Below, piece by piece: positions 1 through 64,000 of a stretch of DNA of 64,000 nucleotides; position 1 is the stretch's first letter, and every line of letters starts with the position of its first letter. Under the pieces are notes generated by a model. The model did no database searches. It was not told the origin of the DNA and saw only the letters and a program-made list of their open reading frames with translations. The position numbers were made by a program, and so were the translations under genes. The DNA is taken from positions 1,178,001 through 1,242,000 of the forward strand of contig NZ_JARUBM010000002.1 of the NCBI RefSeq assembly GCF_029626175.1, given 5' to 3'. Origin of the DNA: Micromonospora sp. WMMD1082 (GTDB taxonomy: Bacteria; Actinomycetota; Actinomycetes; Mycobacteriales; Micromonosporaceae).

Positions 1-1
1 C

Positions 2-1402
2 CCGCTGCCCACCCCGGTGCTGGCATACGCGGTGCGGCACCTGGGAGCGGTGGCCGGGGTGATGGTGACCGCCAGCCACAACCCGCCCCAGGACAACGGC
101 TACAAGGTGTATCTCGGTGCCGAGCTGGGTGGTGAGCTGGGCGCCGGGGCGCAGATCGTGCCGCCGGCCGACGCCGGCATCGAGGCGGCCATCCGCGCGG
201 TCGGCCCGCTGACGCAGGTGCCGCTCGGCCCCGCCGGCCAGGTGCTCGGCGACGACCTGACCGCCGCGTACGTGGCGCGGGCGGTCGAGGTCATCCCGCC
301 AGGCGGCCCCCGGGACCTGGCCGTGGCGTACACCCCGCTGCACGGCGTCGGTGCGGCGGTGCTCACCGCCGCCTTCGCGAGTGCCGGCTTCCCCGTGCCG
401 GGCGTCGTGCCGGATCAGGCGGAGCCGGACCCGGACTTCCCCACGGTGCACTTCCCCAACCCGGAGGAGCCGGGTGCGGTGGACCGGCTGGTCGCGCTCG
501 CCGAATCGACCGGCGCGGACATCGCCATCGCCAACGACCCCGACGCTGACCGCTGCGCGGTCGCGGTCCGGGACACGACTGCGGGCACGAACGGACCGGA
601 CGTGCCCCCCGCCGGATCGGACGTGGCGGGCGGGCTCGCCAGGCCAGGCGGACCCGACGCGACGAACGGAGCTGGCTCAGCGGACGACGCGGCGGCGGGG
701 CCGGGCTGGCGGATGCTGCGCGGGGACGAGGTGGGCGTGCTGCTCGCCGACCACCTGATGCGGCGCGGCGTGACCGGTCTCTACGCCACCACCATCGTCT
801 CGTCGTCGCTGCTGCGCGCGATGTGCACCGCCCGGAACCTGCCGTACGACGAGACGCTGACCGGGTTCAAGTGGATCGTCCGGGCCGGTGGTGGGGCCGA
901 GCCGCTGGTGTTCGGCTACGAGGAGGCGCTGGGCTACTGCGTCGCCCCGGACCATGTGCGGGACAAGGACGGCATCACCGCCGCGCTGACCGTGGCCGAG
1001 TTGGCCGCCGGCCTCAAGACGCAGGGCCGCACGCTCACCGACCGGCTGGACGAGCTGGCCGCCGAGTTCGGCGTGCACCACACCGACCAGCTCTCGGTCC
1101 GCGTCGACGACCTGCGCCTGATCGCCGACGCGATGGCCCGGATCCGCGCCGCCACCCCGACGACACTGCTCGGGCAGCCGGTCACCGAGGCACAGGACCT
1201 GCTTCCCGAGGCCGACGTGGTGATCATGCGTACCGCCTCGGCCCGGGTGGTGATCCGCCCCTCCGGCACCGAACCGAAGCTCAAGGCGTACCTCGAAGTG
1301 GTGGAACCGGTGACCGACGACGACGTCGCGGCGGCGCGTACCCGCGCGGCGGCCGCCGTCGCCACCTTACGCGCCGAGATTGCCCACGCCCTGGGCGTGT
1401 AG
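2..1402 (+). CDS. Phospho-sugar mutase (phosphomannomutase/phosphopentomutase-like), 5'-truncated
   Basis: Alpha-D-phosphohexomutase family enzyme, moving phosphate between C1 and C5/C6 of a sugar. The frame is open to the left edge, so the true start lies outside the window; 466 residues are visible. The phosphoserine loop TASHNP has its serine at about visible residue 25, the metal site DPDADRC is near 180, the sugar loop GYEEALGY near 305, and the phosphate-binding RPSGTEPKLKAY near the C-terminus. A Gly/Pro/Asp-rich insertion of about 45 residues (nt 570-705) sits just after the metal site, unusual for the family. A rare TTA leucine codon lies at 1367-1369. Proximity to upp and deoC suggests it converts (deoxy)ribose-1-P to the 5-P form rather than hexose-P; that is inference. 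Confidence 0.9.
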   Translation, partial: PLPTPVLAYAVRHLGAVAGVMVTASHNPPQDNGYKVYLGAELGGELGAGAQIVPPADAGIEAAIRAVGPLTQVPLGPAGQVLGDDLTAAYVARAVEVIPPGGPRDLAVAYTPLHGVGAAVLTAAFASAGFPVPGVVPDQAEPDPDFPTVHFPNPEEPGAVDRLVALAESTGADIAIANDPDADRCAVAVRDTTAGTNGPDVPPAGSDVAGGLARPGGPDATNGAGSADDAAAGPGWRMLRGDEVGVLLADHLMRRGVTGLYATTIVSSSLLRAMCTARNLPYDETLTGFKWIVRAGGGAEPLVFGYEEALGYCVAPDHVRDKDGITAALTVAELAAGLKTQGRTLTDRLDELAAEFGVHHTDQLSVRVDDLRLIADAMARIRAATPTTLLGQPVTEAQDLLPEADVVIMRTASARVVIRPSGTEPKLKAYLEVVEPVTDDDVAAARTRAAAAVATLRAEIAHALGV

Positions 1403-1511
1403 GGAAGGGCGCGACGGCCACCGGAACAACATTCCGTCGACACTTGCTCACTCAGGGTTCCGCCAAATAGCATCGCCGCATCAACCATCGTCATATTCCG
1501 CCTTTGGCGGG

Positions 1512-1549
1512 CAATACGGTTTTTGGCGTTTCCGCCCTCAACCGTATTG
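1512..1549. promoter_or_regulatory. Two-tier inverted repeat upstream of the XRE regulator
   Basis: CAATACGGT (1512-1520) is mirrored by ACCGTATTG (1541-1549), with an inner GGCG/CGCC pair at 1525-1528 and 1533-1536. A smaller CCGCC-TTT-GGCGG hairpin precedes it. It lies 31 nt before the GTG start, in the least GC-rich stretch of this area, so it could be an operator for the adjacent regulator or a 5' UTR hairpin. Confidence 0.5.
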
Positions 1550-1580
1550 GTTGCATTATGGGACTGAGGGGTGTTGCACG

Positions 1581-2465
1581 GTGCATGCAACGAACGGCTC
1601 GACCGTGCCGCGACGGCAACTCGGCAGGCTGCTCACCCAGCTTCGGGTGGACGCCCAGGTCACCATCGAGGCGGCCGCCGACGAGTTGGACTGCTCGCGG
1701 CAGAAGATCTGGCGAATCGAGCGGGGCCTGACGCCGGCACGGGGTCCGGACGTGCGGGTGCTCTGCGAGCTTTACCGGGCCACTCCCGACCAGGCGAGCG
1801 TGCTGCTCGGGTTGGCCGAGGTCGGCAGGGCCGAGGGGTGGTGGCACGCATACGGCCGGTCCATCCCGATCTGGTTCTCGCTCTATATCGGGCTGGAGAA
1901 TGTCGCCAGCAGCGTGCGTCACTACAACGCCGAACTGGTGCCGGGGCTCTTGCAGACCCCCGAATACGCCACCGCGCTCTTCCTGCACAACCGGCCGGAG
2001 TTGAGTGAGGAGGAACGGAAGAAGGCGGTGAACTTCCGGATCCAGCGGCAGGGCTTGCTGGCCCGGCGCCTCCCGCCGGCCCCGGAGCTGACCGTGATGC
2101 TCAGCGAGGCGGTGCTGCGCCGCCCGGTGCCGGGACGGCCGGTGATGGCCGGTCAACTCCGGCACCTGCTCGCCGTCGGCCAGCGGCACAACATCTCGAT
2201 CCGGGTCCTGCCCCTGGCCGCCGGGCCACCGCTGGCCGCCGAGGCGGGCACCTTCGTCCTGCTCGACTTTCCGGAGTCATCGCTCGGCGGCCCGACCGAG
2301 CCGCCGACGGTCTACGTCGAAGGGCTTACCGGCGCGCTCTACCTCGACCAACCAGGCGAGATCGCCGCCTACGAGCGGGTCTGGCGGGGGCTGGAATCCG
2401 CCGCGCTCGGCGAGCGACAATCGATGGAGCTGATCGATGCCATCCTGGGAGAGTGCTATGAGTGA
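1581..2465 (+). CDS. XRE-family HTH regulator with DUF5753 domain
   Basis: A 294-residue DNA-binding regulator of the actinobacterial helix-turn-helix plus DUF5753 (Scr1-like) type. The HTH covers about residues 10-60 (QLGRLLTQLR, then SRQKIWRIERG as recognition helix). The DUF5753 part starts near YNAELVPGLLQTPEYA. I chose the GTG at 1581 because GGACTGAGGGG precedes it by about 10 nt and the protein then begins close to the HTH; the open frame extends further upstream without a better start. Its stop overlaps the start of the DUF397 gene by 8 nt (ATGAGTGA), the usual coupling of these families. Such pairs are developmental or toxin-antitoxin-like regulators; the target here is unknown. Confidence 0.85.
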   Translation: MHATNGSTVPRRQLGRLLTQLRVDAQVTIEAAADELDCSRQKIWRIERGLTPARGPDVRVLCELYRATPDQASVLLGLAEVGRAEGWWHAYGRSIPIWFSLYIGLENVASSVRHYNAELVPGLLQTPEYATALFLHNRPELSEEERKKAVNFRIQRQGLLARRLPPAPELTVMLSEAVLRRPVPGRPVMAGQLRHLLAVGQRHNISIRVLPLAAGPPLAAEAGTFVLLDFPESSLGGPTEPPTVYVEGLTGALYLDQPGEIAAYERVWRGLESAALGERQSMELIDAILGECYE

Positions 2466-2661
2466 CCTGACCGGCGCCCGGTGGCGCACCAGCACCCGCA
2501 GCGGCACCAACGGTGGCGACTGTGTCGAGGTCGCCGACAACCTGCCCGGCGTCGTCGGCGTCCGCGACAGCAAGGACCCGACCGGCCCGGCCCTCACCGT
2601 CCCCCCCACCGCCTGGTCCGCCTTCATCACCGCCCTCCGCACCCACCCCCCAACCCCCTAA
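2458..2661 (+). CDS. DUF397 domain protein
   Basis: Small 67-residue protein with the DUF397 pattern: a W-R-T-S-T-R-S-G start, a central G-G-D-C-V-E-V segment, then V-G-V-R-D-S-K-D and a final W-x-x-F. It overlaps the preceding XRE gene and is almost certainly co-translated with it. DUF397 proteins are known partners or antagonists of DUF5753 regulators; the specific role here is not shown by the sequence. Confidence 0.85.
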   Translation: MSDLTGARWRTSTRSGTNGGDCVEVADNLPGVVGVRDSKDPTGPALTVPPTAWSAFITALRTHPPTP

Positions 2662-2685
2662 CCCCCACCCCCACCCTCGCCTCGT

Positions 2686-2742
2686 TGATCATGAAGTTGT
2701 TGTCACGACACGCCGAGCGGGGCGACAACAACTTCATGATCA
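2686..2742. repeat. Perfect 19-bp inverted repeat, intergenic
   Basis: Arms at 2686-2704 and 2724-2742 are exact reverse complements; each contains TGATCATGAAGTTGTTGTC or its mirror. The 19-nt loop is GC-rich. It lies between the convergent DUF397 and GPP34 genes. The arms are AT-rich compared with their surroundings, unlike an ordinary GC-rich terminator, so this looks like a dispersed palindromic element that may also act as a bidirectional terminator. Confidence 0.8.
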
Positions 2743-2785
2743 CCGGGTAGATGGCCGGGGGGAACGGGGAGGGGGAAGGGGTGGG

Positions 2786-3460
2786 CTAGGGGCGGGGGCC
2801 TAGGGCGTGGTCTATGGCGCGGGCCAGGGCGGTGACGACCAGGCTGACCGAGGGGCGGACCACGGAGTCCTCCAGGTTGACCTCGCCGGAGAAGCCGGCG
2901 CCGCTGGCGATCTCCTCCAGCCGGCGGCGGGCGTCGGCGGCGGCCTCACCGGTGACACCGAGCGCGGACTCCATCCGGAGTACGGCGACCAGGGTGGCGA
3001 GCGCGGCGGTCCGCTCGTCCGGGGCGGCCCCGGTGAGCGCCTCGGCGAGCCGCTGCCGGGTCTCCGCCTCCACCGACCGATCCACCACCGGATAGCGGTG
3101 CACGTGGATGAAGCCCAGTTCCGTCTCGTCGACGTCCCGGACGACGCCCTGGTCGCAGAGATCGCCGAGGATCCGGTCGCGGAGGCCGTGGCGCAGCCGC
3201 TGCACCCAGGACGAGGGGCTGTGCGGGGTGTCGCCCGCGATCTTGGCCAGCACCGCGTCGGTGACCGGCTCGCCCGTCGGCGTCGGATCCGCCGCCGTCA
3301 GCGCCCCGTCGGCGTACGCGATCCGACCGGCCAGGGCCAGCTCGATCAGGACGGCGGCGGCCATCCCCAGGTCGAGGCTGATCCGCGGCAGGGTCGCCCT
3401 GCCGGTCTCGTCGTCGTAGGCGAGCAGGAGCAGTTCCTCGGCGAGTGGAACACCAGTCAT
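2786..3460 (-). CDS. GPP34 (GOLPH3/Vps74-like) family protein
   Basis: A 224-residue protein matching the bacterial GPP34 family: it begins LAEELLLLAYDDETGR, followed by an ALAGRI helix and an R-D-R-I-L-G-D-L segment near the middle. Eukaryotic relatives bind phosphoinositides at the Golgi; in actinobacteria the function is unknown and the protein is presumably cytosolic. ATG at 3460. It stands alone between the palindrome at 2.7 kb and upp. A G-rich tract lies at its 3' end. Confidence 0.85.
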   Translation of the reverse strand: MTGVPLAEELLLLAYDDETGRATLPRISLDLGMAAAVLIELALAGRIAYADGALTAADPTPTGEPVTDAVLAKIAGDTPHSPSSWVQRLRHGLRDRILGDLCDQGVVRDVDETELGFIHVHRYPVVDRSVEAETRQRLAEALTGAAPDERTAALATLVAVLRMESALGVTGEAAADARRRLEEIASGAGFSGEVNLEDSVVRPSVSLVVTALARAIDHALGPRP

Positions 3461-3516
3461 GGCCCGAGACGCTAGCGGCTGGACGTCCCCACCCGCAGGA
3501 CAAACCGCCGCCGGCG

Positions 3517-4149
3517 TCAGAACCGGGGCATGCCGCCGAACTGCCGGTCACCGGCGTCGCCGAGGCCGGGCACGATGAACATGTTGTCGTTGAGGCCGTT
3601 GTCGATGGCGGCCGTCACCAGGCGCAGCGGCAGGCCGGAACGCTCCAGCCGCGCGATGCCCGCCGGCGCGGCGAGTACGCAGAGCACGGTGATGTCGGTG
3701 CAGCCACGCTCGGCGAGCAGCCGGCAGCAGTGCTCCAGCGAGCCGCCGGTGGCGAGCATCGGGTCGAGGACCAGCACCGGCAGGCCGCTCAGCTCCCGCG
3801 GCAGGGACTCCATGTAGGCGCGCGGCTCGAACGTCTCCTCGTCGCGGGCCAGCCCGACGAAGCCCATCGAGGACTCGGGCAGCAGACCGAGTGCGGCATC
3901 CGCCATGCCGAGGCCGGCCCGCAGCACCGGCACCAGCAGCGGCGGGTTGGCCAGCCGGGTGCCCTCGGTGGCGGTCACCGGGGTCTGCACCGGGTACGTC
4001 TCCACGGGGAAGGAGCGCGCGGCCTCGTACACCAGCATGGTGGTGAGTTCGTGCAGCGCGGCCCGGAACGAGGAGGAATCGGTGCGTTCGTCCCGCATGG
4101 CGGTCAGCCGGGACTGGGCGAGCGGGTGGTCAATGACGAGTACGTCCAC
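3517..4149 (-). CDS. upp: Uracil phosphoribosyltransferase
   Basis: Joins uracil and PRPP to give UMP and pyrophosphate. The 210-residue length is standard. The PRPP loop is visible as DPMLATGGS around residue 130, and the uracil-binding C-terminus as [13 protein letters not shown]. The start is GTG at 4149 with the typical [16 protein letters not shown] opening. A TAGGTT box lies 8 nt before the start, so the transcript may have little or no leader. It is divergent from deoC and belongs functionally with the nucleoside genes spread over this window. Confidence 0.97.
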
Positions 4150-4293
4150 GATCGCTCAACCTACCCGTCCCGGCCGTCGACGCGCGGGCCCCGGCCCGGA
4201 CCAGCGACGCCGCTCACCCGCGAGCGCTCCGGCGACCGGTGGCAGCGACCGGCGGCGGGCGCAGTGGCCAAGATCACGCGGTGTCAACCTGCG

Positions 4294-4306
4294 TAGACTT
4301 CGGGAC
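4294..4306 (+). promoter_or_regulatory. Candidate -10 box for a leaderless deoC transcript
   Basis: TAGACT at 4294-4299 ends 7 nt before the deoC ATG, which puts the expected transcription start on the A of ATG. No Shine-Dalgarno sequence is visible and no good -35 is seen. Confidence 0.5.
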
Positions 4307-5365
4307 ATGACGGCGACAGCGACGTCGGCCCGGTCGGACCTCTCCGAGCTGGGACGATCCGAGACCGCTCTGCGGACCTTCCTGCACGGCCTACCGGGCG
4401 TGGACCAGGTCGGCGCGGAGCAGCGGGCAGCCCAACTCGGCACCCGATCCATCAAGACCACCGCCAAGGCGCAGGCGATCGACCTCGCGATCCGGATGGT
4501 CGACCTGACCACGCTGGAGGGCGCGGACACGCCCGGCAAGGTGCGGGCGCTCGCCGCCAAGGCGCTGCGACCCGATCCGGCCGACCCGTCCTGCCCGCAC
4601 GTCGGCGCGGTCTGCGTCTACCCCGCGATGGTCCCGTACGTGGCCGAGGTGCTCCGGGGTTCCGCCGCCGGGTCCGGGCGGCCAACCGGCGGACCGGGAC
4701 AGGCGGACGGCGTCGCGCCGGCCGGACCCGGCGTGGTGCACCTGGCCAGCGTGGCCACCGCGTTCCCGTCGGGTCAGGCGCCGCTGGAGGTCAAGCTCGC
4801 CGACACCCGGGCGGCCGTCGAGGCCGGCGCCGACGAGATCGACATGGTGATCAACCGGGGCGCGTTCCTGGCCGGGCGTTACCAGGAGGTCTACGACGAG
4901 ATCGTAGCGATCAAGGAAGCCTGCGGCAGTGCTGATGCCGGTCGCCAGGGGCGACCGCGAGCGCACCTCAAGGTGATCCTGGAGACCGGCGAGCTGGCCA
5001 CCTACGACAACGTACGCCGCGCCTCCTGGCTGGCGATGCTGGCCGGCGGCGACTTCATCAAGACCTCCACCGGCAAGGTCCCGGTCGCCGCCACCCTCCC
5101 GGTGACGCTGGTGATGCTGGAGGCGGTGCGCGACTTCCGGGCCGCCACCGGGCGACAGGTGGGCGTCAAGCCGGCCGGCGGCATCAAGACCACCAAGGAC
5201 GCGATCAAGTACCTGGTCATGGTCAACGAGACCGTCGGGCCGGACTGGCTGGACCCGGACTGGTTCCGCTTCGGCGCCTCCAGCCTCCTCAACGACCTGC
5301 TGATGCAGCGCACCAAGCTGACGACCGGTGTCTACGCCGGCCCCGACTACTTCACCCTGGACTGA
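4307..5365 (+). CDS. deoC: Deoxyribose-phosphate aldolase
   Basis: Splits 2-deoxyribose-5-phosphate into acetaldehyde and glyceraldehyde-3-phosphate. The 352 residues match the long actinobacterial form. The Schiff-base lysine is in DFIKTSTGK and the second active lysine in VGVKPAGGIKTTKDA; the EIDMVINRGA strand is also present. A Gly/Pro-rich insertion (nt about 4660-4735) follows PYVAEVLRG, outside the conserved core. The ATG at 4307 is preferred because the family begins shortly before SDLSELGRSE and a -10 box sits directly upstream. The gene ends 5 nt before an aldehyde dehydrogenase that would oxidise its product. Confidence 0.96.
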   Translation: MTATATSARSDLSELGRSETALRTFLHGLPGVDQVGAEQRAAQLGTRSIKTTAKAQAIDLAIRMVDLTTLEGADTPGKVRALAAKALRPDPADPSCPHVGAVCVYPAMVPYVAEVLRGSAAGSGRPTGGPGQADGVAPAGPGVVHLASVATAFPSGQAPLEVKLADTRAAVEAGADEIDMVINRGAFLAGRYQEVYDEIVAIKEACGSADAGRQGRPRAHLKVILETGELATYDNVRRASWLAMLAGGDFIKTSTGKVPVAATLPVTLVMLEAVRDFRAATGRQVGVKPAGGIKTTKDAIKYLVMVNETVGPDWLDPDWFRFGASSLLNDLLMQRTKLTTGVYAGPDYFTLD

Positions 5366-5370
5366 ACCCG

Positions 5371-6801
5371 ATGTTCGAATACGCACCCGCACCCGAGTCG
5401 CGCTCGGTGGTGGACCTCAGGCCCTCGTACGGGCTCTTCGTCGACGGAAAGTTCGTCGACCCGGCCGACGGCGGCAGCTTCAAGTCGATCAACCCGGCCT
5501 CGGAGGAGGTTCTGGCCGAGATCGCCGAGGGCGGTACGCAGGACGTGGACCGTGCCGTCCGCGCGGCCCGCCGGGCGTACGAGAAGGTCTGGGGTCCGAT
5601 GCCGGGCCGGGACCGGGCGAAGTACCTGTTCCGGATCGCCCGGATCATCCAGGAGCGCTCGCGCGAGCTGGCGGTGCTGGAGTCACTGGACAACGGCAAG
5701 CCGATCAAGGAGTCCCGGGACGTCGACCTGCCGCTGGTCGCCGCGCACTTCTTCTACTACGCCGGCTGGGCCGACAAGCTGCCGCACGCCGGCTTCGGGC
5801 CGAACCCACGGCCCCTCGGCGTGGCCGCGCAGGTCATCCCGTGGAACTTCCCGCTGCTGATGCTGGCCTGGAAGATCGCCCCGGCCCTCGCCGCCGGCAA
5901 CACGGTGGTGCTGAAGCCGGCCGAGACCACCCCGCTGACCGCGCTGCTCTTCGCCGAGATCTGCCAGCAGGCCGACCTGCCGGCCGGCGTGGTCAACATC
6001 GTCACGGGCGCCGGCGACACCGGCCGGGCGCTGGTCGAGCACCAGGACGTGGACAAGGTCGCCTTCACCGGCTCCACCGACGTCGGCCGGGCCATCGCCC
6101 GCGCGGTCGCCGGCAGCCGCAAGAAGCTCACCCTGGAACTGGGCGGCAAGGCCGCCAACATCGTCTTCGACGACGCCCCGGTCGACCAGGCGGTCGAGGG
6201 CATCGTCAACGGCATCTTCTTCAACCAGGGGCACGTCTGCTGCGCCGGCTCCCGGCTGCTGGTCCAGGAGTCCGTCGCCGAGGCGGTGCTGGAGTCGCTC
6301 AAGCGGCGGATGGCCCAGCTGCGGCTCGGCGACCCGCTGGACAAGAACACCGACATCGGCGCGATCAACTCGGCCGCGCAGCTGGCCCGGATCCGGGAGC
6401 TGACCGAGGCCGGTGCCGCCGAGGGCGCGCAGCAGTGGTCGCCGCCGTGCGAGCTGCCGGAACGGGGCTTCTGGTTCGCGCCGACCATCTTCACCGGGGT
6501 CACCCAGGCGCACCGGGTCGCCCGGGAGGAGATCTTCGGCCCGGTGCTGTCCGTGTTGACCTTCCGCACCCCGGCCGAGGCCGTGGAGAAGGCGAACAAC
6601 ACGCCGTACGGACTGTCGGCGGGCATCTGGACCGACAAGGGTTCCCGGATCCTGTGGATGGCCGACCGGCTGCGCGCCGGGGTGGTCTGGGCCAACACGT
6701 TCAACAAGTTCGACCCGACCTCGCCGTTCGGCGGCTACAAGGAGTCGGGCTACGGTCGCGAGGGCGGCCGGCACGGGCTGGAGGCGTACCTCAATGTCTG
6801 A
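5371..6801 (+). CDS. Aldehyde dehydrogenase (acetaldehyde-type)
   Basis: NAD(P)-dependent oxidation of an aldehyde to an acid. The 476 residues cover a complete ALDH fold: PWNFPLLML before the cofactor fold, FTGSTDVG near 230, ELGGK with the general-base glutamate near 252, and NQGHVCCAGSR with the catalytic cysteine near 288; the closing PFGGYKESGYGREGG is intact. It lies 5 nt after deoC and overlaps the next gene by 8 nt, so the three form one operon. The likely substrate is acetaldehyde from DeoC; that assignment is from context. Confidence 0.93.
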   Translation: MFEYAPAPESRSVVDLRPSYGLFVDGKFVDPADGGSFKSINPASEEVLAEIAEGGTQDVDRAVRAARRAYEKVWGPMPGRDRAKYLFRIARIIQERSRELAVLESLDNGKPIKESRDVDLPLVAAHFFYYAGWADKLPHAGFGPNPRPLGVAAQVIPWNFPLLMLAWKIAPALAAGNTVVLKPAETTPLTALLFAEICQQADLPAGVVNIVTGAGDTGRALVEHQDVDKVAFTGSTDVGRAIARAVAGSRKKLTLELGGKAANIVFDDAPVDQAVEGIVNGIFFNQGHVCCAGSRLLVQESVAEAVLESLKRRMAQLRLGDPLDKNTDIGAINSAAQLARIRELTEAGAAEGAQQWSPPCELPERGFWFAPTIFTGVTQAHRVAREEIFGPVLSVLTFRTPAEAVEKANNTPYGLSAGIWTDKGSRILWMADRLRAGVVWANTFNKFDPTSPFGGYKESGYGREGGRHGLEAYLNV

Positions 6802-7618
6802 GCGGGTCGCGGTACGCAAGACGTACAAGCTCTTCATCGGCGGGAAGTTCCCGCGTAGCGAGTCGGGACGGTCGTATCTCGTGCAGGACTCCAACGTGTC
6901 GCTGGCCTCCCGCAAGGACGCACGGGACGCCGTGGTGGCCGCCCGGGCCGCCGTCAAGGGCTGGGCCGGGGCGACCGCGTACAACCGGGGTCAGATCCTC
7001 TACCGGGTTGCCGAGATGCTGGAGGGCCGGCGCGAGCAGTTCGTCGCCCTCGGCGTGCCCGGCGACGAGGTCGACGCCGCGACCGACCGCTGGGTCTGGT
7101 ACGCGGGCTGGTCCGACAAGCTCCCCCAGGTGTACGGGGGCGCGAACCCGGTGGCCGGGCCGTACTTCAACCTGTCGGCGCCCGAGCCGACGGGCGTGGT
7201 GGCGGTGGTGGCCCCGGAGGCACCGGCGCTGCTCGGCCTGGTCAGCGTGATCGCCCCGGCGATCGTCACCGGCAACACGGTCGTGGTCGCCGCATCGCCC
7301 GCCGCGCCGCTGGCCGCGGTGACCCTGGCCGAGGTGCTGGCCACCTCCGACCTGCCGGGCGGGGTGGTCAACATCCTCACCGGCCGCCTGTCGGAGACCG
7401 TGCCGACGCTCGCCGCGCACATGGACGTCAACGCGATCGACCTGACCGGCGTCACCGACCCGGAGCTGGCGGCCGACCTGGAGGTCAGGGCGGCGGAGAA
7501 CCTCAAGCGGGTGCTCCGGCCGGTGCCGGCGGATCACGACTGGTCGGCGGATCCCGGCCTTGGTCGGATGACCGCACTGCTGGAGACGAAGACGGTGTGG
7601 CACCCCAAGGGAGTGTGA
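6794..7618 (+). CDS. Truncated aldehyde dehydrogenase-like protein lacking the catalytic domain
   Basis: A 274-residue homologue of the ALDH N-terminal (cofactor-binding) region: TYKLFIGGKFPRSESGR, WYAGWSDKLPQVYGG, then TGVVAVVAPEAPALLGLVSV and LPGGVVNILTG. The catalytic Cys and Glu motifs and the whole C-terminal domain are missing; after the ITD-like IDLTGVTDPELAADL the protein ends with an unrelated tail of about 55 residues. Its start lies inside the 3' end of the active enzyme, so the two are translationally coupled. It could be a regulatory or heteromeric partner, or a decaying duplicate; the clean reading frame and normal codon use favour a retained function. Confidence 0.85.
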   Translation: MSERVAVRKTYKLFIGGKFPRSESGRSYLVQDSNVSLASRKDARDAVVAARAAVKGWAGATAYNRGQILYRVAEMLEGRREQFVALGVPGDEVDAATDRWVWYAGWSDKLPQVYGGANPVAGPYFNLSAPEPTGVVAVVAPEAPALLGLVSVIAPAIVTGNTVVVAASPAAPLAAVTLAEVLATSDLPGGVVNILTGRLSETVPTLAAHMDVNAIDLTGVTDPELAADLEVRAAENLKRVLRPVPADHDWSADPGLGRMTALLETKTVWHPKGV

Positions 7619-7625
7619 CGCTCCT

Positions 7626-7836
7626 GCACTGCTTGCGGTGGGGGTTTCCGGCGTTTCCTGCGGCACTGCTTGCGGTGGGGGTTTCCGGCGTTTCCTGCGG
7701 CACTGCTTGCGGTGGGGGTTTCCGGCGTTTCCTGCGGCACTGCTTGCGGCGGGGGTTTCCGGCGTTTCCTGCGGCACTGCTTGCGGTGGGGGTTTCCGGC
7801 GTTTCCTGCGGCACTGCTTGCGGTGGGGGTTTCCGG
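7626..7836 (+). repeat. 37-bp tandem array, five full copies plus a partial sixth
   Basis: Units start at 7626, 7663, 7700, 7737, 7774 and 7811, each opening with GCACTGCTTGCGG and ending TTTCCTGCG. Copies are identical except for one T-to-C change in the fourth. The period is not a multiple of three and the array begins 7 nt after a stop codon, so it is not coding; open frames across it are artefacts of the repeat. The last copy runs into the left arm of the adjoining hairpin. Confidence 0.95.
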
Positions 7837-7900
7837 GGAGGCCCGCCCGCTCCGGGCGGTCAGGCTTGATCCCTGCGCGGGCGGGCCTCCCCGGAAACCC
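7827..7900 (+). repeat. Perfect 23-bp hairpin with conserved 28-nt loop (copy A)
   Basis: Arms 7827-7849 and 7878-7900 pair without a mismatch; the loop is 7850-7877. The loop is the same as that of the hairpin at 31470-31539 (read on the other strand) at 27 of 28 positions, although the two stems are unrelated. Both lie downstream of a catabolic gene in the sense orientation. It could terminate the deoC-aldehyde dehydrogenase transcript. Confidence 0.9.
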
Positions 7901-7985
7901 TGACGTGGGCGCGGATCGTCCGTGGGTCACGGCTTGCGGGGTGCTGCCCAGCGTCGGGTCCTCGGGTTGTCGTGTGTGTCTCGTT

Positions 7986-8066
7986 CAAGATCCGCGCAAC
8001 TTCGGGGATGTTGCTGGGTCGAGTGGGTGATGAGGCAGCAGTATCCCTGAAGTTGCGCGGATCTTG
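7986..8066. repeat. Palindromic intergenic repeat (REP-like), intact copy
   Basis: Arms at 7986-8008 and 8044-8066 match as an inverted repeat at 22 of 23 positions, opening CAAGATCCGCGCAACTTC and closing with its mirror. The central part contains GAGGCAGCAGTATC. The two halves of a second copy flank the insertion sequence at 32.4-33.9 kb. Nothing else with coding potential is seen between 7901 and 8143; 8067-8143 is strongly G-rich. Confidence 0.85.
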
Positions 8067-8140
8067 GGCGGGGCGGGGCGGGCGCGGCGAGGAGCGGGGG
8101 TGGGGGCGGCGGGGAGCGGGGGTGGGCGTGCGGGGTGGGG

Positions 8141-8166
8141 TCTACTACGGGGGGTAGGATTTTGGG
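8141..8166 (+). promoter_or_regulatory. Candidate promoter/operator of the BlaI gene
   Basis: TAGGAT at 8155-8160 ends 6 nt before the GTG start, which predicts a leaderless transcript. The box overlaps CTACGGGGGGTAG inside TCTACTACGGGGGGTAGGAT, with CTA/TAG arms like the TACTAC-type sites used by BlaI/MecI repressors; autoregulation is therefore plausible. Confidence 0.45.
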
Positions 8167-8538
8167 GTGACTCGGTTGGGGGATCTTGAGCGTGCGGTGA
8201 TGGACGTGTTGTGGGACACGGTTCCCGCCACGTCGTCCGGAGTGACGGTGCGCGAGGTGGCCGACGCCCTGGACGGGCGGGAGCTGGCGTACACCACGGT
8301 GATGACGGTGCTGGACCGGCTGGCCGGCAAGGACATGGTGCAGCGCGAACGGGAGGGCCGGGCCTGGCGTTACCGCGCCGCGGCCAGCCGGGAGGCGTAC
8401 ATTGCCCAGCTCATGCTCGACGCGCTCGACCTCGGCGGCAGCCGGGACGCGGCACTGGTCCGGTTCGCCCGCTCGGTCACCGGCACCGAAGCGGACGTGC
8501 TGCGCGCCGCCCTGACCGACGAGGGCACGGAGCGGTAG
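8167..8538 (+). CDS. BlaI/MecI/CopY-family transcriptional regulator
   Basis: A 123-residue winged-helix repressor: LGDLERAVMDVLWD opens the DNA-binding domain, TVREVADAL and AYTTVMTVLDRLAGKDMV form the recognition region, and REGRAWRYRAAASREAYIAQLM leads to the dimerisation tail. It is followed 10 nt later by an M56 peptidase gene, the classical BlaI-BlaR1-like pairing in which the peptidase relieves repression. No beta-lactamase lies nearby; in actinobacteria such pairs often control respiration or stress genes, and cydABDC lies immediately downstream. Confidence 0.93.
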   Translation: MTRLGDLERAVMDVLWDTVPATSSGVTVREVADALDGRELAYTTVMTVLDRLAGKDMVQREREGRAWRYRAAASREAYIAQLMLDALDLGGSRDAALVRFARSVTGTEADVLRAALTDEGTER

Positions 8539-8548
8539 GGGCGACGCC

Positions 8549-9454
8549 GTGGCTCATCCCCTGCACTTCGCCGCCTCGATGCTGGCCTGCTGGCTGATCG
8601 CCCAGGTGCTGGCCCGCGCGACCTGGACGTGGCGCAGCCCTCGGGTGGCGATCCTCTGCTGGCAGGCGATCGGCCTCGGGGTCGGTCTCTCCGCGATGGG
8701 CCTGCCGATCGCGCTCGGGCTCGCGCCGTACCAGCGGGGCACCGGAAGCGCCCTGCTCGCGCTCGCGAACGACCTGTGGCACAGCACCCTGCCGGCGGGC
8801 CTCGGTGCCGCGCACCTGGGGCTGGTCGGCGTCGGGCTCGGCATCGGTGCGGTGCTGCTGACCACGACGGTACGCAGCATCCACGGCACGGTACGCGCCC
8901 AGCGCCGGCACCGGGACCTGCTCACGCTGGTGGCCCGGCGGGATCCCACCGTGCCCGGCGCGCTGGTGCTCGACCACCCGGGCGCGGCCGCGTACTGCCT
9001 GCCGGGGGTGAAGCCCCGGGTGGTGGTCAGCGCCGGCACGCTCAGCCTGCTCGACCGGGCCGAGTTGGCGGCGGTGCTGAGCCACGAGCGGGCGCACGCC
9101 CAGGAACGGCACGATCTGGTGCTGCTGCCGTTCACCGCGCTCTGCCGGGCACTGCCCTGGCTCCGCTGGGTCCGCGAGGCGCACGAGCGGGTCTCCCTGC
9201 TGGTCGAGATGCGCGCCGACGACAAGGCCCGCGAGCTGCACGCCGAGGCCCCGCTGGCCGGTGCGCTGCGCCGGTTCGCCGCCGCCGGCAACCGGATCAC
9301 CCCGGCGGGCGCGCTCGGCCTGGGCGACCGGGACCTGGACGTACGGGTGCAGCGGCTGCTGGTCGCCGAACGCCCGCCCCGGCTGCTCGGCGCCGTCGCC
9401 CTTACCGTGACCACGACCGTGGCCGCCCTGCCCGTCTCGCTCTTCCTGAGCTGA
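8549..9454 (+). CDS. M56-family membrane metallopeptidase (BlaR1/HtpX-like)
   Basis: A 301-residue integral membrane zinc peptidase. The zinc motif is HERAH (in LSHERAHAQERHD, about residue 180), followed by a conserved EMRADDKARELH that supplies the third ligand. Hydrophobic segments lie at about residues 5-25, 35-60, 80-110 and at the C-terminal end. Start GTG at 8549 follows the BlaI stop by 10 nt, with GGAGCGG upstream. Its presumed role is to inactivate the partner repressor. It lacks the extracellular penicillin-binding domain of true BlaR1, so its signal is unknown. Confidence 0.9.
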   Translation: MAHPLHFAASMLACWLIAQVLARATWTWRSPRVAILCWQAIGLGVGLSAMGLPIALGLAPYQRGTGSALLALANDLWHSTLPAGLGAAHLGLVGVGLGIGAVLLTTTVRSIHGTVRAQRRHRDLLTLVARRDPTVPGALVLDHPGAAAYCLPGVKPRVVVSAGTLSLLDRAELAAVLSHERAHAQERHDLVLLPFTALCRALPWLRWVREAHERVSLLVEMRADDKARELHAEAPLAGALRRFAAAGNRITPAGALGLGDRDLDVRVQRLLVAERPPRLLGAVALTVTTTVAALPVSLFLS

Positions 9455-9529
9455 CCCTGAGCTGATCCGGAAGCTGACCCCTGAGCTGATCCGCGCCATC
9501 GCGCGGGACCGCCCGGCCGGGCGCACATA

Positions 9530-9561
9530 GGTAGCGTCTCTACGTGTAGCCTCGCTACCAT
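9530..9561 (+). promoter_or_regulatory. cydA promoter with dyad operator shared with padR
   Basis: GGTAGCG (9530-9536) and CGCTACC (9553-9559) form an inverted repeat enclosing CTACGTGTAG (9540-9549). The segment GTAGCGTCTCTACGT (9531-9545) recurs exactly, on the other strand, at 16434-16448 just before the padR start. TACCAT at 9556-9561 is a likely -10 box. AGGAGA lies 10 nt before the cydA ATG. Confidence 0.65.
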
Positions 9562-9591
9562 CATCGGTCCCCGTCCCAGGAGAGCCGACAC

Positions 9592-10845
9592 ATGGACACC
9601 CTGCTCCTCGCCCGCCTGCAGTTCGCCGCCACCGCCTCGGTCCACTTCCTCTTCGTGGCCGTCACGCTCGGCCTGGTCACGCTGCTGGTCGGGTTGCAGA
9701 CCGCCTGGGTGATCACCGGCAACCCGCGCTGGGAGCGGCTGACCCGGTTCTGGGGCCAGCTCTACGTGATCAACTACGTGCTCGGGATCGCCACCGGCAT
9801 CGTGATGGAGTTCCAGTTCGGACTGAACTGGAGCGGGTTGTCGCGCTACGTCGGCAACGTCTTCGGCGCCCCGCTGGCGATCGAGACCCTGGTCGCCTTC
9901 TTCCTCGAATCGACCTTCCTCGGCATGTGGATCTTCGGGTGGCACCGGCTGCGCCGGGGCGTACACCTCGCGCTGCTCTACGGCGTCGCGCTGACCGCGT
10001 ACGCCTCGGCGTTCTGGATCATGGTGGCCAACTCCTGGCTACAGAACCCGGTCGGCTACGAGGTACGCGACGGCGTCGCCCACCTGACCGAATTCCCGGC
10101 GCTGCTGAGCAACCCCGCGCTGGGCATGGCGTTCGGGCACGTGGTGTCGGCGGCCCTGCTCACCGGCGGCCTGCTGATGGCCGCGATCAGCGCCTGGCAC
10201 CTGAACCGCCGCACCACCGACTACGCGCTGTTCCGCACCTCGCTGCGGATCGGGCTGGTCACCGCCGCGCTGGCGATCACCCTCGTGCAGGGGTTCGGCT
10301 TCGCCCAGTTCGGGCCGGTCGGCGCCGTGCAGCCCACCAAGTTCGGCGGCAACCCGGCGGCCGATGCCCTGGTCGCCGACTGGACCGCCCGCTACGGTCC
10401 CGGCGACTACCTGCCCCCGGTGCTGTCCAACGTCGGGCTCGGCTTCATGATCCTCATCGGTTTCGGCCTCGGCCTGCTCTGGCTGCTCGTCCCGCTGCTC
10501 CGGCGGGACTGGATCATCCGGCTCCGGTTCCCGCTCTGGCTGCTGATGCTCACCCTGCCGCTGCCGTTCGTGGCCCTGATCCTCGGCTGGATCGCCCGCG
10601 AGGTCGGCCGTCACCCCTGGGTGGCGTACGGGCTACTGCCGGTGGAGCAGGCGGTCTCGCCGATCAGCCCCTGGTTGATGGCGACCTCGCTGACCGGCTT
10701 CACCCTGCTGCTCGGCACGCTCGCCGTCACCAACTGGGTGCTGCTGGCCCGGCACGCCGCCCGGGGCGCCGCCGATCCCACCCTCGGCCGCCCGCCGGCC
10801 CAGCCGCCGGCCGACGACCCCCGCCCCGAGCCCGCCTTCGTCTGA
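9592..10845 (+). CDS. cydA: Cytochrome bd ubiquinol oxidase subunit I
   Basis: Membrane quinol oxidase subunit that carries the b- and d-type haems and reduces oxygen to water at low oxygen tension. The 417 residues form about nine membrane segments. Visible features are the haem-ligand histidine region VHFLFVAVTLG near residue 20, the GRHPW motif (GWIAREVGRHPW) near 340, and KFGG of the quinol loop region. The short length indicates the short-Q-loop class. It heads cydABDC; cydB follows 9 nt later. Confidence 0.97.
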   Translation: MDTLLLARLQFAATASVHFLFVAVTLGLVTLLVGLQTAWVITGNPRWERLTRFWGQLYVINYVLGIATGIVMEFQFGLNWSGLSRYVGNVFGAPLAIETLVAFFLESTFLGMWIFGWHRLRRGVHLALLYGVALTAYASAFWIMVANSWLQNPVGYEVRDGVAHLTEFPALLSNPALGMAFGHVVSAALLTGGLLMAAISAWHLNRRTTDYALFRTSLRIGLVTAALAITLVQGFGFAQFGPVGAVQPTKFGGNPAADALVADWTARYGPGDYLPPVLSNVGLGFMILIGFGLGLLWLLVPLLRRDWIIRLRFPLWLLMLTLPLPFVALILGWIAREVGRHPWVAYGLLPVEQAVSPISPWLMATSLTGFTLLLGTLAVTNWVLLARHAARGAADPTLGRPPAQPPADDPRPEPAFV

Positions 10846-10854
10846 GGAGCCGTG

Positions 10855-11862
10855 ATGGAACTCGCCTGGTACGCCCTGCTGGGCCTCTTCTTCGCCGGTT
10901 ACCTGGTGCTCGGCGGCTACGACTACGGCGTCGGCCTGCTGCTCGCCCGGGGCGCCGACGCACCCCGCCGGCGCGCCGCCCTCAACGCGGTCGGGCCGTT
11001 CTTCCTCGGCAACGAGGTGTGGCTGGTGGCCGCCGTCGGCATCCTGTTCGGCGCGTTCCCGGTGCTGGAGGGGGAACTGCTCGCCGGCAGCTACCCGGCC
11101 GTGGCCACCGCGCTGACCGGCGTGATCCTGGTGACCGCCGGGGTGCAGCTGCGCAGCCGTCCCAGCAGTCGGAGCGCCCGCGCCGGGTGGGACCGGGTGA
11201 TCGTGGTCGGCAGCCTGCTCGCCGCGCTCGGCTGGGGCGTGGTGCTCGCCGGGCTGTTGCAGGGCGTACCGCTGCGCGCCGACGGGCACGTCGCCGGGGT
11301 GACCCACCTGTTCACCCCGTTCGCGGCCGCCACCGGGCTGGCCCTGGTCGCCCTGGTCGCGGCGCACGGTGCGACCTTCCTCACGCTCCGGCTGCCCGCC
11401 GCCGAGGGCGACCGGCTCCGGCCGTTGGCCCGCCGGCTGCTGCTCACCGCGATCACCGCGGTCGGCGCGGCCACCATCGTCGGCCTGCTCTCCGACCGGG
11501 TACGCGCCGCCGCGCAGCGCCCGTCACTCGGCGTACTGCTGGGAATGCTCGTGGTGGTGGCCCTGTTGGCCGCGCGGGCGGCGCTCGGGCGGCGGCGATC
11601 CGGCGTGGCCTTCGCCGCCACCGCGGCGGCGCTTGCCCTGCCTGTGCTGCTGGTCGGGGCGACTCTCTGGCCCTACGTGCTGGTGTCGACCGTCGATCCG
11701 GCGGCGTCGCTGAGCGTCGCCGACGCGGCGGCGAGCGCACCAACCCTGCGCCTGCTGGGCTGGCTGGCGGTGCCACTCCTGCCGGCCCTACTAGGCTTCC
11801 AGGCGATGTGCTGGTGGATTTTCCGGGGACGGACCGACGGCGGGGCACCGGTGTACTGGTGA
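10855..11862 (+). CDS. cydB: Cytochrome bd oxidase subunit II
   Basis: Second membrane subunit of the bd oxidase, 335 residues with about eight membrane helices. The family motif GGYDYGVGLL is near residue 20 and FFLGNEVWLVAAVG near 55. I prefer the ATG at 10855, 6 nt after GAGGAG, over a GTG three bases upstream. Its stop overlaps the cydD start (GTGA), so subunit and exporter genes are tightly coupled. Confidence 0.96.
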   Translation: MELAWYALLGLFFAGYLVLGGYDYGVGLLLARGADAPRRRAALNAVGPFFLGNEVWLVAAVGILFGAFPVLEGELLAGSYPAVATALTGVILVTAGVQLRSRPSSRSARAGWDRVIVVGSLLAALGWGVVLAGLLQGVPLRADGHVAGVTHLFTPFAAATGLALVALVAAHGATFLTLRLPAAEGDRLRPLARRLLLTAITAVGAATIVGLLSDRVRAAAQRPSLGVLLGMLVVVALLAARAALGRRRSGVAFAATAAALALPVLLVGATLWPYVLVSTVDPAASLSVADAAASAPTLRLLGWLAVPLLPALLGFQAMCWWIFRGRTDGGAPVYW

Positions 11863-13532
11863 ACCGCCGCCCCTTCGACCCGCGGCTGCTGCGCCGGGTT
11901 CCTGCTGCCCGGCGCGACCTTGCCCTGCTCGCGTTCCTCGGCGTGCTCGCCGCCGGGCTCGTCGTGGCGCAGGCCACCGCCCTGGCCCTGCTGCTGGCCA
12001 CGGCGTTCACCGGGCAGCTGGACCGGCCCGCGTTGGCCGGTTTCGTGGCCGCCGTCGCGGCCCGCTCGCTGGTGGTCTGGGCGCAGGGTGCCGTGTCGGC
12101 GCGGGTGGCCGCCACGGTCAAGGCGGCGCTGCGGGCGGACCTGCTCGGCGCGGTCGCCCGGCACGGCCCCGGCTGGGTCGCCGGGCAGCGGGCCGGGCAG
12201 TTGGCCACACTCGCCGGTCGCGGGCTGGACGCGCTGGACGCCTACTTCACCGGCTACCTGCCGCAGCTCGTGCTGAGCGTCACCGTGCCCGTCGCGGTGC
12301 TGGGCCGGGTCTTCCTCGCCGACTGGAGTTCGGCGGTGATCATCGCGCTGACGCTGCCACTCATCCCGATCTTCGGTGCGCTGCTCGGTTGGCAGGCCCA
12401 GGCCGCCACCGAACGCCAGTGGCGGCGGCTGTCGCTGCTCGGCGGGCACTTCCTGGACATGGTGGCCGGGCTGCCTACGCTGCGCGCGTTCGGCCGCGCC
12501 CGAGCACAGACCGAAGCGGTGCGACGGATGGCCGACGGCCACCGGGTCGCCACCATGAAAACCCTGCGGATCGCCTTCCTCTCCGCGCTGGTGCTGGAAC
12601 TCGTGGCCACCCTGTCGGTGGCGCTGGTCGCGGTCCCGGTCGGTATCCGGCTGCTCGGCGGCGGGCTGGCCCTGCAGACCGCGCTGCTGGTGCTGCTGCT
12701 CACCCCGGAGGCGTACCTCCCCCTGCGGGCGGCCGGCAGCCGGTTCCACGCCAGCATGGAGGGGCTCACCGCGCTCGACGAGGCGCTCACCCTCTCCGGC
12801 TCGGCGCCACCGGCAGCGCCGCACCGCGCCGCCGTGCGACTTGACGGCCGCGACGAGATCCGCTTCGAGTCGGTGACCGTCGCGTACGAGCGCACCACGG
12901 CGCTGCGGGACGTCTCGCTGACCATCCGGCCCGGTGAACGGATCGCGATCATCGGGCCGAGCGGTGCCGGCAAGAGCACCCTGCTCGGCCTGCTGCTCGG
13001 CTTCGTGAGCCCGACCGCCGGGCGGGTCACCGTCGGTGGGGTCGACCTGGCCCACGCCGATCTCGACGGCTGGCGCCGGCAGCTGGCCTGGGTACCGCAG
13101 CGGGCCCACCTGTTCGCTGCGTCGCTGGCCGACAACATCCGGCTCGGCGCCCCCGACGCCCCTCCGGTCGCCCTCGCCGCCGCCGTCAATGCCGCCGCGC
13201 TCGACGACGTGGTCGACGCCCTGCCCGACGGGCTGGACACCCGGCTCGGCGAACGGGGCCACGGCCTGTCCAGCGGGCAACGGCAGCGGGTGGCGCTGGC
13301 CCGGGCGTTCCTGCGGGACGCGCCGGTGGTGCTGCTCGACGAGCCGACCGCGCGACTCGACGCCGCCGCCGAGGCCGCGGTGCTGTCGGCCACCCGCCGG
13401 CTGGTCGCCGGCCGCACCGCGCTGCTGGTCGCCCACCGACCCGCGCTGCTGACCGACGCCGATCGCATCCTGCGGGTCGAGGACGGCCGGGTCACCGAGC
13501 TGACCCCAGCGCCGGCCGGGGAGGCGCGATGA
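11859..13532 (+). CDS. cydD: Thiol reductant ABC exporter subunit CydD
   Basis: Half-transporter with fused membrane and ATPase domains; with CydC it exports cysteine/glutathione-type thiols needed for bd oxidase assembly. The 557 residues have six membrane helices up to about 300, Walker A GPSGAGKST near 365, ABC signature LSSGQRQRVALARA near 470, and Walker B VVLLDEPTARLD. The GTG at 11859 overlaps the cydB stop; the long open frame upstream lies inside cydA/cydB and is not used. Confidence 0.95.
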   Translation: MNRRPFDPRLLRRVPAARRDLALLAFLGVLAAGLVVAQATALALLLATAFTGQLDRPALAGFVAAVAARSLVVWAQGAVSARVAATVKAALRADLLGAVARHGPGWVAGQRAGQLATLAGRGLDALDAYFTGYLPQLVLSVTVPVAVLGRVFLADWSSAVIIALTLPLIPIFGALLGWQAQAATERQWRRLSLLGGHFLDMVAGLPTLRAFGRARAQTEAVRRMADGHRVATMKTLRIAFLSALVLELVATLSVALVAVPVGIRLLGGGLALQTALLVLLLTPEAYLPLRAAGSRFHASMEGLTALDEALTLSGSAPPAAPHRAAVRLDGRDEIRFESVTVAYERTTALRDVSLTIRPGERIAIIGPSGAGKSTLLGLLLGFVSPTAGRVTVGGVDLAHADLDGWRRQLAWVPQRAHLFAASLADNIRLGAPDAPPVALAAAVNAAALDDVVDALPDGLDTRLGERGHGLSSGQRQRVALARAFLRDAPVVLLDEPTARLDAAAEAAVLSATRRLVAGRTALLVAHRPALLTDADRILRVEDGRVTELTPAPAGEAR

Positions 13533-15349
13533 GACACCCTTCGTCGGCCACGGGCGCCGGCCTCGCACCCGAGCTGACCGTGCTGCGGCTGGCCCGGCCG
13601 TACCTGAGGCGCCTGGTCGGCGCCGGCCTGCTCGCCGCGGCCACCGAGTTCGCCGGGCTGGCCCTGATGGCCACCGCGACGTGGCTGCTGATGACGGCGG
13701 CCGGTCAGCCCCCGTTGGACCGGCTCACCGTGGCGATCGTCGCGGTGCGCGCGCTGGCCGTCGGTCGGGGCGTGCTGCGCTACACCGAACGCCTCGCCGG
13801 GCACGACGCGGTGCTGCGCCTGGTCACCGACGTCCGGGCGCGGGTCTTCGGCACCCTGGCCGCCCGGCGCGGTGCCCCGCCTCGCAGCGGGGACGCGCTG
13901 AGCCGGCTGGTCTCCGACGTGGAGGCGGTGCAGGATCTGCTGCTGCGGGTGCTCGTCCCGGCCACCGCGGCCGGTCTGGTGGGCCTGCTGGCCGTCGGCC
14001 TGACCGCGCTCGTGTCGCCGCCCGCCGCGCTCGTGCTGGCCGCCGGGCTGCTGGTGGCCGGCCTGGTCCTGCCGGCGCTGGCCACCCTGCTGACCCGACG
14101 GGCCGCCGCCGAGGTGGCGCCGCTGCGGGGCGCGCTCGCCACCGACGCGGTCGATCTGACCCACGGCGCCGCCGACCTGGCCGCCTTCGGCGCCACCCGG
14201 GACGCGCTGGACGCGGCCGGGCATCGCGCCCGGCGGCTGGCCCGGCTGGAACGGCGGCTCGCCGCGCTCGGCTTCGCCGTCGACGCCGCCGGGGTGCTGG
14301 TGGCCGGGCTCACCGCCGGCGCGGTGGTGCTCGTCGCGCTGGGCGCCGGCGTGGACGGGGTGCTGGTCGGCGTCCTGGCGGTCGGCACGCTGGCGGCGGT
14401 GGAGATCGCCCTGGCGCTGGTCGGCGCCGCCCGGCAGTGGACCGGGCTGCGTTCCGGCCTGGCGCGGATCGCCCAGCTCCTGGAGGCCGCCCCGGGCCCC
14501 GGGCCCGCAGCCGACCGCGCCGCGCCCGCCCGGCCCGCCGACCCGGCCGAGGGCGCGGCGACCGCCGGGCCGCGCGAGGCGGCCGTCGCGCCGGCCGTAC
14601 GGTTCGACGGGGTGACCGTCCGCTACCGGCCCGGCGCCCCCGCCGCGCTCGACGGGTTCGACCTCGACCTGCCGCCGGGTAGCCGGACGGCGGTCGTCGG
14701 CCCGAGCGGGGCGGGCAAGAGCACGTTGGCCGCCGTCCTGACCGGCGCGGTACGCCCCGACCATGGCCGGGTCACCCTGAGCGGGCGGGACGTGTCGGCG
14801 TATCCACCCGACGAACTGCCCGGGCTGGTCGGTGGGCTGCTCGCCGAGGCGTACGTCTTTCACGCCACGGTGCGGGAGAATGTGCTGCTCGGCCGCCCGG
14901 GTGCGGACGAGGGGGCGCTGGCCGCCGCGACCACCGCGGCCGGGCTGACGGACTGGGTCCGGGCCCAGCCGGACGGCTGGGACACGGTGGTCGGCGAGGA
15001 GGGCGGGCAGCTCTCCGGCGGTCAGCGGCAGCGGCTCGCGCTCGCCCGCGCCCTGCTCGCCGCGCCCGGGGTGCTGGTGCTCGACGAGCCGACCGAGGGT
15101 CTCGACCCGGTCGCGGCCGACGAGGTGCTCGCCGCCACGCTGGCCGCGACCCCCGCCTGGCACTCGGTACTGCTGATCACCCATCGACTCAGCGGCCTCG
15201 CCGCGCTCGACGAGATCCTGGTGCTGGACGCCGGCCGGGTCGTCCAGCGCGGCCGGCATACGGAGTTGGTCTCGACGCCGGGCTGGTACCGCGAGCAGTG
15301 GGTGCTGCAGCAGGCCGCCGAGCACGGCTACCTCGCCCTGTCTCCCTGA
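13529..15349 (+). CDS. cydC: Thiol reductant ABC exporter subunit CydC
   Basis: Partner of CydD; 606 residues. The membrane domain covers about 20-310, then an Ala/Pro-rich linker (PAPARPADPAEGAATAG) leads to the ATPase with Walker A GPSGAGKST, signature LSGGQRQRLALARALL and Walker B VLVLDEPTEGLD. Start ATG overlaps the cydD stop by 4 nt. It ends the cyd operon. Confidence 0.95.
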   Translation: MRHPSSATGAGLAPELTVLRLARPYLRRLVGAGLLAAATEFAGLALMATATWLLMTAAGQPPLDRLTVAIVAVRALAVGRGVLRYTERLAGHDAVLRLVTDVRARVFGTLAARRGAPPRSGDALSRLVSDVEAVQDLLLRVLVPATAAGLVGLLAVGLTALVSPPAALVLAAGLLVAGLVLPALATLLTRRAAAEVAPLRGALATDAVDLTHGAADLAAFGATRDALDAAGHRARRLARLERRLAALGFAVDAAGVLVAGLTAGAVVLVALGAGVDGVLVGVLAVGTLAAVEIALALVGAARQWTGLRSGLARIAQLLEAAPGPGPAADRAAPARPADPAEGAATAGPREAAVAPAVRFDGVTVRYRPGAPAALDGFDLDLPPGSRTAVVGPSGAGKSTLAAVLTGAVRPDHGRVTLSGRDVSAYPPDELPGLVGGLLAEAYVFHATVRENVLLGRPGADEGALAAATTAAGLTDWVRAQPDGWDTVVGEEGGQLSGGQRQRLALARALLAAPGVLVLDEPTEGLDPVAADEVLAATLAATPAWHSVLLITHRLSGLAALDEILVLDAGRVVQRGRHTELVSTPGWYREQWVLQQAAEHGYLALSP

Positions 15350-15415
15350 CCCCTCGGGGGCGGCTCCGGGATGTCCCCGACGCCGGGGCACCGCCGCGCA
15401 TGGCAGGGTGGGGGC

Positions 15416-16087
15416 ATGCCGGTCGGGGATGACGTGTTGGTCGAGGAGCACCTGCGGCAACTCGCCGGTCGGCTCCGTGGGCCGCGCCGGCTGCGCGCCG
15501 ACCTGATGACCGAGGCACGGCACGGGCTGCTCGACGCCGTCGAGGCGTACCGGGACAGCGGCCTGCCCGCCCGCGAGGCGTCCCGGCAGGCGGTCGCCGA
15601 GTTCGGTACGCCGGACCAGCTCGCCCCGGCTTACCAGGCCGAGTTGGCGGTGGCGGCGCTGCGCGGGCTGTCGCTGCGGGTGGGCGCCTTCGCCGCGGCC
15701 GCCTCCGTGGCCGGCGATCTGACCTGGCGCGGATCGACGTGGAGTGCCGGTCCCCGACCGCCGGACGGCTACCTGCTGTTGTCGCAGTCGGTGGAGTGGA
15801 TCTGGGCCGGTGCGTTCCTGCTCGGCCTGGCCGGGCTGCTGCTCGTGACGGCCACCGCGCGCTCGGCCAGCCCCGCGTTGACCGGCCTGGCACGCACGGT
15901 GGGCACCGCGCTGACCGGTGCCGCCGTCCTGGGCGCGCTGGCCGGCGCGGGGCTGTTCACCTGGTCGTTCCTGCTCTGGGACGCGGCTCTCACCTGGCCG
16001 CCGATGGTCATCGGCATGGTCGCCGCCACCGCCGCCCACGTCTGGGTGGGGCGGGCCGCCCGCGTCTGGCTGCTGGCGACCCGCTGA
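15416..16087 (+). CDS. Permease-prefix-domain membrane protein
   Basis: A 223-residue protein: a soluble N-terminal part (LVEEHLRQLAGRLRGPRRLRADLMTEARHGLLDAVEAYRDSG, then ASRQAVAEFGTPDQLAPAYQ) of the type found ahead of membrane domains in proteins encoded next to PadR regulators, followed by four hydrophobic segments from about 80 to 215. ATG at 15416 follows a GGTGGGGG ribosome site. It ends 5 nt from the convergent padR gene. Function unknown; probably a membrane protein under PadR control. Confidence 0.85.
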   Translation: MPVGDDVLVEEHLRQLAGRLRGPRRLRADLMTEARHGLLDAVEAYRDSGLPAREASRQAVAEFGTPDQLAPAYQAELAVAALRGLSLRVGAFAAAASVAGDLTWRGSTWSAGPRPPDGYLLLSQSVEWIWAGAFLLGLAGLLLVTATARSASPALTGLARTVGTALTGAAVLGALAGAGLFTWSFLLWDAALTWPPMVIGMVAATAAHVWVGRAARVWLLATR

Positions 16088-16091
16088 GGGG

Positions 16092-16433
16092 TCAGCCGGC
16101 CGTCGTGGGCGTGGCGCCCGGGTCCAGGAAGCGCCCGACCGTCGCGCTGAACTCACGCCACCCCGACCGCTGGTCGGCCAGCGCGCGCCGGCCCGCGTCG
16201 GTGAGTTCGTACGTCCGCCGTTCCCGGCCGTTGACGGTGCTCCAGGCGCTGGCCACGTGGCCGGCCCGCTCCAGTCGCCGCAGCGCCGGGTAGACCGTGC
16301 CGGTGGGCAGATCGAGCCGGCCGTCGCTGCGCGCCCGCAGTGCCTCGATGATGGCGTAGCCGTGCTGGGCGCCCCGTTCCAGCACGGCCAGGAGCAGGGC
16401 GTCGAGGTGTCCGTGCAGCGCCTGGGCGTTCAT
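16092..16433 (-). CDS. PadR-family transcriptional regulator
   Basis: A 113-residue winged-helix repressor: HLDALLLAVLERGAQHGYAIIEALRARS, then LPTGTVYPALRRLERAGHVAS as the recognition region and RRTYELTDAGRRAL as the wing. I set the start at the ATG at 16433 because the family begins about 10 residues before the first helix; the longer frame upstream is not conserved. The 15 bases directly before this ATG repeat the cydA promoter motif, so it probably represses itself and cydABDC, linking this gene to control of the oxidase. Confidence 0.92.
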   Translation of the reverse strand: MNAQALHGHLDALLLAVLERGAQHGYAIIEALRARSDGRLDLPTGTVYPALRRLERAGHVASAWSTVNGRERRTYELTDAGRRALADQRSGWREFSATVGRFLDPGATPTTAG

Positions 16434-16448
16434 ACGTAGAGACGCTAC
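16434..16448 (-). promoter_or_regulatory. padR operator matching the cydA promoter
   Basis: On the minus strand GTAGCGTCTCTACGT directly abuts the padR ATG and is identical to 9531-9545. TAGCGT within it lies 8 nt before the start and could double as a -10 box for a leaderless message, so a bound protein would block both transcription and autoregulate. Confidence 0.6.
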
Positions 16449-16580
16449 TTGTTGTCCGGGTGGTGGCGCCACCGGGGTGCGGCCACCGGTTACCCAGCGC
16501 AGCCAACTAGGGTATGTGCCCAGAGTCACTCACCGGCATCAACGCCGGCGGGTGGTAGCCCGACGCACCCGGAGGTCACC

Positions 16581-17531
16581 GTGGCCCGCCAGTCGCCCCA
16601 ACGGCCGGACGCCGACGAGCCCGAGCTCGATGACACGACCGGCCTCGCCGAGCCGGATGCCGACGCACCGGACGCCGACGAGCCGGACGCCGTCGCGCCG
16701 GCCGACGCGGACCGCGCGCTCTGGGATGAGCTGCGGATCGACCCGGTGGAGATCGCCCTGCCGGCCGGCACCGGCTTCACCCTGCGGGCGTACCGGCCGG
16801 CCAGCGAACTGACCCCGACCGACGTGGCCGAACGCGACGCCGATGATCCGTTCCTCGCCCGCCGGCAGGTCGTGGAGACCGAGGAGGACGACGAGGGTGA
16901 CGTCGTCATCCTCGACGAGGACCTGGCCCGGGAGTTCGCCGAGAGCGACGACGAGGAGAAGCGCGCCGCGCGCGGCGACGCCGCCGGCGACGACGATGCC
17001 GACGAGAAGGACGCCGACGAGTCCGCCGACGACAAGGACGGCGACGAGGAGGTGCCCGTCTTCCTGAGCCACCGGGGTCGGCTGCTGCTGTTCAAGACGC
17101 CCGAATCCCTGGTCAGTTTCGTCCGGTCCGGCGCGCCCAACGATCTGTCCCAGCTGGACAGTTGGAATGAACTGTCCGAACGGGTGGAACCCGCCGACAT
17201 CGCGCCCCGGGACGAGGACGTCTACGAACTCGATCTCGTCGTGGAGAATCTTCGCGGCGGCCACGACACCTGGGATCCGACACTGCTCATCGAGGCCGGT
17301 GAGGTCGCCCGCGACCTCTCGTACGCGTTGCAGCTGCCTGCGGTGCTGGACATGCTCTCCAGCGGCTCCAGTCTCGACGACCTGGACGAGGCGCTGCGCG
17401 CCTCGGTCAACGGCGGAATCGGCGGCTTCATGGGGCGGCGTAGGCTGAAAAAAATTGGGGCACAAACCGCAAGTCTGGGCTGGCGGACCATTGTCGGAAA
17501 GATCTCTGCGGTCGTGGACTGGCGCGACTGA
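16581..17531 (+). CDS. Acidic actinobacterial protein of unknown function
   Basis: A 316-residue protein. The first 45 and residues about 110-160 are extremely rich in Asp/Glu (for example DDDADEKDADESADDKDGDE), while 160-316 look folded: VPVFLSHRGRLLLFKTPESLVSFVRSG, then AEDVYELDLVVENLRGGHDTWDP-like and ending in the basic RRRLKKIGAQ and VVDWRD. Homologues in actinobacteria are sometimes labelled primosomal protein without evidence. The GTG at 16581 follows GGAGG by 5 nt. It is followed directly by the conservon-linked protein. I cannot assign a role. Confidence 0.8.
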   Translation: MARQSPQRPDADEPELDDTTGLAEPDADAPDADEPDAVAPADADRALWDELRIDPVEIALPAGTGFTLRAYRPASELTPTDVAERDADDPFLARRQVVETEEDDEGDVVILDEDLAREFAESDDEEKRAARGDAAGDDDADEKDADESADDKDGDEEVPVFLSHRGRLLLFKTPESLVSFVRSGAPNDLSQLDSWNELSERVEPADIAPRDEDVYELDLVVENLRGGHDTWDPTLLIEAGEVARDLSYALQLPAVLDMLSSGSSLDDLDEALRASVNGGIGGFMGRRRLKKIGAQTASLGWRTIVGKISAVVDWRD

Positions 17532-17595
17532 CCCGTACCAGGGAGCATCAGTCTCTGGCAGAGAAAGCCCTGTGTCCCGGGAGGAGGACGACGCC

Positions 17596-19920
17596 GTGGC
17601 GCTCGTGCGCGTGTACTGCGGTCTGGCCTCGGCGGACCCGGCCGACCGACCGGTTTCGGCCGGGTCGGCGCTGACGTCCGCGGTGGTCGACGACGCAGGC
17701 CGTCTGCTGCATGTCTGCGAGATCGGCGACGACCCTGCGGGCTACGCCCGGCTGGTCACGCTGCTCGTGGAGCGCTCAGGCGGGCCGAGCGGTGCGGCGA
17801 TAGCCGCCGACAGCGACGACCACACCGTCACCTCGCTGCTGAGCGCCGCCGGCCGTCCGCTGGCGATCGCCGACGACGACTCGGTCGACGACTTCGCCGA
17901 GCGGTTCGCCGACGACGACTCGCTGGAGGAGATGCAGTCACCGCCGGCCGTCCGGCGGGCCATCGGCCTGGCGCGTTCCCTGCAGGCGGGTGCGCTGTCG
18001 GCCGTGACCCTGCCGGCCCCCCGCGACCTCGCCGGCTACAAGCAGGTGCTCGCCGCGCACGCCGCGCTGGCCAGCGGGCGGCACTCCGCGGCGGTCGCCC
18101 TGCGTGAGGTGCTGCGCGAGCTCTACCCGGCCGCGTTGCGCGCCTACCCCGATCCCGCCGAGTCGATCCCGCTGGCCGTGCTGGACGCCCTGCCCGAGCC
18201 GAGCATGCTCACCGACGCGGCCGGCCGTGGCCGTGACGCGGCGGTGACCGCCGACGCCGTCGCCGCGCAGCTCGCCGCGGAGGGTGCGGGCAACGCGGAG
18301 GCGATCGACGAGGCGGTCACCGCGCTGCGGGTCGCCATCACCGAGACGCCACGCCGGGCCACGGTCAACCGTGCCCTCACCTCCGCCGCCGCCGAGACCA
18401 TCCGGCAGGCGGTCGCCTCCGTCCGGGCCTGCGACGCCGGCTGCGACGCCCTGGTCGGCGCGCTGCGCGCCCGCACCGCCGGGCCGACGCAGGCGTCCGG
18501 CCGGCGGGCCGCGGCACGACGCGGCGAGCAGGTCGGCGAGCTGTCGGCCGCCGTCGCCGGCACGGGTGCCGGCCTGCGTGCGGTACGCCCCGGCGGCACC
18601 GAGCCATCCGTCGGGCGGCGCAGCCGACCGGAACCGATGCCGGGCAACGCCCCGCCGCCGTCGCCGCGCCCACTCGGGCCACCGCCGGTGGCTCCCTCCC
18701 CGGTTGCCCCGCCACCCGTCGCGCCCTCGCCGATGGCACCGGCCGCCGTGGCCGGCCCGCCCCGGTCGGCGTCGCCGGCCCGCGCCGAGCCACTTCCGTC
18801 GCGGATCGACGGGCCGACCAACCGGCCGATCTCCGCGCCGCCCCCGCCGCCGCCCGGGATCACCCCGATCGCGCCGGCACAGCGTGGGGCGATCCCGCCC
18901 GCCGAGGCGGGTGAGCCGTTCCGGCCGACCCTCACCACGGCGGCGATCAACAGTGCGCGGGCCGAGCGCCAGCGCACCGTGATCCCGCCCCGGCCGAAGA
19001 CCAACGGCGCGCCCCCGGCCCCGAGCGGCGGCTTCAGCGCCACCGACCTCAGCGTTCCGGTGCCGACGCCCCGACCGGAGCAGGAGACGCCTCCCCCGGG
19101 CTCCCGGTCGAACTGGCCGCTGGTCAACAACCCGGCGAACCCGGCCGACACGTCCGCGCGCAACCCCGTCGTCGGCTCGTACGACGACCGGGGCCGGCGC
19201 AGCGCCCCCGAGGCTCCCCAGGAGCCCGGTGCCGACCGCCGGGTGACCCCGCCGTGGCTCGCGGACGACCTGCCGCCGGAGCCACCGGTGCTGCGGCTGG
19301 TCGAGCCGCCGCCACTGGCCGACCGGGCGTTGCGCAACGGCGCCGAGGCGCAGCCGGAGAACCCACCGCTGCGGCTCGTCGACCGGGCCGGCCCGGAGCG
19401 CGGAAACCGGTCGGCCGAGCGCCTGGACCTCCCACCGGCGCGCCGACCGGAGCCCCCGGTCGAGCACCGACCGCCGCCGGTCTCCGACGAGGGCGACGGC
19501 GATCTGCTGATCTTCGCCCAGGCCAGGTCCGCCTGGTTCGTCGGTCACGGCGAGGAAGCCGACCTGGACTGGTCGACCACCGCCGACAGCGGGTGGCAGG
19601 CCGCCGAGCAGGCCGCCCGCCCCGCGGTGGGCGCCGACACCACGGCCGGGCTGCCCAAGCGCGTGCCGCAGGCCAACCTGGTGCCCGGGTCGCCGCTGCG
19701 CGAGGAGCGTCCGCTGCGGATCGTGCGCGACGCGGCCAGCCTTGCCGAGAACACCACCGGCTACTTCCGCGGCTGGCGCCGGGGGCAGGAGATCGGCGGG
19801 TTCGCGGTCGGCGGGCGACCGGGGCGGGAGGCCGCCGGCGGCTGGGACTTCAGCCGGGACACCGGTGACCGCGACGACGACCGGGAGTACGAGTACCGCT
19901 CCGCCGGCTTCCGCTCCTGA
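17596..19920 (+). CDS. Conservon-linked protein: IS110-like N-terminal domain, disordered linker, kinase-like tail
   Basis: A 774-residue protein in three parts. Residues 1-200 (VRVYCGLASADP, VVDDAGRLLHVCEIGDD, AIAADSDDHTVTSLLSAAGRPLAIADDD) resemble in layout the RNase H-like N-terminal domain of IS110 transposases, a weak likeness judged by eye. Residues about 330-650 are Pro/Ala/Arg-rich and probably disordered. The last 130 residues carry ARSAWF, DSGWQAAEQAA and GLPKRVPQANLVPG, repeating the tail of the histidine kinase encoded at 22.8-26.3 kb. GTG at 17596 follows GGGAGGAGG. No transposase C-terminal domain or inverted repeats are present, so it is not a mobile element gene. It probably works with the adjacent signalling cluster. 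Confidence 0.75.
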   Translation: MALVRVYCGLASADPADRPVSAGSALTSAVVDDAGRLLHVCEIGDDPAGYARLVTLLVERSGGPSGAAIAADSDDHTVTSLLSAAGRPLAIADDDSVDDFAERFADDDSLEEMQSPPAVRRAIGLARSLQAGALSAVTLPAPRDLAGYKQVLAAHAALASGRHSAAVALREVLRELYPAALRAYPDPAESIPLAVLDALPEPSMLTDAAGRGRDAAVTADAVAAQLAAEGAGNAEAIDEAVTALRVAITETPRRATVNRALTSAAAETIRQAVASVRACDAGCDALVGALRARTAGPTQASGRRAAARRGEQVGELSAAVAGTGAGLRAVRPGGTEPSVGRRSRPEPMPGNAPPPSPRPLGPPPVAPSPVAPPPVAPSPMAPAAVAGPPRSASPARAEPLPSRIDGPTNRPISAPPPPPPGITPIAPAQRGAIPPAEAGEPFRPTLTTAAINSARAERQRTVIPPRPKTNGAPPAPSGGFSATDLSVPVPTPRPEQETPPPGSRSNWPLVNNPANPADTSARNPVVGSYDDRGRRSAPEAPQEPGADRRVTPPWLADDLPPEPPVLRLVEPPPLADRALRNGAEAQPENPPLRLVDRAGPERGNRSAERLDLPPARRPEPPVEHRPPPVSDEGDGDLLIFAQARSAWFVGHGEEADLDWSTTADSGWQAAEQAARPAVGADTTAGLPKRVPQANLVPGSPLREERPLRIVRDAASLAENTTGYFRGWRRGQEIGGFAVGGRPGREAAGGWDFSRDTGDRDDDREYEYRSAGFRS

Positions 19921-20047
19921 CCTCTGCCACACGGCCTCCCACCTGCGTGTTCCTGCCCACACCCGGATAATTTGACGCCGGGTCGGCGGGGCCGGGAGCA
20001 TACCCGCGGAACAGCCGGCGGCAGGTCGCCGGGCGGGAAGGCGAGTC

Positions 20048-21265
20048 ATGGCGACACCGGTAACCGGCCCATCCGTGCTCACCCGACGCGGCGTACTGGC
20101 CGCGGCGGCGGGCACGCTACTGCTGGGCGCCTGCGGGCGCGAGGGCAGGCGCGAGGAGGCCGTGATCCGGCCGACCCCCGGGCACGAGCTGGTCGTCGGC
20201 GCCACGTTGGAGCTGAGCGGGCCCGGTGCGGCGCTGGGTGTCGCCCAGGAGCGGGCGCTGGCCATCAGCGCGGCGGCCCTCAACGACAAGGGCGTGCCGG
20301 TCGGCAACCTCCGCCGGAGGGTACGCCTGGAGGTGCTGGACAACGGCAGCGATCCCCAGCTCGCCGCCCGGCAGGCGACCGAGCTGGGCCGCCGCGACGA
20401 CGTGCACGCCCTGCTCGGGGCAACGCTGGCGGAGACCTCGATGTCGGTCATCGGGGTGGCGCAGAAGCTACGGCTGCCGTTCGTGTCGCTGGCGTTCGGC
20501 GACTCCATCTCCGTACCGCTGGCCCAGCGGGCCTTCATCTACAAGGTCACCCCGGAGGCCGGCGACGTGGCTCGCCGGCTCGCCCAGCTGATCGACGCCG
20601 AAGGACTGCGCCGGGTGGTGCTGCTGGCCGAGAACGGGCTGCACGGCGACTCCGGCGTGCGGGCCATGACGGGCGCGCTGCGCACCGCCGGGGTCGACCT
20701 GGCCCGCACCGTACGGCTGCCGGCCTCGGACGAGGGCGTGGCCCGCGCCGCTGAACAGGCCGTGGCGGCCCGGGCCGAGGCCGTGGTGGTGTGGGCCACC
20801 GCGCCGAGCTCCGGTGCCGCCGCGAGGGCGCTACGCGGGGCCGGACACCGCGGCGAGCTGTTCTTCGACGCCGGGGCGGTGGCCGAGGAGACCCTGGAGA
20901 GCCACAACCTGCCCGCCGTCGAGGGTTCCTACGCGGTCCACCCGTCGTCGCTGGGCGGCTCCACGGTCGCCAACAGCAGCGCCGCCGGACGCGCCTACCG
21001 CGACCTCGTCTCGGCGTACATCCGCCAGCACGGCGCCTACCGCGGCTTCGCTCCGTACGCCTCGGACGCCCTGCTGCTCATCAGCACGGCGGCGCAGTTG
21101 GCCGACAGCGTGGACCGTGGCCGGCTGCGGGCGTACCTGCAGAACCAGGTCACCGACGGGATGGCGGGGATGTACTCGTTCACGCCCATCCGGCACAGCG
21201 GCATGGAGCGCCACTCCCTGGGCGTGTACCGCGTCGACAACGGCGCCTGGAACCGGCTGAGCTGA
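20048..21265 (+). CDS. ABC-type branched-chain amino acid-like substrate-binding lipoprotein
   Basis: Periplasmic-binding-protein type I fold (LivJ-like), 405 residues. The N-terminus LTRRGVLAAAAGTLLLGAC contains a twin-arginine-like pair and a lipobox with the lipid-attachment Cys at about residue 32, so it is probably a cell-surface lipoprotein. The fold is seen in VVGATLELSGPGAALG, LLGATLAETSMSVIGVAQ and FFDAGAVAEETLE. No permease or ATPase genes lie next to it; it sits convergently beside the conservon. It may sense a ligand for the signalling cluster rather than feed a transporter; that is inference. Confidence 0.88.
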   Translation: MATPVTGPSVLTRRGVLAAAAGTLLLGACGREGRREEAVIRPTPGHELVVGATLELSGPGAALGVAQERALAISAAALNDKGVPVGNLRRRVRLEVLDNGSDPQLAARQATELGRRDDVHALLGATLAETSMSVIGVAQKLRLPFVSLAFGDSISVPLAQRAFIYKVTPEAGDVARRLAQLIDAEGLRRVVLLAENGLHGDSGVRAMTGALRTAGVDLARTVRLPASDEGVARAAEQAVAARAEAVVVWATAPSSGAAARALRGAGHRGELFFDAGAVAEETLESHNLPAVEGSYAVHPSSLGGSTVANSSAAGRAYRDLVSAYIRQHGAYRGFAPYASDALLLISTAAQLADSVDRGRLRAYLQNQVTDGMAGMYSFTPIRHSGMERHSLGVYRVDNGAWNRLS

Positions 21266-21321
21266 CGCAGCCAACAGCGCCCGGTGGCGGCGGGGCCGTC
21301 ACCGGGCGCTGGAACCGATCG

Positions 21322-21936
21322 TCAGGCGGGCGCGACGGCGCGCGAGCGACGCATCGTGAGCACGTACTCGACCAGCGAGATCAGTACGTGCTTCGTCGAC
21401 TCCCGGTTCCGGGCGTCGCAGGCCACCACCGGCACGTCGCTGGAGATGGCAAGCGCATCCCGAACGTCCTGCGGGTCGTGGTACTGCATACCGTCGAAGC
21501 AGTTGATGGCCACCAGGTACGGCAGCCGCCGGTGCTCGAAGAAATCGATCGCCGCGAAACAGTCGGCCAGTCGACGGGTGTCCACCAGCACGACCGCACC
21601 GATCGCCCCCCGCACCAGTTCATCCCACATGAACCAGAAACGGGTCTGACCCGGCGTACCGAAGAGGTACAGGATCAGGTCACGATCGATCGAGATACGA
21701 CCGAAGTCCATGGCCACCGTGGTCGTCGTCTTCCCCGGCACCTGCCGGGTGTCGTCGACGCCGACCCCGGCGGAAGTCATGATGGCCTCGGTGGTCAGCG
21801 GCGTGATCTCCGAGACCGAGCCGACCAGCGTCGTCTTACCGACGCCGAATCCACCGGCGATAACAATCTTCGCCGACGTCACGCGCCCGCTCGGGGTCGG
21901 CGGGCGGTGCGACATGTCAGAGCCTGCGAAGTCCAC
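21322..21936 (-). CDS. Ras-like small GTPase of the conservon (CvnD/MglA-like)
   Basis: A 204-residue GTP-binding protein: P-loop GGFGVGKTT near residue 27, switch regions TTTVAMDFGRI and LFGTPGQ, and a nucleotide-specificity loop altered to INCFDG. This is the CvnD type that works with a roadblock protein. The start is ambiguous: a GTG at 21936 overlapping the DUF742 gene by 20 nt has GGAGAGGG upstream and gives the usual MDFAGSD beginning; an ATG at 21915 lies 1 nt after the DUF742 stop. I chose the former. Confidence 0.93.
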   Translation of the reverse strand: MDFAGSDMSHRPPTPSGRVTSAKIVIAGGFGVGKTTLVGSVSEITPLTTEAIMTSAGVGVDDTRQVPGKTTTTVAMDFGRISIDRDLILYLFGTPGQTRFWFMWDELVRGAIGAVVLVDTRRLADCFAAIDFFEHRRLPYLVAINCFDGMQYHDPQDVRDALAISSDVPVVACDARNRESTKHVLISLVEYVLTMRRSRAVAPA

Positions 21937-22294
21937 TCAGCACCCTCTCCAGCAGTTCAGTGCCCACCGCGTCGTCCGAGTCGTCCAGGATGGTCGGCTC
22001 GTGGACCGCGACCAGGCCGTCCGTCGCCATATCGGCGATGAGCACCCGGGCCACGCCGAGCGGAAGTTGCATTCGCGCCGCGATCTCGGCGAGCGACTGC
22101 ACGCGTCCGTCACACAGCGCGGCGATGTACTGGTGCTCACGGCCTTGCCCACCATTGCCAGTGGCTGCGGCCCGACCGCGCACCGTCGTCTCGACCAGCG
22201 CCTCCAGGGCGATGTCGAGGCGGGGACGGGTACGACCTCGGGTCACGGCGTATGGACGGACCAACGCGCCGGTCGGCTCGTCACGATCGGCCAT
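21917..22294 (-). CDS. DUF742 protein of the conservon (CvnC-like)
   Basis: A 125-residue protein: VRPYAVTRGRTRP near the N-terminus, EHQYIAALCDGRVQSLAEIAARMQLPLGVARVLIADM as a winged-helix-like middle, and a GLVAVHEP end segment. DUF742 proteins occur almost only between roadblock and GTPase genes in actinobacterial conservons. The ATG at 22294 has GGAGGTGAGC upstream. It is translated between its two partners in the same operon. Confidence 0.93.
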   Translation of the reverse strand: MADRDEPTGALVRPYAVTRGRTRPRLDIALEALVETTVRGRAAATGNGGQGREHQYIAALCDGRVQSLAEIAARMQLPLGVARVLIADMATDGLVAVHEPTILDDSDDAVGTELLERVLSGLRRL

Positions 22295-22394
22295 GTCGCC
22301 GCTCACCTCCTTCGTACCCGGCACCGGCTCGCACCGGTGCTACCCGTTGTATGCAATGTTGTCGCCCCGCCTGCCCCACCGGCCGGCGAGACGA

Positions 22395-22799
22395 TCAGCC
22401 CATCATCCCCACGGCCGTACGCGGCTGCGGGGTCAGGGCGTCGCCCACCCGGTCCACCAGTAGAGCCATCTCGTAACCGACCTGTCCCACGTCGCAACTG
22501 CGGGCGGCAAGCACCGCGAACGACGAGCCGTCGGAAATCGACATCAGGAACAGGAAGCCATTGTCCATCTCGACCACGGTCTGCAGCACGGCGCCTCCCT
22601 CGAAACAGCGGGCCGCGCCCTGGGTCAGGCTGACCAGGCCGGAGGCGATCGCCGCCAGCTGGTCCGCCCGGTCCCGAGGAAGGTCTCGTGACGACGCCAG
22701 GAGCAGGCCGTCCGCGGAAACGGCGACCGCATGCGCGACACCGGGCACCCGATCGGCGAAGTTGGCCAGCAGCCAACCGAGATCCTGCGTACTAGTCAT
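22395..22799 (-). CDS. Roadblock/LC7 domain protein (CvnB-like)
   Basis: A 134-residue single-domain roadblock/LC7 protein: [32 protein letters not shown], then [19 protein letters not shown] and [23 protein letters not shown]. It resembles MglB, a GTPase-activating dimer for Ras-like proteins, and its GTPase is two genes downstream. Its ATG overlaps the histidine kinase stop by 4 nt. Confidence 0.94.
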
Positions 22800-25700
22800 C
22801 CTTCTTGCTCCTTCTGCCCGCTCCCGGCCATCGGGCCTGAGCCAGACTGCGAGGATTGCTGCCCGCCCGGGGTTCCCTCCGGGCCGGTCGGGTTGCTGTC
22901 CGACGGGTGGCTACGCCCCCGCTGGACCCCCCGGTGGTAGGCGGAGAGCAGACCGCGCACCGATTCCGGGTTACGACGCTGTACCGAGGTGGTCGGCTTC
23001 TCCACCGCTCCCGGTACGAGCTGCGCCATCGGCGTACGCTTCGGCAGCCCGGTCTCCGTGGTGCCGCTGGGCGGCGCCTGGCTGGCCGCGGAGGCAGCCC
23101 GCCAGCCGTCGTCGGCCGCGGTCTGCCAGACGCTCTCCTGCGACGCCGAACGGTGCGGGGGCCGGTTCTCCTGCGGTGCCGGGCGGTGCGGGAGCCGGCT
23201 CTCGGCGGCGCCGGGACGGGGCCCGCCGCTCGCCGCCGCGCCGTTCCCGCCAGCGGCCGTCGGAGTCTGTGCCATCGGTACGTTACCTGTCGTCCCGGTG
23301 TGGTTCTGCTGGACGGATCGGCCCGCGACGTCGACCGTGGAGAGCTGCTGGGTGGCCGCACCGGCCGTGGCCGGCTGCCGAGCGCCCGCCGACTCCTCCG
23401 GACCCGGCCGGCGGGTGCGGAACCACGCCGACTCCAGCTCCCGGAAGATCGGCAGCTCCATCGTCTCGTCCGCGTACCGCTGCCGGTTCTGCGCCTGGGG
23501 CGGCGTCGGCGCGGTCGGCTGGGGCGCCGAGACCGGCCGCGCGGCCGGTGCCTGACGCTGCACCCGGGGCAGTTCGGTGGTCATGTCCAGCGCGGCGGCC
23601 AGCCGCTCGGGCACGGGCGGGGCGGCCGGTTCCCCGGCCACCGGCGGCCAGGCCGGCGGCATCGGGGCGCCACCCGGGGCGGGCGCCGCCGAGACGGGCC
23701 GCTGCGGCAGCGGGCTGCCGGGCGGCGTCGACACCGGCGAACTGGAGACCGGAGCGGACGACACGGGCTGACCGGAGACCGGCGCCGCCGACACCGGCGG
23801 GGCGGAGTACGGCGTGCCGGACACGGGCGGCGACGAGACCGGGGGCATCGCCGGCGGAGCGTACGCCCCGGCCTCGGGGCTGCTCGGCAGCTGGCGAGGA
23901 ATGGTCGGCTGCTGGCCGGTGACGCCCGGCTCGTCGGTGGACCGGCGCTGTGGCAGCGGGTCGACCGAGTGGCCGTTCGACGTACGCGGAGGGAAGTTGT
24001 TGCCCCCCGTGGTGCCGCTGGCACCGGTGAGGTCCGACCAGGCGGGCAGGTTGCCCGCACTCCCCACGGTGGCCGGCGTGCCGGAGCCGTTGCGGCTGGC
24101 CGGGTCGAAGGGGCGGCCGCCGAGGGTCACCTGGTTGCCCGAGCCACCGGGCGGACGCGTGGCCGGGGCCGATGGTGCGGACGCACCGTTGCCGAGCGCG
24201 GGCAGCGCGCCGAACGCCGGGTTCGGCCCGGACGGGGGACCGGCAGCGGCGGGCAGCGCGGCGGCCGGCAGCCCTCGACCGGACAGTGCCCGGGGCACCA
24301 GCACGGTGGGCGGCAGCGTGCAGTCGGCGACGGTGCCGCGGTCGCTGCCGGGACGCAGCTCGACCTTGACGCCGTGCCGGGACGCCAGGCGGGCGACCAC
24401 GACCAGGCCCATCATCCGGGAGACGGCCACGTCCACCTGCGGCGGCGTGGCCAGCCGCTCGTTGAGGTCGGCCAGCTGCTCGCCGCTGATGCCGATGCCC
24501 CGGTCCTCCACGTACAGCGAGGCACGGTCGCCGACCCGGCGGGCCTCGACCAGCACCTGCGAGTCCGGTGGCGAGAACGCGGTGGCGTTGTCGAACAGCT
24601 CGGCGACGAGGTGGACCAGGTCGTTGACGGCGTGCGCGGCGACCTCGATGTCCCGGTCGATCACCCCGAACTCGATCCGGGTGTAGTGCTCGACCTCGGA
24701 CTGCGCGGCGCGCAGCACGTCGATCAGCGCGGCCGGCTCCCGCTGCACACGGGTCGAGTCGGCACCGGCGAGGACCAGGAGGTTCTCGTCGTTGCGGCGC
24801 ATCCGGGTGGCCAGGTGGTCCAGCTGGAACAGCTCGGCCAGCCGGTCCGGGTCCTCCTCGCCGCGCTCCAGCCGGTCGAGGTGGCCGATCAGCCGGTCGA
24901 CCAGGATCTGGGACCGGCGGGCCAGATTGACGAACATCGTCGCGACGGACGCCCGCAGCGCGGCCTGCTCGGCGGCGGTACGGACCGCTTCCAGGTGGAC
25001 CGCGTTGAACGCCTCGGTCACCTGGCCGAACTCGTCCTTGCTCCGCACCGGCAGCGGCTCGGCGATCTGGTTGGCCAGCTGCACCGGGGAGAGCTGCCCG
25101 GTGACCTGCGGGTCGCGCAGCCGGGCCACTGCCTGGGGCAGCCCGTACTGGGCGATGGAGAGCGCGCCCTGGCGAAGCTCACGCAGCGAACGGGCCATCG
25201 AGCGGGCCACCAGGAACGCCAGGAAGATCGCCAGCAGCAGCATCGTGAGCAGCAGGCCGGTCTCCAGGAACACCTGGCGCTGCACGTCGGAGCGGAGTTC
25301 GCCGGCCTGGGTCACCACGTCGGAGTCGAACTTCTGCTCGACCGAGCGGATCAGCTTGCCGTTGGCGACCAGCGCAGCGTCCCACTGCTCCGGGGTGAAG
25401 GAGACGCCGGCGAGGTTCTGGGAGTTGTCCGCGTTGACCTGGCTGATGTAGATCGTCGCCTGCCGGCGGTCGCCGCCGCCGATGGTCTGGGCGTGGAACT
25501 CCTCCTCCTCCTCGGTGGCGACCGCGCTGAAGCTCTGCTGCGCCTGCAGCTGTCCGGTCTCGCTGGAGATGTAGTCCGTCCGCAGGGTCGCGCTCATGCC
25601 GCCCGCGTCCAGCGCACGGTGCACCACCACCCGGCGGATGGAGAGCCACTCCTTCTCCCGGGCCACGGCGGCGGCGGCCCGCATCCGGTCGCTCAGGTCG

Positions 25701-26290
25701 TTGTCACCGGCCAGCTGGCTGGCCGAATCCCGGACGGTGAGCAGCTGGTTGATCAGCTCGTCGTAGGACTGGAGGGCGTCGGTGACCCGGAACTTGCCGT
25801 TGAGCACCTGACTGCGGGCGCCCGGCAGGTCACCGAGGCGCTCGTCGATCTGGGCGAGCAGCCCCTGCAGGCTGACGGGCAGGTCGGCGAGGTCGGCCCG
25901 CTGCCGCGAGTAGGGGCCCTTGGCCTCGTCCACGCGCGACGAGGTGTCGCTGTAGACCGCGGTTGCCTTCTTCTTCGCCTCCGACTCGGCCTGACCCGCC
26001 TGCTGCGGCTCCACGCTGAGCAGAAGCACGGCGGCGGTCCGCTCGTCCTGTAGACCGTCCACCAGCTCGCCGGAGTGGCCGATCAGCTCGGCGAGGTCGC
26101 CGGCCCGGTTGGCGTCGTTCAAGGCGCCCAAGTGGTCGACCAGACCGCTTGTGCCCACGACGACCGTGGCGATGGTCGGCACGATCATGATGAGACCGAG
26201 CTTGGACCAGATCGGCATGTCGCGGAGCCGACCTGCCGGCCGGCGTAGACGCGACAGGAGGGAACCTGCCGTCTTCGGCCGTTTGCTCAC
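22796..26290 (-). CDS. Nitrate/nitrite-sensing-domain histidine kinase (CvnA-like)
   Basis: A 1164-residue membrane sensor kinase. A first membrane helix lies at about residues 30-50 ([19 protein letters not shown]), an extracytoplasmic NIT domain to about 310, a second helix [17 protein letters not shown] near 320, then HAMP, the dimerisation segment [20 protein letters not shown] and a HATPase domain with [12 protein letters not shown] and YVEDRGIGI. About 450 C-terminal residues are Pro/Ala/Ser-rich, with a run of short VSxxPVS repeats, ending in [14 protein letters not shown], a motif shared with the protein at 17.6 kb. GTG at 26290 follows GAGGGCGGTGAC; the open frame upstream is not conserved. 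It heads the conservon operon. Confidence 0.93.
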
Positions 26291-26484
26291 GTCACCGCCC
26301 TCGTGATTGCAGCGTCCGCGTTGCCCCCCGGACAACGCCCAGCAGCCGACCCGGCGGGTCGGACCATCCGAGATTCCATCACGCCGCTCCGGAAAGAGAA
26401 AGCCCAGGTTGGCCGCAGCCGGAGGTGTGATGAGATGTTGATGCAATTTGATCGCGGTCCGTCTGTCCGGAGTCACTTAAAGTA

Positions 26485-27096
26485 ATGAAGAATCCGCACC
26501 ATGTCGTCCTGCTGGCGGGCCCGTCCGGCTCCGGAAAATCGTATATAGCGCAGCAAACAGGGCTGCCAGTGCTCTGTTTGGACCATTTCTACAAGGACGG
26601 CGATGACCCAACGTTACCGCGACGGAACGGTCAGATCGATTGGGAGTCGCCCGCCTCGTGGGACGCCGAGGCGGCCGTCGAGGTCATCGGCGAGCTGGCC
26701 CGGCACGGCCGGGCAGACGTTCCGGTCTATGCGATCAACGAGGACCGGCGGGTGGCCACTCGGAGCTTCGAGCTGGCCAGTTCGCCACTTTTCGTGGCCG
26801 AAGGGATATTCGCCGCCGAGATCGTCGGGGAGTGCCGGCGACGCGGCCTGCTCGCCGGGGCGTACGCCCTGCGCCGGCCGCGCAGCGCCACCTTCCTCCG
26901 CCGGCTGGCCCGGGACCTCACCGAGCAACGCAAGGGCCCACACGTGCTGCTGCTGCGGGGCGTGGCGCTGCTGCGCGCCGAGCCGGCGGTGCTGCGCCGG
27001 CAGACCGGGCTCGGCGCGGAGGCCGCCCGCGGCCGGGACGTCCTGCGCCGGGTGGCCGGCCTGCTCGCCGCCGACCGCGCGCCGGTGGAGCGCTGA
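26485..27096 (+). CDS. Uridine kinase-like P-loop protein
   Basis: A 203-residue P-loop kinase: GPSGSGKS near residue 11, LDHFYKDGDDPTLPRR as a substrate loop typical of uridine kinases, DWESPASWD, and FVAEGIFAAEIV as the Walker B-like strand. It would phosphorylate uridine/cytidine to the monophosphate. ATG at 26485 has no good ribosome site. The first 100 bases are noticeably AT-richer than the neighbours, and a TTA leucine codon lies at 26614-26616. Divergent from the sensor kinase across 194 nt. Confidence 0.85.
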   Translation: MKNPHHVVLLAGPSGSGKSYIAQQTGLPVLCLDHFYKDGDDPTLPRRNGQIDWESPASWDAEAAVEVIGELARHGRADVPVYAINEDRRVATRSFELASSPLFVAEGIFAAEIVGECRRRGLLAGAYALRRPRSATFLRRLARDLTEQRKGPHVLLLRGVALLRAEPAVLRRQTGLGAEAARGRDVLRRVAGLLAADRAPVER

Positions 27097-27117
27097 GCCG
27101 GTGGAGCGCCCGCCCGA

Positions 27118-28218
27118 TCAGGCCAGCAGCTTCGCGTACGCCGGCTTGATCACCTCGTCGATGATCCGCAGCCGCTCGTCGAACGGGATGAAGGCGGACT
27201 TCATCGCGTTGATCGTGAGCCACTGGAGTTCGCGCCAGCCGTAGCCGAACGCGTCGACCAGCAGCGCCATCTCCCGGGACATCGACGTACCACTCATCAA
27301 CCGGTTGTCGGTGTTGACGGTGACCCGGAACCGCAGGTCCCGCAGGAGCCCGATCGGGTGTGCCGCGATCGACGGCGCGGCGCCGGTCTGCACGTTCGAC
27401 GACGGGCACAGCTCCAGCGGGATCCGCTTGTCCCGCACGTACGCCGCCAGCCGGCCGAGCCTCGGCTCGGGGCCGGGAGTGATGTCGTCGACGATGCGGA
27501 CGCCATGGCCGAGACGATCCGCCCCGCACCACTGGATCGCCTGCCAGATGGAGGGCAACCCGAACGCCTCACCGGCGTGGATGGTGAAGTGGAAGTTCTC
27601 CCGCTGGAGATATTCGAAGGCGTCCAGGTGACGGGTGGGCGGGAAGCCCGCCTCCGCGCCGGCGATGTCGAAGCCGACCACGCCGTGGTCGCGGTGTCGG
27701 ACGGCCAGCTCGGCGATCTCCTGCGAGCGGGCGGCGTGCCGCATCGCGGTGAGCAGGGTGCCGACCCGGATCGGCGTACCGGCCTCGGCGGCCAGCGCGC
27801 TGCCCTCGACGAAGCCGGCCAGCACCGCCTCGACCACCTCGTCGAGGGTCAGATCCCGCTCCAGGTGCTGCTCCGGCGCGAACCGCACCTCGGCGTAGAC
27901 CACCCCGTCGGCGGCCAGGTCGAGGGCGCACTCCCGCGCCACCCGGCGCAGCGCGGGACCGGTCTGCATCACGGCCACGGTGTGCGCGAAGGTCTCCAGA
28001 TAGCGCTCCAACGAGCCCGAGTTCGCCGCCGCCACGAACCAGCGCCCCAGCTCGGCCGGGTCGGTGGCGGGCAGTTCGTGGCCGACCTGCGCGGCCAGAT
28101 CCACGATCGTCGCGGGCCGCAGGCCGCCGTCCAGATGGTCGTGCAGCAGGGCCTTCGGCGCCCTGACGATGTCCTCGTAGCGAATGTTCGCACTGAGCCC
28201 GGTGGTTCGCTCGCTCAT
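27118..28218 (-). CDS. add: Adenosine deaminase
   Basis: Zinc hydrolase that converts (deoxy)adenosine to (deoxy)inosine. The 366 residues show the N-terminal metal motif HDHLDGGL near 30, the HAGEAFG active-site loop near 215, GHG in [12 protein letters not shown], and [11 protein letters not shown] with the catalytic aspartate region. The ATG at 28218 overlaps the stop of a 27-codon upstream ORF (ATGA) and lies at the edge of an 11-bp hairpin (28216-28226 with 28240-28250), so its translation probably depends on that ORF. Confidence 0.96.
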
Positions 28219-28298
28219 GCCGGCACTGCGCTTCGCCGCGTGCCGGCATGAGGCACCTTCGCACTGAGCCTGATGATTCGCTCGCTGCGCTCGCTCAT
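28215..28298 (-). CDS. Short leader ORF translationally coupled to add (27 codons)
   Basis: ATG at 28298 opens a 27-residue frame starting [14 protein letters not shown]; its TGA overlaps the add ATG as ATGA. The first codons duplicate the beginning of add itself ([11 protein letters not shown]), as the DNA at 28258-28299 repeats 28187-28219. Whether it is a leader peptide or a by-product of a dispersed repeat is open. No tract of one amino acid suggesting attenuation is present. Confidence 0.5.
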
Positions 28299-28332
28299 GC
28301 ACAGACCCTAGTCCGCGCTGGTGGGCCGCCGG

Positions 28333-28364
28333 CCGGTGACCCGGCCGGTCACCGGCACTAAACT
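28333..28364 (+). promoter_or_regulatory. Promoter and 9-bp dyad operator of the rRNA methyltransferase gene
   Basis: CCGGTGACC (28333-28341) and GGTCACCGG (28347-28355) form a perfect inverted repeat with a 5-bp centre. TAAACT at 28359-28364 is a good -10 box ending 6 nt before the GTG start, so the message is probably leaderless and the dyad covers the -35 region. Confidence 0.6.
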
Positions 28365-28370
28365 CGATGC

Positions 28371-29252
28371 GTGACGCGATCGGCAGGCGGGCTGGATCCT
28401 CGCGTCGTCGACCGGCTGCGCTGCCCCGTCTGCGGTGAGCCGCTCGCCGAGGCCGTCACCGGCGCCTCCCGGGCGTTGCGCTGCCCCCGCGGGCACAGCT
28501 TCGACATCGCCCGGCAGGGCTACGTGAACCTGCTCGCCGGCCGCGCCCCGCACGGCGGCGACACCGCCGAGATGGTCGCCGCCCGGGCGGACTTCCTGGC
28601 CGCCGGGCACTACGACGTCATCTCCGCCGCCCTCGCGGAGGCCGCCCGCCCCGTCGTTCCCCCGGCCGGCGACGGCGCGTACCCGCTGGTCGTCGACGCC
28701 GGGGCGGGCACCGGCCGGCACCTGGCGGCGGTGCTGGCGGCGCTGCCGCAGGCGGCCGGCCTCGCCCTGGACGTGTCCAAGCCGGCGCTGCGCCGGGCCG
28801 CGCGGGCACACCCCCGCGTCACCGCCGCGCTGGCCGACACCTGGCGGCGGCTGCCGCTGGCGGACGCCGCCACGGCGGTGCTGCTGAACGTCTTCGCACC
28901 CCGCAACGGCGCCGAGTTCCACCGGGTGCTCGACCCGGCGGGGCGGCTGCTGGTGGTGACCCCCGACGCCGACCACCTCACCGAACTCGTCGACTCGCTC
29001 GGCCTGCTGCGGGTCGACCCGGCCAAGGCCGAACGGGTCGCGGCCAGCCTCGGCGGGCACTTCACCGAGGAGTCGGCCGCCGTGCACCGGCGGCAGCTGA
29101 GCCTGACCGGCCCGGAGGTGAGCACGCTGGTGGGCATGGGCCCCAGCGCCTGGCACACCGACCCGGCGGGGTTGGCCGCGCGGATCACCGCCCTCGGCGA
29201 GCCGGTCCGGGTGACCGTGGCCGTCCGGCTCGGCGTCCACCGGCCACGCTGA
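28371..29252 (+). CDS. RlmA-type 23S rRNA (guanine-N1)-methyltransferase
   Basis: A 293-residue SAM-dependent methyltransferase. The N-terminal zinc finger is CPVC...CPRGH (about residues 20-45), followed by [12 protein letters not shown], typical of RlmA/TlrB proteins. Motif I is [12 protein letters not shown] near 105; LNVFAPRN and [16 protein letters not shown] follow. Family members methylate G745 or G748 of 23S rRNA; the G748 type gives resistance to some macrolides in producer actinomycetes. Which base is modified cannot be told here. It has its own promoter with a dyad. Confidence 0.9.
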
Positions 29253-29277
29253 CGGCCAGGGGCTTCGGACACGGGCC

Positions 29278-29958
29278 CTACGTGGAGAGGTCGACCTCTT
29301 CCCAGCCGGGGGGCTCGTCGTGGTACGGCCCGCGCAGGATCACCGCCCATTCCAGCGCCCACCGCCGCTGACCGATGGCGTTGGCGTCCACCAGACCCGG
29401 CAGCGTCCGCCCGGCCCGGCTCACCTCCAGGTACGCCCAGTCCAGGCAGTAGTGCAGGTCGAGCAGGGCGGCCGCGTCGGCCGGGTGCTGCGGCGCGGCG
29501 AGGATCCGGGAGCGCCACCGCCGGAAGGTCTCCCCCTCGGCGATGTTCGGCAGCCGCTCCACCAGCCGGTCATCGGTCGGCATGGTGGGGTCGAGCTGCT
29601 TGGTCAGGCCGAGCACCCAGGCCAGCGAGAACAACGCGTCATGGTGCAGGACGAAGGAGCGGTGGTCGCCCTTGGCCCCGGTGACGAACTGGAACTCCGG
29701 AGGGGTGACCATCTCCACCAGATGCGAGGCGAGCAGCCAGCTCATCGCGGCCTGGGGCGGCATGCCGAAACAGCGGGCCAGGATCAGGTGCAACACCGCG
29801 ATCCGCGCCTCGATCTCCGCGGTCGGTCGCAGCTCGATGTCGTCGCCCGGCTCCCAGACCAGCGGGAACTGCGGCGGCGGGAGCGGCAGCCGCAGCCGGG
29901 ACAGCTCCTCCAGGCTCGCCTCACGCACCTCACGGGGGTCAGGGGCAGGCACGATCAC
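29278..29958 (-). CDS. DUF4272 domain protein
   Basis: A 226-residue protein of the DUF4272 family: ELRPTAEIEARIAVLHLILARCFG, then WLLASHLVEMVTPPE, HHDALFSLAWVLGLTKQLDP and the DLHYCLDWAYLEVSRAG segment near the end. No catalytic signature or membrane segment is visible. Function unknown. It sits between the rRNA methyltransferase and deoA with no operon link. Confidence 0.8.
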   Translation of the reverse strand: MIVPAPDPREVREASLEELSRLRLPLPPPQFPLVWEPGDDIELRPTAEIEARIAVLHLILARCFGMPPQAAMSWLLASHLVEMVTPPEFQFVTGAKGDHRSFVLHHDALFSLAWVLGLTKQLDPTMPTDDRLVERLPNIAEGETFRRWRSRILAAPQHPADAAALLDLHYCLDWAYLEVSRAGRTLPGLVDANAIGQRRWALEWAVILRGPYHDEPPGWEEVDLST

Positions 29959-30065
29959 GGCAACATCCCTGTCTGCTCACGGCGTCAAGGCGCCGACCGT
30001 CCCCCCTGGCCTGCGAGAATAGCGGCCCTTACGCTCCGACACCATGGGATCGGGCCATAGTTTCG

Positions 30066-31346
30066 TCACTCGACGCGTTCGATCACCAGCGGCGTCGGTG
30101 CGGGTGGTCGCGCGGCCACGGTCACCGCCCGCGCGGCCTCCGCCAGCGCCGCCGGGATCCGCTCCGCCTGCTCGGCCCGTAGTTCGTAGAGGGGCTCCCC
30201 GGCCCGCACCGGGTCGCCGGGGCGCTTGTGCAGCAGCACCCCCGCCGGCACGCTGACCGGGTCCTCCTTGCGGGCGCGGCCCGCGCCGAGTCGCCACGCG
30301 GCCACCCCCATGGCGTACGCGTCGACCGCCGCGACGTAACCGTCCGTGTCGGCGCGGACGACCTCGACCTCGACCGCCTCGGGCATCGGCGCGTCCGGGT
30401 CGCCACCCTGGGCCCGGATCATCGACCGCCAGACGTCCATCGCGCGCCCGTCGTGCAGCGCGGCGGCGGGGTCGGCGTCGGGCAGCCCGGCCGCGTCCAG
30501 CATCTCCCGGGCCAGCGCCAGGGTCAGCTCCACCACATCGGCGGGGCCGCCGCCGGCGAGCACCTCGACGGACTCGGTGACCTCGATCCCGTTGCCGATG
30601 GCCCGCCCGAGCGGGGTGGACATGTCGGTGAGCAGGGCGACGGTCCGCACGCCGTGCGCACGGCCCAGCTCCACCATGGTCCGGGCCAGGTCCCGGGCGT
30701 CGTCGACCGACTTCATGAACGCACCGGAGCCGACCTTCACGTCCAGCACCAGCGCGCCGGTCCCCTCGGCGATCTTCTTGCTCATGATCGAGCTGGCGAT
30801 CAGCGGGATGGCCTCGACGGTGCCGGTCACGTCGCGCAGCGCGTACAGCTTGCGGTCGGCCGGGGCCAGCCCGGACCCGGCGGCGCAGATCACCGCGCCG
30901 ACGTCGCGCAGCTGGGCGGTGAACTCCTCGTTGCTCAGCGCCGCCCGCCAGCCCGGGATCGACTCCAGCTTGTCCAGCGTGCCGCCGGTGTGCCCGAGCC
31001 CGCGCCCGGACAGCTGCGGTACCGCCGCCCCGCAGGCCGCCACCAGCGGGGTGAGCGGCAAGGTGATCTTGTCACCGACCCCGCCGGTGGAATGCTTGTC
31101 GGCGGTCGGCCGGGCCACCGACGACAGGTCGAGTCGCTCGCCACTGGCGATCATCGCGGCCGTCCAGCGGGCGATCTCCGGGCCGGTCATCCCGTTGAGC
31201 AGGATCGCCATGGCCAGCGCCGACATCTGCTCATCGGCCACCACCCCCCGGGTGTACGCGTCGACCACCCAGTCGATCTGCGCGTCCGACAACACCCCCC
31301 CGTCCCGCTTGACCCGGATCACGTCAACAGCAGCAAACCCACTCAT
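30066..31346 (-). CDS. deoA: Thymidine phosphorylase
   Basis: Phosphorolysis of thymidine/deoxyuridine to base and deoxyribose-1-phosphate, which feeds the mutase and DeoC. The 426 residues show the family signature STGGVGDKITLPLTPLVAACG near 90, SGRGLGHTGGTLDKLES near 115 and KVGSGAFM near 195. The ATG at 31346 gives the usual MSGFAAVDVIRVKRDGG opening. It lies downstream of cdd on the same strand, separated by a hairpin. Confidence 0.97.
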   Translation of the reverse strand: MSGFAAVDVIRVKRDGGVLSDAQIDWVVDAYTRGVVADEQMSALAMAILLNGMTGPEIARWTAAMIASGERLDLSSVARPTADKHSTGGVGDKITLPLTPLVAACGAAVPQLSGRGLGHTGGTLDKLESIPGWRAALSNEEFTAQLRDVGAVICAAGSGLAPADRKLYALRDVTGTVEAIPLIASSIMSKKIAEGTGALVLDVKVGSGAFMKSVDDARDLARTMVELGRAHGVRTVALLTDMSTPLGRAIGNGIEVTESVEVLAGGGPADVVELTLALAREMLDAAGLPDADPAAALHDGRAMDVWRSMIRAQGGDPDAPMPEAVEVEVVRADTDGYVAAVDAYAMGVAAWRLGAGRARKEDPVSVPAGVLLHKRPGDPVRAGEPLYELRAEQAERIPAALAEAARAVTVAARPPAPTPLVIERVE

Positions 31347-31469
31347 CCCTGTTTCCCATCGATATCCGCGCCTGCACGAGACCCACCCCGACCGCACTCA
31401 CGCACCGACGACCGCAGTCGCTGATTGACGGCCCTTCCGTAACGGACGCACGGTCCATGACCACGACGG

Positions 31470-31539
31470 GTCGGGGCCGACCGTGCCCGGCGGAGGGATC
31501 AAGCCTGACCGCCCGGAGCCGGGCACGGTCGGCCCCGAC
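31470..31539 (-). repeat. Perfect 21-bp hairpin with conserved 28-nt loop (copy B)
   Basis: Arms 31470-31490 and 31519-31539 pair exactly. The loop 31491-31518, read on the minus strand, is the same as that of the hairpin at 7827-7900 at 27 of 28 positions, while the stem sequences differ completely. It begins 24 nt after the cdd stop, in cdd sense orientation, and may end or process the cdd transcript. Confidence 0.9.
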
Positions 31540-31562
31540 CTCAAGCGCAACTAAAGCAAAGA

Positions 31563-32267
31563 TCAAGACCAACGAACCGGGATCTCCTGCGGCGGCTCGC
31601 CCTCCCCCGCCCAGAAGATCGTGCCGGACGCGTCGACCACCACCACCCGGGGCGTACGCGCCAACCCCCAGGTGATCGCCTCGGCCGGGTCGTCCCAGCT
31701 CGGCCCCTCCTCCAGCACGCCGGTCTCGGCGTCGGCGTCGTCCCCGGCGGACCGCTCCCAGTAGGCCGTCCAGACCTGCTGTCCGGCCGACAGGTCGGGG
31801 TGCACGAAGACGCTGCCCCGGCCGCGCCAGGCGGCCAGCCGGTCCGGCACCACCGGCACCGGCCGCTCGCCGGTGACCGCCTCGATGTCGGCCACGTCGA
31901 AGGCGTGCGGCAGCAGCTCGGCCATCCGCAGTGGGTCGCCCTTGGACTCGACCAGGCATTCCGGCCCGCCCTGCTCCCAGAGCAGTTGCCGGCAGCGTCC
32001 GCACGGCATCAGCGGCTCGCCGGTGGCGTCGACGCAGGACAGCGCGACGATCCGGCCCCCGCCGGTGGCGTGCAGCGAGGAGACGACCCCGCACTCGGCG
32101 CAGAGCACCACGCCGTACGCGGCGTTCTCGACGTTGCAGCCGACCACGATCCGGCCGTCGTCGACGAGCGCCGCCGCCCCCACCGGGAACTTCGAGTACG
32201 GCACGTACGCGTGCCGCATCACCTCGATCGCGGCGGTCCGCAGCCGCTCCCAGTCGATCTCACTCAT
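31563..32267 (-). CDS. cdd: Cytidine deaminase with a C-terminal extension
   Basis: Deaminates (deoxy)cytidine to (deoxy)uridine. Residues 1-130 are a complete enzyme: YVPYSKFPVGAA, CNVENAAYG, the zinc/catalytic motif CAEC near residue 55 and PCGRCRQ near 92. A further 100 residues follow (VPVVPDRLAAWRGRGSVFVHPDLS, AYWE, PSWDDPAEAITWGLARTPRVVVVDASGTIFWAG), which normal enzymes of about 130 residues lack. I recognise no known domain in it. CACAAT lies 6 nt before the ATG, so the message may be leaderless. It is upstream of deoA on the same strand. Confidence 0.93.
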   Translation of the reverse strand: MSEIDWERLRTAAIEVMRHAYVPYSKFPVGAAALVDDGRIVVGCNVENAAYGVVLCAECGVVSSLHATGGGRIVALSCVDATGEPLMPCGRCRQLLWEQGGPECLVESKGDPLRMAELLPHAFDVADIEAVTGERPVPVVPDRLAAWRGRGSVFVHPDLSAGQQVWTAYWERSAGDDADAETGVLEEGPSWDDPAEAITWGLARTPRVVVVDASGTIFWAGEGEPPQEIPVRWS

Positions 32268-32414
32268 CCCGACATTGTGCCGCATGCCCGCTGACCAGCT
32301 TCGACGCGGCGCCACCCACGGCAGCCGCGCCCAAGATCCGCACAGTTTCAGGGATGTTGCTGCCTCAACTCCGGCTGAGGATTTAACTCGTGGGTTGGGG
32401 GTGGTGGAGGTGGC

Positions 32415-33926
32415 GTGTGGTTCGTTCGGTGTGTTGGCGTGACGTGGGGCGGCCACCGCCTGATCATCGGGATCGACCAAGATCTTCGATGTGGGGCGGT
32501 GGCCGTGGCTGTCATTGTGGGTCATGCGGGTGTGGGTGGGGAAGCAACCGGGGGTGAGCGTCACCGGTTGGTGGAGTTCCGTCAGGGTTGGTATCAGTGT
32601 TTGACGCGGTGGGCGGACACGTTGTTCGAGGTGACGGATGCGGTGTTGACCACGCCGGGTTCGTTGGCGTCGTTGCCGTATCTGACGTTGGAGCCGGCGC
32701 TGCGTCGGGGGTGGGGCAGTGTGTACGCGTCGTTGTCGAGGGGGCGGGTGGACGTCGCGGCGGTGCGTGATCTGCTGATCGGTGCTCTGCCGGGGTGGTG
32801 GCCGGTGTTCGCGGTGGATGTGACGGCGTGGCCGCGTCCGGAGGCGGGGTGTTCGCCGCGGCGGGGGATGTGTCGGGTGCCTGATCCGGGTGGCGATCGG
32901 CGGGGGCGGGTGGTGCCGGGGTGGGCGTATCAGTGGGTTTGTCAGGTGTCCGCGACGCCGGATTCCTGGACGGCGCCGGTCGATGTCGTGCGGGTGGACC
33001 CTGAGGACAACGCCACCGAGGTGGCGTGTGGCCAGATGAGCGCTGTGGTGCGGGGCTTGGCCCGCCGGCGGCCGGGTGTGGTGCCGGTGTTCTGCCTGGA
33101 CGCCGGTTACTGCCCGATCACCGCGACAGCTCGGGTGGCGTCCGATCCCCACGCCCCTGCCCGGATCATCGGACGCATCCGCCGGGACCGGGTCTTCTAC
33201 GCCGACCCGCCGGCCAAGACCCCCGGCAGTCCCGGCCGACCCAAACAGCATGGCGATCGATTCGCCTGCGCTGACCCCACGACCTGGCCGGACCCCACCC
33301 ACGAGATGCACACCGTCGATGACACCCACGGCCCGATCCACGTCCAAGCATGGACCGGGCTGCACCCCAAACCCGGCCCCCGACGCCGGTGGGCAGCGAA
33401 GAACACCAAGGGTCTGGCCGCCCCGATCATCCGCGGCACCGTCGTACGGATCAGCCTGCCCCGAACCGTCGAGGCCAGCACCCCACAAACCCTGTGGCTG
33501 TGGACCGCCGGCCCCGACCCGATCGATCTTGACCTGATCTGGCGGGCCTACCTACGCCGATTCGCCATCGAACACACCAACCGGTTCATCAAACAACACC
33601 TCGCCTGGACCACCCCAGCAGTGCGTCATCCCAGCCAAGCAGACCTGTGGACCTGGATCGTCGCGGCGGCACACACCCAACTCCGCCTCGCCCGAACCCT
33701 GATCACCGACCAACGCCTGCCCTGGGAACGACCCCTGACCACCACCACCCTGACTCCCTACCGGGTCCGACGAGGTTTCCGCAGCCTGCACCCACACCTA
33801 CCCACACCAGCCAAGCCGCCGAAACCCTCCCGACCAGGACCAGGACGACCAAGAGGCAGCCGCAACCAGCAACCAACCCCACGCCACAAAACGATCATCA
33901 AGCGACGCAGACGCACGAAGCGTTAA
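32415..33926 (+). CDS. IS4-type transposase (DDE, YREK signature)
   Basis: DDE transposase. The catalytic strands are visible as FAVDVTAWPRP and FCLDAGYCP, and the C-terminal signature YLRRFAIEHTNRFIK fits the IS4 pattern Y-(2)-R-(3)-E-(6)-K exactly. The C-terminus is very basic (KTIIKRRRRTKR). The frame from 32415 gives 503 residues, but family members begin about 10 residues before VEFRQGWYQCL, so the real start may be a GTG near 32532, after a stem-loop at 32450-32505. The frame is intact, so the element may be active. The second half uses codons ending in A/C with many prolines, unlike the first half. Confidence 0.88.
   Translation: MWFVRCVGVTWGGHRLIIGIDQDLRCGAVAVAVIVGHAGVGGEATGGERHRLVEFRQGWYQCLTRWADTLFEVTDAVLTTPGSLASLPYLTLEPALRRGWGSVYASLSRGRVDVAAVRDLLIGALPGWWPVFAVDVTAWPRPEAGCSPRRGMCRVPDPGGDRRGRVVPGWAYQWVCQVSATPDSWTAPVDVVRVDPEDNATEVACGQMSAVVRGLARRRPGVVPVFCLDAGYCPITATARVASDPHAPARIIGRIRRDRVFYADPPAKTPGSPGRPKQHGDRFACADPTTWPDPTHEMHTVDDTHGPIHVQAWTGLHPKPGPRRRWAAKNTKGLAAPIIRGTVVRISLPRTVEASTPQTLWLWTAGPDPIDLDLIWRAYLRRFAIEHTNRFIKQHLAWTTPAVRHPSQADLWTWIVAAAHTQLRLARTLITDQRLPWERPLTTTTLTPYRVRRGFRSLHPHLPTPAKPPKPSRPGPGRPRGSRNQQPTPRHKTIIKRRRRTKR
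32450..32505 (+). promoter_or_regulatory. Stem-loop ahead of the transposase core
   Basis: CGGCCACCGCC (32450-32460) pairs perfectly with GGCGGTGGCCG (32495-32505) over a 34-nt loop. It lies just before the probable GTG start, so it may limit translation from outside promoters or be a subterminal transposase-binding site. Confidence 0.5.
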
Positions 33927-34009
33927 ATCGCCAACTCCGGCCGAGGCAGCAGTATCAGGGAAGTTGCGTGGATCATGAACAACGGCCGGGAGATTTGTCA
34001 CCGTAGCGG

Positions 34010-35290
34010 TCAGCCCTTGATGTACGGCTTGCCGTCGGCGGCCGGCGCCCGGACCCGACCGACCAACCCGGCCACCGCCAGGATCGTCGCCAGATACGGC
34101 AGCATGGCGAGGAACTGGCCGGGAATCACGCTGTTGATCGCGCCCAGGTAGGTGGCCAGCTGGTCGGCGAAGCCGAAGAAGAGCGCGGCGAGCAGCGCCC
34201 CGGTCGGGCTCCACCGGCCGAAGATCAGGGCGGCCAGGGCGATGAAGCCCTTGCCACCGATCATGTTCTTGGTGAACGAGAAGAGCGCCAGCGTGTACGA
34301 CGCACCGCCGATGCCGGCGACCGCACCCGCCAGGATCACGTTGCGGTAGCGCAGCCCGAGCACCTTCACGCCCAGGGTGTCCGCCGCCGTCGGGTGCTCA
34401 CCGACCGAGCGGGTCCGCAGGCCCCAGCGGGTGCGGAACAGCGCGATGTGGATCACGAGCACCAGCAGCAGGGCGAGATAGAGGAAGATGTTGCCCCGGA
34501 ACAGCGCCGGCCCGAGCACCGGGATGTCCGACAGCAGCGGGATCTCCCAGTTGCTGAAGCGCGGGGCGCTGTTGTAGCGCGCGGCGTCGGTCTGCATCAA
34601 CCGCTCGTAGAGGAAGCCGGTGATGCCGACTGCCAGCAGGTTGAGCACGATGCCCATGACCACCTGGTCGACCAGGTAGCGGATGCTGAACACGGCCAGC
34701 AGCAGCGAGATGAACGACCCGCCGATCGCGGCGGCGATCAGACCCACCCAGACGCTGCCGGAGATGCTGCCGAACAGCGCGCCGCTGAAGGCGCCCATCA
34801 GCAACTGCCCCTCGATGGCGACGTTGACCACGCCGGAACGCTCGCAGAGCACCCCGGCCAGCGAGCCGAAGATCAGCGGCAGGGCGAGCAGGAAGGTGCC
34901 CCGCACGATGTTGACCAGCGGCATGAAGTTCTGCCCGGTCGGCGCGGCGGAGACCTGCCAGCAGAGGAAGGACAGCACGAAGGCGACCAGGCCGACGGCG
35001 AGCACCGGGATGAACCAGCGCTTCGGCAGGCCGGCGAGCATCGCCGCGCCGGCGGCGACCGTGACCAAACCGAAGACGATCGCCCCGACCGTGCCGTTGA
35101 CCTCCAGCGCGGCACCGGCGGCGTCCTCGCTGAGCGTGAAGCGGGCCTGCTCGCCGGTGGCGAGCGCGCCGAACAGCACCGTGGCCAGCAGGCCGAGGGC
35201 CAGCAGCACCAGGCCGACCTTGCGGGTACGGGTCCAGAAGCCCTCGTCGACCGGCGCGACCGCGACGTCGGGAACAGCCATGGTGGACAT
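34010..35290 (-). CDS. Nucleoside ABC transporter permease (YufQ/NupQ-like)
   Basis: Inner-membrane permease of the BMP-type nucleoside importer, 426 residues with about ten hydrophobic segments. Typical landmarks are RGTFLLALPLIFGSLAGVLCERSGVVNVAIEGQ and GLRTRSVGEHPTAADTLG. An N-terminal 100-residue region with three extra helices precedes the conserved core. It starts 3 nt after the paired permease gene and is the last gene of the operon. Confidence 0.92.
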   Translation of the reverse strand: MSTMAVPDVAVAPVDEGFWTRTRKVGLVLLALGLLATVLFGALATGEQARFTLSEDAAGAALEVNGTVGAIVFGLVTVAAGAAMLAGLPKRWFIPVLAVGLVAFVLSFLCWQVSAAPTGQNFMPLVNIVRGTFLLALPLIFGSLAGVLCERSGVVNVAIEGQLLMGAFSGALFGSISGSVWVGLIAAAIGGSFISLLLAVFSIRYLVDQVVMGIVLNLLAVGITGFLYERLMQTDAARYNSAPRFSNWEIPLLSDIPVLGPALFRGNIFLYLALLLVLVIHIALFRTRWGLRTRSVGEHPTAADTLGVKVLGLRYRNVILAGAVAGIGGASYTLALFSFTKNMIGGKGFIALAALIFGRWSPTGALLAALFFGFADQLATYLGAINSVIPGQFLAMLPYLATILAVAGLVGRVRAPAADGKPYIKG

Positions 35291-35293
35291 GCC

Positions 35294-36634
35294 TCACCAG
35301 CCCTTCGCGAGGCTCGTCTGCAGCCGGGCGGCCCGCGCGGCCCGGAGCTGGAAGATCGCCTTCACCAGGGCCGGCGCGGCGATGAAGATGACGATCAGCG
35401 CCTGGAGCACGGTGACCAGCTCCAGCGAGATCCCCGAGTACGACTGCATCCGGTTGCCGCCGGCCTGCAGCGCCCCGAAGAGCAGCGCGGCGGACGCCAC
35501 GCCCCACGGTTTCACCCGGCCCAGCAGGGCGACGAGGATGCCGTCGAAGCCGATCTGCGCCACCACCAACGGGGTCAGTGCGGCGGCGGTGGTGCCGAGC
35601 ACCATCTGCGAACCGCCGAGCCCGGCCAGCGCCCCGGCGAAGACCATGATCAGCACGTACGTCCGGGTGACGCTGATGCCGGCGGTGCGGGAGGCGTCCG
35701 GGTTGGCGCCCACCGCCCGCAGCTCGAAGCCGAGCGTGGAGCGGTTGAGCAGCCAGGCGACCGCCCAGGTGGCCAGTACGGCCAGGATGATGCCGGCGTG
35801 GGCCCGCAGCCCGTCGCCGAACAGCCGCGGCAACTGGGCGGAGGCGTCCACCGGCCGGCTGATGGCGTCGGTGCGGTTCGGGTCCCGCACGCCGTTCTGC
35901 ACGATCAGCCAGGTCAGGAAGTAGACCGCGACATAGTTGAGCATGATCGTGTTGATCACCTCGTGCGCGCCGGTCCGCGCCTTCAGGATGCCCGGGATGA
36001 AGCCCCAGATGGCACCGCCGAGCGCGCCGGCCAGGATCGCGACCAGCAGGTGCAGCCCGGGCGGCAGAGGCAGCAGGAAGCCGGCCAGGGCGGCCAGGAT
36101 GACGCCCATCGTCGCCTGCCCCTGCGCGCCGATGTTGAACAGGCCGCCCCGGAAGGCCAGCGCCACGGACAGGCCGGTGAAGACCAGCGGCGCGGTGTAG
36201 GTGAGGGTCTCCGAGATCGGGCTGAGCGCCGCGTTGACGGTGGTCGCGGCCGGGTCGAAGACGGAACCCTTGAACAGGTTCGCGTACGCCTCGCTGACCA
36301 GCGTCCAACTGGCGTTGACCGCGTCCGACGGGCGGGCCGTAATGTAGGAGTAGGTGGCCAGCACGTCCGGGTCGGAGACGATCATCAGGACGGCACCGAC
36401 GATCATCGCCAGCACCAGCGAGAGCAGGGTCACCGTGAACGTGTTGGCGGCCCAGAGGTTCTCCAGGAAGAGCCGCCCCAGAGTGGGACGTTGCTCCGGC
36501 CCGCCGGGCGTGGCCGACGGGCCGGACGCGCTGGCCGGCTCGGCGCGTTCGGTGTTGCCGAGCGCGGTCCGGGCGGCCTGCTCCTCACTCGCCGGTTCCT
36601 TGTCCGGGGAACTCGGCTGGGGGTTGTCGGTCAT
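35294..36634 (-). CDS. Nucleoside ABC transporter permease (YufP/NupP-like)
   Basis: Second permease, 446 residues. The first 55 are Pro/Glu/Ala-rich and cytosolic; the membrane domain contains [30 protein letters not shown], the usual motif of this family, and [21 protein letters not shown]. The start overlaps the ATPase stop by 4 nt (ATGA). It pairs with the downstream permease to form the channel. Confidence 0.92.
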
Positions 36635-38181
36635 GCCTTCTCGTCCTCGCTACCGTCCGGGGAGCCATCCATCACGTCCGGGGTGATGCCCGCCATCAGC
36701 AGCCCGATCTCCTCGCGGGGGGTGTCCGGGCCCACCACGCCGATGATCCGTCCCCGGTACATCACCGCGATCCGGTCGGCCAGCCCGATCACCTCGTCGA
36801 GTTCGCTGGAGACCACCAGTACGGCGGTGCCGATGTCGCGCTCCCGGATGACCCGGCTGTGGATGAACTCGATCGAGCCGACGTCCACGCCCCGGGTGGG
36901 TTGGGCGGCGATGAAGAGCTTCAGCGGCCGGGACAGTTCCCGGGCCACGATCACCTTCTGCTGGTTGCCGCCGGAGAGGGTGCCGACCGGCGCCTGCGCC
37001 GAGGAGGTGCGGACGTCGAACTGCTCGATCCGCTCCCGCGCCGACCTGGTGATCTCGTCGGGTCGCAGCGACAGACCCCGACCGAACGGTGGCCGGTCGT
37101 ACATGTCCAGCACCAGGTTCTCCGCGACGGAGAACTCCTTGACCAGGCCGTCGACGCTGCGGTCCTCCGGCACGTAGCCGACGCCCGCCCGGAGCACCCG
37201 CTTGGTCGACCAGCCCTCGACCCGCTGGCCGGCGATGGTGACCGTGCCGGCGAGCACCGGGCGCAGCCCCATGATCGCCTCGATCAGTTCGGTCTGGCCG
37301 TTGCCCTGCACGCCCGCGACGCCGAGCACTTCACCCGCGCGTACGGTCAGGTCGACGCCGTCCACGGCGCGGATCTGCCGGTCGTCGTCGACCACCAGGT
37401 CGGTGACCTCCAGGACGGGCTCGCTCGGCGTGGCCGGCGCCTTGTCCACGGTGAGCCGGACGGTGCGGCCGACCATCAGCGCGGCCAGTTCGTCGCGGCT
37501 GGCCTCGGGCGATGCGGCGCCCACGGTCCTGCCGCGCCGGATCACGGTGATCCGGTCGGCGATCGCCTTGACCTCGCCCAGCTTGTGGGTGATGAAGACG
37601 ATCGACTTGCCGGCGGCCTTGAGCGACCGCATCACGGCGAGCAGTTCCTCGGTCTCCTGCGGGGTGAGCACGGCGGTGGGCTCGTCCAGGATGAGCAGGT
37701 CGACGTCGCGGGTGAGCGCCTTGACGATCTCCACCCGCTGCTGGACACCGACCGGCAGGTCCTCGATCACCGCGTCCGGGTCGACCCGGAGGTTGTACCG
37801 CTGGGAGACCTCGGCGACCTCGCGCCGGGCGCGGCGCCGGTCGAGGAATCCGGCGATGCCGCCGCGCACCTGCTCGGCGCCGAGCATGATGTTTTCGGTG
37901 ACGCTGAAGACCGGCACGAGCATGAAGTGCTGGTGCACCATGCCGATGCCGGCCGCGATCGCGTCGGCGGGGCCGCGCAGCTTCAGCGGCTTCCCGTCGA
38001 CCAGGATCTCGCCCTCGTCGGGCTGGTAGAGCCCGTACAGCACGTTCATCAGGGTCGACTTGCCGGCACCGTTCTCGCCAAGCAGGGCGTGGATCTCTCC
38101 AGGCTCCACCGTCAGGTCGATGTGGTCGTTGGCGACCAGATCACCGAACCGTTTGGTGATGCCGCGCAGTTCGAGTCTCAG
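36631..38181 (-). CDS. Nucleoside ABC transporter ATP-binding protein (YufO/NupO-like), double ATPase
   Basis: Fused pair of ABC ATPase domains, as in sugar/nucleoside importers. First domain: Walker [10 protein letters not shown] near residue 37, signature-like [14 protein letters not shown], Walker [12 protein letters not shown]. Second: [13 protein letters not shown] in place of a normal Walker A, signature [15 protein letters not shown]. The family start ([13 protein letters not shown]) corresponds to a CTG codon at 38181, 5 nt after a perfect AGGAGG; the only upstream candidate is a GTG at 38238 that would add 19 unconserved residues. I therefore take CTG as start, giving 516 residues. 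Confidence 0.88.
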
Positions 38182-38375
38182 CGCAACCTCCTGGAGTGCG
38201 AAGCGATGGTGCAGCGTAGCTGCCGGCGAGCGGGGCACGGCGTCGGCCGGACCGGTGGCGCGGATCGGCCGCTCCGGCGCGGGCTCTCCCCCGCGGCCGG
38301 AGCGGCCGGATCAGGTGTGGCGTGACTCGCCGGCCGCCCTCGGTGATCGTCTCACCGACGGCGACCGGCGAAGGG

Positions 38376-39458
38376 TCACTTCGGCTGGGCGGCCGAGGTG
38401 ACCGTGACGGTGCCGGCGGCGATGTCCGCCTTCAGCTTGTCGACCTCGGCCTTCAGCTCGGCCGGAACCTTGCTGTCGAAGTCGTGGTACGGGGCGAGCG
38501 AGACGCCGTCGTTGGCCAGCGTGCCGACGAAGCCCGGGTCGGCTTCGAGCTGCTCGCCGTTGGCGGCCTTGAGCACGGCCTCCTTGACCGCGCCCGGGAT
38601 GTTCTTCACCACGGTGGTGATGATCGCCGGGCAGTCCGGGGTGCTCTCGCAGCCGTCGACGTCCACCCAGATGGTGTTGTACCGGCCACCGGAGGCCTTG
38701 GCCGCACCGGTGGTGCCGAGGCCGGCGCCGCCGGCGACCGGCATGATGATGTCGGCACCCTGGGCGACCAGCGCGTCGCTGACCTTCTTGCCCTCGTCCT
38801 GCTTGACGAAGTCGTTGGTGAAGGAGCCGTTCTGGGTCTCCTTGTTCCAACCCAGCGCCTGGACGTTCGCGCTCTTGGCCTCGTTGTAGTACGCGACGCC
38901 GTCGACGAAGCCGTCCATGAAGATGGTCACCGGCGGGATCTTCAGGCCGCCGTAGGTGCCCACCTTGCCGCTCTCGCTCATGCCGGCGGCGACGTAACCC
39001 GCGAGGAAGCCGGCCTGGGCGGTGTCGAACTGCATCGGGTAGACGTTGGTCGCGGCCGGCTTCGCGTCGACGATGCCGAACTGCTGGTCCGGGTTCGCCT
39101 CGGCGATCTTCTGGGTCGCGTCGCCCATCAGGCCGCCGACGGCCAGGATGAAGTTGCAGTCCTGGTTGACGTACTGGGTGAGGTTCGGCTCGTAGTCCGC
39201 CTCGGCCTTCGACGCGACGTACTTGATGTCAATGTTGCTGTTCTCGGCCTTGGCGTCCTCCAGGCCCTTCCAGGCCGAGGCGTTGAACGACTTGTCGTCG
39301 ATGCCGCCGACGTCGGTGACCATACAGGCGGTGTACTTCTCGCCGCCGGAACCGGCATTGTTGTCGTCATCCGGGGCCTCGCCACAGGCGGCGGCGCTCA
39401 GTACGAGCCCACCCGCCGCGATGATCGAGGCGATCCGCATCCCACGCACCGAGCGCAA
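38376..39458 (-). CDS. BMP-family nucleoside-binding lipoprotein
   Basis: Surface lipoprotein that captures nucleosides for the importer; 360 residues. Signal peptide MRIASIIAAGGLVLSAAAC with lipobox Cys near residue 26, then the BMP fold (TACMVTDVGGIDDKSFN, LAVGGLMGDATQKIA, GFLAGYVAAGMSESGKVGTYGG). I use a TTG at 39458, 5 nt after AAGGAG; an ATG six codons later is possible. An 8-bp hairpin with a 3-nt loop lies just before the ribosome site. It heads the transporter operon, and the 194-nt gap to the ATPase allows separate expression. Confidence 0.92.
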   Translation of the reverse strand: MRSVRGMRIASIIAAGGLVLSAAACGEAPDDDNNAGSGGEKYTACMVTDVGGIDDKSFNASAWKGLEDAKAENSNIDIKYVASKAEADYEPNLTQYVNQDCNFILAVGGLMGDATQKIAEANPDQQFGIVDAKPAATNVYPMQFDTAQAGFLAGYVAAGMSESGKVGTYGGLKIPPVTIFMDGFVDGVAYYNEAKSANVQALGWNKETQNGSFTNDFVKQDEGKKVSDALVAQGADIIMPVAGGAGLGTTGAAKASGGRYNTIWVDVDGCESTPDCPAIITTVVKNIPGAVKEAVLKAANGEQLEADPGFVGTLANDGVSLAPYHDFDSKVPAELKAEVDKLKADIAAGTVTVTSAAQPK

Positions 39459-39478
39459 GACGTCTCCTTCCCATTGCA

Positions 39479-39497
39479 CACCGCGTGGTACGCGGTG
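39479..39497 (-). promoter_or_regulatory. 5' UTR hairpin ahead of the lipoprotein gene
   Basis: CACCGCGT (39479-39486) pairs with ACGCGGTG (39490-39497) over three bases, 9 nt before AAGGAG on the minus-strand message. Upstream, TTACCCGTACGTAA at 39610-39623 forms a TTAC/GTAA dyad that could be an operator. Confidence 0.4.
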
Positions 39498-39674
39498 GCA
39501 GCCCTTGAGCCGGCCTGCGCTGTGCCGCCGGCGTCCCACGTTACGGGAGCAGAGCGTACGCCCACGCCCACCTGCCGACCGATAATCGTGCAGGACTGTT
39601 GGAGGCCTGTTACCCGTACGTAATGCTTGGGTGGCGCACATCACTCAGTGTGCCGGCAGGCGGGCGTACGCGTG

Positions 39675-39696
39675 TCAGGAAAGTCCCTTTTCCTGA
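39675..39696 (-). terminator. Hairpin 3' of the small membrane protein gene
   Basis: TCAGGAAA (39675-39682) pairs with TTTCCTGA (39689-39696) over six bases. It lies 23 nt past the stop of the minus-strand gene ending at 39719. It has no T-run, as is common for actinobacterial terminators. Confidence 0.45.
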
Positions 39697-39718
39697 GGTG
39701 GCCCGGGTGGGCTGGTGG

Positions 39719-40069
39719 TCACCGCCAGAAGACCGCCACGGCCGCGTTCACCAGGGCCAATCCCACGATCGCCAAGAAGTGCCCCCGGTTGACCACGGCC
39801 CGCTTCCGGGAGAAGAAGACCATGACGAAGATCAGCAGGGCGAGCACCAGCTTCGTCACAAGCTTCGCGGGTGCCGGCTCGTCGCCGTCCCGCAGTGGTG
39901 CGCTCAGGCCGATGCCGGTCAGCAGACCGATCACCGAGCCCCAGAGCATGGCCCGGTTGATCCGGATCCGGCCGGTGATGTATTGGGCGATCGCGCCACC
40001 CAGCAGCAGCGCGAACCCGATCAGGTGGACGTAGCGGAGGATGAGTCGGAGTGCTTCCACCCGGCCCAT
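39719..40069 (-). CDS. Small four-helix membrane protein, unknown
   Basis: A 116-residue protein with four hydrophobic stretches: HLIGFALLLGGAIAQY, RAMLWGSVIGLLTGIGLS, LVTKLVLALLIFVMVFF and FLAIVGLALVNAAVAVF. The histidine in helix 1 (RYVHLIGF) and the overall plan resemble CopD/DUF2231-like small haem- or copper-associated membrane proteins, but I cannot assign it. It stands alone, with the maltose-type operon downstream of its promoter side. Confidence 0.75.
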   Translation of the reverse strand: MGRVEALRLILRYVHLIGFALLLGGAIAQYITGRIRINRAMLWGSVIGLLTGIGLSAPLRDGDEPAPAKLVTKLVLALLIFVMVFFSRKRAVVNRGHFLAIVGLALVNAAVAVFWR

Positions 40070-40145
40070 CCTGCCCTACCAACGACGGTTTGTAGTAGAG
40101 GGCACCCCCGGTCGGCCGGCGCGCCCATCCGGCGGCTGCGCCCGC

Positions 40146-41000
40146 TCACCCCTTCGTGCCGCCCGCGGTCAGCCCGGAGACCAGGTGCTTCTGCGCGAAG
40201 AAGAAGACCAGGCCGGCCGGCAGGGTGACCAGGACCGCCGCCGCCGTCAGGTACTCCCACTGCGGGTTGAACTGCGGCACGAACTGCTGGAGCCCGTACG
40301 CCAGGGTGAACCTGTTGTCGGTCTGGATGAAGGCTGACGCGTACGCCACCTCGCCCCACGCGGTGAGGAAGGTGTAGAAGGCGGTCACCGCCACGGCCGG
40401 CCGGGCCAGCGGCAGCACCACCCGCCAGAAGGTGGCGAACGGCCCGCACCCGTCCAGCGCCGCCGCCTCGTCCAGCGAGGTCGGGATGGAGTCGAAGTAG
40501 CCCTTCAACATCCAGGCGCAGAAGGGCACCGCGATGGTCAGGTACGCGATGATCAGCGCCGGCATCGTGTTGATCAGGCCCAGCCGGGCCATGATCGTGT
40601 AGATCGGCACGATCAGGATGGCCACCGGGAACATCTGGGTCACCAGGAAGACCATCATCAGCGGGCGTCGCCCGGGGAAGTTGAACCGGGAGACCGCGTA
40701 GCCGGTGGTGGCCGCGAGGAAGATGCCGATGCTCATGGTGAAGGCCGCGACGATCACCGAGTTGAGGAACCACCTCGGGAAGTTCGTCTCGGTCAGCACG
40801 TAGCTGTAGTTGGCCAGGGTGGTGTCCCGGAACAGGGTCAGCTCGGTGCTCTGGATCGCGTACCCGGGCTTGAGCGAGGAGAGCAGCACCCAGACGATCG
40901 GACCGATCGCGATCAGCGACGCCAGGATCAGCGTGCCGTGCAGCAGGAACGACTTCGCCGGGCTGCGCCCACTGCGACCGGGCCGCCTCACCTGCCTCAT
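40146..41000 (-). CDS. Sugar ABC transporter permease (MalG/CUT1 type)
   Basis: A 284-residue membrane permease with six helices. The ATPase-contact EAA loop is DEAAALDGCGPFATFWRVVLPLARPA near 195. The ATG at 41000 overlaps the stop of the upstream permease (ATGA). It ends the binding protein-permease-permease operon; no ATPase gene is present, as usual where one MsiK-type ATPase serves several importers. Confidence 0.94.
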   Translation of the reverse strand: MRQVRRPGRSGRSPAKSFLLHGTLILASLIAIGPIVWVLLSSLKPGYAIQSTELTLFRDTTLANYSYVLTETNFPRWFLNSVIVAAFTMSIGIFLAATTGYAVSRFNFPGRRPLMMVFLVTQMFPVAILIVPIYTIMARLGLINTMPALIIAYLTIAVPFCAWMLKGYFDSIPTSLDEAAALDGCGPFATFWRVVLPLARPAVAVTAFYTFLTAWGEVAYASAFIQTDNRFTLAYGLQQFVPQFNPQWEYLTAAAVLVTLPAGLVFFFAQKHLVSGLTAGGTKG

Positions 41001-42019
41001 CACCACACCTCGCCTTGCTTGCGTAGGGCCCGCCGGTAGAACACCGAGAACACCAGCAGGATCGACAGGATGAGTACGCCGTACGTCGAGGCCAGCGAGT
41101 AGTTGCGGATGCCCTCGAAGGCCGCCCGGTAGGCACCGGTCACCAGGATCTCGCTCTGGCCGGCCGGCTGCCCCTCGGTCACCAGGAAGATGATCGGGAA
41201 CATGTTGAACGTCCAGATGGTGCCGAGCAGGATCACCGTCATGCTGACCGGCCGCAGGCCGGGCAGGGTGATGTTCCTGAACCGCTGCCAGGCCGAGGCA
41301 CCGTCGATCTCGGCCGCCTCGTACAGCTCGGACGGGATGGTCTGCATGCCGCCGAGCAGCGCCACCATCATGAACGGCACGCCGAGCCAGATGTTGGTGA
41401 CGATGGCGGTGAGCAGCGAGGTCCAGCGGTCGGCGAACCAGGAGACCGGGTCGATACCCACGGCGGAGAGCAGCGCGTTGGCCAGGCCGAAGCGCTCGTT
41501 GAAGATGAACTTCCAGGCGAAGGCGCTGACGAAGGCCGGCACCGCCCAGGGCAGCACGAGCAGCACCCGGTACAGGCCCCGGAACCGCATCGGGCGGTTC
41601 AGCATGGTGGCCAGGCCGAGACCGAGGCCGAAGTGGAAGGCCACGCAGACGGACGTCCAGATCAGTGTGGTGCCGGTCCACTGCCAGAACTCGCCGACCT
41701 CGCCGGTGAGCACCCGCACGTAGTTGTCGAGGCCGACGAACTCCCACCTGTTCGGGTTGTCGGTGCAGACCTCGCTACCGGTGATCGACCGGACGCAGAT
41801 CTCGGCGACCTGGTTGGCCTCGTTGAGATTGGTGAGGGAGAGCCAGACCCCGCGGAACAGCGGGTAGAAGATCAGAACTGCCAGGACGATGACGACGGGC
41901 AGCACCATCGCCCAGGCGTACCAGTGCTTCTCCCAGCTGCGACGCAGCCGGGACGGACGAGCGGATCGGCCGGGTGGCGGCGTCGACGGCGGCGCCGGAT
42001 CGGCTGTCACGGTGGTCAT
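41000..42019 (-). CDS. Sugar ABC transporter permease (MalF/CUT1 type)
   Basis: A 339-residue permease: an Ala/Pro-rich cytosolic N-terminus of about 35 residues, a first helix WAMVLPVVIVLAVLIFYPLF, a periplasmic loop with two cysteines (EICVRSITGSEVCTD), then the EAA loop YEAAEIDGASAWQRFRNITLPGLRP near 255. GGAG lies 9 nt before the ATG at 42019. It pairs with the downstream permease. Confidence 0.94.
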   Translation of the reverse strand: MTTVTADPAPPSTPPPGRSARPSRLRRSWEKHWYAWAMVLPVVIVLAVLIFYPLFRGVWLSLTNLNEANQVAEICVRSITGSEVCTDNPNRWEFVGLDNYVRVLTGEVGEFWQWTGTTLIWTSVCVAFHFGLGLGLATMLNRPMRFRGLYRVLLVLPWAVPAFVSAFAWKFIFNERFGLANALLSAVGIDPVSWFADRWTSLLTAIVTNIWLGVPFMMVALLGGMQTIPSELYEAAEIDGASAWQRFRNITLPGLRPVSMTVILLGTIWTFNMFPIIFLVTEGQPAGQSEILVTGAYRAAFEGIRNYSLASTYGVLILSILLVFSVFYRRALRKQGEVW

Positions 42020-42043
42020 TGGCTGCGCTCCAGAGGAGAGGTC

Positions 42044-42084
42044 CGGCAGGGCCCCGCGACCGTGCCGGTCGCGCGACCCTGCCG
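42044..42084 (-). promoter_or_regulatory. Intercistronic hairpin between binding protein and permease genes
   Basis: CGGCAGGG (42044-42051) pairs with CCCTGCCG (42077-42084), and inside it GCGACC (42056-42061) pairs with GGTCGC (42067-42072). It sits in the 105-nt gap between the binding-protein stop and the permease start, where such hairpins usually stabilise the 5' cistron and lower permease expression. Confidence 0.55.
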
Positions 42085-42124
42085 GGTGCCGAGGGTTCAC
42101 CGGCCGGAGCCGGCGGTGGTGAGG

Positions 42125-43426
42125 TCAGTTCTCGTAGGAGGGAACGACCTCGGCCTTGTACTTCTTCGCAACGGTGTCCAGCGCGGCCTTCGGGTCCTTG
42201 TTCTGGATCAGGACCTCGGTGGCCATCTGGTCGAGCGGGCCGAAGAACTGGCCGGCCTCGGGGATCCACGGGCGGCCCACACCGGCCTCCACGACCGGCT
42301 GGAACGCGGCGACGACGGCGTTGTTCTTGACCGCGTCGAGGGCGTACGCGGAGGTGCGGGTCGGCAGCAGGCCGAGCTTCTCCGACAGGAACGCCTGCGA
42401 CTCGGCGGAGCTCATGAACTTGACGAACGCGACGGCGGCGTCGACCTTCTCCTGCGGCATGCCGGACCAGATCACGTAGTTGTGACCGCCGACCGGGCCG
42501 CCGGCCTGGGCCGAGCCGGCCGGGACCGGCGCGATGCCCAGGTTCTCCAGGCCGCCGAAGCCCGGCGCCTGCTGGACGTTGTTGACCTCCCACGGACCGT
42601 TGATGATCATGGCGACCTTCTTCTCCTTGAAGAGGGTCATCATGGTGCCGTAGGCGTCGTTGGCGGACGGCTTGGCGGCCGCACCGCTGTCGATCAGGTC
42701 CTTGGCGATCGCCAGACCGGCCGCGTTCTGCGCCGAGTTGATCACGATCTTCTTGCTGTCGGTGTCGACCAGGTCGCCGCCCTCGCCGTACATGAAGGGC
42801 AGCAGGAAGTAGCCGGCCGGGTTGACGTACACGCCCTCGGCGCCGGTCTTGTCCTTGATGGCCTGCGAGGCGGTCTTCAGCTCGGCCCAGGTCTTCGGGG
42901 CCTCGCTGATGCCGGCCTGGCTCAGCAGCTCCTTGTTGTACATCAGCGCGAGGCTGTCGGTGACCTGCGGCACGCCGTAGGTCTTGCCGTCGTACTTGTT
43001 GGAGGCGAGCGGGGTCTCCAGGAAGTCCGACTCGTCGGCCAGCAGCTCGGAGCCGTCCAGCGCGTAGAGGTAACCCAGCGAGGCGAACTCGGGCACCCAG
43101 GCGACCTCGGCCCGCAGGATGTCCGGGGCGCCGGTCTTGGCCTGTGCGGCGGTCTTGAACTTGTTCTGCGCCTCACCGAACGGGACCGACTGGTAGTTAA
43201 TCTTGACGTTCGGGTAGGTCTGGTTGAACTTGGCGATCAGCTCCTGGAACGCCGGGCCCTCGTTCTTCGGGTCCGAGGTGTCCCACCAGGTCAGTTCTGC
43301 GGTGAGGGATGCGGGATCGACCGCGGGCTGCCCCTCGGCCGCCTTGTCCTCCCCGCCGCAGGCGGCGACGGAGAGGGCGAGAGTGGCGGAGGCGAGTACG
43401 GCGATCCCCCTGGCTGTGCGACGCAT
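42125..43426 (-). CDS. Extracellular maltose/oligosaccharide-binding lipoprotein (MalE type)
   Basis: Captures an oligosaccharide for the importer; 433 residues. Signal peptide RGIAVLASATLALSVAAC with lipobox Cys near residue 22. The fold is shown by LTWWDTSDPKNEGPAFQELIAKFNQTYPNVKI, GVPQVTDSLALMYNKELL and GGHNYVIWSG. AGGAGC lies 7 nt before the ATG. The GH13 glucosidase across the divergent regulator suggests an alpha-glucoside as ligand. Confidence 0.95.
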   Translation of the reverse strand: MRRTARGIAVLASATLALSVAACGGEDKAAEGQPAVDPASLTAELTWWDTSDPKNEGPAFQELIAKFNQTYPNVKINYQSVPFGEAQNKFKTAAQAKTGAPDILRAEVAWVPEFASLGYLYALDGSELLADESDFLETPLASNKYDGKTYGVPQVTDSLALMYNKELLSQAGISEAPKTWAELKTASQAIKDKTGAEGVYVNPAGYFLLPFMYGEGGDLVDTDSKKIVINSAQNAAGLAIAKDLIDSGAAAKPSANDAYGTMMTLFKEKKVAMIINGPWEVNNVQQAPGFGGLENLGIAPVPAGSAQAGGPVGGHNYVIWSGMPQEKVDAAVAFVKFMSSAESQAFLSEKLGLLPTRTSAYALDAVKNNAVVAAFQPVVEAGVGRPWIPEAGQFFGPLDQMATEVLIQNKDPKAALDTVAKKYKAEVVPSYEN

Positions 43427-43468
43427 GTTCGCTCCTAAGTTGCCTGCCGGGTAACGGCGGGGACAGTA

Positions 43469-43500
43469 GCAAGAACTTTCGAGACTCGAAACCCCTTGCG
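43469..43500 (-). promoter_or_regulatory. Operator-promoter region of the binding-protein gene
   Basis: TTTCGAG-A-CTCGAAA (43477-43491) is a perfect dyad enclosed by outer GCAAG (43469-43473) and CTTGC (43495-43499). On the minus strand TACTGT follows as a possible -10 box. The outer half-sites resemble those of the regulator and glucosidase promoters. The whole 43427-43757 gap holds no gene, only these control sites. Confidence 0.5.
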
Positions 43501-43703
43501 AACACCCCTGCAACAACCGTGCCCCATCCGCAACACCGCCGACCGACAAGTGTTGCCGTCTGGGCATTTCGCCCCCGACTGGGGTGACCGAAGTCCCACT
43601 TCGAGTCACCCTCCGCGCATCACCGGCACACGTACCGTCCCGGCCCGCCACGACCTGGGCGGCGCGTGTGGGCACGCCCCCCGGCGCCGGCTGCTCGATT
43701 CTG

Positions 43704-43750
43704 CAAGTTCTTGCTGCCTAATGCGCAAGAACTTGGCGGTGAGCTACAGT
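43704..43750 (+). promoter_or_regulatory. LacI-type regulator promoter with 11-bp inverted repeats
   Basis: CAAGTTCTTGC (43704-43714) and GCAAGAACTTG (43725-43735) are exact reverse complements. TACAGT at 43745-43750 is a likely -10 box, ending 7 nt before the ATG at 43758, so the message is probably leaderless and autoregulated. Confidence 0.55.
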
Positions 43751-43757
43751 GCCGCAC

Positions 43758-44840
43758 ATGCGCGCTCGCCTGTCCGACATCGCCCAGCAGGCCGAAGTCA
43801 GCGAGGCCACGGTGTCGCGGGTGCTCAACGACCGCCCCGGCGTGGCACCCGAGACTCGGCAGGCCGTCCTGACCGCCCTCGATGTGCTCGGTTACGAGCG
43901 CCCCGCCCGGCTGCGCAAGCGCAGCGCCGGGCTGGTCGGTCTGGTGGTGCCGGAGCTTGACAACCCGATATTTCCCGCCTTCGCCCAGATCATCGAGTCG
44001 GCGCTGGCCCCCACCGGGTTCACCCCCGTGCTCTGCACCCAGACCCCCGGCGGCGTACGCGAGGACGAGTACGTCGAGATGCTGCTGGACCGGCAGGTCT
44101 CCGGGATCGTCTTCGTCTCCGGCCTGCACGCCGACACCGCCGCCGACCACGACCGGTACCGGACGTTGATCGCCCGGCCGCTGCCGATCGTCATGATCAA
44201 CGGTTACGTGCCCGGCGTCCCCGCGCCCTTCGTCTCCTGCGACGACCGGGAGGCCGCGGAGCTGGCCGTGGCCCACCTGGTCGCCCTGGGCCACCGGCGG
44301 ATCGGCCTGATCACCGGCCCCGACCGGTTCGTGCCGGTGCAGCGCAAGGTCGGCGGGTACAAGTCGGCGATGCACCGCCTCGCCGGGATCGGCGACGACG
44401 AACTGGCCGAGCTGACCGAGCTGTCGCTGTTCGGCGTGGAGGGTGGCGAGGCCGCGGCCGGCCGGCTGATCGAGCGCGGCGCCACCGGCATCGTCTGCGG
44501 CTCCGACCTGATGGCGCTCGGCGCGATCCGGGCCGCCCGGCAGCGCGGCATGTCCGTCCCGGAGGATCTCTCGGTGGTCGGCTACGACGACTCGCCCCTG
44601 ATGGCCTTCACCGACCCGCCGCTGACCACCATGCGCCAGCCGGTGGCCGCGATGGCGGTCGCCGCGGTCCGGGCCCTGGTCGACGAGATCAACGGGCACG
44701 GCGCCCCGCACTCGGAGTACCTGTTCCGCCCGGAGCTGGTGGTACGCGGCTCGACCACGGCGGTCCGGCAGGACGCGCCCACCGCGGGTGGCCCGGGACG
44801 GCAGCGGCCGGCACCGCCCGCGCTGCCGGTCCCGGCGTGA
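43758..44840 (+). CDS. LacI-family transcriptional regulator
   Basis: A 360-residue sugar-responsive repressor. The N-terminal HTH reads RLSDIAQQAEVSEATVSRVLND, followed by the hinge LGYERPARLRKRSAGLVGLVVPELDNPIF; the effector domain contains ISGIVFVSGLH-like, RIGLITGPDRFVPVQRK and the usual VVGYDDSPLMAFTDPPLTTMRQP near the end. ATG at 43758, directly after a -10 box. Palindromes of the same half-site type occur before this gene, the binding-protein gene and the glucosidase gene, so it very likely controls all three. Confidence 0.95.
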   Translation: MRARLSDIAQQAEVSEATVSRVLNDRPGVAPETRQAVLTALDVLGYERPARLRKRSAGLVGLVVPELDNPIFPAFAQIIESALAPTGFTPVLCTQTPGGVREDEYVEMLLDRQVSGIVFVSGLHADTAADHDRYRTLIARPLPIVMINGYVPGVPAPFVSCDDREAAELAVAHLVALGHRRIGLITGPDRFVPVQRKVGGYKSAMHRLAGIGDDELAELTELSLFGVEGGEAAAGRLIERGATGIVCGSDLMALGAIRAARQRGMSVPEDLSVVGYDDSPLMAFTDPPLTTMRQPVAAMAVAAVRALVDEINGHGAPHSEYLFRPELVVRGSTTAVRQDAPTAGGPGRQRPAPPALPVPA

Positions 44841-44871
44841 CGCCGGACGCACCCGGAGCGCCAGCCGACCG

Positions 44872-44919
44872 TTCTTGCGCAAGAAGTGCTTGACTCTTGC
44901 AGCGCCAGCCCGGCATTCT
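44872..44919 (+). promoter_or_regulatory. Glucosidase promoter with LacI-type palindrome
   Basis: TTCTTGCGCAAGAA (44872-44885) is a perfect 14-bp palindrome, followed at 44890 by TTGACT (-35) and, after 18 bp, CATTCT (-10, 44914-44919). The operator touches the -35 box, a normal repressor position. Confidence 0.65.
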
Positions 44920-44996
44920 TCTCAGACACCCGCGCGTCCCCCACCTCGCCAGCGCCGGGTGCCGCCGTCCCGCGCCACAGAACGGGGAACCACCCG

Positions 44997-46628
44997 ATGA
45001 CCGTCAGCACCCCCTCGCCGCTGACCTCCGACGCCGACTGGTGGCGATCCGCCGTCGTCTACCAGGTCTACGTCCGCAGCTTCGCCGACTCCGACGGCGA
45101 CGGCATCGGTGACCTGCGCGGTATCCGGGAGCGCCTGCCCTACCTGCGCGATCTGGGGGTCGACGCGCTCTGGCTCACCCCGTTCTACGCCTCGCCGATG
45201 GTCGACGGCGGCTACGACGTCGCCGACTACCGGGACGTCGACCCGATGTTCGGCACCCTCGGTGACTTCGAGACGATGATCACCGATGCCCACGCGCTCG
45301 GCCTGCGGATCATCGTCGACATCGTGCCGAACCACACCTCCGACCGGCACCCCTGGTTCACCGCGGCGCTGGCCGCCGTCCCCGGCTCCGCCGAGCGGGC
45401 GCGCTACCTCTTCGCCGACGGCAAGGGCGCGGACGGCGAGCAGCCGCCCAACGACTGGGAGAGCATCTTCGGCGGGCCGGCCTGGACCCGGGTCTCCGAC
45501 GGGCAGTGGTACCTGCACCTGTTCGACCCGGCCCAGCCCGACCTGAACTGGCGCCACCCCGGGGTACGCGCCGAGTTCGAGGACATCCTCCGCTTCTGGC
45601 TGGACCGTGGCGTCGACGGGTTCCGCATCGACGTGGCCCACGGCATGATCAAGGCCGACGGGCTGCCGGACGTCGGCTTCAGCTCGATGACCACCGGCCG
45701 GCGCCAGTCGGAGCTGCTCGGCAAGGGCCGGCTGCCCTACTTCGACCAGGACGAGGTGCACGACATCTACCGCGCCTGGCGGCCCATCCTGGACAGCTAT
45801 CCCGGCGGCCGGATGGCGGTGGCCGAGGCCTGGGCCGAGACCCCGCAGCGGCTGGCCCGCTACATCGGCCCGGACGAGCTGCACCAGGCGTTCAGCTTCG
45901 ACTTCCTCGACGCCACCTGGTCGGCGGACTCGTTCCGGAAGGTGATCGACACCGCGCTGGCCGAGTCGACCATCGTCGGCGCCCCGACCACCTGGGTGCT
46001 CTCCAACCATGACCGGCAGCGGCACGTCACCCGCTACGGCGACGGCGAGCTCGGGCTGCGCCGGGCCCGCGCCGCCGCACTGCTGATGCTGGCCCTGCCC
46101 GGTTGCGCCTACCTCTACCAGGGCGAGGAACTGGGCCTGCCCGAGGTGCTCGACCTGCCCGACGAGCTGCGTCAGGACCCGGCCTTCCTGCGCACCGGCG
46201 AGAGCCGGGACGGCTGCCGGGTGCCGATCCCGTGGAGCGGCGAACTGGCCCCGTACGGCTTCGGGCCCGCCGGCAGCGAACTGAGCTGGCTGCCGGCCCC
46301 GGCCACCTGGCGTGCCCTCTCGGTGGCCGCCCAGACCGGCGCGCCCGACTCCACGCTGGAGCTGTACCGCGCGGCGCTGCGGATCCGCCGCGCACACCCG
46401 GCGCTGGCCGGCACCGGCGGCATCACCTGGCGGGAGACCGACCCCGGGGTGCTCGCCTTCCAGCGCGAGGCGGGCGACACCGTGCTGACCTGCGTGGTGA
46501 ACACCGGCGACGCACCGGTCCTCGTCGACGGGTACGGCACCCCGCTCGTGGCCAGCGCGGCGCTCACCGAGCAGGACGGCGGGCACCTGCTCCCGGTCGA
46601 CGCGGCCGTCTGGTTCGAGCGGTGCTGA
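44997..46628 (+). CDS. GH13 alpha-glucosidase (oligo-1,6-glucosidase type)
   Basis: Cytosolic alpha-amylase-family hydrolase releasing glucose from short alpha-glucosides; 543 residues. Conserved regions: DIVPNHTSD (I), GFRIDVAHGM with the nucleophile Asp near 205 (II), MAVAEAW with the acid Glu near 278 (III) and VLSNHDRQRH (IV). The N-terminus WWRSAVVYQVYVRSFADSDGDGIGDL is typical of oligo-1,6-glucosidases. No secretion signal. It completes the uptake and breakdown locus controlled by the LacI protein upstream. Confidence 0.95.
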   Translation: MTVSTPSPLTSDADWWRSAVVYQVYVRSFADSDGDGIGDLRGIRERLPYLRDLGVDALWLTPFYASPMVDGGYDVADYRDVDPMFGTLGDFETMITDAHALGLRIIVDIVPNHTSDRHPWFTAALAAVPGSAERARYLFADGKGADGEQPPNDWESIFGGPAWTRVSDGQWYLHLFDPAQPDLNWRHPGVRAEFEDILRFWLDRGVDGFRIDVAHGMIKADGLPDVGFSSMTTGRRQSELLGKGRLPYFDQDEVHDIYRAWRPILDSYPGGRMAVAEAWAETPQRLARYIGPDELHQAFSFDFLDATWSADSFRKVIDTALAESTIVGAPTTWVLSNHDRQRHVTRYGDGELGLRRARAAALLMLALPGCAYLYQGEELGLPEVLDLPDELRQDPAFLRTGESRDGCRVPIPWSGELAPYGFGPAGSELSWLPAPATWRALSVAAQTGAPDSTLELYRAALRIRRAHPALAGTGGITWRETDPGVLAFQREAGDTVLTCVVNTGDAPVLVDGYGTPLVASAALTEQDGGHLLPVDAAVWFERC

Positions 46629-46752
46629 ACGGGTAAGCCCGTCATCAACCTGGCCGTCCGGCGTGCTCCGCGCCGCCGGGCGGCTGGGGCTCCGGCTCCG
46701 CGCGGCGGCCGGGGCCTTTGGCGACCCCTTGTGGTGGGGGGTGCGACGGTGA

Positions 46753-46783
46753 CCGGTGCCCGGGGCGATCCTCCGGGCACCGG
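46753..46783. terminator. 11-bp hairpin 3' of the glucosidase gene
   Basis: CCGGTGCCCGG (46753-46763) pairs with CCGGGCACCGG (46773-46783) over nine bases, between the convergent glucosidase and hypothetical gene. Probably a bidirectional terminator without a T-run. The rest of 46629-46856 is GC-rich with partial repeats of GGCTCCG-type words and nothing coding. Confidence 0.55.
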
Positions 46784-46856
46784 CGCCGTGGAATCGGCCG
46801 GTGTCCACGACGACCGCACGGGGTACTCGCCGGCCTGACCCCCGCGCGCCCGCTGG

Positions 46857-47360
46857 TCAGCGGGTCAGCCGGGCCGCGATCCGGGCGAAGCCGGCGCGCA
46901 CCTCGGCCACGTCCGGCGCGGGCAGGGGACCGGTCTCGCGGTCGTGCTCGGCCGCCTCCAGTTCCTCCTCGTCGATGGTGTCCTCGTAGTCGCCGTACAG
47001 GTCGGCCTGGTCCACCCGGGCCACCTCGTCCTGCGCGGCGAGTTGCGCGGCAGCGATCTCGCCACGGATCTGCTCCACCGACACCGCCGGCACGACCGGC
47101 TCGACCACCGCCATCAGCCGCTCCTCGGCGACCACCGCCTCGGCCAGTGCCAGCGCGTGCGCTCGCTCGTACGGGCCGCAGACCACCGGCTCCCACTCGT
47201 CGGCGTCGCTGAGCGGACCGAACGTGATGATCCACGGCAGGTCCAGCATCGGCGAGTCGTCCGGCAGGTCCAAGGTCACGAGTGCCCCCACGGGGTCATC
47301 ATCGTCGCTGCCCGGAGCCGCCCCGAGGCGGTTCTCCCGATCCAATCCGATCGTGGCCAC
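46857..47360 (-). CDS. Hypothetical acidic protein
   Basis: A 167-residue protein. The middle LPWIITFGPLSDADEWEPVVCGPYERAHALALAEAVVAEERLMAVVEP looks folded with a helix that pairs well with the preceding strand; the second half is strongly acidic and helical (DTIDEEELEAAEHDRE). No membrane segment or catalytic motif. Codon use is normal, so I consider it a real gene. Function unknown. Confidence 0.7.
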   Translation of the reverse strand: MATIGLDRENRLGAAPGSDDDDPVGALVTLDLPDDSPMLDLPWIITFGPLSDADEWEPVVCGPYERAHALALAEAVVAEERLMAVVEPVVPAVSVEQIRGEIAAAQLAAQDEVARVDQADLYGDYEDTIDEEELEAAEHDRETGPLPAPDVAEVRAGFARIAARLTR

Positions 47361-47387
47361 GCCGCCGATCGCTCGGCACCGCCGAAC

Positions 47388-47425
47388 AGATCTTGGTACG
47401 TCGGGGCCGTTTCGTACCAGGATCT
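47388..47425 (-). terminator. Hairpin 3' of the YihY-type gene
   Basis: AGATCTTGGTACG (47388-47400) pairs with CGTACCAGGATCT (47413-47425) at 12 of 13 positions over a 12-nt loop, 13 nt after the stop of the membrane protein gene. Confidence 0.6.
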
Positions 47426-47437
47426 CGGGGTGACGAC

Positions 47438-48361
47438 CTAGCCACCCCCGCCGGGGGTGCCGGGCTCGGTTTCCACGTCGAGGTCGGTGGGCCGATCGCC
47501 GCCCGCCAGGTCCGCCACCCGCCCCCGCCGGCTGGTCGCGGCCAGGGCGGCGCCGAAGAGCACCAGTTGGTTGAGCAGGTAGAGGTAGACCAGCAGGCCG
47601 ACGGCGGTGGCCACCACCGTGTACGCCGGGTTGTGCTCGACCCGCCCCACCCAGAACCGGCCGACGGTGTTGAGCAGGGTGATGCCGACCGCGACGAGCA
47701 GCACCACCGGACGCAGGCGGGCCCGACTCATCCGCAACCGGGGCACCGCGACCAGCAGCAGCGTGGCCAGTACCGCGTTGACCAGCACGCTGAGCAGGGC
47801 ACTGACCGTGGTCAGCGCGAACGAGCCGGTGCTGCGCAGCAGGAACCGCAGCAGCGACTCCAGCGCGTCCACCGCCGCCACCGAGACGCCGAGGAGCACG
47901 AAGACGACGACCAGCACCCCGAGATCGACCAGCCGGCGGACGAGCAGGTTGCCGGGGTGCTGGTCGAGGCCGTGGATCAGCCGCTGCGAGGAGCGGATGG
48001 CCTCCACCCAGCCGATCCCGGTCAGGACCAGGATGAGCAGGCCGATCAGACCGGCGGTGCCGCTACTGTCGGCGACCTGCGCCGGGTCGAGGAACGGCAG
48101 GTTCTCGCCGAGGAACTCCTCCGCTCCCGCGCGTACCTCGTCGTTGTCCTCCAGGATCGCGCCGAAGATCGCGTACCCGACCAGGGCCAGCGCGAAGACC
48201 GCGAAGAACCCGTAGTAGGCGATCGCCGCGGCCAGCCGACCGCCCTGCAGGTCGGTGTAGAGCACTCCGGCGCGCCACAGGTGACCGAAGGCCGGGGAAC
48301 GACGACGCGCGGCGGCCAGCCGGCGGTCGATGGCCGCCTCGACCCGACCCAGAAGGTTCAC
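47438..48361 (-). CDS. YihY/BrkB-family membrane protein
   Basis: A 307-residue protein with six hydrophobic segments. The family motif is AAAIAYYGFFAVFALALVGYAIFGAIL near residue 50; GIGWVEAIRSSQRLIHGLD near 120 and the PAYTVVATAVGLLVYLYLLNQLVLFGAAL helices follow. The BrkB family name is historical; these are not shown to be RNases. The C-terminal 40 residues are Gly/Asp-rich. Confidence 0.92.
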   Translation of the reverse strand: MNLLGRVEAAIDRRLAAARRRSPAFGHLWRAGVLYTDLQGGRLAAAIAYYGFFAVFALALVGYAIFGAILEDNDEVRAGAEEFLGENLPFLDPAQVADSSGTAGLIGLLILVLTGIGWVEAIRSSQRLIHGLDQHPGNLLVRRLVDLGVLVVVFVLLGVSVAAVDALESLLRFLLRSTGSFALTTVSALLSVLVNAVLATLLLVAVPRLRMSRARLRPVVLLVAVGITLLNTVGRFWVGRVEHNPAYTVVATAVGLLVYLYLLNQLVLFGAALAATSRRGRVADLAGGDRPTDLDVETEPGTPGGGG

Positions 48362-48375
48362 GTCGTCATCCTCGC

Positions 48376-48447
48376 CGATCCCTTGTGGCCGCGCCCGGGT
48401 ACCCGGCCGGCCGATCCCTCGTGGCCGCGCCCGGCTACCCGGCGGGC
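48376..48447. repeat. 36-bp direct repeat, two copies
   Basis: 48376-48411 and 48412-48447 match at 33 of 36 positions, each containing GTGGCCGCGCCCGG. It fills most of the gap between the YihY-type gene and the 2H phosphoesterase gene. Confidence 0.8.
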
Positions 48448-48454
48448 CGGGCGA

Positions 48455-49021
48455 TCAGCCGCCCAGCCGGAAGTCCCGGCGCGGCTGCCACCGCGTCTGC
48501 CCGCTGTGCGAGAAGAGGGTGAAGTGATCCACCTCGAAGATCGCCGAGAAGTCGGCCAGATCCTCGTACGCCTTGTCGAGCGCCTCCGGTGCGACGTCCT
48601 GGGCCACCGTCACGTGGGGGTGGTAGGGGAACCGCAGTTCCCGACGGAGTTGGGGGGCAGCGTTGATCGCGGCGGCCAGCAGCTCACACTCGCTGATCCC
48701 GGCGGCCACCGCGACGAAGACGACCTGGGTCACCGGCCGGAACGTGCCGGTGCCGCGCAGGTGCAGCGTGAACGGCAGGTGGGCGGCGGCGACCCGGGCG
48801 AGGTGCCGCTCCACGGCCGGCAGCGCGGCCACCGGGATCTCGGTCGGGCCCAGCAGGGTGACGTGCGCCCGCACCGTGTTCGGGTCACCGGCCTCCAGCC
48901 GGCGTCGGGTCAGCATGCCGCCCCACGGCTCCGGGACGTCCACCGCGATGCCGATCTGGAGGGCATCGGTCGTCGGCGCTCCGTTCCCCTGCTCCACGCT
49001 CCGCGCCACCCCTCCGGCCAT
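48455..49021 (-). CDS. 2'-5' RNA ligase family (2H phosphoesterase) protein
   Basis: A 188-residue protein with both 2H motifs, HVTLLGP near residue 54 and HPHVTVAQ near 133, the paired H-x-T/S patterns of ligT-like phosphoesterases acting on 2',3'-cyclic or 2'-5' RNA linkages. Substrate unknown. It lies 36 nt past trpS on the same strand and may be cotranscribed. Confidence 0.9.
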   Translation of the reverse strand: MAGGVARSVEQGNGAPTTDALQIGIAVDVPEPWGGMLTRRRLEAGDPNTVRAHVTLLGPTEIPVAALPAVERHLARVAAAHLPFTLHLRGTGTFRPVTQVVFVAVAAGISECELLAAAINAAPQLRRELRFPYHPHVTVAQDVAPEALDKAYEDLADFSAIFEVDHFTLFSHSGQTRWQPRRDFRLGG

Positions 49022-49057
49022 CGACCCCTGCCCGCACCGCCGCCCTCGCGCGGACGG

Positions 49058-50116
<1,059 letters not shown>

Positions 50117-51115
50117 TCATGACGGGCCGGCGGGTCGGGCCCGGTCGGCGGCGGTGACCACCCCGCGTCGTTGTTCGGGCAGGCGGGCGGCGGTGACCGC
50201 GAGCCGGGCCACCCGCCGACCCTCCAGCGTCAGCACTCGCAGCAGCCAGCCGCCACCCGGCAGCCCGGACGGGTCGGCGGACACCGGTATCTCGTCGCCC
50301 GGCGCGGGCAGCCGTCCCAGCGCGGCCATCACGAACCCGCCGACCGTCTCGTACGGCCCGGCCGGCAGCGGCACGCCGGTGCGTTCGGCGAAGTCGGCGA
50401 GGTTGAGCCGACCGTCCACCACGGCCGGTAGCCCGCCGTACCCTGGCTCGGGTGTGTCCGCGTACTCGTCGTGGATCTCCCCGACCAGCTCCTCGACGAG
50501 GTCCTCGCAGGTCACGATGCCGGCGGTGCCGCCGTACTCGTCGATCACCACGGCCAGGTGATGCCCCTCCCGCCGCATCTCGGTCAGCGCGGCGAGCACC
50601 CGCTTGCTGGCCGGCAGGCGCTTCACCTCGCGGGCCAGCTGGCCGACGGTGGTGCCCGCCGCCCGGTCCGGGCCGAGCAGCAGGTCGCGCAGGTGCACGA
50701 CGCCGACCACGTCGTCGTGGGTGCCGTCGACCACCGGATAGCGGGTGTGCGGACCGGCCCGGACCAACGGTTCCGCCTCGGCGATGGCCAGGGCGGCGGA
50801 CAGGAAGACCACCTCCGTACGGGGCACCATCACCTCGCGGACCAGGCTGGCGCCGGCCACCAGCACGTCGTCGATGATGCGGCGCCCCACCGGGTCGAGG
50901 ACGGTGTTGGCGGCGACCAGGTCCCTCAGCTCCGCCTCGCTGATCCGCTCCCGGCCGGCGGCCGGGCCGGCGCCGAGCAGGTCGGTGACGAGCCGCAGGG
51001 CGCCGTCGGCGGCCCGGACCACGATCCGGGCGACCGCGCGGGCCAGCGGCCCGGGTTGGCGGCGGGGCCCATCGTGGCCACGCCGCCGGGGTACGCGCCG
51101 AGGCGGGGCCCGCAT
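50117..51115 (-). CDS. CBS-domain/CorC-domain protein lacking the CNNM membrane domain
   Basis: A 332-residue protein of the hemolysin/CorC-like family. It has two CBS repeats ([14 protein letters not shown], then [29 protein letters not shown]-like) at about 85-215 and a CorC_HlyC domain to the C-terminus ([37 protein letters not shown]). The N-terminal DUF21 membrane domain of about 130 residues normally present is missing; only an amphipathic [23 protein letters not shown] remains. The ATG at 51115 is 7 nt after TACCAT, so a short, leaderless form is plausible rather than a mis-set start. Its role in ion homeostasis is unclear. Confidence 0.8.
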   Translation of the reverse strand: [332 protein letters not shown]

Positions 51116-51284
51116 GCAGGTGATGGTAGCCAGCGATATCCCGCCCCGCCGTGTTTGACTCTGTTCATAAGTGGGTGTTCGTGATGGAATGATCCCGCCT
51201 GTCGGAGCGCGTGGGCAGAACCGGCCACCGTAGGGTGACCACCACGAGGGCCGCGACCTGGGCCGGCCAGGTGGGAGGATCGAC

Positions 51285-52268
51285 GTGAAACTGCTCGTCA
51301 CCGGCGGCGCCGGTTTCATCGGCAGCGTGGTGACCCGGATGCTGCTCGACGCCGGGCACGAGGTGGTCGTCCTGGACGACCTGCGCACCGGTCACCGGGC
51401 GGCACTGGCCCCCGACGCGACCCACGTCGAGGCCGGCCTCCACGACGTGGCCACGGTGCTCACCGCGCGAGCCGGCTTCGACGGCGTGCTGCACTTCGCC
51501 GCGCTGATCGCCGCCGGCGAGTCGATGGTCGCCCCCGAGCGGTACTGGCACAACAACACCGTCGGCTCGCTGGCGCTGATCGACGCGGTGCGCGCCGCCG
51601 GCGTACCCCGGCTGGTCTTCTCCTCCACCGCCGCCGTCTACGGCAACCCCACCGAGCTGCCCATCCCGGAGACCGCCGTCAAGGCACCCACCAACACGTA
51701 CGGGGCGACGAAGCTCGCCGTCGACATGGCGCTCACCTCCGAGGCGATCGGGCACGGCCTGGCCGCCGTCTCACTGCGCTACTTCAACGTCGCCGGCGCC
51801 TACCTCGACGGCGACATCGCCCTCGGCGAACGGCACGACCCCGAGACCCACCTCATCCCGATCGCGCTGGAGGTGGCCGCCGAACGGCGGGAGAAGCTGC
51901 AACTCTTCGGCGACGACTATCCCACCGCCGACGGCACCTGCGTCCGCGACTACATCCACGTCGCCGACCTGGCCCGCGCCCACCTGCTCGCCCTCGACGC
52001 GGCGACCGCCGGCCAGCACCGCATCTACAACCTCGGCAACGGCAACGGCTTCACCAACCGCCAGGTGGTCGAGGTGGTCCGCGAGGTCACCGGGCGTCCG
52101 GTGCCGGTCGAGGTGGCTCCCCGCCGCGAGGGCGACCCGGCCGAGCTGGTCGCCTCCTCCGCGCTGGCCCGCGCCGAGCTGGGTTGGCAGCCGCGCAAGC
52201 CGACCCTGCACGACATGGTCAGCGACGCCTGGGCCTTCTACCGCACCCGGGTGCTGGACGGCCGATGA
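51285..52268 (+). CDS. galE: UDP-glucose 4-epimerase
   Basis: Interconverts UDP-galactose and UDP-glucose with bound NAD; 327 residues. The dinucleotide motif is VTGGAGFIGS at the N-terminus, the catalytic Ser is in FSSTAAVYG near 117 and the Y-x-x-x-K pair in YGATK near 145. GGGAGG lies 7 nt before the GTG. It overlaps galK by 4 nt. Confidence 0.97.
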   Translation: MKLLVTGGAGFIGSVVTRMLLDAGHEVVVLDDLRTGHRAALAPDATHVEAGLHDVATVLTARAGFDGVLHFAALIAAGESMVAPERYWHNNTVGSLALIDAVRAAGVPRLVFSSTAAVYGNPTELPIPETAVKAPTNTYGATKLAVDMALTSEAIGHGLAAVSLRYFNVAGAYLDGDIALGERHDPETHLIPIALEVAAERREKLQLFGDDYPTADGTCVRDYIHVADLARAHLLALDAATAGQHRIYNLGNGNGFTNRQVVEVVREVTGRPVPVEVAPRREGDPAELVASSALARAELGWQPRKPTLHDMVSDAWAFYRTRVLDGR

Positions 52269-53431
52269 CCGCGCACCCCGACGTCGCCGCCCGCGCCACC
52301 GCCGGCTTCCAGCGGGCGTACGGCGACACGCCGGCCGGCCGCTGGGCGGCTCCCGGTCGGGTCAACCTGATCGGCGAGCACACCGACTACAACGACGGGT
52401 TCGTGCTGCCGTTCGCGCTCCCGCTGCGTACCGTCGCCGCCGCCGCGCCGCACCCGGACGGCACCTGGACGGTCTGCTCCGAACTGACCGGCGAGACGGT
52501 CGCCTTCGGCGCCGACGAGGTGGCCGCCCCCGGCCGGGTCACCGGCTGGGCCGGGTACGTCGCCGGGGTGGTGTGGGCGCTGCGCGCCGCCGGCCACCGG
52601 GTGCCCGGCGCACGGCTGGCCGTCGCCTCCGACGTGCCGCTCGGCGCCGGGCTCTCCTCCTCCGCCGCGCTGGAGGCGGCCGTGCTCACCGCACTGGTCG
52701 ACCTCGGCGGGCTGGACCTGCCCGCCGAACACCGGCCCCGGCTGGCCCAGCGCGCCGAGAACCACTACGTCGGCGCGCCCACCGGGATCATGGACCAGTC
52801 GGCGGCGATCCGCTGCCGCGCCGGTCACGCGCTCTTCCTCGACTGCCGCACCGAGCGGGTCGAGCACATCCCGTTCGACCTGGGCGTCGCCGGCCTCGCG
52901 GTACTGGTGATCGACAGCCGCTCGCCGCACCGGCACGCCGACGGCGAGTACGCGGCCCGCCGCGCCAGCTGCGAGAAGGCCGCGGCCCTGCTCGGCGTAC
53001 CCGCGCTGCGCGACGTGCCCGCCGTCGACCTCGACGACGCGCTGGCCCGGCTGCCCGACGACGAGATCCGACGACGGGTCCGCCACGTGGTCACCGAGGA
53101 CCAACGGGTGCTGGACACCGTCGCGCTGCTCCGCGACGGGCGCACCCGTCACATCGGAGCGCTGCTCACCGCCTCGCACGCCTCCATGCGCGACGACTTC
53201 GCCATCACCGTGCCCCAGGTGGACACCGCCGTCGAGGCCGCGCTGGATGCCGGTGCACTCGGCGCGCGGATGACCGGCGGCGGCTTCGGCGGCTGCGTAC
53301 TCGCCCTGGTCGAGGCGGACCGGGCCGACGCGGTGGCCGGCGCGGTGGAGGCGGCGTACGCCGAACGCGGTTTCACCGCACCCACCCACACCACCGTCGC
53401 CCCCGCCCCCGGCGCCACCCGCCTGGACTGA
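52265..53431 (+). CDS. galK: Galactokinase
   Basis: GHMP kinase phosphorylating galactose to galactose-1-P; 388 residues. Signatures: GRVNLIGEHTDYNDGFVLP near residue 27, the ATP motif PLGAGLSSSAALE near 130, NHYVGAPTGIMDQSA and the C-terminal MTGGGFGGCVLAL. ATGA overlap with galE. No galT is seen next to them, so the third Leloir enzyme must be elsewhere. Confidence 0.97.
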   Translation: MTAHPDVAARATAGFQRAYGDTPAGRWAAPGRVNLIGEHTDYNDGFVLPFALPLRTVAAAAPHPDGTWTVCSELTGETVAFGADEVAAPGRVTGWAGYVAGVVWALRAAGHRVPGARLAVASDVPLGAGLSSSAALEAAVLTALVDLGGLDLPAEHRPRLAQRAENHYVGAPTGIMDQSAAIRCRAGHALFLDCRTERVEHIPFDLGVAGLAVLVIDSRSPHRHADGEYAARRASCEKAAALLGVPALRDVPAVDLDDALARLPDDEIRRRVRHVVTEDQRVLDTVALLRDGRTRHIGALLTASHASMRDDFAITVPQVDTAVEAALDAGALGARMTGGGFGGCVLALVEADRADAVAGAVEAAYAERGFTAPTHTTVAPAPGATRLD

Positions 53432-53457
53432 CCCCCGCGCCCACCCTCGCGGGGAGG

Positions 53458-54780
53458 TCAGGCGGTGTCGACGATCATGCCGGCGCCGACGGTGCGGTTG
53501 GTGGTCTCGTCGATGATGACGAAACCGCCGGTGGTGCGGTTGCGGCGGTACTCGTCGGCGAGCAGCGGAATCGTGGTCCGCAGACGGACCCGGCCGATCT
53601 CGTTGAGTCGCAACTCGCCCACGCCCTCGTCCCGGTGCAGCGAGTTGATGTCGAGGCGGTAGTGCAGGCCCCGGACGATCGCCCGCGCCACCCGGGTCGT
53701 GTGCTTGATGGAGTACTTGCCGCCGACCTGCAACGGGCGGGTCTCGTCCATCCAGCAGACCATCGCCTCGATGTCCTGGGTGACCGCCGGCGCGTTGTTC
53801 GGCCGGCAGATCATGTCGCCCCGCGAGATGTCGATCTCGTCTTCCAGGCGTACCGTCACCGACATCGGCGGGAACGCCTCCGCGATCGGGCCGTCGGCGG
53901 TCTCCACCGCGGCGATCCGGCTGGTGAAGCCCGAGGGCAGCACCATCACCTCGTCACCCGGCTTGAGCACGCCCGAGGCGACCTGGCCGGCGTAACCCCG
54001 GTAGTCGGTGACCACCTTCGACTGCGGACGGATCACGTACTGCACCGGGAAGCGCACGTCGACCAGGTTCCGGTCGCTGGCGATGTGCACCCGTTCCAGG
54101 TGGTGCAGCAGCGCCGGCCCTTCGTACCAGGGCATGTTCTCCGAACGGGAGACGATGTTGTCGCCCTTCAACGCGGAGATCGGCACCACCGTCAGATCCG
54201 GGGCGTCCAGCTTCGCGGCGAACGCGGTGAACTCGTCGGCGATCCGGTCGAAGACCTCCTGCGAGTAGTCGACCAGGTCCATCTTGTTGACGCAGAGAAC
54301 GAGGTGCGGCACCCGCAGTAGCGAGCAGAGGAAGGCGTGCCGGCGGGACTGCTCGACCAGCCCCTTACGGGCGTCCACCAGGATCAGCGCCAGGTCCGCC
54401 GTGGATGCGCCGGTGACCATGTTCCGGGTGTACTGGATGTGCCCGGGGGTGTCGGCGATGATGAACTTGCGCCGAGGCGTGGCGAAGTAGCGGTACGCCA
54501 CGTCGATCGTGATGCCCTGCTCCCGCTCGGCCCGCAGACCGTCGGTGAGCAGCGCCAGGTTGGTGTACTCGTCGCCCCGAGCCGCGCTGACCGCCTCCAC
54601 CGCGGCCAACTGGTCGGTGAACAGCGACTTCGTGTCGTAGAGCAGCCGGCCGATCAGGGTCGACTTGCCGTCGTCCACACTCCCGGCGGTGGCGAAGCGC
54701 AACAGGTCCATCCGCCGCGCCGCCGGCCCGGCCTGGACCGCCTCCGCCGCGTCCCCGGAGGCGAGCGTCTCGGTGGTCAT
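53458..54780 (-). CDS. cysN: Sulfate adenylyltransferase subunit 1 (GTPase)
   Basis: GTPase subunit that drives APS formation from sulfate and ATP. 440 residues: P-loop TAGSVDDGKSTLIGRLLYDT near 30, DTPGH near 110, NKMD near 165. It ends without the fused APS kinase domain found in some actinobacterial CysNC proteins, so APS kinase or reductase must come from another locus. Start overlaps the cysD stop. Confidence 0.96.
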   Translation of the reverse strand: MTTETLASGDAAEAVQAGPAARRMDLLRFATAGSVDDGKSTLIGRLLYDTKSLFTDQLAAVEAVSAARGDEYTNLALLTDGLRAEREQGITIDVAYRYFATPRRKFIIADTPGHIQYTRNMVTGASTADLALILVDARKGLVEQSRRHAFLCSLLRVPHLVLCVNKMDLVDYSQEVFDRIADEFTAFAAKLDAPDLTVVPISALKGDNIVSRSENMPWYEGPALLHHLERVHIASDRNLVDVRFPVQYVIRPQSKVVTDYRGYAGQVASGVLKPGDEVMVLPSGFTSRIAAVETADGPIAEAFPPMSVTVRLEDEIDISRGDMICRPNNAPAVTQDIEAMVCWMDETRPLQVGGKYSIKHTTRVARAIVRGLHYRLDINSLHRDEGVGELRLNEIGRVRLRTTIPLLADEYRRNRTTGGFVIIDETTNRTVGAGMIVDTA

Positions 54781-55691
54781 CAGAAGTAGCCCTCCCGCTT
54801 GCGGTCCTCCATCGCGGCCTCGCTGACCCGGTCGTCACCCCGGGTCGCCCCGCGCTCGGTGATCCGGGTCGCGGCGACCTCCTCGATGACCTTCTCGACC
54901 GTGTCCGCGTCGGACCGGACCGCCGCGGTGCAGGAGGCGTCGCCCACCGTGCGGTACCGCACCCGGGCCTTGAACCGCTCCTCACCGGAGCGCGCCGGCA
55001 GGAACTCGTTGACCGCGTAGAGCATCCCGTCGCGCTCGATCACCTCACGCTCGTGCGCGTAGTAGATCGACGGCAACTCGATCCGCTCCCGGGCGATGTA
55101 GTGCCACACGTCCAGCTCGGTCCAGTTGGAGAGCGGGAAGGCCCGGATCGACTCGCCCGGGTGGTGCCGGCCGTTGTAGAGCGCCCACAACTCGGGCCGC
55201 TGATTCTTCGGATCCCACTGGCCGAACTCGTCGCGGAAGCTGAACACCCGTTCCTTGGCCCGGGCCTTCTCCTCGTCCCGCCGGGCCCCGCCGAAGAGCG
55301 CGTTGAAGCGGTGCTTCTCCACCGCCTCCAGCAGCACCGGCGTCTGGATCCGGTTGCGCATCCCGTCGGCCGACTCCCGGACCAGGCCACTGGCCAGTGC
55401 CTCCGGCACGCTGGCCACGACCAGTTGCAGGCTCAGCTCGGCCACCCGCCGATCGCGGTAATCCAGCACCTCGGGGAAGTTGTGGCCGGTGTCGACGTGC
55501 ATCACCGGGAAGGGAATGTGCGCCGGCGCGAACGCCTTCTGCGCCAGCCGGAGCATGACGATCGAGTCCTTGCCGCCGGAGAAGAGCAGCACCGGCCGCT
55601 CCATCTCGGCGACCACCTCGCGCATCACGAAGATGCTCTCCGCCTCCAGCGCGTCGAGGTGAGTGACCTGGTATGCCGCCGTCGCGGTCAT
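54780..55691 (-). CDS. cysD: Sulfate adenylyltransferase subunit 2
   Basis: Catalytic ATP-pyrophosphatase subunit of ATP sulfurylase; 303 residues. The PP-loop is FSGGKDSIVMLRLA near 40, followed by HVDTGHNFPE and FGGARRDEEKARAKERVFSFRD. The ATG at 55691 overlaps the TGA of a 9-codon leader ORF (ATGA). It forms an operon with cysN; cysQ lies just upstream on the same strand. Confidence 0.96.
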   Translation of the reverse strand: MTATAAYQVTHLDALEAESIFVMREVVAEMERPVLLFSGGKDSIVMLRLAQKAFAPAHIPFPVMHVDTGHNFPEVLDYRDRRVAELSLQLVVASVPEALASGLVRESADGMRNRIQTPVLLEAVEKHRFNALFGGARRDEEKARAKERVFSFRDEFGQWDPKNQRPELWALYNGRHHPGESIRAFPLSNWTELDVWHYIARERIELPSIYYAHEREVIERDGMLYAVNEFLPARSGEERFKARVRYRTVGDASCTAAVRSDADTVEKVIEEVAATRITERGATRGDDRVSEAAMEDRKREGYF

Positions 55692-55717
55692 GACACAGGC
55701 TCGATTCGCTCACTCAT
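55688..55717 (-). CDS. Short leader ORF coupled to cysD (9 codons)
   Basis: ATG at 55717 opens MSERIEPVS followed by TGA, which overlaps the cysD ATG. GGAAAGCGG precedes it. The first codons (MSERI) match the leader ORF of add, so the same repeat-derived arrangement occurs twice. It contains no cysteine codons, unlike cysteine attenuators described in mycobacteria. Confidence 0.45.
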   Translation of the reverse strand: MSERIEPVS

Positions 55718-55765
55718 CCGCTTTCCAGACCTTTCCGGTCGGGGATGTCAGAAAGTAGCGCCAGG

Positions 55766-56599
55766 TTACCCGCAATGCCGCTGCAACGCTGCAAGTAACC
55801 GGCTGGCGAGATCCTTGCGGCACACCAGCAGATCCGGCAGACGCGGATCCGCCTCGTTGTATTTCAGCGCAGAACCGTCGATCCGGGAAGCGTGCAGACC
55901 GGTGGCCGTCGCCACAGCCACCGGCGCCGCCGAGTCCCACTCGTACTGACCACCGGCATGGATGTACGCGTCCACCTCACCGGTCACCACCGCGGCGATC
56001 TTCGCCCCGGCGGAGCCCATGGGCACCAACTGCGCCCCGACCTCCTCAGCGAGGTCGGTCAGGAACACCGGAGGCCGACTGCGACTGGCCGCCAGCCGCA
56101 GCCGCCGGGCACCGCCCACGGTCGCCGCCTCCGGCGTCATCGGCGGATAGGCCGGCGGATGATCCGTACCCAGCACCCGGTGCTGGGCCGGCAACCCCAC
56201 CGCACCGGCGACCAGACCATGCGGCGTGGCCCCGCCGCGAGCCCAGAGCGCCACGTGCACCGCCCAGTCCGTACGCCCCTCCTCGCTGAACTCCCGCGTA
56301 CCGTCCAACGGGTCGATGATCCAGACCCGGTCGGCGGTCAACCGGGAAACGGCGGCCGCGTTCACCTCGGCCGCCCACGCCAGCCGGGAACCCTCGTCCT
56401 CCTCGGAGAACACCGCGTCACCCGGGCGCCACGCCGCCAGCTCGGTCCGGATCAGGTCGTGCGAGACCTTGTCGCCCGCCGACTTCAACGCACCGGCATC
56501 GGCGAAACCCAGCTCCGCCCGCAGCCCCAACAGCGCCTGACCCGCGCGATCCGCCAGCCACCGCGCGAACGCGCCGTCGATCATCGGTGGACCGCCCAT
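55766..56599 (-). CDS. cysQ: 3'(2'),5'-bisphosphate nucleotidase (CysQ type)
   Basis: Hydrolyses PAP to AMP, clearing the by-product of sulfate assimilation; 277 residues. Inositol-monophosphatase fold with EEDEG near 75, the metal motif WIIDPLDGTREFSE near 105 and YEWDSAAPVAVATATG near 230. The start is one of two ATGs; 56599 has GGGAGCGG upstream, 56584 would shorten it by five residues. It lies upstream of cysD-cysN, consistent with a shared pathway. Confidence 0.92.
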   Translation of the reverse strand: MGGPPMIDGAFARWLADRAGQALLGLRAELGFADAGALKSAGDKVSHDLIRTELAAWRPGDAVFSEEDEGSRLAWAAEVNAAAVSRLTADRVWIIDPLDGTREFSEEGRTDWAVHVALWARGGATPHGLVAGAVGLPAQHRVLGTDHPPAYPPMTPEAATVGGARRLRLAASRSRPPVFLTDLAEEVGAQLVPMGSAGAKIAAVVTGEVDAYIHAGGQYEWDSAAPVAVATATGLHASRIDGSALKYNEADPRLPDLLVCRKDLASRLLAALQRHCG

Positions 56600-56713
56600 G
56601 CTTCCGCTCCCGTCGCCTCGCCACGATCCGCGTACGCCGCTCGGCCGCCGCCCCGGCCGCCGGAATCGCACACTACCGGGCCACCGGTCGGCCCGGCTGT
56701 CGCTAGCCCGCCC

Positions 56714-57304
56714 TCAACTGCCGTGGTAGAGGTTCTGCGTCGGCTCCACGCCCCGGGTGACCACGGATTCCACCACGTCGGCGGCCCGGTCCACCAGAAA
56801 GTCCAACTCCTTGCGCTCCACCGCGCTGAAATCCGACAGCACATAGTCCGCCGGGTCCTGCCGCCCCGGTGGCCGGCCGATGCCGAACCGTACGCGCACG
56901 TAGTCCTTCGTGCCCAACGACCGCGACATCGACCGCAGGCCGTTGTGCCCGCCCTCGCCACCGCCGCACTTCGCCCGCAGCTGGCCGTAGCCGACGTCCA
57001 ACTCGTCGTGCACCGCGATCACGCGGCCCGCCGGCACCTTGTAGAACTGGGCCAGGCCGGCCACCGGCCCACCGGACAGATTCATGTACGTCAGCGGCTT
57101 CGCCAGCACCACCTTCGGCCCGCCCAGGCCGAGCCGCCCCTCGGCGACCTCCGCCACCGCCCGCTTGTGCCGGCCGAACCGTCCCCCCAGCCGTCCGGCC
57201 AGCAGGTCGACGACCATGAACCCGACGTTGTGCCGGTTGCCGGCGTACTCCCGGCCCGGGTTGCCCAGGCCGACCACCAGCCACGGCCCGGTCTCGTCCG
57301 TCAC
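56714..57304 (-). CDS. pth: Peptidyl-tRNA hydrolase
   Basis: Recycles tRNA from stalled peptidyl-tRNA; 196 residues. [21 protein letters not shown] holds the catalytic His near residue 27; [10 protein letters not shown] near 70, HDELDVGYG with the active Asp near 98, and GHNGLRS follow. GTG at 57304. The adjacent rplY-pth order is common in bacteria. Confidence 0.97.
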
Positions 57305-57369
57305 CGCCCGTCCCTCCCGCTCCGCCGGCGGTCGACCACCACCCGGCGCTGCCGGTCCTCCGATACGCC

Positions 57370-57404
57370 GGCAGGCGCCCCCGGTAGTACCGGGGACGCC
57401 TGCC
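57370..57404 (-). terminator. Strong hairpin between rplY and pth
   Basis: GGCAGGCG (57370-57377) pairs with CGCCTGCC (57397-57404), with an inner CCCCGG/CCGGGG stem. It begins 22 nt after the rplY stop, so it probably terminates or attenuates transcription before pth. Confidence 0.65.
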
Positions 57405-57425
57405 GCAAACTGACCCGCGAGGCGA

Positions 57426-58130
57426 TCAGGCCTCGGTACGACCCTCGGTGCCGGCCTCGCCCTCGGCGGCCGGTGCCTCGGCGCCCTCGGCACCTTCGGC
57501 GCCCTCGGTGACCTCGCCGACCTCGGCCTCGGCCTCCTCAGTGGCCACCTCGATCTCGGGCAGGGTGGCCTCCAACTGCTCGGCGGTCGGCGCGGCGGTG
57601 ACCGTGGCGACCGGCAGCTCCGGGTCGGCGGCCAGCTCGACGCCGGAGGGCAGCTCCACGTCACCGGCGGTGACCTGGACGCCCGCCTCGGCGCCCTCGA
57701 TCGACGCCTCCAGGTGATCCGGCACCTTGGTCGCGTCGGCGGTCACCGACAGGGTGTCGTGGTCGTGCACGATCAGGGTGTCCCGCGCGGCCTCACCGGT
57801 CAGCTGGACCGGCACCTCGACGGTGACCTTCTCGCCGCGACGCACCAGCAGCAGGTCGACGTGCTCGAAGGTGTCCTTGATCGGGTCGCGCTGAATCGCC
57901 TTCGGCAGCGCCAGCGCCTGGGTGCCGTCGCTGACCTCGATGGCGAAGAGCTGGTTGGCGCCGCCCTTGCGGATCGCGGCCGCGAACTCGCGGGCCGGCA
58001 GCGCGATGTGCTTGGGCTTCTCGCCATGGCCGTACAGCACGGCGGGCACCTTGCCGGCCCGGCGGGTACGACGGGCACCACCCTTGCCGAACTCGGTGCG
58101 GGGCTCGGCGCTGATCTTTACCTCGGACAC
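57426..58130 (-). CDS. rplY: Ribosomal protein L25 (long CTC form)
   Basis: 5S rRNA-binding protein; 234 residues. The N-terminal L25 domain includes [24 protein letters not shown] and a beta domain follows from [18 protein letters not shown], ending in an acidic, repetitive tail ([12 protein letters not shown]) of about 45 residues. GTG at 58130 has AGGAG 7 nt upstream. The long form is the usual type in actinobacteria. Confidence 0.95.
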
Positions 58131-58372
58131 GGGGAAACTCCTGATGCTTCGCTGCGGCAGCTTGTCGTCTGGCGGTGCTGGGCGGGGGGCTCGCAGGGGC
58201 GCATGCGTCAGAAGACTGCCCGGAGCACCGCGTCGATCACGGTGCCTCCGTGCGGCGCTTCTCAGCGGCCCGCAGGGCACCCTCGCCGTGGCAACCGCAC
58301 CAGTCTACCCGAGCGGTTTCCCGCGTTTCCGGCGGTCCCCGTGCCCCGCCAGAGTCCTATTGCCGGTCGCTC

Positions 58373-59353
58373 TTAGCTCAACCCGCCGAAGAGGGTGGTC
58401 ACCGAGCCGTCGTCGAACACCTCACGGATCGCCCGCGCCAGCAGCGGCGCGATGGACAGCACGGTGAGCTTGTCGAGCTGCTTCTCCGGCGGCAGCGGCA
58501 GCGTGTTGGTCACCACCACCTCGCTGATCGGGCTGTTCTTCAACCGCTCCGTCGCCGGGTCGGAGAGCAGCGCGTGGGTGGACGCCACGATCACGTCCGC
58601 CGCCCCCGACTCCTTGAGGATGTCCGCCGCCCGGCAGATCGTGCCACCCGTGTCGATCATGTCGTCGACGATCAGGCAGACCCGACCCTCGACCTCACCG
58701 ACCACCCGGTTCGCCACCACCTGGTTCGGCTTCAACGGATCGCGGGTCTTGTGGATGAACGCCAGCGGGCAGCCACCCAGCCGGTCGGTCCACCGCTCGG
58801 CCACCCGCACCCGCCCCGAGTCCGGCGCGACCACGGTCATCGGCCGGCCCGCGTACCGGCGCTCCACGTACTCGGCCAGGATGTCCATCGCGAAGAGGTG
58901 GTCCACCGGGCCGTCGAAGAAACCCTGGATCTGCGCGGTGTGCAGGTCCACGGTGAGGATCCGGTTCGCCCCGGCCGTCTTCAACAGGTCGGCGACCAGC
59001 CGCGCCGAGATGGGCTCCCGGCCACGGTGCTTCTTGTCCTGGCGGGAGTACGGATAGAACGGCAGGACGACCGTGATCCGCTTGGCCGAACCGCGCTTCA
59101 GCGCGTCGATCATGATCAGGGTTTCCATGACCCACGTGTTCACCCCGTGCGTGATCGACTGCACCACGAAGGCGTCCGATCCACGCACCGAGTCCTTGAA
59201 CCGTACGAAGATCTCGCCGTTGGCGAACTCGTACGCGTCGGCCGGCGTCGGCGCGACGCCGAGCACCTCGCCGATCTCCTTGGCCAGCTCCGGAAATCCA
59301 CGTCCGGAAAAGAGCATCAGGCTCTTGCGGTTTTCGGCGACGATGCTGCCCAT
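58373..59353 (-). CDS. prs: Ribose-phosphate pyrophosphokinase
   Basis: Makes PRPP from ribose-5-P and ATP; 326 residues. FSGRGFPELAKEIGEVLGV opens the protein, RQDKKHRGREPISARLVADLL is the flexible loop, APDSGRVRVAERWTDRL follows, and the PRPP loop is LIVDDMIDTGGTICRA near 225. PRPP feeds upp and other salvage steps. It lies directly after glmU, its usual neighbour. Confidence 0.97.
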   Translation of the reverse strand: MGSIVAENRKSLMLFSGRGFPELAKEIGEVLGVAPTPADAYEFANGEIFVRFKDSVRGSDAFVVQSITHGVNTWVMETLIMIDALKRGSAKRITVVLPFYPYSRQDKKHRGREPISARLVADLLKTAGANRILTVDLHTAQIQGFFDGPVDHLFAMDILAEYVERRYAGRPMTVVAPDSGRVRVAERWTDRLGGCPLAFIHKTRDPLKPNQVVANRVVGEVEGRVCLIVDDMIDTGGTICRAADILKESGAADVIVASTHALLSDPATERLKNSPISEVVVTNTLPLPPEKQLDKLTVLSIAPLLARAIREVFDDGSVTTLFGGLS

Positions 59354-59414
59354 GGGCCCGTCTGCTCCCGTTTTGGTCGGTGGTACCCGGCCTGAGGTGG
59401 TGGTGGGCCGGGGA

Positions 59415-60950
59415 CTAGTCGGTTGCAGTATCTCCCGCCCCGGGTGCACCGCCCACCGACTCGGCGGTGCCGTGGATTGCCTCACCTTCACTTGCCGTCG
59501 GCCGGGAATTCGACGCACCCTCGGCGGTCCGGCCGGCCCGCTCGGCGGCTTCGGCGGCGGCGGTGCCGGCGCGCCGCTTGAGCACCCAGCCCTCGATGTT
59601 GCGCTGCCGCGCCCGGGCCACGCCCATCGCACCCGCCGGGACGTTCTCGATGATCACCGAACCGGCCGCCGTGTACGCCCCGTCACCCACCTCCACCGGC
59701 GCGACGAACATGTTGTCCGCACCGGTCCGGGCGTGGCTGCCGATCACCGTACGGTGCTTCTCCACACCGTCGTAGTTCACGAACACCGACGCCGCGCCGA
59801 TGTTGCTCTGCTCGCCGATCGTCGCGTCACCCACGTACGTCAGGTGCGGCACCTTCGAGCCGACGCCGATCTCCGAGTTCTTCACCTCGACGAACGTGCC
59901 GACCTTCGCCTTCTCGGCCAGTCGCGCCGCCGGCCGCAGGTACGCGTACGGCCCGACGCTCGCGCCCGGGCCGATCTCGGCGCCGACCGCATGGCTGCGC
60001 AGCACCGTCGCGCCGGGCCCGACCACCGTGTCGACGAGCGTCACGTCCGGCCCGATCACCGCGCCGCCGCCGACCACCGAAGCGCCGCGCAGCTGGGTGT
60101 TCTGATCCACCACCGCGTCCCGGTCCAGGGCCACCGTCACGTCGATCCACGTCGTCTCCGGGTCGAGCAGGCTCACCCCGGCGCGCATCCACCGCTCGTT
60201 GACCCGGTCGCGCAGCAGTCGACGCAGCGCCGCCAGCTCCACCCGGTCGTTGCAGCCGAGCGTCTCGGTGTGGTCGGTCGCCAGGTGCACGCCCACCGGC
60301 TCGCCCGCCGAGACCAGCATCTTGAAGACGTCGGTGAGGTACTCCTCGCCCTGGTCGTTGTCGGTCGACAGCTTGCCGAGCACGTCCCGCAGCCGGGTCG
60401 CGTCGAACGCGTAGATGCCCGCGTTGATCTCCCGCACGGCCAGTTGGGCGGCGGTGGCGTCACGCTCCTCGACGATCTGCTCCAGGCGGCCGGCCGCGTC
60501 CCGCACGATGCGGCCCAGACCGGTCGGATCCGGCACCCCGGCGGCGAGCACGGTCGCCGCCGAGCCCTCGTTCTCGTGCGCCGCCACCAACTCCGCGACC
60601 GTCTCCGGCCGCAGCAACGGCACGTCGCCGTTGAGCACCACCACGGTGCCGGTGGCCTCCGGAACGGCCTCCAGGGCGATCCGGACGGCGTGCCCGGTGC
60701 CGAGCTGCTCGGCCTGGAGCACGGCGGTGGCCTCCGGAGCGATCTCGGCCAGGTGGCCGCGGACCTGATCCGCGCCGTGCCCGACCACGACCAACGTCCG
60801 CTCCGCCGCCAGCGGCCCGGCCGCGCCCAGCACGTGCCCGAGCAGCGTCCGACCGAGCAGCGGGTGCAACCCCTTGGGCAGCGAGGACTTCATCCGCTTG
60901 CCCTCACCGGCGGCAAGCACGACGACGGTGCGGGGGTGGGGCTCGGACAC
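59415..60950 (-). CDS. glmU: Bifunctional GlmU: glucosamine-1-P acetyltransferase / GlcNAc-1-P uridyltransferase
   Basis: Makes UDP-GlcNAc for the cell wall; 511 residues. The N-terminal nucleotidyltransferase contains LAAGEGKRMKSSLPKGLHPL and the left-handed beta-helix acetyltransferase covers about 265-460 with hexapeptide repeats; SNIGAASVFVNYDGVEKHRT carries active-site residues. The last 45 residues are Ala/Gly/Glu-rich and probably disordered, longer than in well-known homologues. ATG at 60950. Confidence 0.96.
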   Translation of the reverse strand: MSEPHPRTVVVLAAGEGKRMKSSLPKGLHPLLGRTLLGHVLGAAGPLAAERTLVVVGHGADQVRGHLAEIAPEATAVLQAEQLGTGHAVRIALEAVPEATGTVVVLNGDVPLLRPETVAELVAAHENEGSAATVLAAGVPDPTGLGRIVRDAAGRLEQIVEERDATAAQLAVREINAGIYAFDATRLRDVLGKLSTDNDQGEEYLTDVFKMLVSAGEPVGVHLATDHTETLGCNDRVELAALRRLLRDRVNERWMRAGVSLLDPETTWIDVTVALDRDAVVDQNTQLRGASVVGGGAVIGPDVTLVDTVVGPGATVLRSHAVGAEIGPGASVGPYAYLRPAARLAEKAKVGTFVEVKNSEIGVGSKVPHLTYVGDATIGEQSNIGAASVFVNYDGVEKHRTVIGSHARTGADNMFVAPVEVGDGAYTAAGSVIIENVPAGAMGVARARQRNIEGWVLKRRAGTAAAEAAERAGRTAEGASNSRPTASEGEAIHGTAESVGGAPGAGDTATD

Positions 60951-61022
60951 GAGGTGGCTCCCGTCGGAACGCGGACAGTCTCGCGGCCATGCTAACCAGA
61001 CATCAGCCGCAAATCAGCGAAG

Positions 61023-61093
61023 CTCCCGGGAGAGGATTCGAACCCCTATAATCAGGACCAAAACCTGACGTCCTGCCATTAGACGACCCGGGA
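61023..61093 (-). tRNA. tRNA-Gln (TTG anticodon)
   Basis: A 71-nt cloverleaf on the minus strand. Acceptor arms TCCCGGG and CCCGGGA pair fully, the anticodon stem TCAGG/CCTGA encloses loop TTTTGGT with anticodon TTG (codon CAA), and the T arm contains GGTTCGAATCC. CCA is not encoded. The D-arm has the usual GTCTAATGGCAGGAC pattern. Confidence 0.95.
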
Positions 61094-61138
61094 CGGCCTA
61101 AAACGGACAAAGCTCGTAGCTAGCCGGACCCCTACACC

Positions 61139-61867
61139 TTAGCGTCCCGCCGTCGCGGCACCATCGCTCATACCCTTCATGATCCCCTCGATCTTCCAGT
61201 ACAGCCGCCGCGATCGAGGCACCTCCACCGCCAGGCAGCCCCGATAGGTTTCGCCGGTGTTCAGGCGGACAGTGGTGGGGCGATGCCGCTTCAAGGTCGT
61301 GGGCTGGAACGCCTCGGCAGGCACGCCGACCTGAGCCGCCCACCAACCGACCGCCTCCTCGACATCGGCGGACTCGTGGATCGCGACCCGGTAGCGCAGC
61401 GCCTCACGCCGCTCACCCAACGCCTCGACGAACCGTATGAACAGGCCGATCAACGCCGCATCGCTGTTCACGAACCGGACCCGGCAGTCGTGCGGTCGCC
61501 AGGGCTTGGCCTTGGTGCCCTCGGCCCAGTAGAGCGCCGCTCCCACCAACACCAGCTCGCGGTAGCGCAGGCCCTTCACCCAGGCTGCGGTGGCCTCGAC
61601 CGTGGCGGCGCGCGCGGCGTCCCGGGCGCGGCGGTGCTCCCCCCACTGCGCGTCGGTCATCGTCTTCGAGTGGGCCCGTCGGCGCTCCCGCTCCTCCTCC
61701 TCGTCGCGTTCGAGCGGAAGGTGTCGGACCCATAGGTACGCCGTCGAGCGGCTCACCCCCAGCCGCTGGGCGATCTGAGGCACTGAACAGCCCGTCGCTC
61801 GCAGTGCCACCGCCTCCACGCGCAGCTCGTCCTTGCCCTTCGCCCGTGCGGCGTCGACATCGGTCAT
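61139..61867 (-). CDS. HTH protein with LAGLIDADG-like core
   Basis: A 242-residue protein. An N-terminal resolvase-type HTH (GCSVPQIAQRLGVSRSTAYLWVRHLPL, about 27-55) is followed by a charged helix and a domain beginning LVLVGAALYWAEGTKAKPW and VRFVNSDAALIGLFIRFVEALGE, which resembles a LAGLIDADG half-domain; the C-terminus contains TVRLNTGETYRGCLAVEVPRSRRLYWKIEGIM. The acidic residue after WA (E in YWAEG) fits the metal position. It lies 45 nt from tRNA-Gln. It could be a domesticated or mobile endonuclease or a regulator; no nuclease activity is shown. Confidence 0.75.
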   Translation of the reverse strand: MTDVDAARAKGKDELRVEAVALRATGCSVPQIAQRLGVSRSTAYLWVRHLPLERDEEEERERRRAHSKTMTDAQWGEHRRARDAARAATVEATAAWVKGLRYRELVLVGAALYWAEGTKAKPWRPHDCRVRFVNSDAALIGLFIRFVEALGERREALRYRVAIHESADVEEAVGWWAAQVGVPAEAFQPTTLKRHRPTTVRLNTGETYRGCLAVEVPRSRRLYWKIEGIMKGMSDGAATAGR

Positions 61868-61944
61868 GCGGTGCAGGTTAGGACGGGCGTGCGACAGTTC
61901 GGCATCCGTGTGTGTCGCTGTCTGATGTGATCTACCAGCCTCGT

Positions 61945-61976
61945 AAGTTACGGTGACGTAGGCGTAGATTCACGAT
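61945..61976 (+). promoter_or_regulatory. Candidate promoter/operator of the desaturase gene
   Basis: AAGTTACGGTGACGTAGG (61945-61962) is followed by GTAGATTC, and contains a TTAC/ACGTA imperfect dyad. AAGTTAC recurs at 62986-62992 before the TetR gene. Both may be operator half-sites; the match is short. Confidence 0.35.
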
Positions 61977-61999
61977 CCACCGTCCCGCTGCGAGGTGCC

Positions 62000-62968
62000 A
62001 TGTCCACCCTTCTCGACCCTCACCCGGCCAGCCCCAAACCGCTCACCCAGGGCACCCAGTCACGCGGCATTCTGATCGCCCTCTGGTCCTTCGTGGTGAT
62101 CCCGTTCGCGGCGCTGATCGCCGCCGTGCCGGTGGCCTGGGGTGGCTGGCTCAGCTGGGCCGATGTGGGCATCGCCGCCTTCTGGTACGTGGTGTCGGGT
62201 CTGGGCATCACGGTCGGCTACCACCGCTACTTCACCCACGGCTCGTTCAAGGCGAAGCGGTGGCTACGCATCGCCATGGCCGCCACCGGCTCGCTCGCCG
62301 TGCAGGGCGAGATCATCCAGTGGGTGGCTGACCACCGGCGCCACCACGCCTTCTCCGACCTCGAGGGAGACCCGCACTCGCCGTGGCGGTTCGGCACCAC
62401 CCTGCGTGGCCTGACCAAGGGGCTGTTCCACGCACACGTCGGCTGGCTCTTCGGCCGGGAACTGTCCAACCGGGAGCGCTTCGCCCCGGACCTGCTGGCC
62501 GACCGGGACATCCGGCGGATGGACCGGCTGTTCCCGGTGCTGGTGGTGGTCTCGGTGCTGGGCCCGGCGCTGATGGGCTGGCTGTTGACGTGGTCCTGGC
62601 AGGGCGCGCTGACCGCGCTGTTCTGGGCCGGTCTGGTCCGCATCTCGCTGCTGCACCACGTCACCTGGTCGATCAACTCGGTGTGCCACGTGTACGGCGA
62701 GCGGCCGTTCATGATGCGCCACGGCGACCGGGCGGCCAACTTCTGGCCGCTGGCGCTGCTCTCCTTCGGGGAGAGCTGGCACAACCTGCACCACGCCGAC
62801 CCGACGAGCGCGCGGCACGGCGTTCTGCGAGGTCAGATCGATATCTCGGCCCGGGTGATCTGGGTGTTCGAGAAGATGGGCGCGGCATGGGATGTCCGCT
62901 GGCCGAAGCCGGAGCGGATCGCGGCGAAGCTGGCGAAGCCGGCGGAACGGGCGGCTGCCCAGGGATAA
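62000..62968 (+). CDS. Acyl-CoA/fatty acid desaturase (delta-9 type)
   Basis: Membrane di-iron desaturase introducing a double bond into acyl chains; 322 residues. The three histidine clusters are HRYFTH near 75, DHRRHH near 112 and HNLHH near 256. Hydrophobic segments at about 25-45, 48-70, 180-205 and 207-225 place the clusters on the cytosolic side. It lies 40 nt before a TetR-type regulator gene. Confidence 0.94.
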   Translation: MSTLLDPHPASPKPLTQGTQSRGILIALWSFVVIPFAALIAAVPVAWGGWLSWADVGIAAFWYVVSGLGITVGYHRYFTHGSFKAKRWLRIAMAATGSLAVQGEIIQWVADHRRHHAFSDLEGDPHSPWRFGTTLRGLTKGLFHAHVGWLFGRELSNRERFAPDLLADRDIRRMDRLFPVLVVVSVLGPALMGWLLTWSWQGALTALFWAGLVRISLLHHVTWSINSVCHVYGERPFMMRHGDRAANFWPLALLSFGESWHNLHHADPTSARHGVLRGQIDISARVIWVFEKMGAAWDVRWPKPERIAAKLAKPAERAAAQG

Positions 62969-63074
62969 CCGGACCGCCGGCCAGCAAGTTACCTGGCAGT
63001 ATGTTCGGGTGACCGGGCAGAACGCAGGCAGCATCCCACGACAGGGCGTCACCGAGCGCCAGCGAGGTGACGAG

Positions 63075-63764
63075 ATGGCCGAGGCTCCCAGCGACGAGGG
63101 CGGCAAGCGCCGGCGGCGGGCGGTTCCCGCCGCGTCACCCAAGCCGACGCCCCGGGTACGCATGTCGGCCGCCCAGCGTCGCGAGCAACTGATCTCGATC
63201 GGTCGGCAGATCTTCGCCGAGCGCGGCTTCGACGCCACCTCCATCGAGGAGGTGGCGTCCCGCGCGAAGGTGTCCAAGCCGGTGGTCTACGAGCACTTCG
63301 GCGGCAAGGAGGGGCTCTACGCGGTGGTGGTGGACCGGGAGGTCCGCGCCCTGCTGGACCGGATCACCACGGCACTGACCGCGGGTCATCCGAGGGAGTT
63401 GCTGGAGCAGGCCGCGTTGGCCCTGCTGGGCTACATCGAGGAGGAGACCAGCGGGTTCCGGGTGCTGGTGCGGGAGTCGCCGGTGCTCTCGGCGACCGGC
63501 AACTTCAGCAGCGTCATGAACGACGTGGCGCACCAGGTGGAACACATCCTCGGTGCGGAGTTCTCCAGCCGGGGTTACGACCCGAAGCTCGCCGAGTTGT
63601 ACGCGCAGGCGCTGGTGGGCATGGTCGCGCTGACCGGCCGCTGGTGGCTGGAGGTACGCAAGCCGCGCAAGGAGACGGTGGCCGCGCACCTGGTGAACCT
63701 CTCCTGGAACGGACTGTCGCACCTGGAGGCCCAGCCGGGGCTGATCACCGTACGCGGGCGCTGA
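63075..63764 (+). CDS. TetR-family transcriptional regulator
   Basis: A 229-residue repressor: basic N-terminal stretch (GGKRRRRAVPAASPKPTPRVR), then the HTH RREQLISIGRQIFAERGFDATSIEEVASRAKVSKPVVYEHFGGKEGLY and an all-helical ligand domain. I use ATG at 63075; a GTG at 63009 with CAGTAT 6 nt upstream would add 22 residues and could be a leaderless start. It follows the desaturase gene on the same strand and shares an AAGTTAC sequence with that promoter, so it may regulate fatty acid desaturation. Confidence 0.9.
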   Translation: MAEAPSDEGGKRRRRAVPAASPKPTPRVRMSAAQRREQLISIGRQIFAERGFDATSIEEVASRAKVSKPVVYEHFGGKEGLYAVVVDREVRALLDRITTALTAGHPRELLEQAALALLGYIEEETSGFRVLVRESPVLSATGNFSSVMNDVAHQVEHILGAEFSSRGYDPKLAELYAQALVGMVALTGRWWLEVRKPRKETVAAHLVNLSWNGLSHLEAQPGLITVRGR

Positions 63765-63794
63765 CCAGCCGGCGCGGCCGCGTCGGGTGACCGG

Positions 63795-64000
63795 TCAGCG
63801 GCGCCGGTGTGCCTCGGCGACCGGATGGTTCCGGCGGTTCCGCTCGGCGTCGGCGTCCTCGGGCGCTCCCACCTTGTCGTAGAAGCCGGTGCCGAGCAGG
63901 ATCAGGCCGAAGAGCATCGAGACGATCACGGTCGACATGGAGAAGTTCAGGACGTTGGCGTCCGTCTGGAGCACCGACATCATCAGCAGGCTGGTGAACA
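63795..64000 (-). CDS. Membrane protein, 5' end outside the window
   Basis: The frame is open to the right edge; 68 residues are visible. One hydrophobic helix STVIVSMLFGLILLGTGFY is followed by a charged tail rich in Asp, Arg and Glu that ends HRRR. The upstream visible residues (FTSLLMMSVLQTDANVLNF) suggest a longer protein. No family recognised. Confidence 0.6.
   Translation of the reverse strand, partial: FTSLLMMSVLQTDANVLNFSMSTVIVSMLFGLILLGTGFYDKVGAPEDADAERNRRNHPVAEAHRRR

Follow-up and report, generated by a model that had tools for sequence, protein, structure and literature searches.

A long hairpin with a near-identical tip, possibly a recognition signal not yet described, at gene ends in Micromonospora and its relatives

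The TRIT motif (RNIE, Gardner 2011) is reportedly a conserved structured motif at the gene ends of Mycobacterium tuberculosis, and it would share this property, a conserved structure at actinobacterial gene ends, with the hairpins considered here; use of the TRIT model appears in a portion of PMC3526491. In excerpts of a study of Streptomyces clavuligerus (PMC8269248), structured RNA ends are hairpins without a U-tract in 353 cases versus 182. The I-shaped and HS-U-lack terminators of Streptomyces in those excerpts resemble the present elements in placing a strong GC hairpin at an RNA end without a T-run, but they are given short loops (4 to 8 bases being the E. coli optimum) and no conserved apex is named there, whereas the hairpins here combine a stem of about 24 bp with a nearly invariant 26-nt apex. 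The REP/REPIN-RAYT (GTAG) and CGTC-tagged palindromes treated in sections of PMC3733652, whose main text does not contain the word ‘Actinobacteria', are likewise dispersed, mostly located behind genes, present as inverted pairs and patchy in copy number. However, their stems span 5-13 bp, their loops 2-20 bases and they carry a tag at the foot, while in the present family the apex is kept, the long stem is free and the hairpin-rich genomes tested (G180, G216, G158, G003 and G364) are without a Y1 transposase, which led us to reject a RAYT/REPIN assignment. The PBC-28-3 motif, in the part of PMC8632094 that concerns it, adjoins start codons, whereas the hairpins described here stand behind stop codons. 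No description naming this hairpin family was found among the entries listed by literature searches, and exact-sequence searches left the 15-mers unmatched and gave 12-mer matches in 18 papers that, from their listing, appear unrelated. A search of the window against Rfam 15 returned tRNA only, with neither hairpin matched at the gathering score; at the loci of six relatives (E up to 1) the hairpin matches were below the gathering score and mostly to microRNA models. A TPP riboswitch lies next to one of the hairpins there.

The window, a 64,000-nt stretch of Micromonospora sp. WMMD1082 (contig NZ_JARUBM010000002.1), contains two such hairpins. Hairpin 1, on the plus strand, has a perfect 24-bp stem (5' arm 7827-7850, 3' arm 7877-7900) enclosing a conserved 26-nt apex at 7851-7876, with the 12-nt core GTCAGGCTTGAT at 7859-7870. 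Hairpin 2, on the minus strand, has a perfect 23-bp stem (5' arm 31518-31540, 3' arm 31469-31491) around an apex at 31492-31517, with the same core at 31498-31509. The two apexes differ by one base, where the chance expectation is 0 matches even with up to 3 mismatches allowed. The first-pass annotation had described nearly identical 28-nt loops, which correspond to this apex plus one closing pair (one of 28 bases differs), on perfectly paired stems, and both descriptions hold, neither stem containing a mismatch. When the two stems are aligned in register, 9 of 22 bases are the same in each arm, with about 8.1 expected from the 5'-arm composition, so the further statement that they share no sequence is valid for this pair. 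It fails for other copies in the same genome, among which classes of stem recur: taken together with its stem, hairpin 2 is 91% identical to a second copy over all 81 bases and 93% identical to a third over bases 12-71. Predicted RNA folding energies are -77.9 and -67.9 kcal/mol for hairpins 1 and 2, respectively (z -8.7 and -8.6), and both are stable GC hairpins of the kind that intrinsic terminators possess.

Each hairpin follows genes in the sense orientation, as originally noted: deoC, an aldehyde dehydrogenase gene and an aldehyde-dehydrogenase-like gene (6794-7618, plus strand) precede hairpin 1, and cdd precedes hairpin 2. The distance from the stop codon of the aldehyde-dehydrogenase-like gene to hairpin 1 is unusually large (204 nt) and would be explained by a 37-bp tandem repeat of 5.7 copies (7626-7836, plus strand), which lies between that stop codon and the 5' arm and whose unit includes the beginning of the arm. 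A gene for a BlaI/Penicillinase_R-type regulator (8167-8538, plus strand) lies downstream. Hairpin 2 begins about 22 nt after the stop codon of a frame (31563-33488, minus strand) that includes cytidine deaminase (cdd, residues 409-535). Downstream in the same direction is the thymidine phosphorylase gene deoA (30066-31397, minus strand), which was absent from the first-pass annotation, and hairpin 2 therefore sits between two tandem genes.

Seven exact copies of the apex are found in the genome of this strain, every one within a long stem. Across genomes, exact apex sites picked by sequence only lie in a long stem in 119 of 124 cases, compared with 2 of 1500 random positions; unpaired stems, the case that would have spoken against a selected element, are thus rare (5/124). 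Searching with the loop and listing the flanking arms, as had been proposed, recovered a fixed apex with compensatory stems: among 21 diverse copies 23 of the 24 outer pairs are altered on both sides, and the covariation score is 0.658 versus 0.160 on shuffling (the observed score being reached in 0/500 shuffles) and at most 0.173 on sliding. Most stems are 22-28 bp long and of almost any sequence. The same contrast is seen within a single orthologous site, between cdd and deoA in 17 species, where the tip shows 0.014 differences per base versus 0.192 and 0.147 for the arms, compensatory pairs are present in the arms and the covariation score is 0.153 versus 0.045. The near-invariant inner apex consists of a 2-nt C-rich bulge and a mini-hairpin, GUCA-GGCU-UGAU. 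Within the apex, divergent relatives show compensatory changes: G5A is accompanied by C22U in three copies of one genome, and C11G by G18C in a single copy. These changes place the pairs GGG/CCC and GUCA/UGAU. A pseudoknot in cis between the apex and a CTGAC at the 3' foot was rejected on inspection, several copies being without CTGAC.

The family is also dispersed and patchy. Within its taxonomic family it occurs in 43 of 121 genomes, and within the class (own genus included) in 6 of 394. A genome has between 1 and about 27 places with the element, and the variant set gathered comprises 235 hairpins. The same tip is present in Micromonospora, Actinoplanes and Hamadaea, and in Trueperella with a strong stem at 1 of 2 sites. 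Some copies lie in larger repeats, with twelve inward-facing hairpin pairs in G180 (dispersed copies in inverted pairs, as in REP/REPIN elements), four repeats of about 320-480 bp and 86-90% identity in G544 and tandem arrays in G364. With stem classes recurring as well, the earlier view that this is not a copied repeat finds no support. The idea that the apex had entered terminators already present, all with one kind of stem, was discarded: a BLAST search of the strain's own genome with hairpin 2 gave 53 matches, 10 at known copies and the remainder weak, and at the 20 weak places examined the best hairpins look unrelated. A different apex in the same frame was seen in three copies in G203; a gapped pattern for this second class matches 7 of 16 genomes, but its reversed control also matches several.

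The position of the hairpins relative to genes is polar, with the upstream gene in the sense orientation in 151 of 180 cases and antisense in 29 (binomial p 4e-21, the copies not being independent); the median distance from the stop codon is 21 nt, and 104 of the 151 sense cases lie within 0-40 nt. Of 221 hairpins examined, 51 are between convergent genes and 23 inside a called gene. The neighbouring genes are varied, including rpoB and rpoC in some genomes, as well as tuf, clpC, DNA polymerase I and urease, so that an association with catabolic genes, noted in the window, does not extend to the family; a catabolic regulon finds no support, and no other regulon was seen among the neighbours of the copies. 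Also significant is the distribution of isolated non-Watson-Crick pairs, which on the sense strand are A-C in 33 and G-U in 10 distinct contexts, whereas the balance is reversed in 175 plain hairpins that follow stop codons in that DNA, with A-C in 19 and G-U in 32 (Fisher p 1.6e-4). The wobble pairs thus lie on the complementary strand, the reverse of what ordinary hairpins at gene ends show, and the A-C excess speaks against a simple mRNA reading, since selection on an mRNA hairpin predicts G-U. Consequently, of the original proposal of a selected structured RNA, the fixed apex and compensatory stems stand but the RNA part is tentative.

Such features could reflect an element acting in DNA, namely a hairpin formed in single-stranded DNA or a cruciform, with a DNA enzyme recognising its tip. 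The family would then be a miniature repeat of REP/REPIN-like type, mobile or recombinogenic, which comes to rest at gene ends and is partly domesticated as an end hairpin. This somewhat unlikely origin would account for the dispersal in larger repeats, the patchy distribution, the wobble asymmetry and the presence, absence and partial remnants that all occur at cdd-deoA, and is consistent with a foot motif, G[AT]C-TGG-C, that adjoins 39 of 146 stems (background 1.5%). This motif is other than the GTAG and CGTC tags, and the stem is not conserved. Against it, a Y1 transposase was found in only 2 of 16 genomes, that of the strain itself, far from all seven copies, and G009, which has no copies, and none is among the 25 commonest of 117 neighbour families. 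Strong purifying selection on the tip at an old orthologous site is unexpected for passive insertion, and the spacing to stop codons is tight. No copies were found on plasmids and three phage matches are weak and inside genes; with 13 viral contigs that carry the 16-mer showing no strong stem, nothing convincing supports a phage or plasmid origin.

That these are simply the intrinsic terminators usual in a GC-rich actinobacterium, their apex conserved through descent alone, fits their location just behind stop codons and between convergent genes, and the plain hairpins that relatives have at the same place, but is quite improbable: TTTT follows the stem in 1 of 235 cases, with a T content near background (2.77 versus 2.53 of 12), termination needs no conserved apex, divergence affects the stems and spares the apex, and sites occur within rpoB-rpoC and cdd-deoA. 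Very improbable is a mutational origin, in which template-switch correction of palindromes rather than selection keeps the stems perfect and only the apex functions, for example as a double-stranded DNA site with the partial dyad GGTCA....TGATCC. Arms that drift freely but remain perfect would suit such a process, as would the depletion on one strand of G-T mismatches, which would be removed by DNA repair, and the dyad symmetry of the seemingly compensatory apex changes. However, the rarity of stemless sites shows the stem to be kept together with the apex, and the bulge and GGCT loop are nearly invariant despite not being dyad-symmetric.

We tentatively favour, at a little short of an even chance, a gene-end hairpin in which a generic stem displays a sequence-specific tip to a putative trans-acting factor. 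The stem would serve the transcript as a rigid handle that resists nucleases and blocks its end, and the tip would be the contact of the factor, most likely an RNA-binding protein, which may rely on it when stopping, trimming or protecting the RNA end. In favour of this reading are the selection on the tip and its recurrence across genera, the maintained pairing, the compensatory apex changes, the position behind stop codons and the varied neighbours. That ends without a U-tract are common in a GC-rich relative, in the excerpts of PMC8269248, also counts for it. A processing, stability or partial-termination signal is more likely than a full stop because the element lies between genes expected to be co-transcribed (rpoB-rpoC, cdd-deoA). 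Counting against the favoured reading, besides the A-C excess, the tip is dispensable at a given site, as among the relatives read a plain short-loop hairpin replaces it at rpoB-rpoC in 17 of 28 and the element is absent from cdd-deoA in 12 of 29; the antisense cases and the copies inside called genes weigh in the same direction. An unlikely extension is a lineage-spread ‘apex code', in which the factor would read the GUCAGGCUUGAU tip on any long stem on the mRNA-complementary strand (an antisense transcript or single-stranded DNA), protecting the ends of genes from incoming antisense transcription or flagging them for DNA processing, with other lineages (G203) using another apex in the same frame.

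The complement-strand bias, if real, would point to a function rarely looked for at gene ends. More than 200 natural variants, and natural pairs with and without the element at the same site, can be used for direct tests. A fixed tip on a free stem reverses how repeat palindromes and terminators are commonly pictured and implies a putative reader, and the family bears on how RNA ends arise without U-tracts in GC-rich actinobacteria.

Both hairpins of the window present a conserved 26-nt apex, the tip, on a long and perfectly paired stem: hairpin 1 (7827-7900, plus strand), behind deoC and aldehyde dehydrogenase (ALDH)-like genes, has a stem of 24 bp, and hairpin 2 (31469-31540, minus strand), between cdd and deoA, one of 23 bp. 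Each folds far better than shuffled sequence. The two apices differ at one base, and the stems, compared in register, share 9 of 22 bases per arm (~8.1 expected), in agreement with the first-pass annotation, which had described unrelated stems around a near-identical loop. At 204 nt from the stop codon, hairpin 1 is an outlier, a distance probably explained by a 37-bp tandem repeat (7626-7836; 5.7 copies, 98% match) that separates the ALDH-like stop codon from the stem; the repeat unit contains the start of the hairpin 1 5' arm, as though the arm had been duplicated backwards. Another short tandem repeat (8075-8135; 22 bp x 2.8) lies immediately upstream of a BlaI-type gene.

Across the 7.44 Mb of the same genome, the central 14 nt of the apex occur in seven exact copies, all of them in long stems that fall, by eye, into two loose classes; a further occurrence, the eighth, has one mismatch and is not part of any strong stem. 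A covariance model returns the same seven copies at E <=1e-5 and 8 matches at E <=1e-3, the extra one of which may be a known copy read on its opposite strand. Two close relatives of hairpin 2 (91-93% identity) were found by BLAST in this genome.

The pairing of the stems extends well beyond these copies. When sites were picked by sequence alone, as exact 19-mers in loci from named contigs (3 more at locus edges being excluded), 119 of 124 distinct sites had a stem score of at least 12, a value reached by 2 of 1500 random positions. Copies with unpaired stems, which the first-pass annotation regarded as evidence against a selected element, are rare: 5 of the 124 exact sites, including the second Trueperella site. 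The predicted combination of a fixed loop with compensatory stems is also borne out, since 23 of 24 outer pairs among 21 divergent copies are changed on both sides. At the orthologous cdd-deoA site, where the element is present in 17 of 29 readable genomes, the two arms differ at 0.192 and 0.147 per base and the apex at 0.014, 9 pairs are changed on both sides, and the covariation score is 0.153 versus 0.045 for shuffled and <=0.042 for slid controls; cutting the sequences in hairpin register favours structure, a bias that is limited by the use of an orthologous set and of slid controls.

Divergent relatives give an apex fold of GGG/CCC, a 2-nt bulge (CG or CC) and then GUCA-GGCU-UGAU. In three copies of one genome (G216) G5A is paired with a C22U change, one copy at locus L231 has C22U alone, and C11-G18 is flipped to G-C in one copy at L268. 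Pairing is continuous from the apex into the long stem at L302 and L234, so the element can dispense with the 3x3 internal loop that the Micromonospora form has. The apex pairs are invariant in the 21-copy and cdd-deoA sets, so that the fold there rests on energy and a few divergent copies; when copies are folded one at a time on energy, a register shifted by one is favoured. Three hairpins of G203 (L236, L240, L245) have the same frame, TCC-GGG ... CC/TCC, around a different apex (around GCGTTTA / GCGTCGA) and, judged from sequence, possibly represent a second apex class.

The further proposal that the element is not a copied repeat is not supported, as tip hairpins also behave as a dispersed repeat. 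One relative (G180) contains twelve inward-facing pairs, seven of them between convergent genes according to automatic gene calls, which give no clear picture for the rest; of the eleven pairs viewed, seven enclose a third hairpin, in one the middle is weaker, and the three shorter pairs (L294-L296) have no middle hairpin. By eye, two kinds of half-units appear in differing combinations at L285-L296. G544 carries the hairpin, with a variant tip, in four repeats (about 320-480 bp, 86-90% identity) dispersed mainly outside called genes; in G364 the hairpins form tandem arrays, two or three at a time. A Y1 transposase was found in 2 of 16 genomes tested, namely that of the window, where it lies at 5.06 Mb, distant from every one of the seven copies, and that of G009, where no apex copy occurs; it was absent from G180, G216, G158, G003 and G364. 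When 84 neighbours of tip hairpins were scanned together, the 25 commonest families, out of 117, included no transposase.

Allowing up to 3 mismatches, a search with an apex 21-mer matches 88 of 151 genomes (in the genus 81 of 91, that of the window counted, and outside it 7 of 60); the reversed pattern occurs at most once per strand in any genome. Outside-genus loci inspected include a strong hairpin at L011 and none at L009 or L010; L011 (1505-1880, G091), behind clpC, has one exact tip hairpin with two degenerate apex copies after it. Among the matches listed, the majority of named contigs with the apex are Micromonospora, the other names being Actinoplanes, Amorphoplanes, Catenuloplanes, Plantactinospora, Phytohabitans, Hamadaea, Trueperella bonasi and others. 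In T. bonasi (L060, ~2950-3145) a TPP riboswitch that lies upstream of a transporter-like operon is itself immediately preceded by a reverse-oriented tip hairpin. The covariance model matches 43 of 121 genomes and 19 of 44 genera at family level (E <=1e-3) and just 6 of 394 genomes at class level, three of them from the window's own genus (E <=1e-5, strict filters), in 1 to about 27 places per genome; the same hairpin was matched on the opposite strand too in 8 of 29 listed matches in G216 and 1 of 28 in G180.

Strong hairpins (stem score >=12) make up 235 of 254 distinct core sites, a share biased by the many sites fetched with the covariance model. According to unreviewed gene calls based on codon GC pattern, 23 of the 221 hairpins in long enough loci lie inside a called gene and 18 have no upstream gene within 400 nt; of the remaining 180, 151 follow a gene in the sense orientation and 29 one in antisense, and in 104 of the 151 the distance from the stop codon is 0-40 nt (median 21). 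An earlier count on 146 hairpins gave 102 sense versus 23 antisense; orthologues are counted repeatedly in these figures, the 146 sites forming 55 clusters. The genes that precede the hairpin in 20 cluster representatives are of many kinds; three lack a Pfam match, and the products include ClpC, DNA polymerase I, aldehyde dehydrogenases, urease alpha, pantothenate kinase, HemD, ThiF, sortase and a response regulator, among others. A classic U-tract is missing, because T content after the stem is close to background; in this the tip hairpins resemble the structured RNA ends of Streptomyces clavuligerus, the majority of which likewise lack a U-tract (PMC8269248).

Isolated non-standard pairs, counted as distinct contexts only and read on the sense strand, are asymmetric in the 235 tip-hairpin stems (A-C 33 versus G-U 10; C-U 17 versus G-A 3). 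The 175 plain hairpins that follow stop codons in the same DNA give A-C 19 versus G-U 32 and C-U 8 versus G-A 5 (combined Fisher p 2.4e-5, for sets of unequal stem length, which could matter, and with some contexts possibly related by descent). On these counts the plain hairpins behave like sense RNA and the tip hairpins like complementary-strand structures, or like DNA from which G-T mismatches have been removed. Evidence in the opposite direction comes from the G-U that is invariant in the apex and from L231, a lone G-U intermediate.

Several genera also have a tip hairpin in the rpoB-rpoC gap; behind tuf in G422 stands one with a flipped C11-G18 in the apex. In 28 hand-picked genomes read by eye, the rpoB-rpoC site has a sense element in 6 (three with a changed core), a reversed one in 2, a degenerate one in 1, a plain short-loop hairpin in 17 and no hairpin in G097 and G122; at cdd-deoA, again by eye, partial remnants are seen in G021, G030 and G034 and nothing in further genomes. 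From this pattern of presence, absence and remnants it follows that the tip, though selected where present, is lost at sites and is probably also gained. With or without a tip, a hairpin directly behind rpoB was seen by eye in 22 of 22 readable genomes of the family (L309-L333), and a conserved hairpin within the rpoBC operon merits separate study.

The tip-tagged gene-end hairpins are thus a real, selected family and a dispersed repeat too. No description was found in Rfam or in the open-licence literature, mostly judged from search listings, and as far as these searches show the family is undescribed. The place of the hairpin suggests that the stem may serve as an RNA end, processing or stability signal, and the conservation of the tip suggests that a trans-acting factor may read it.
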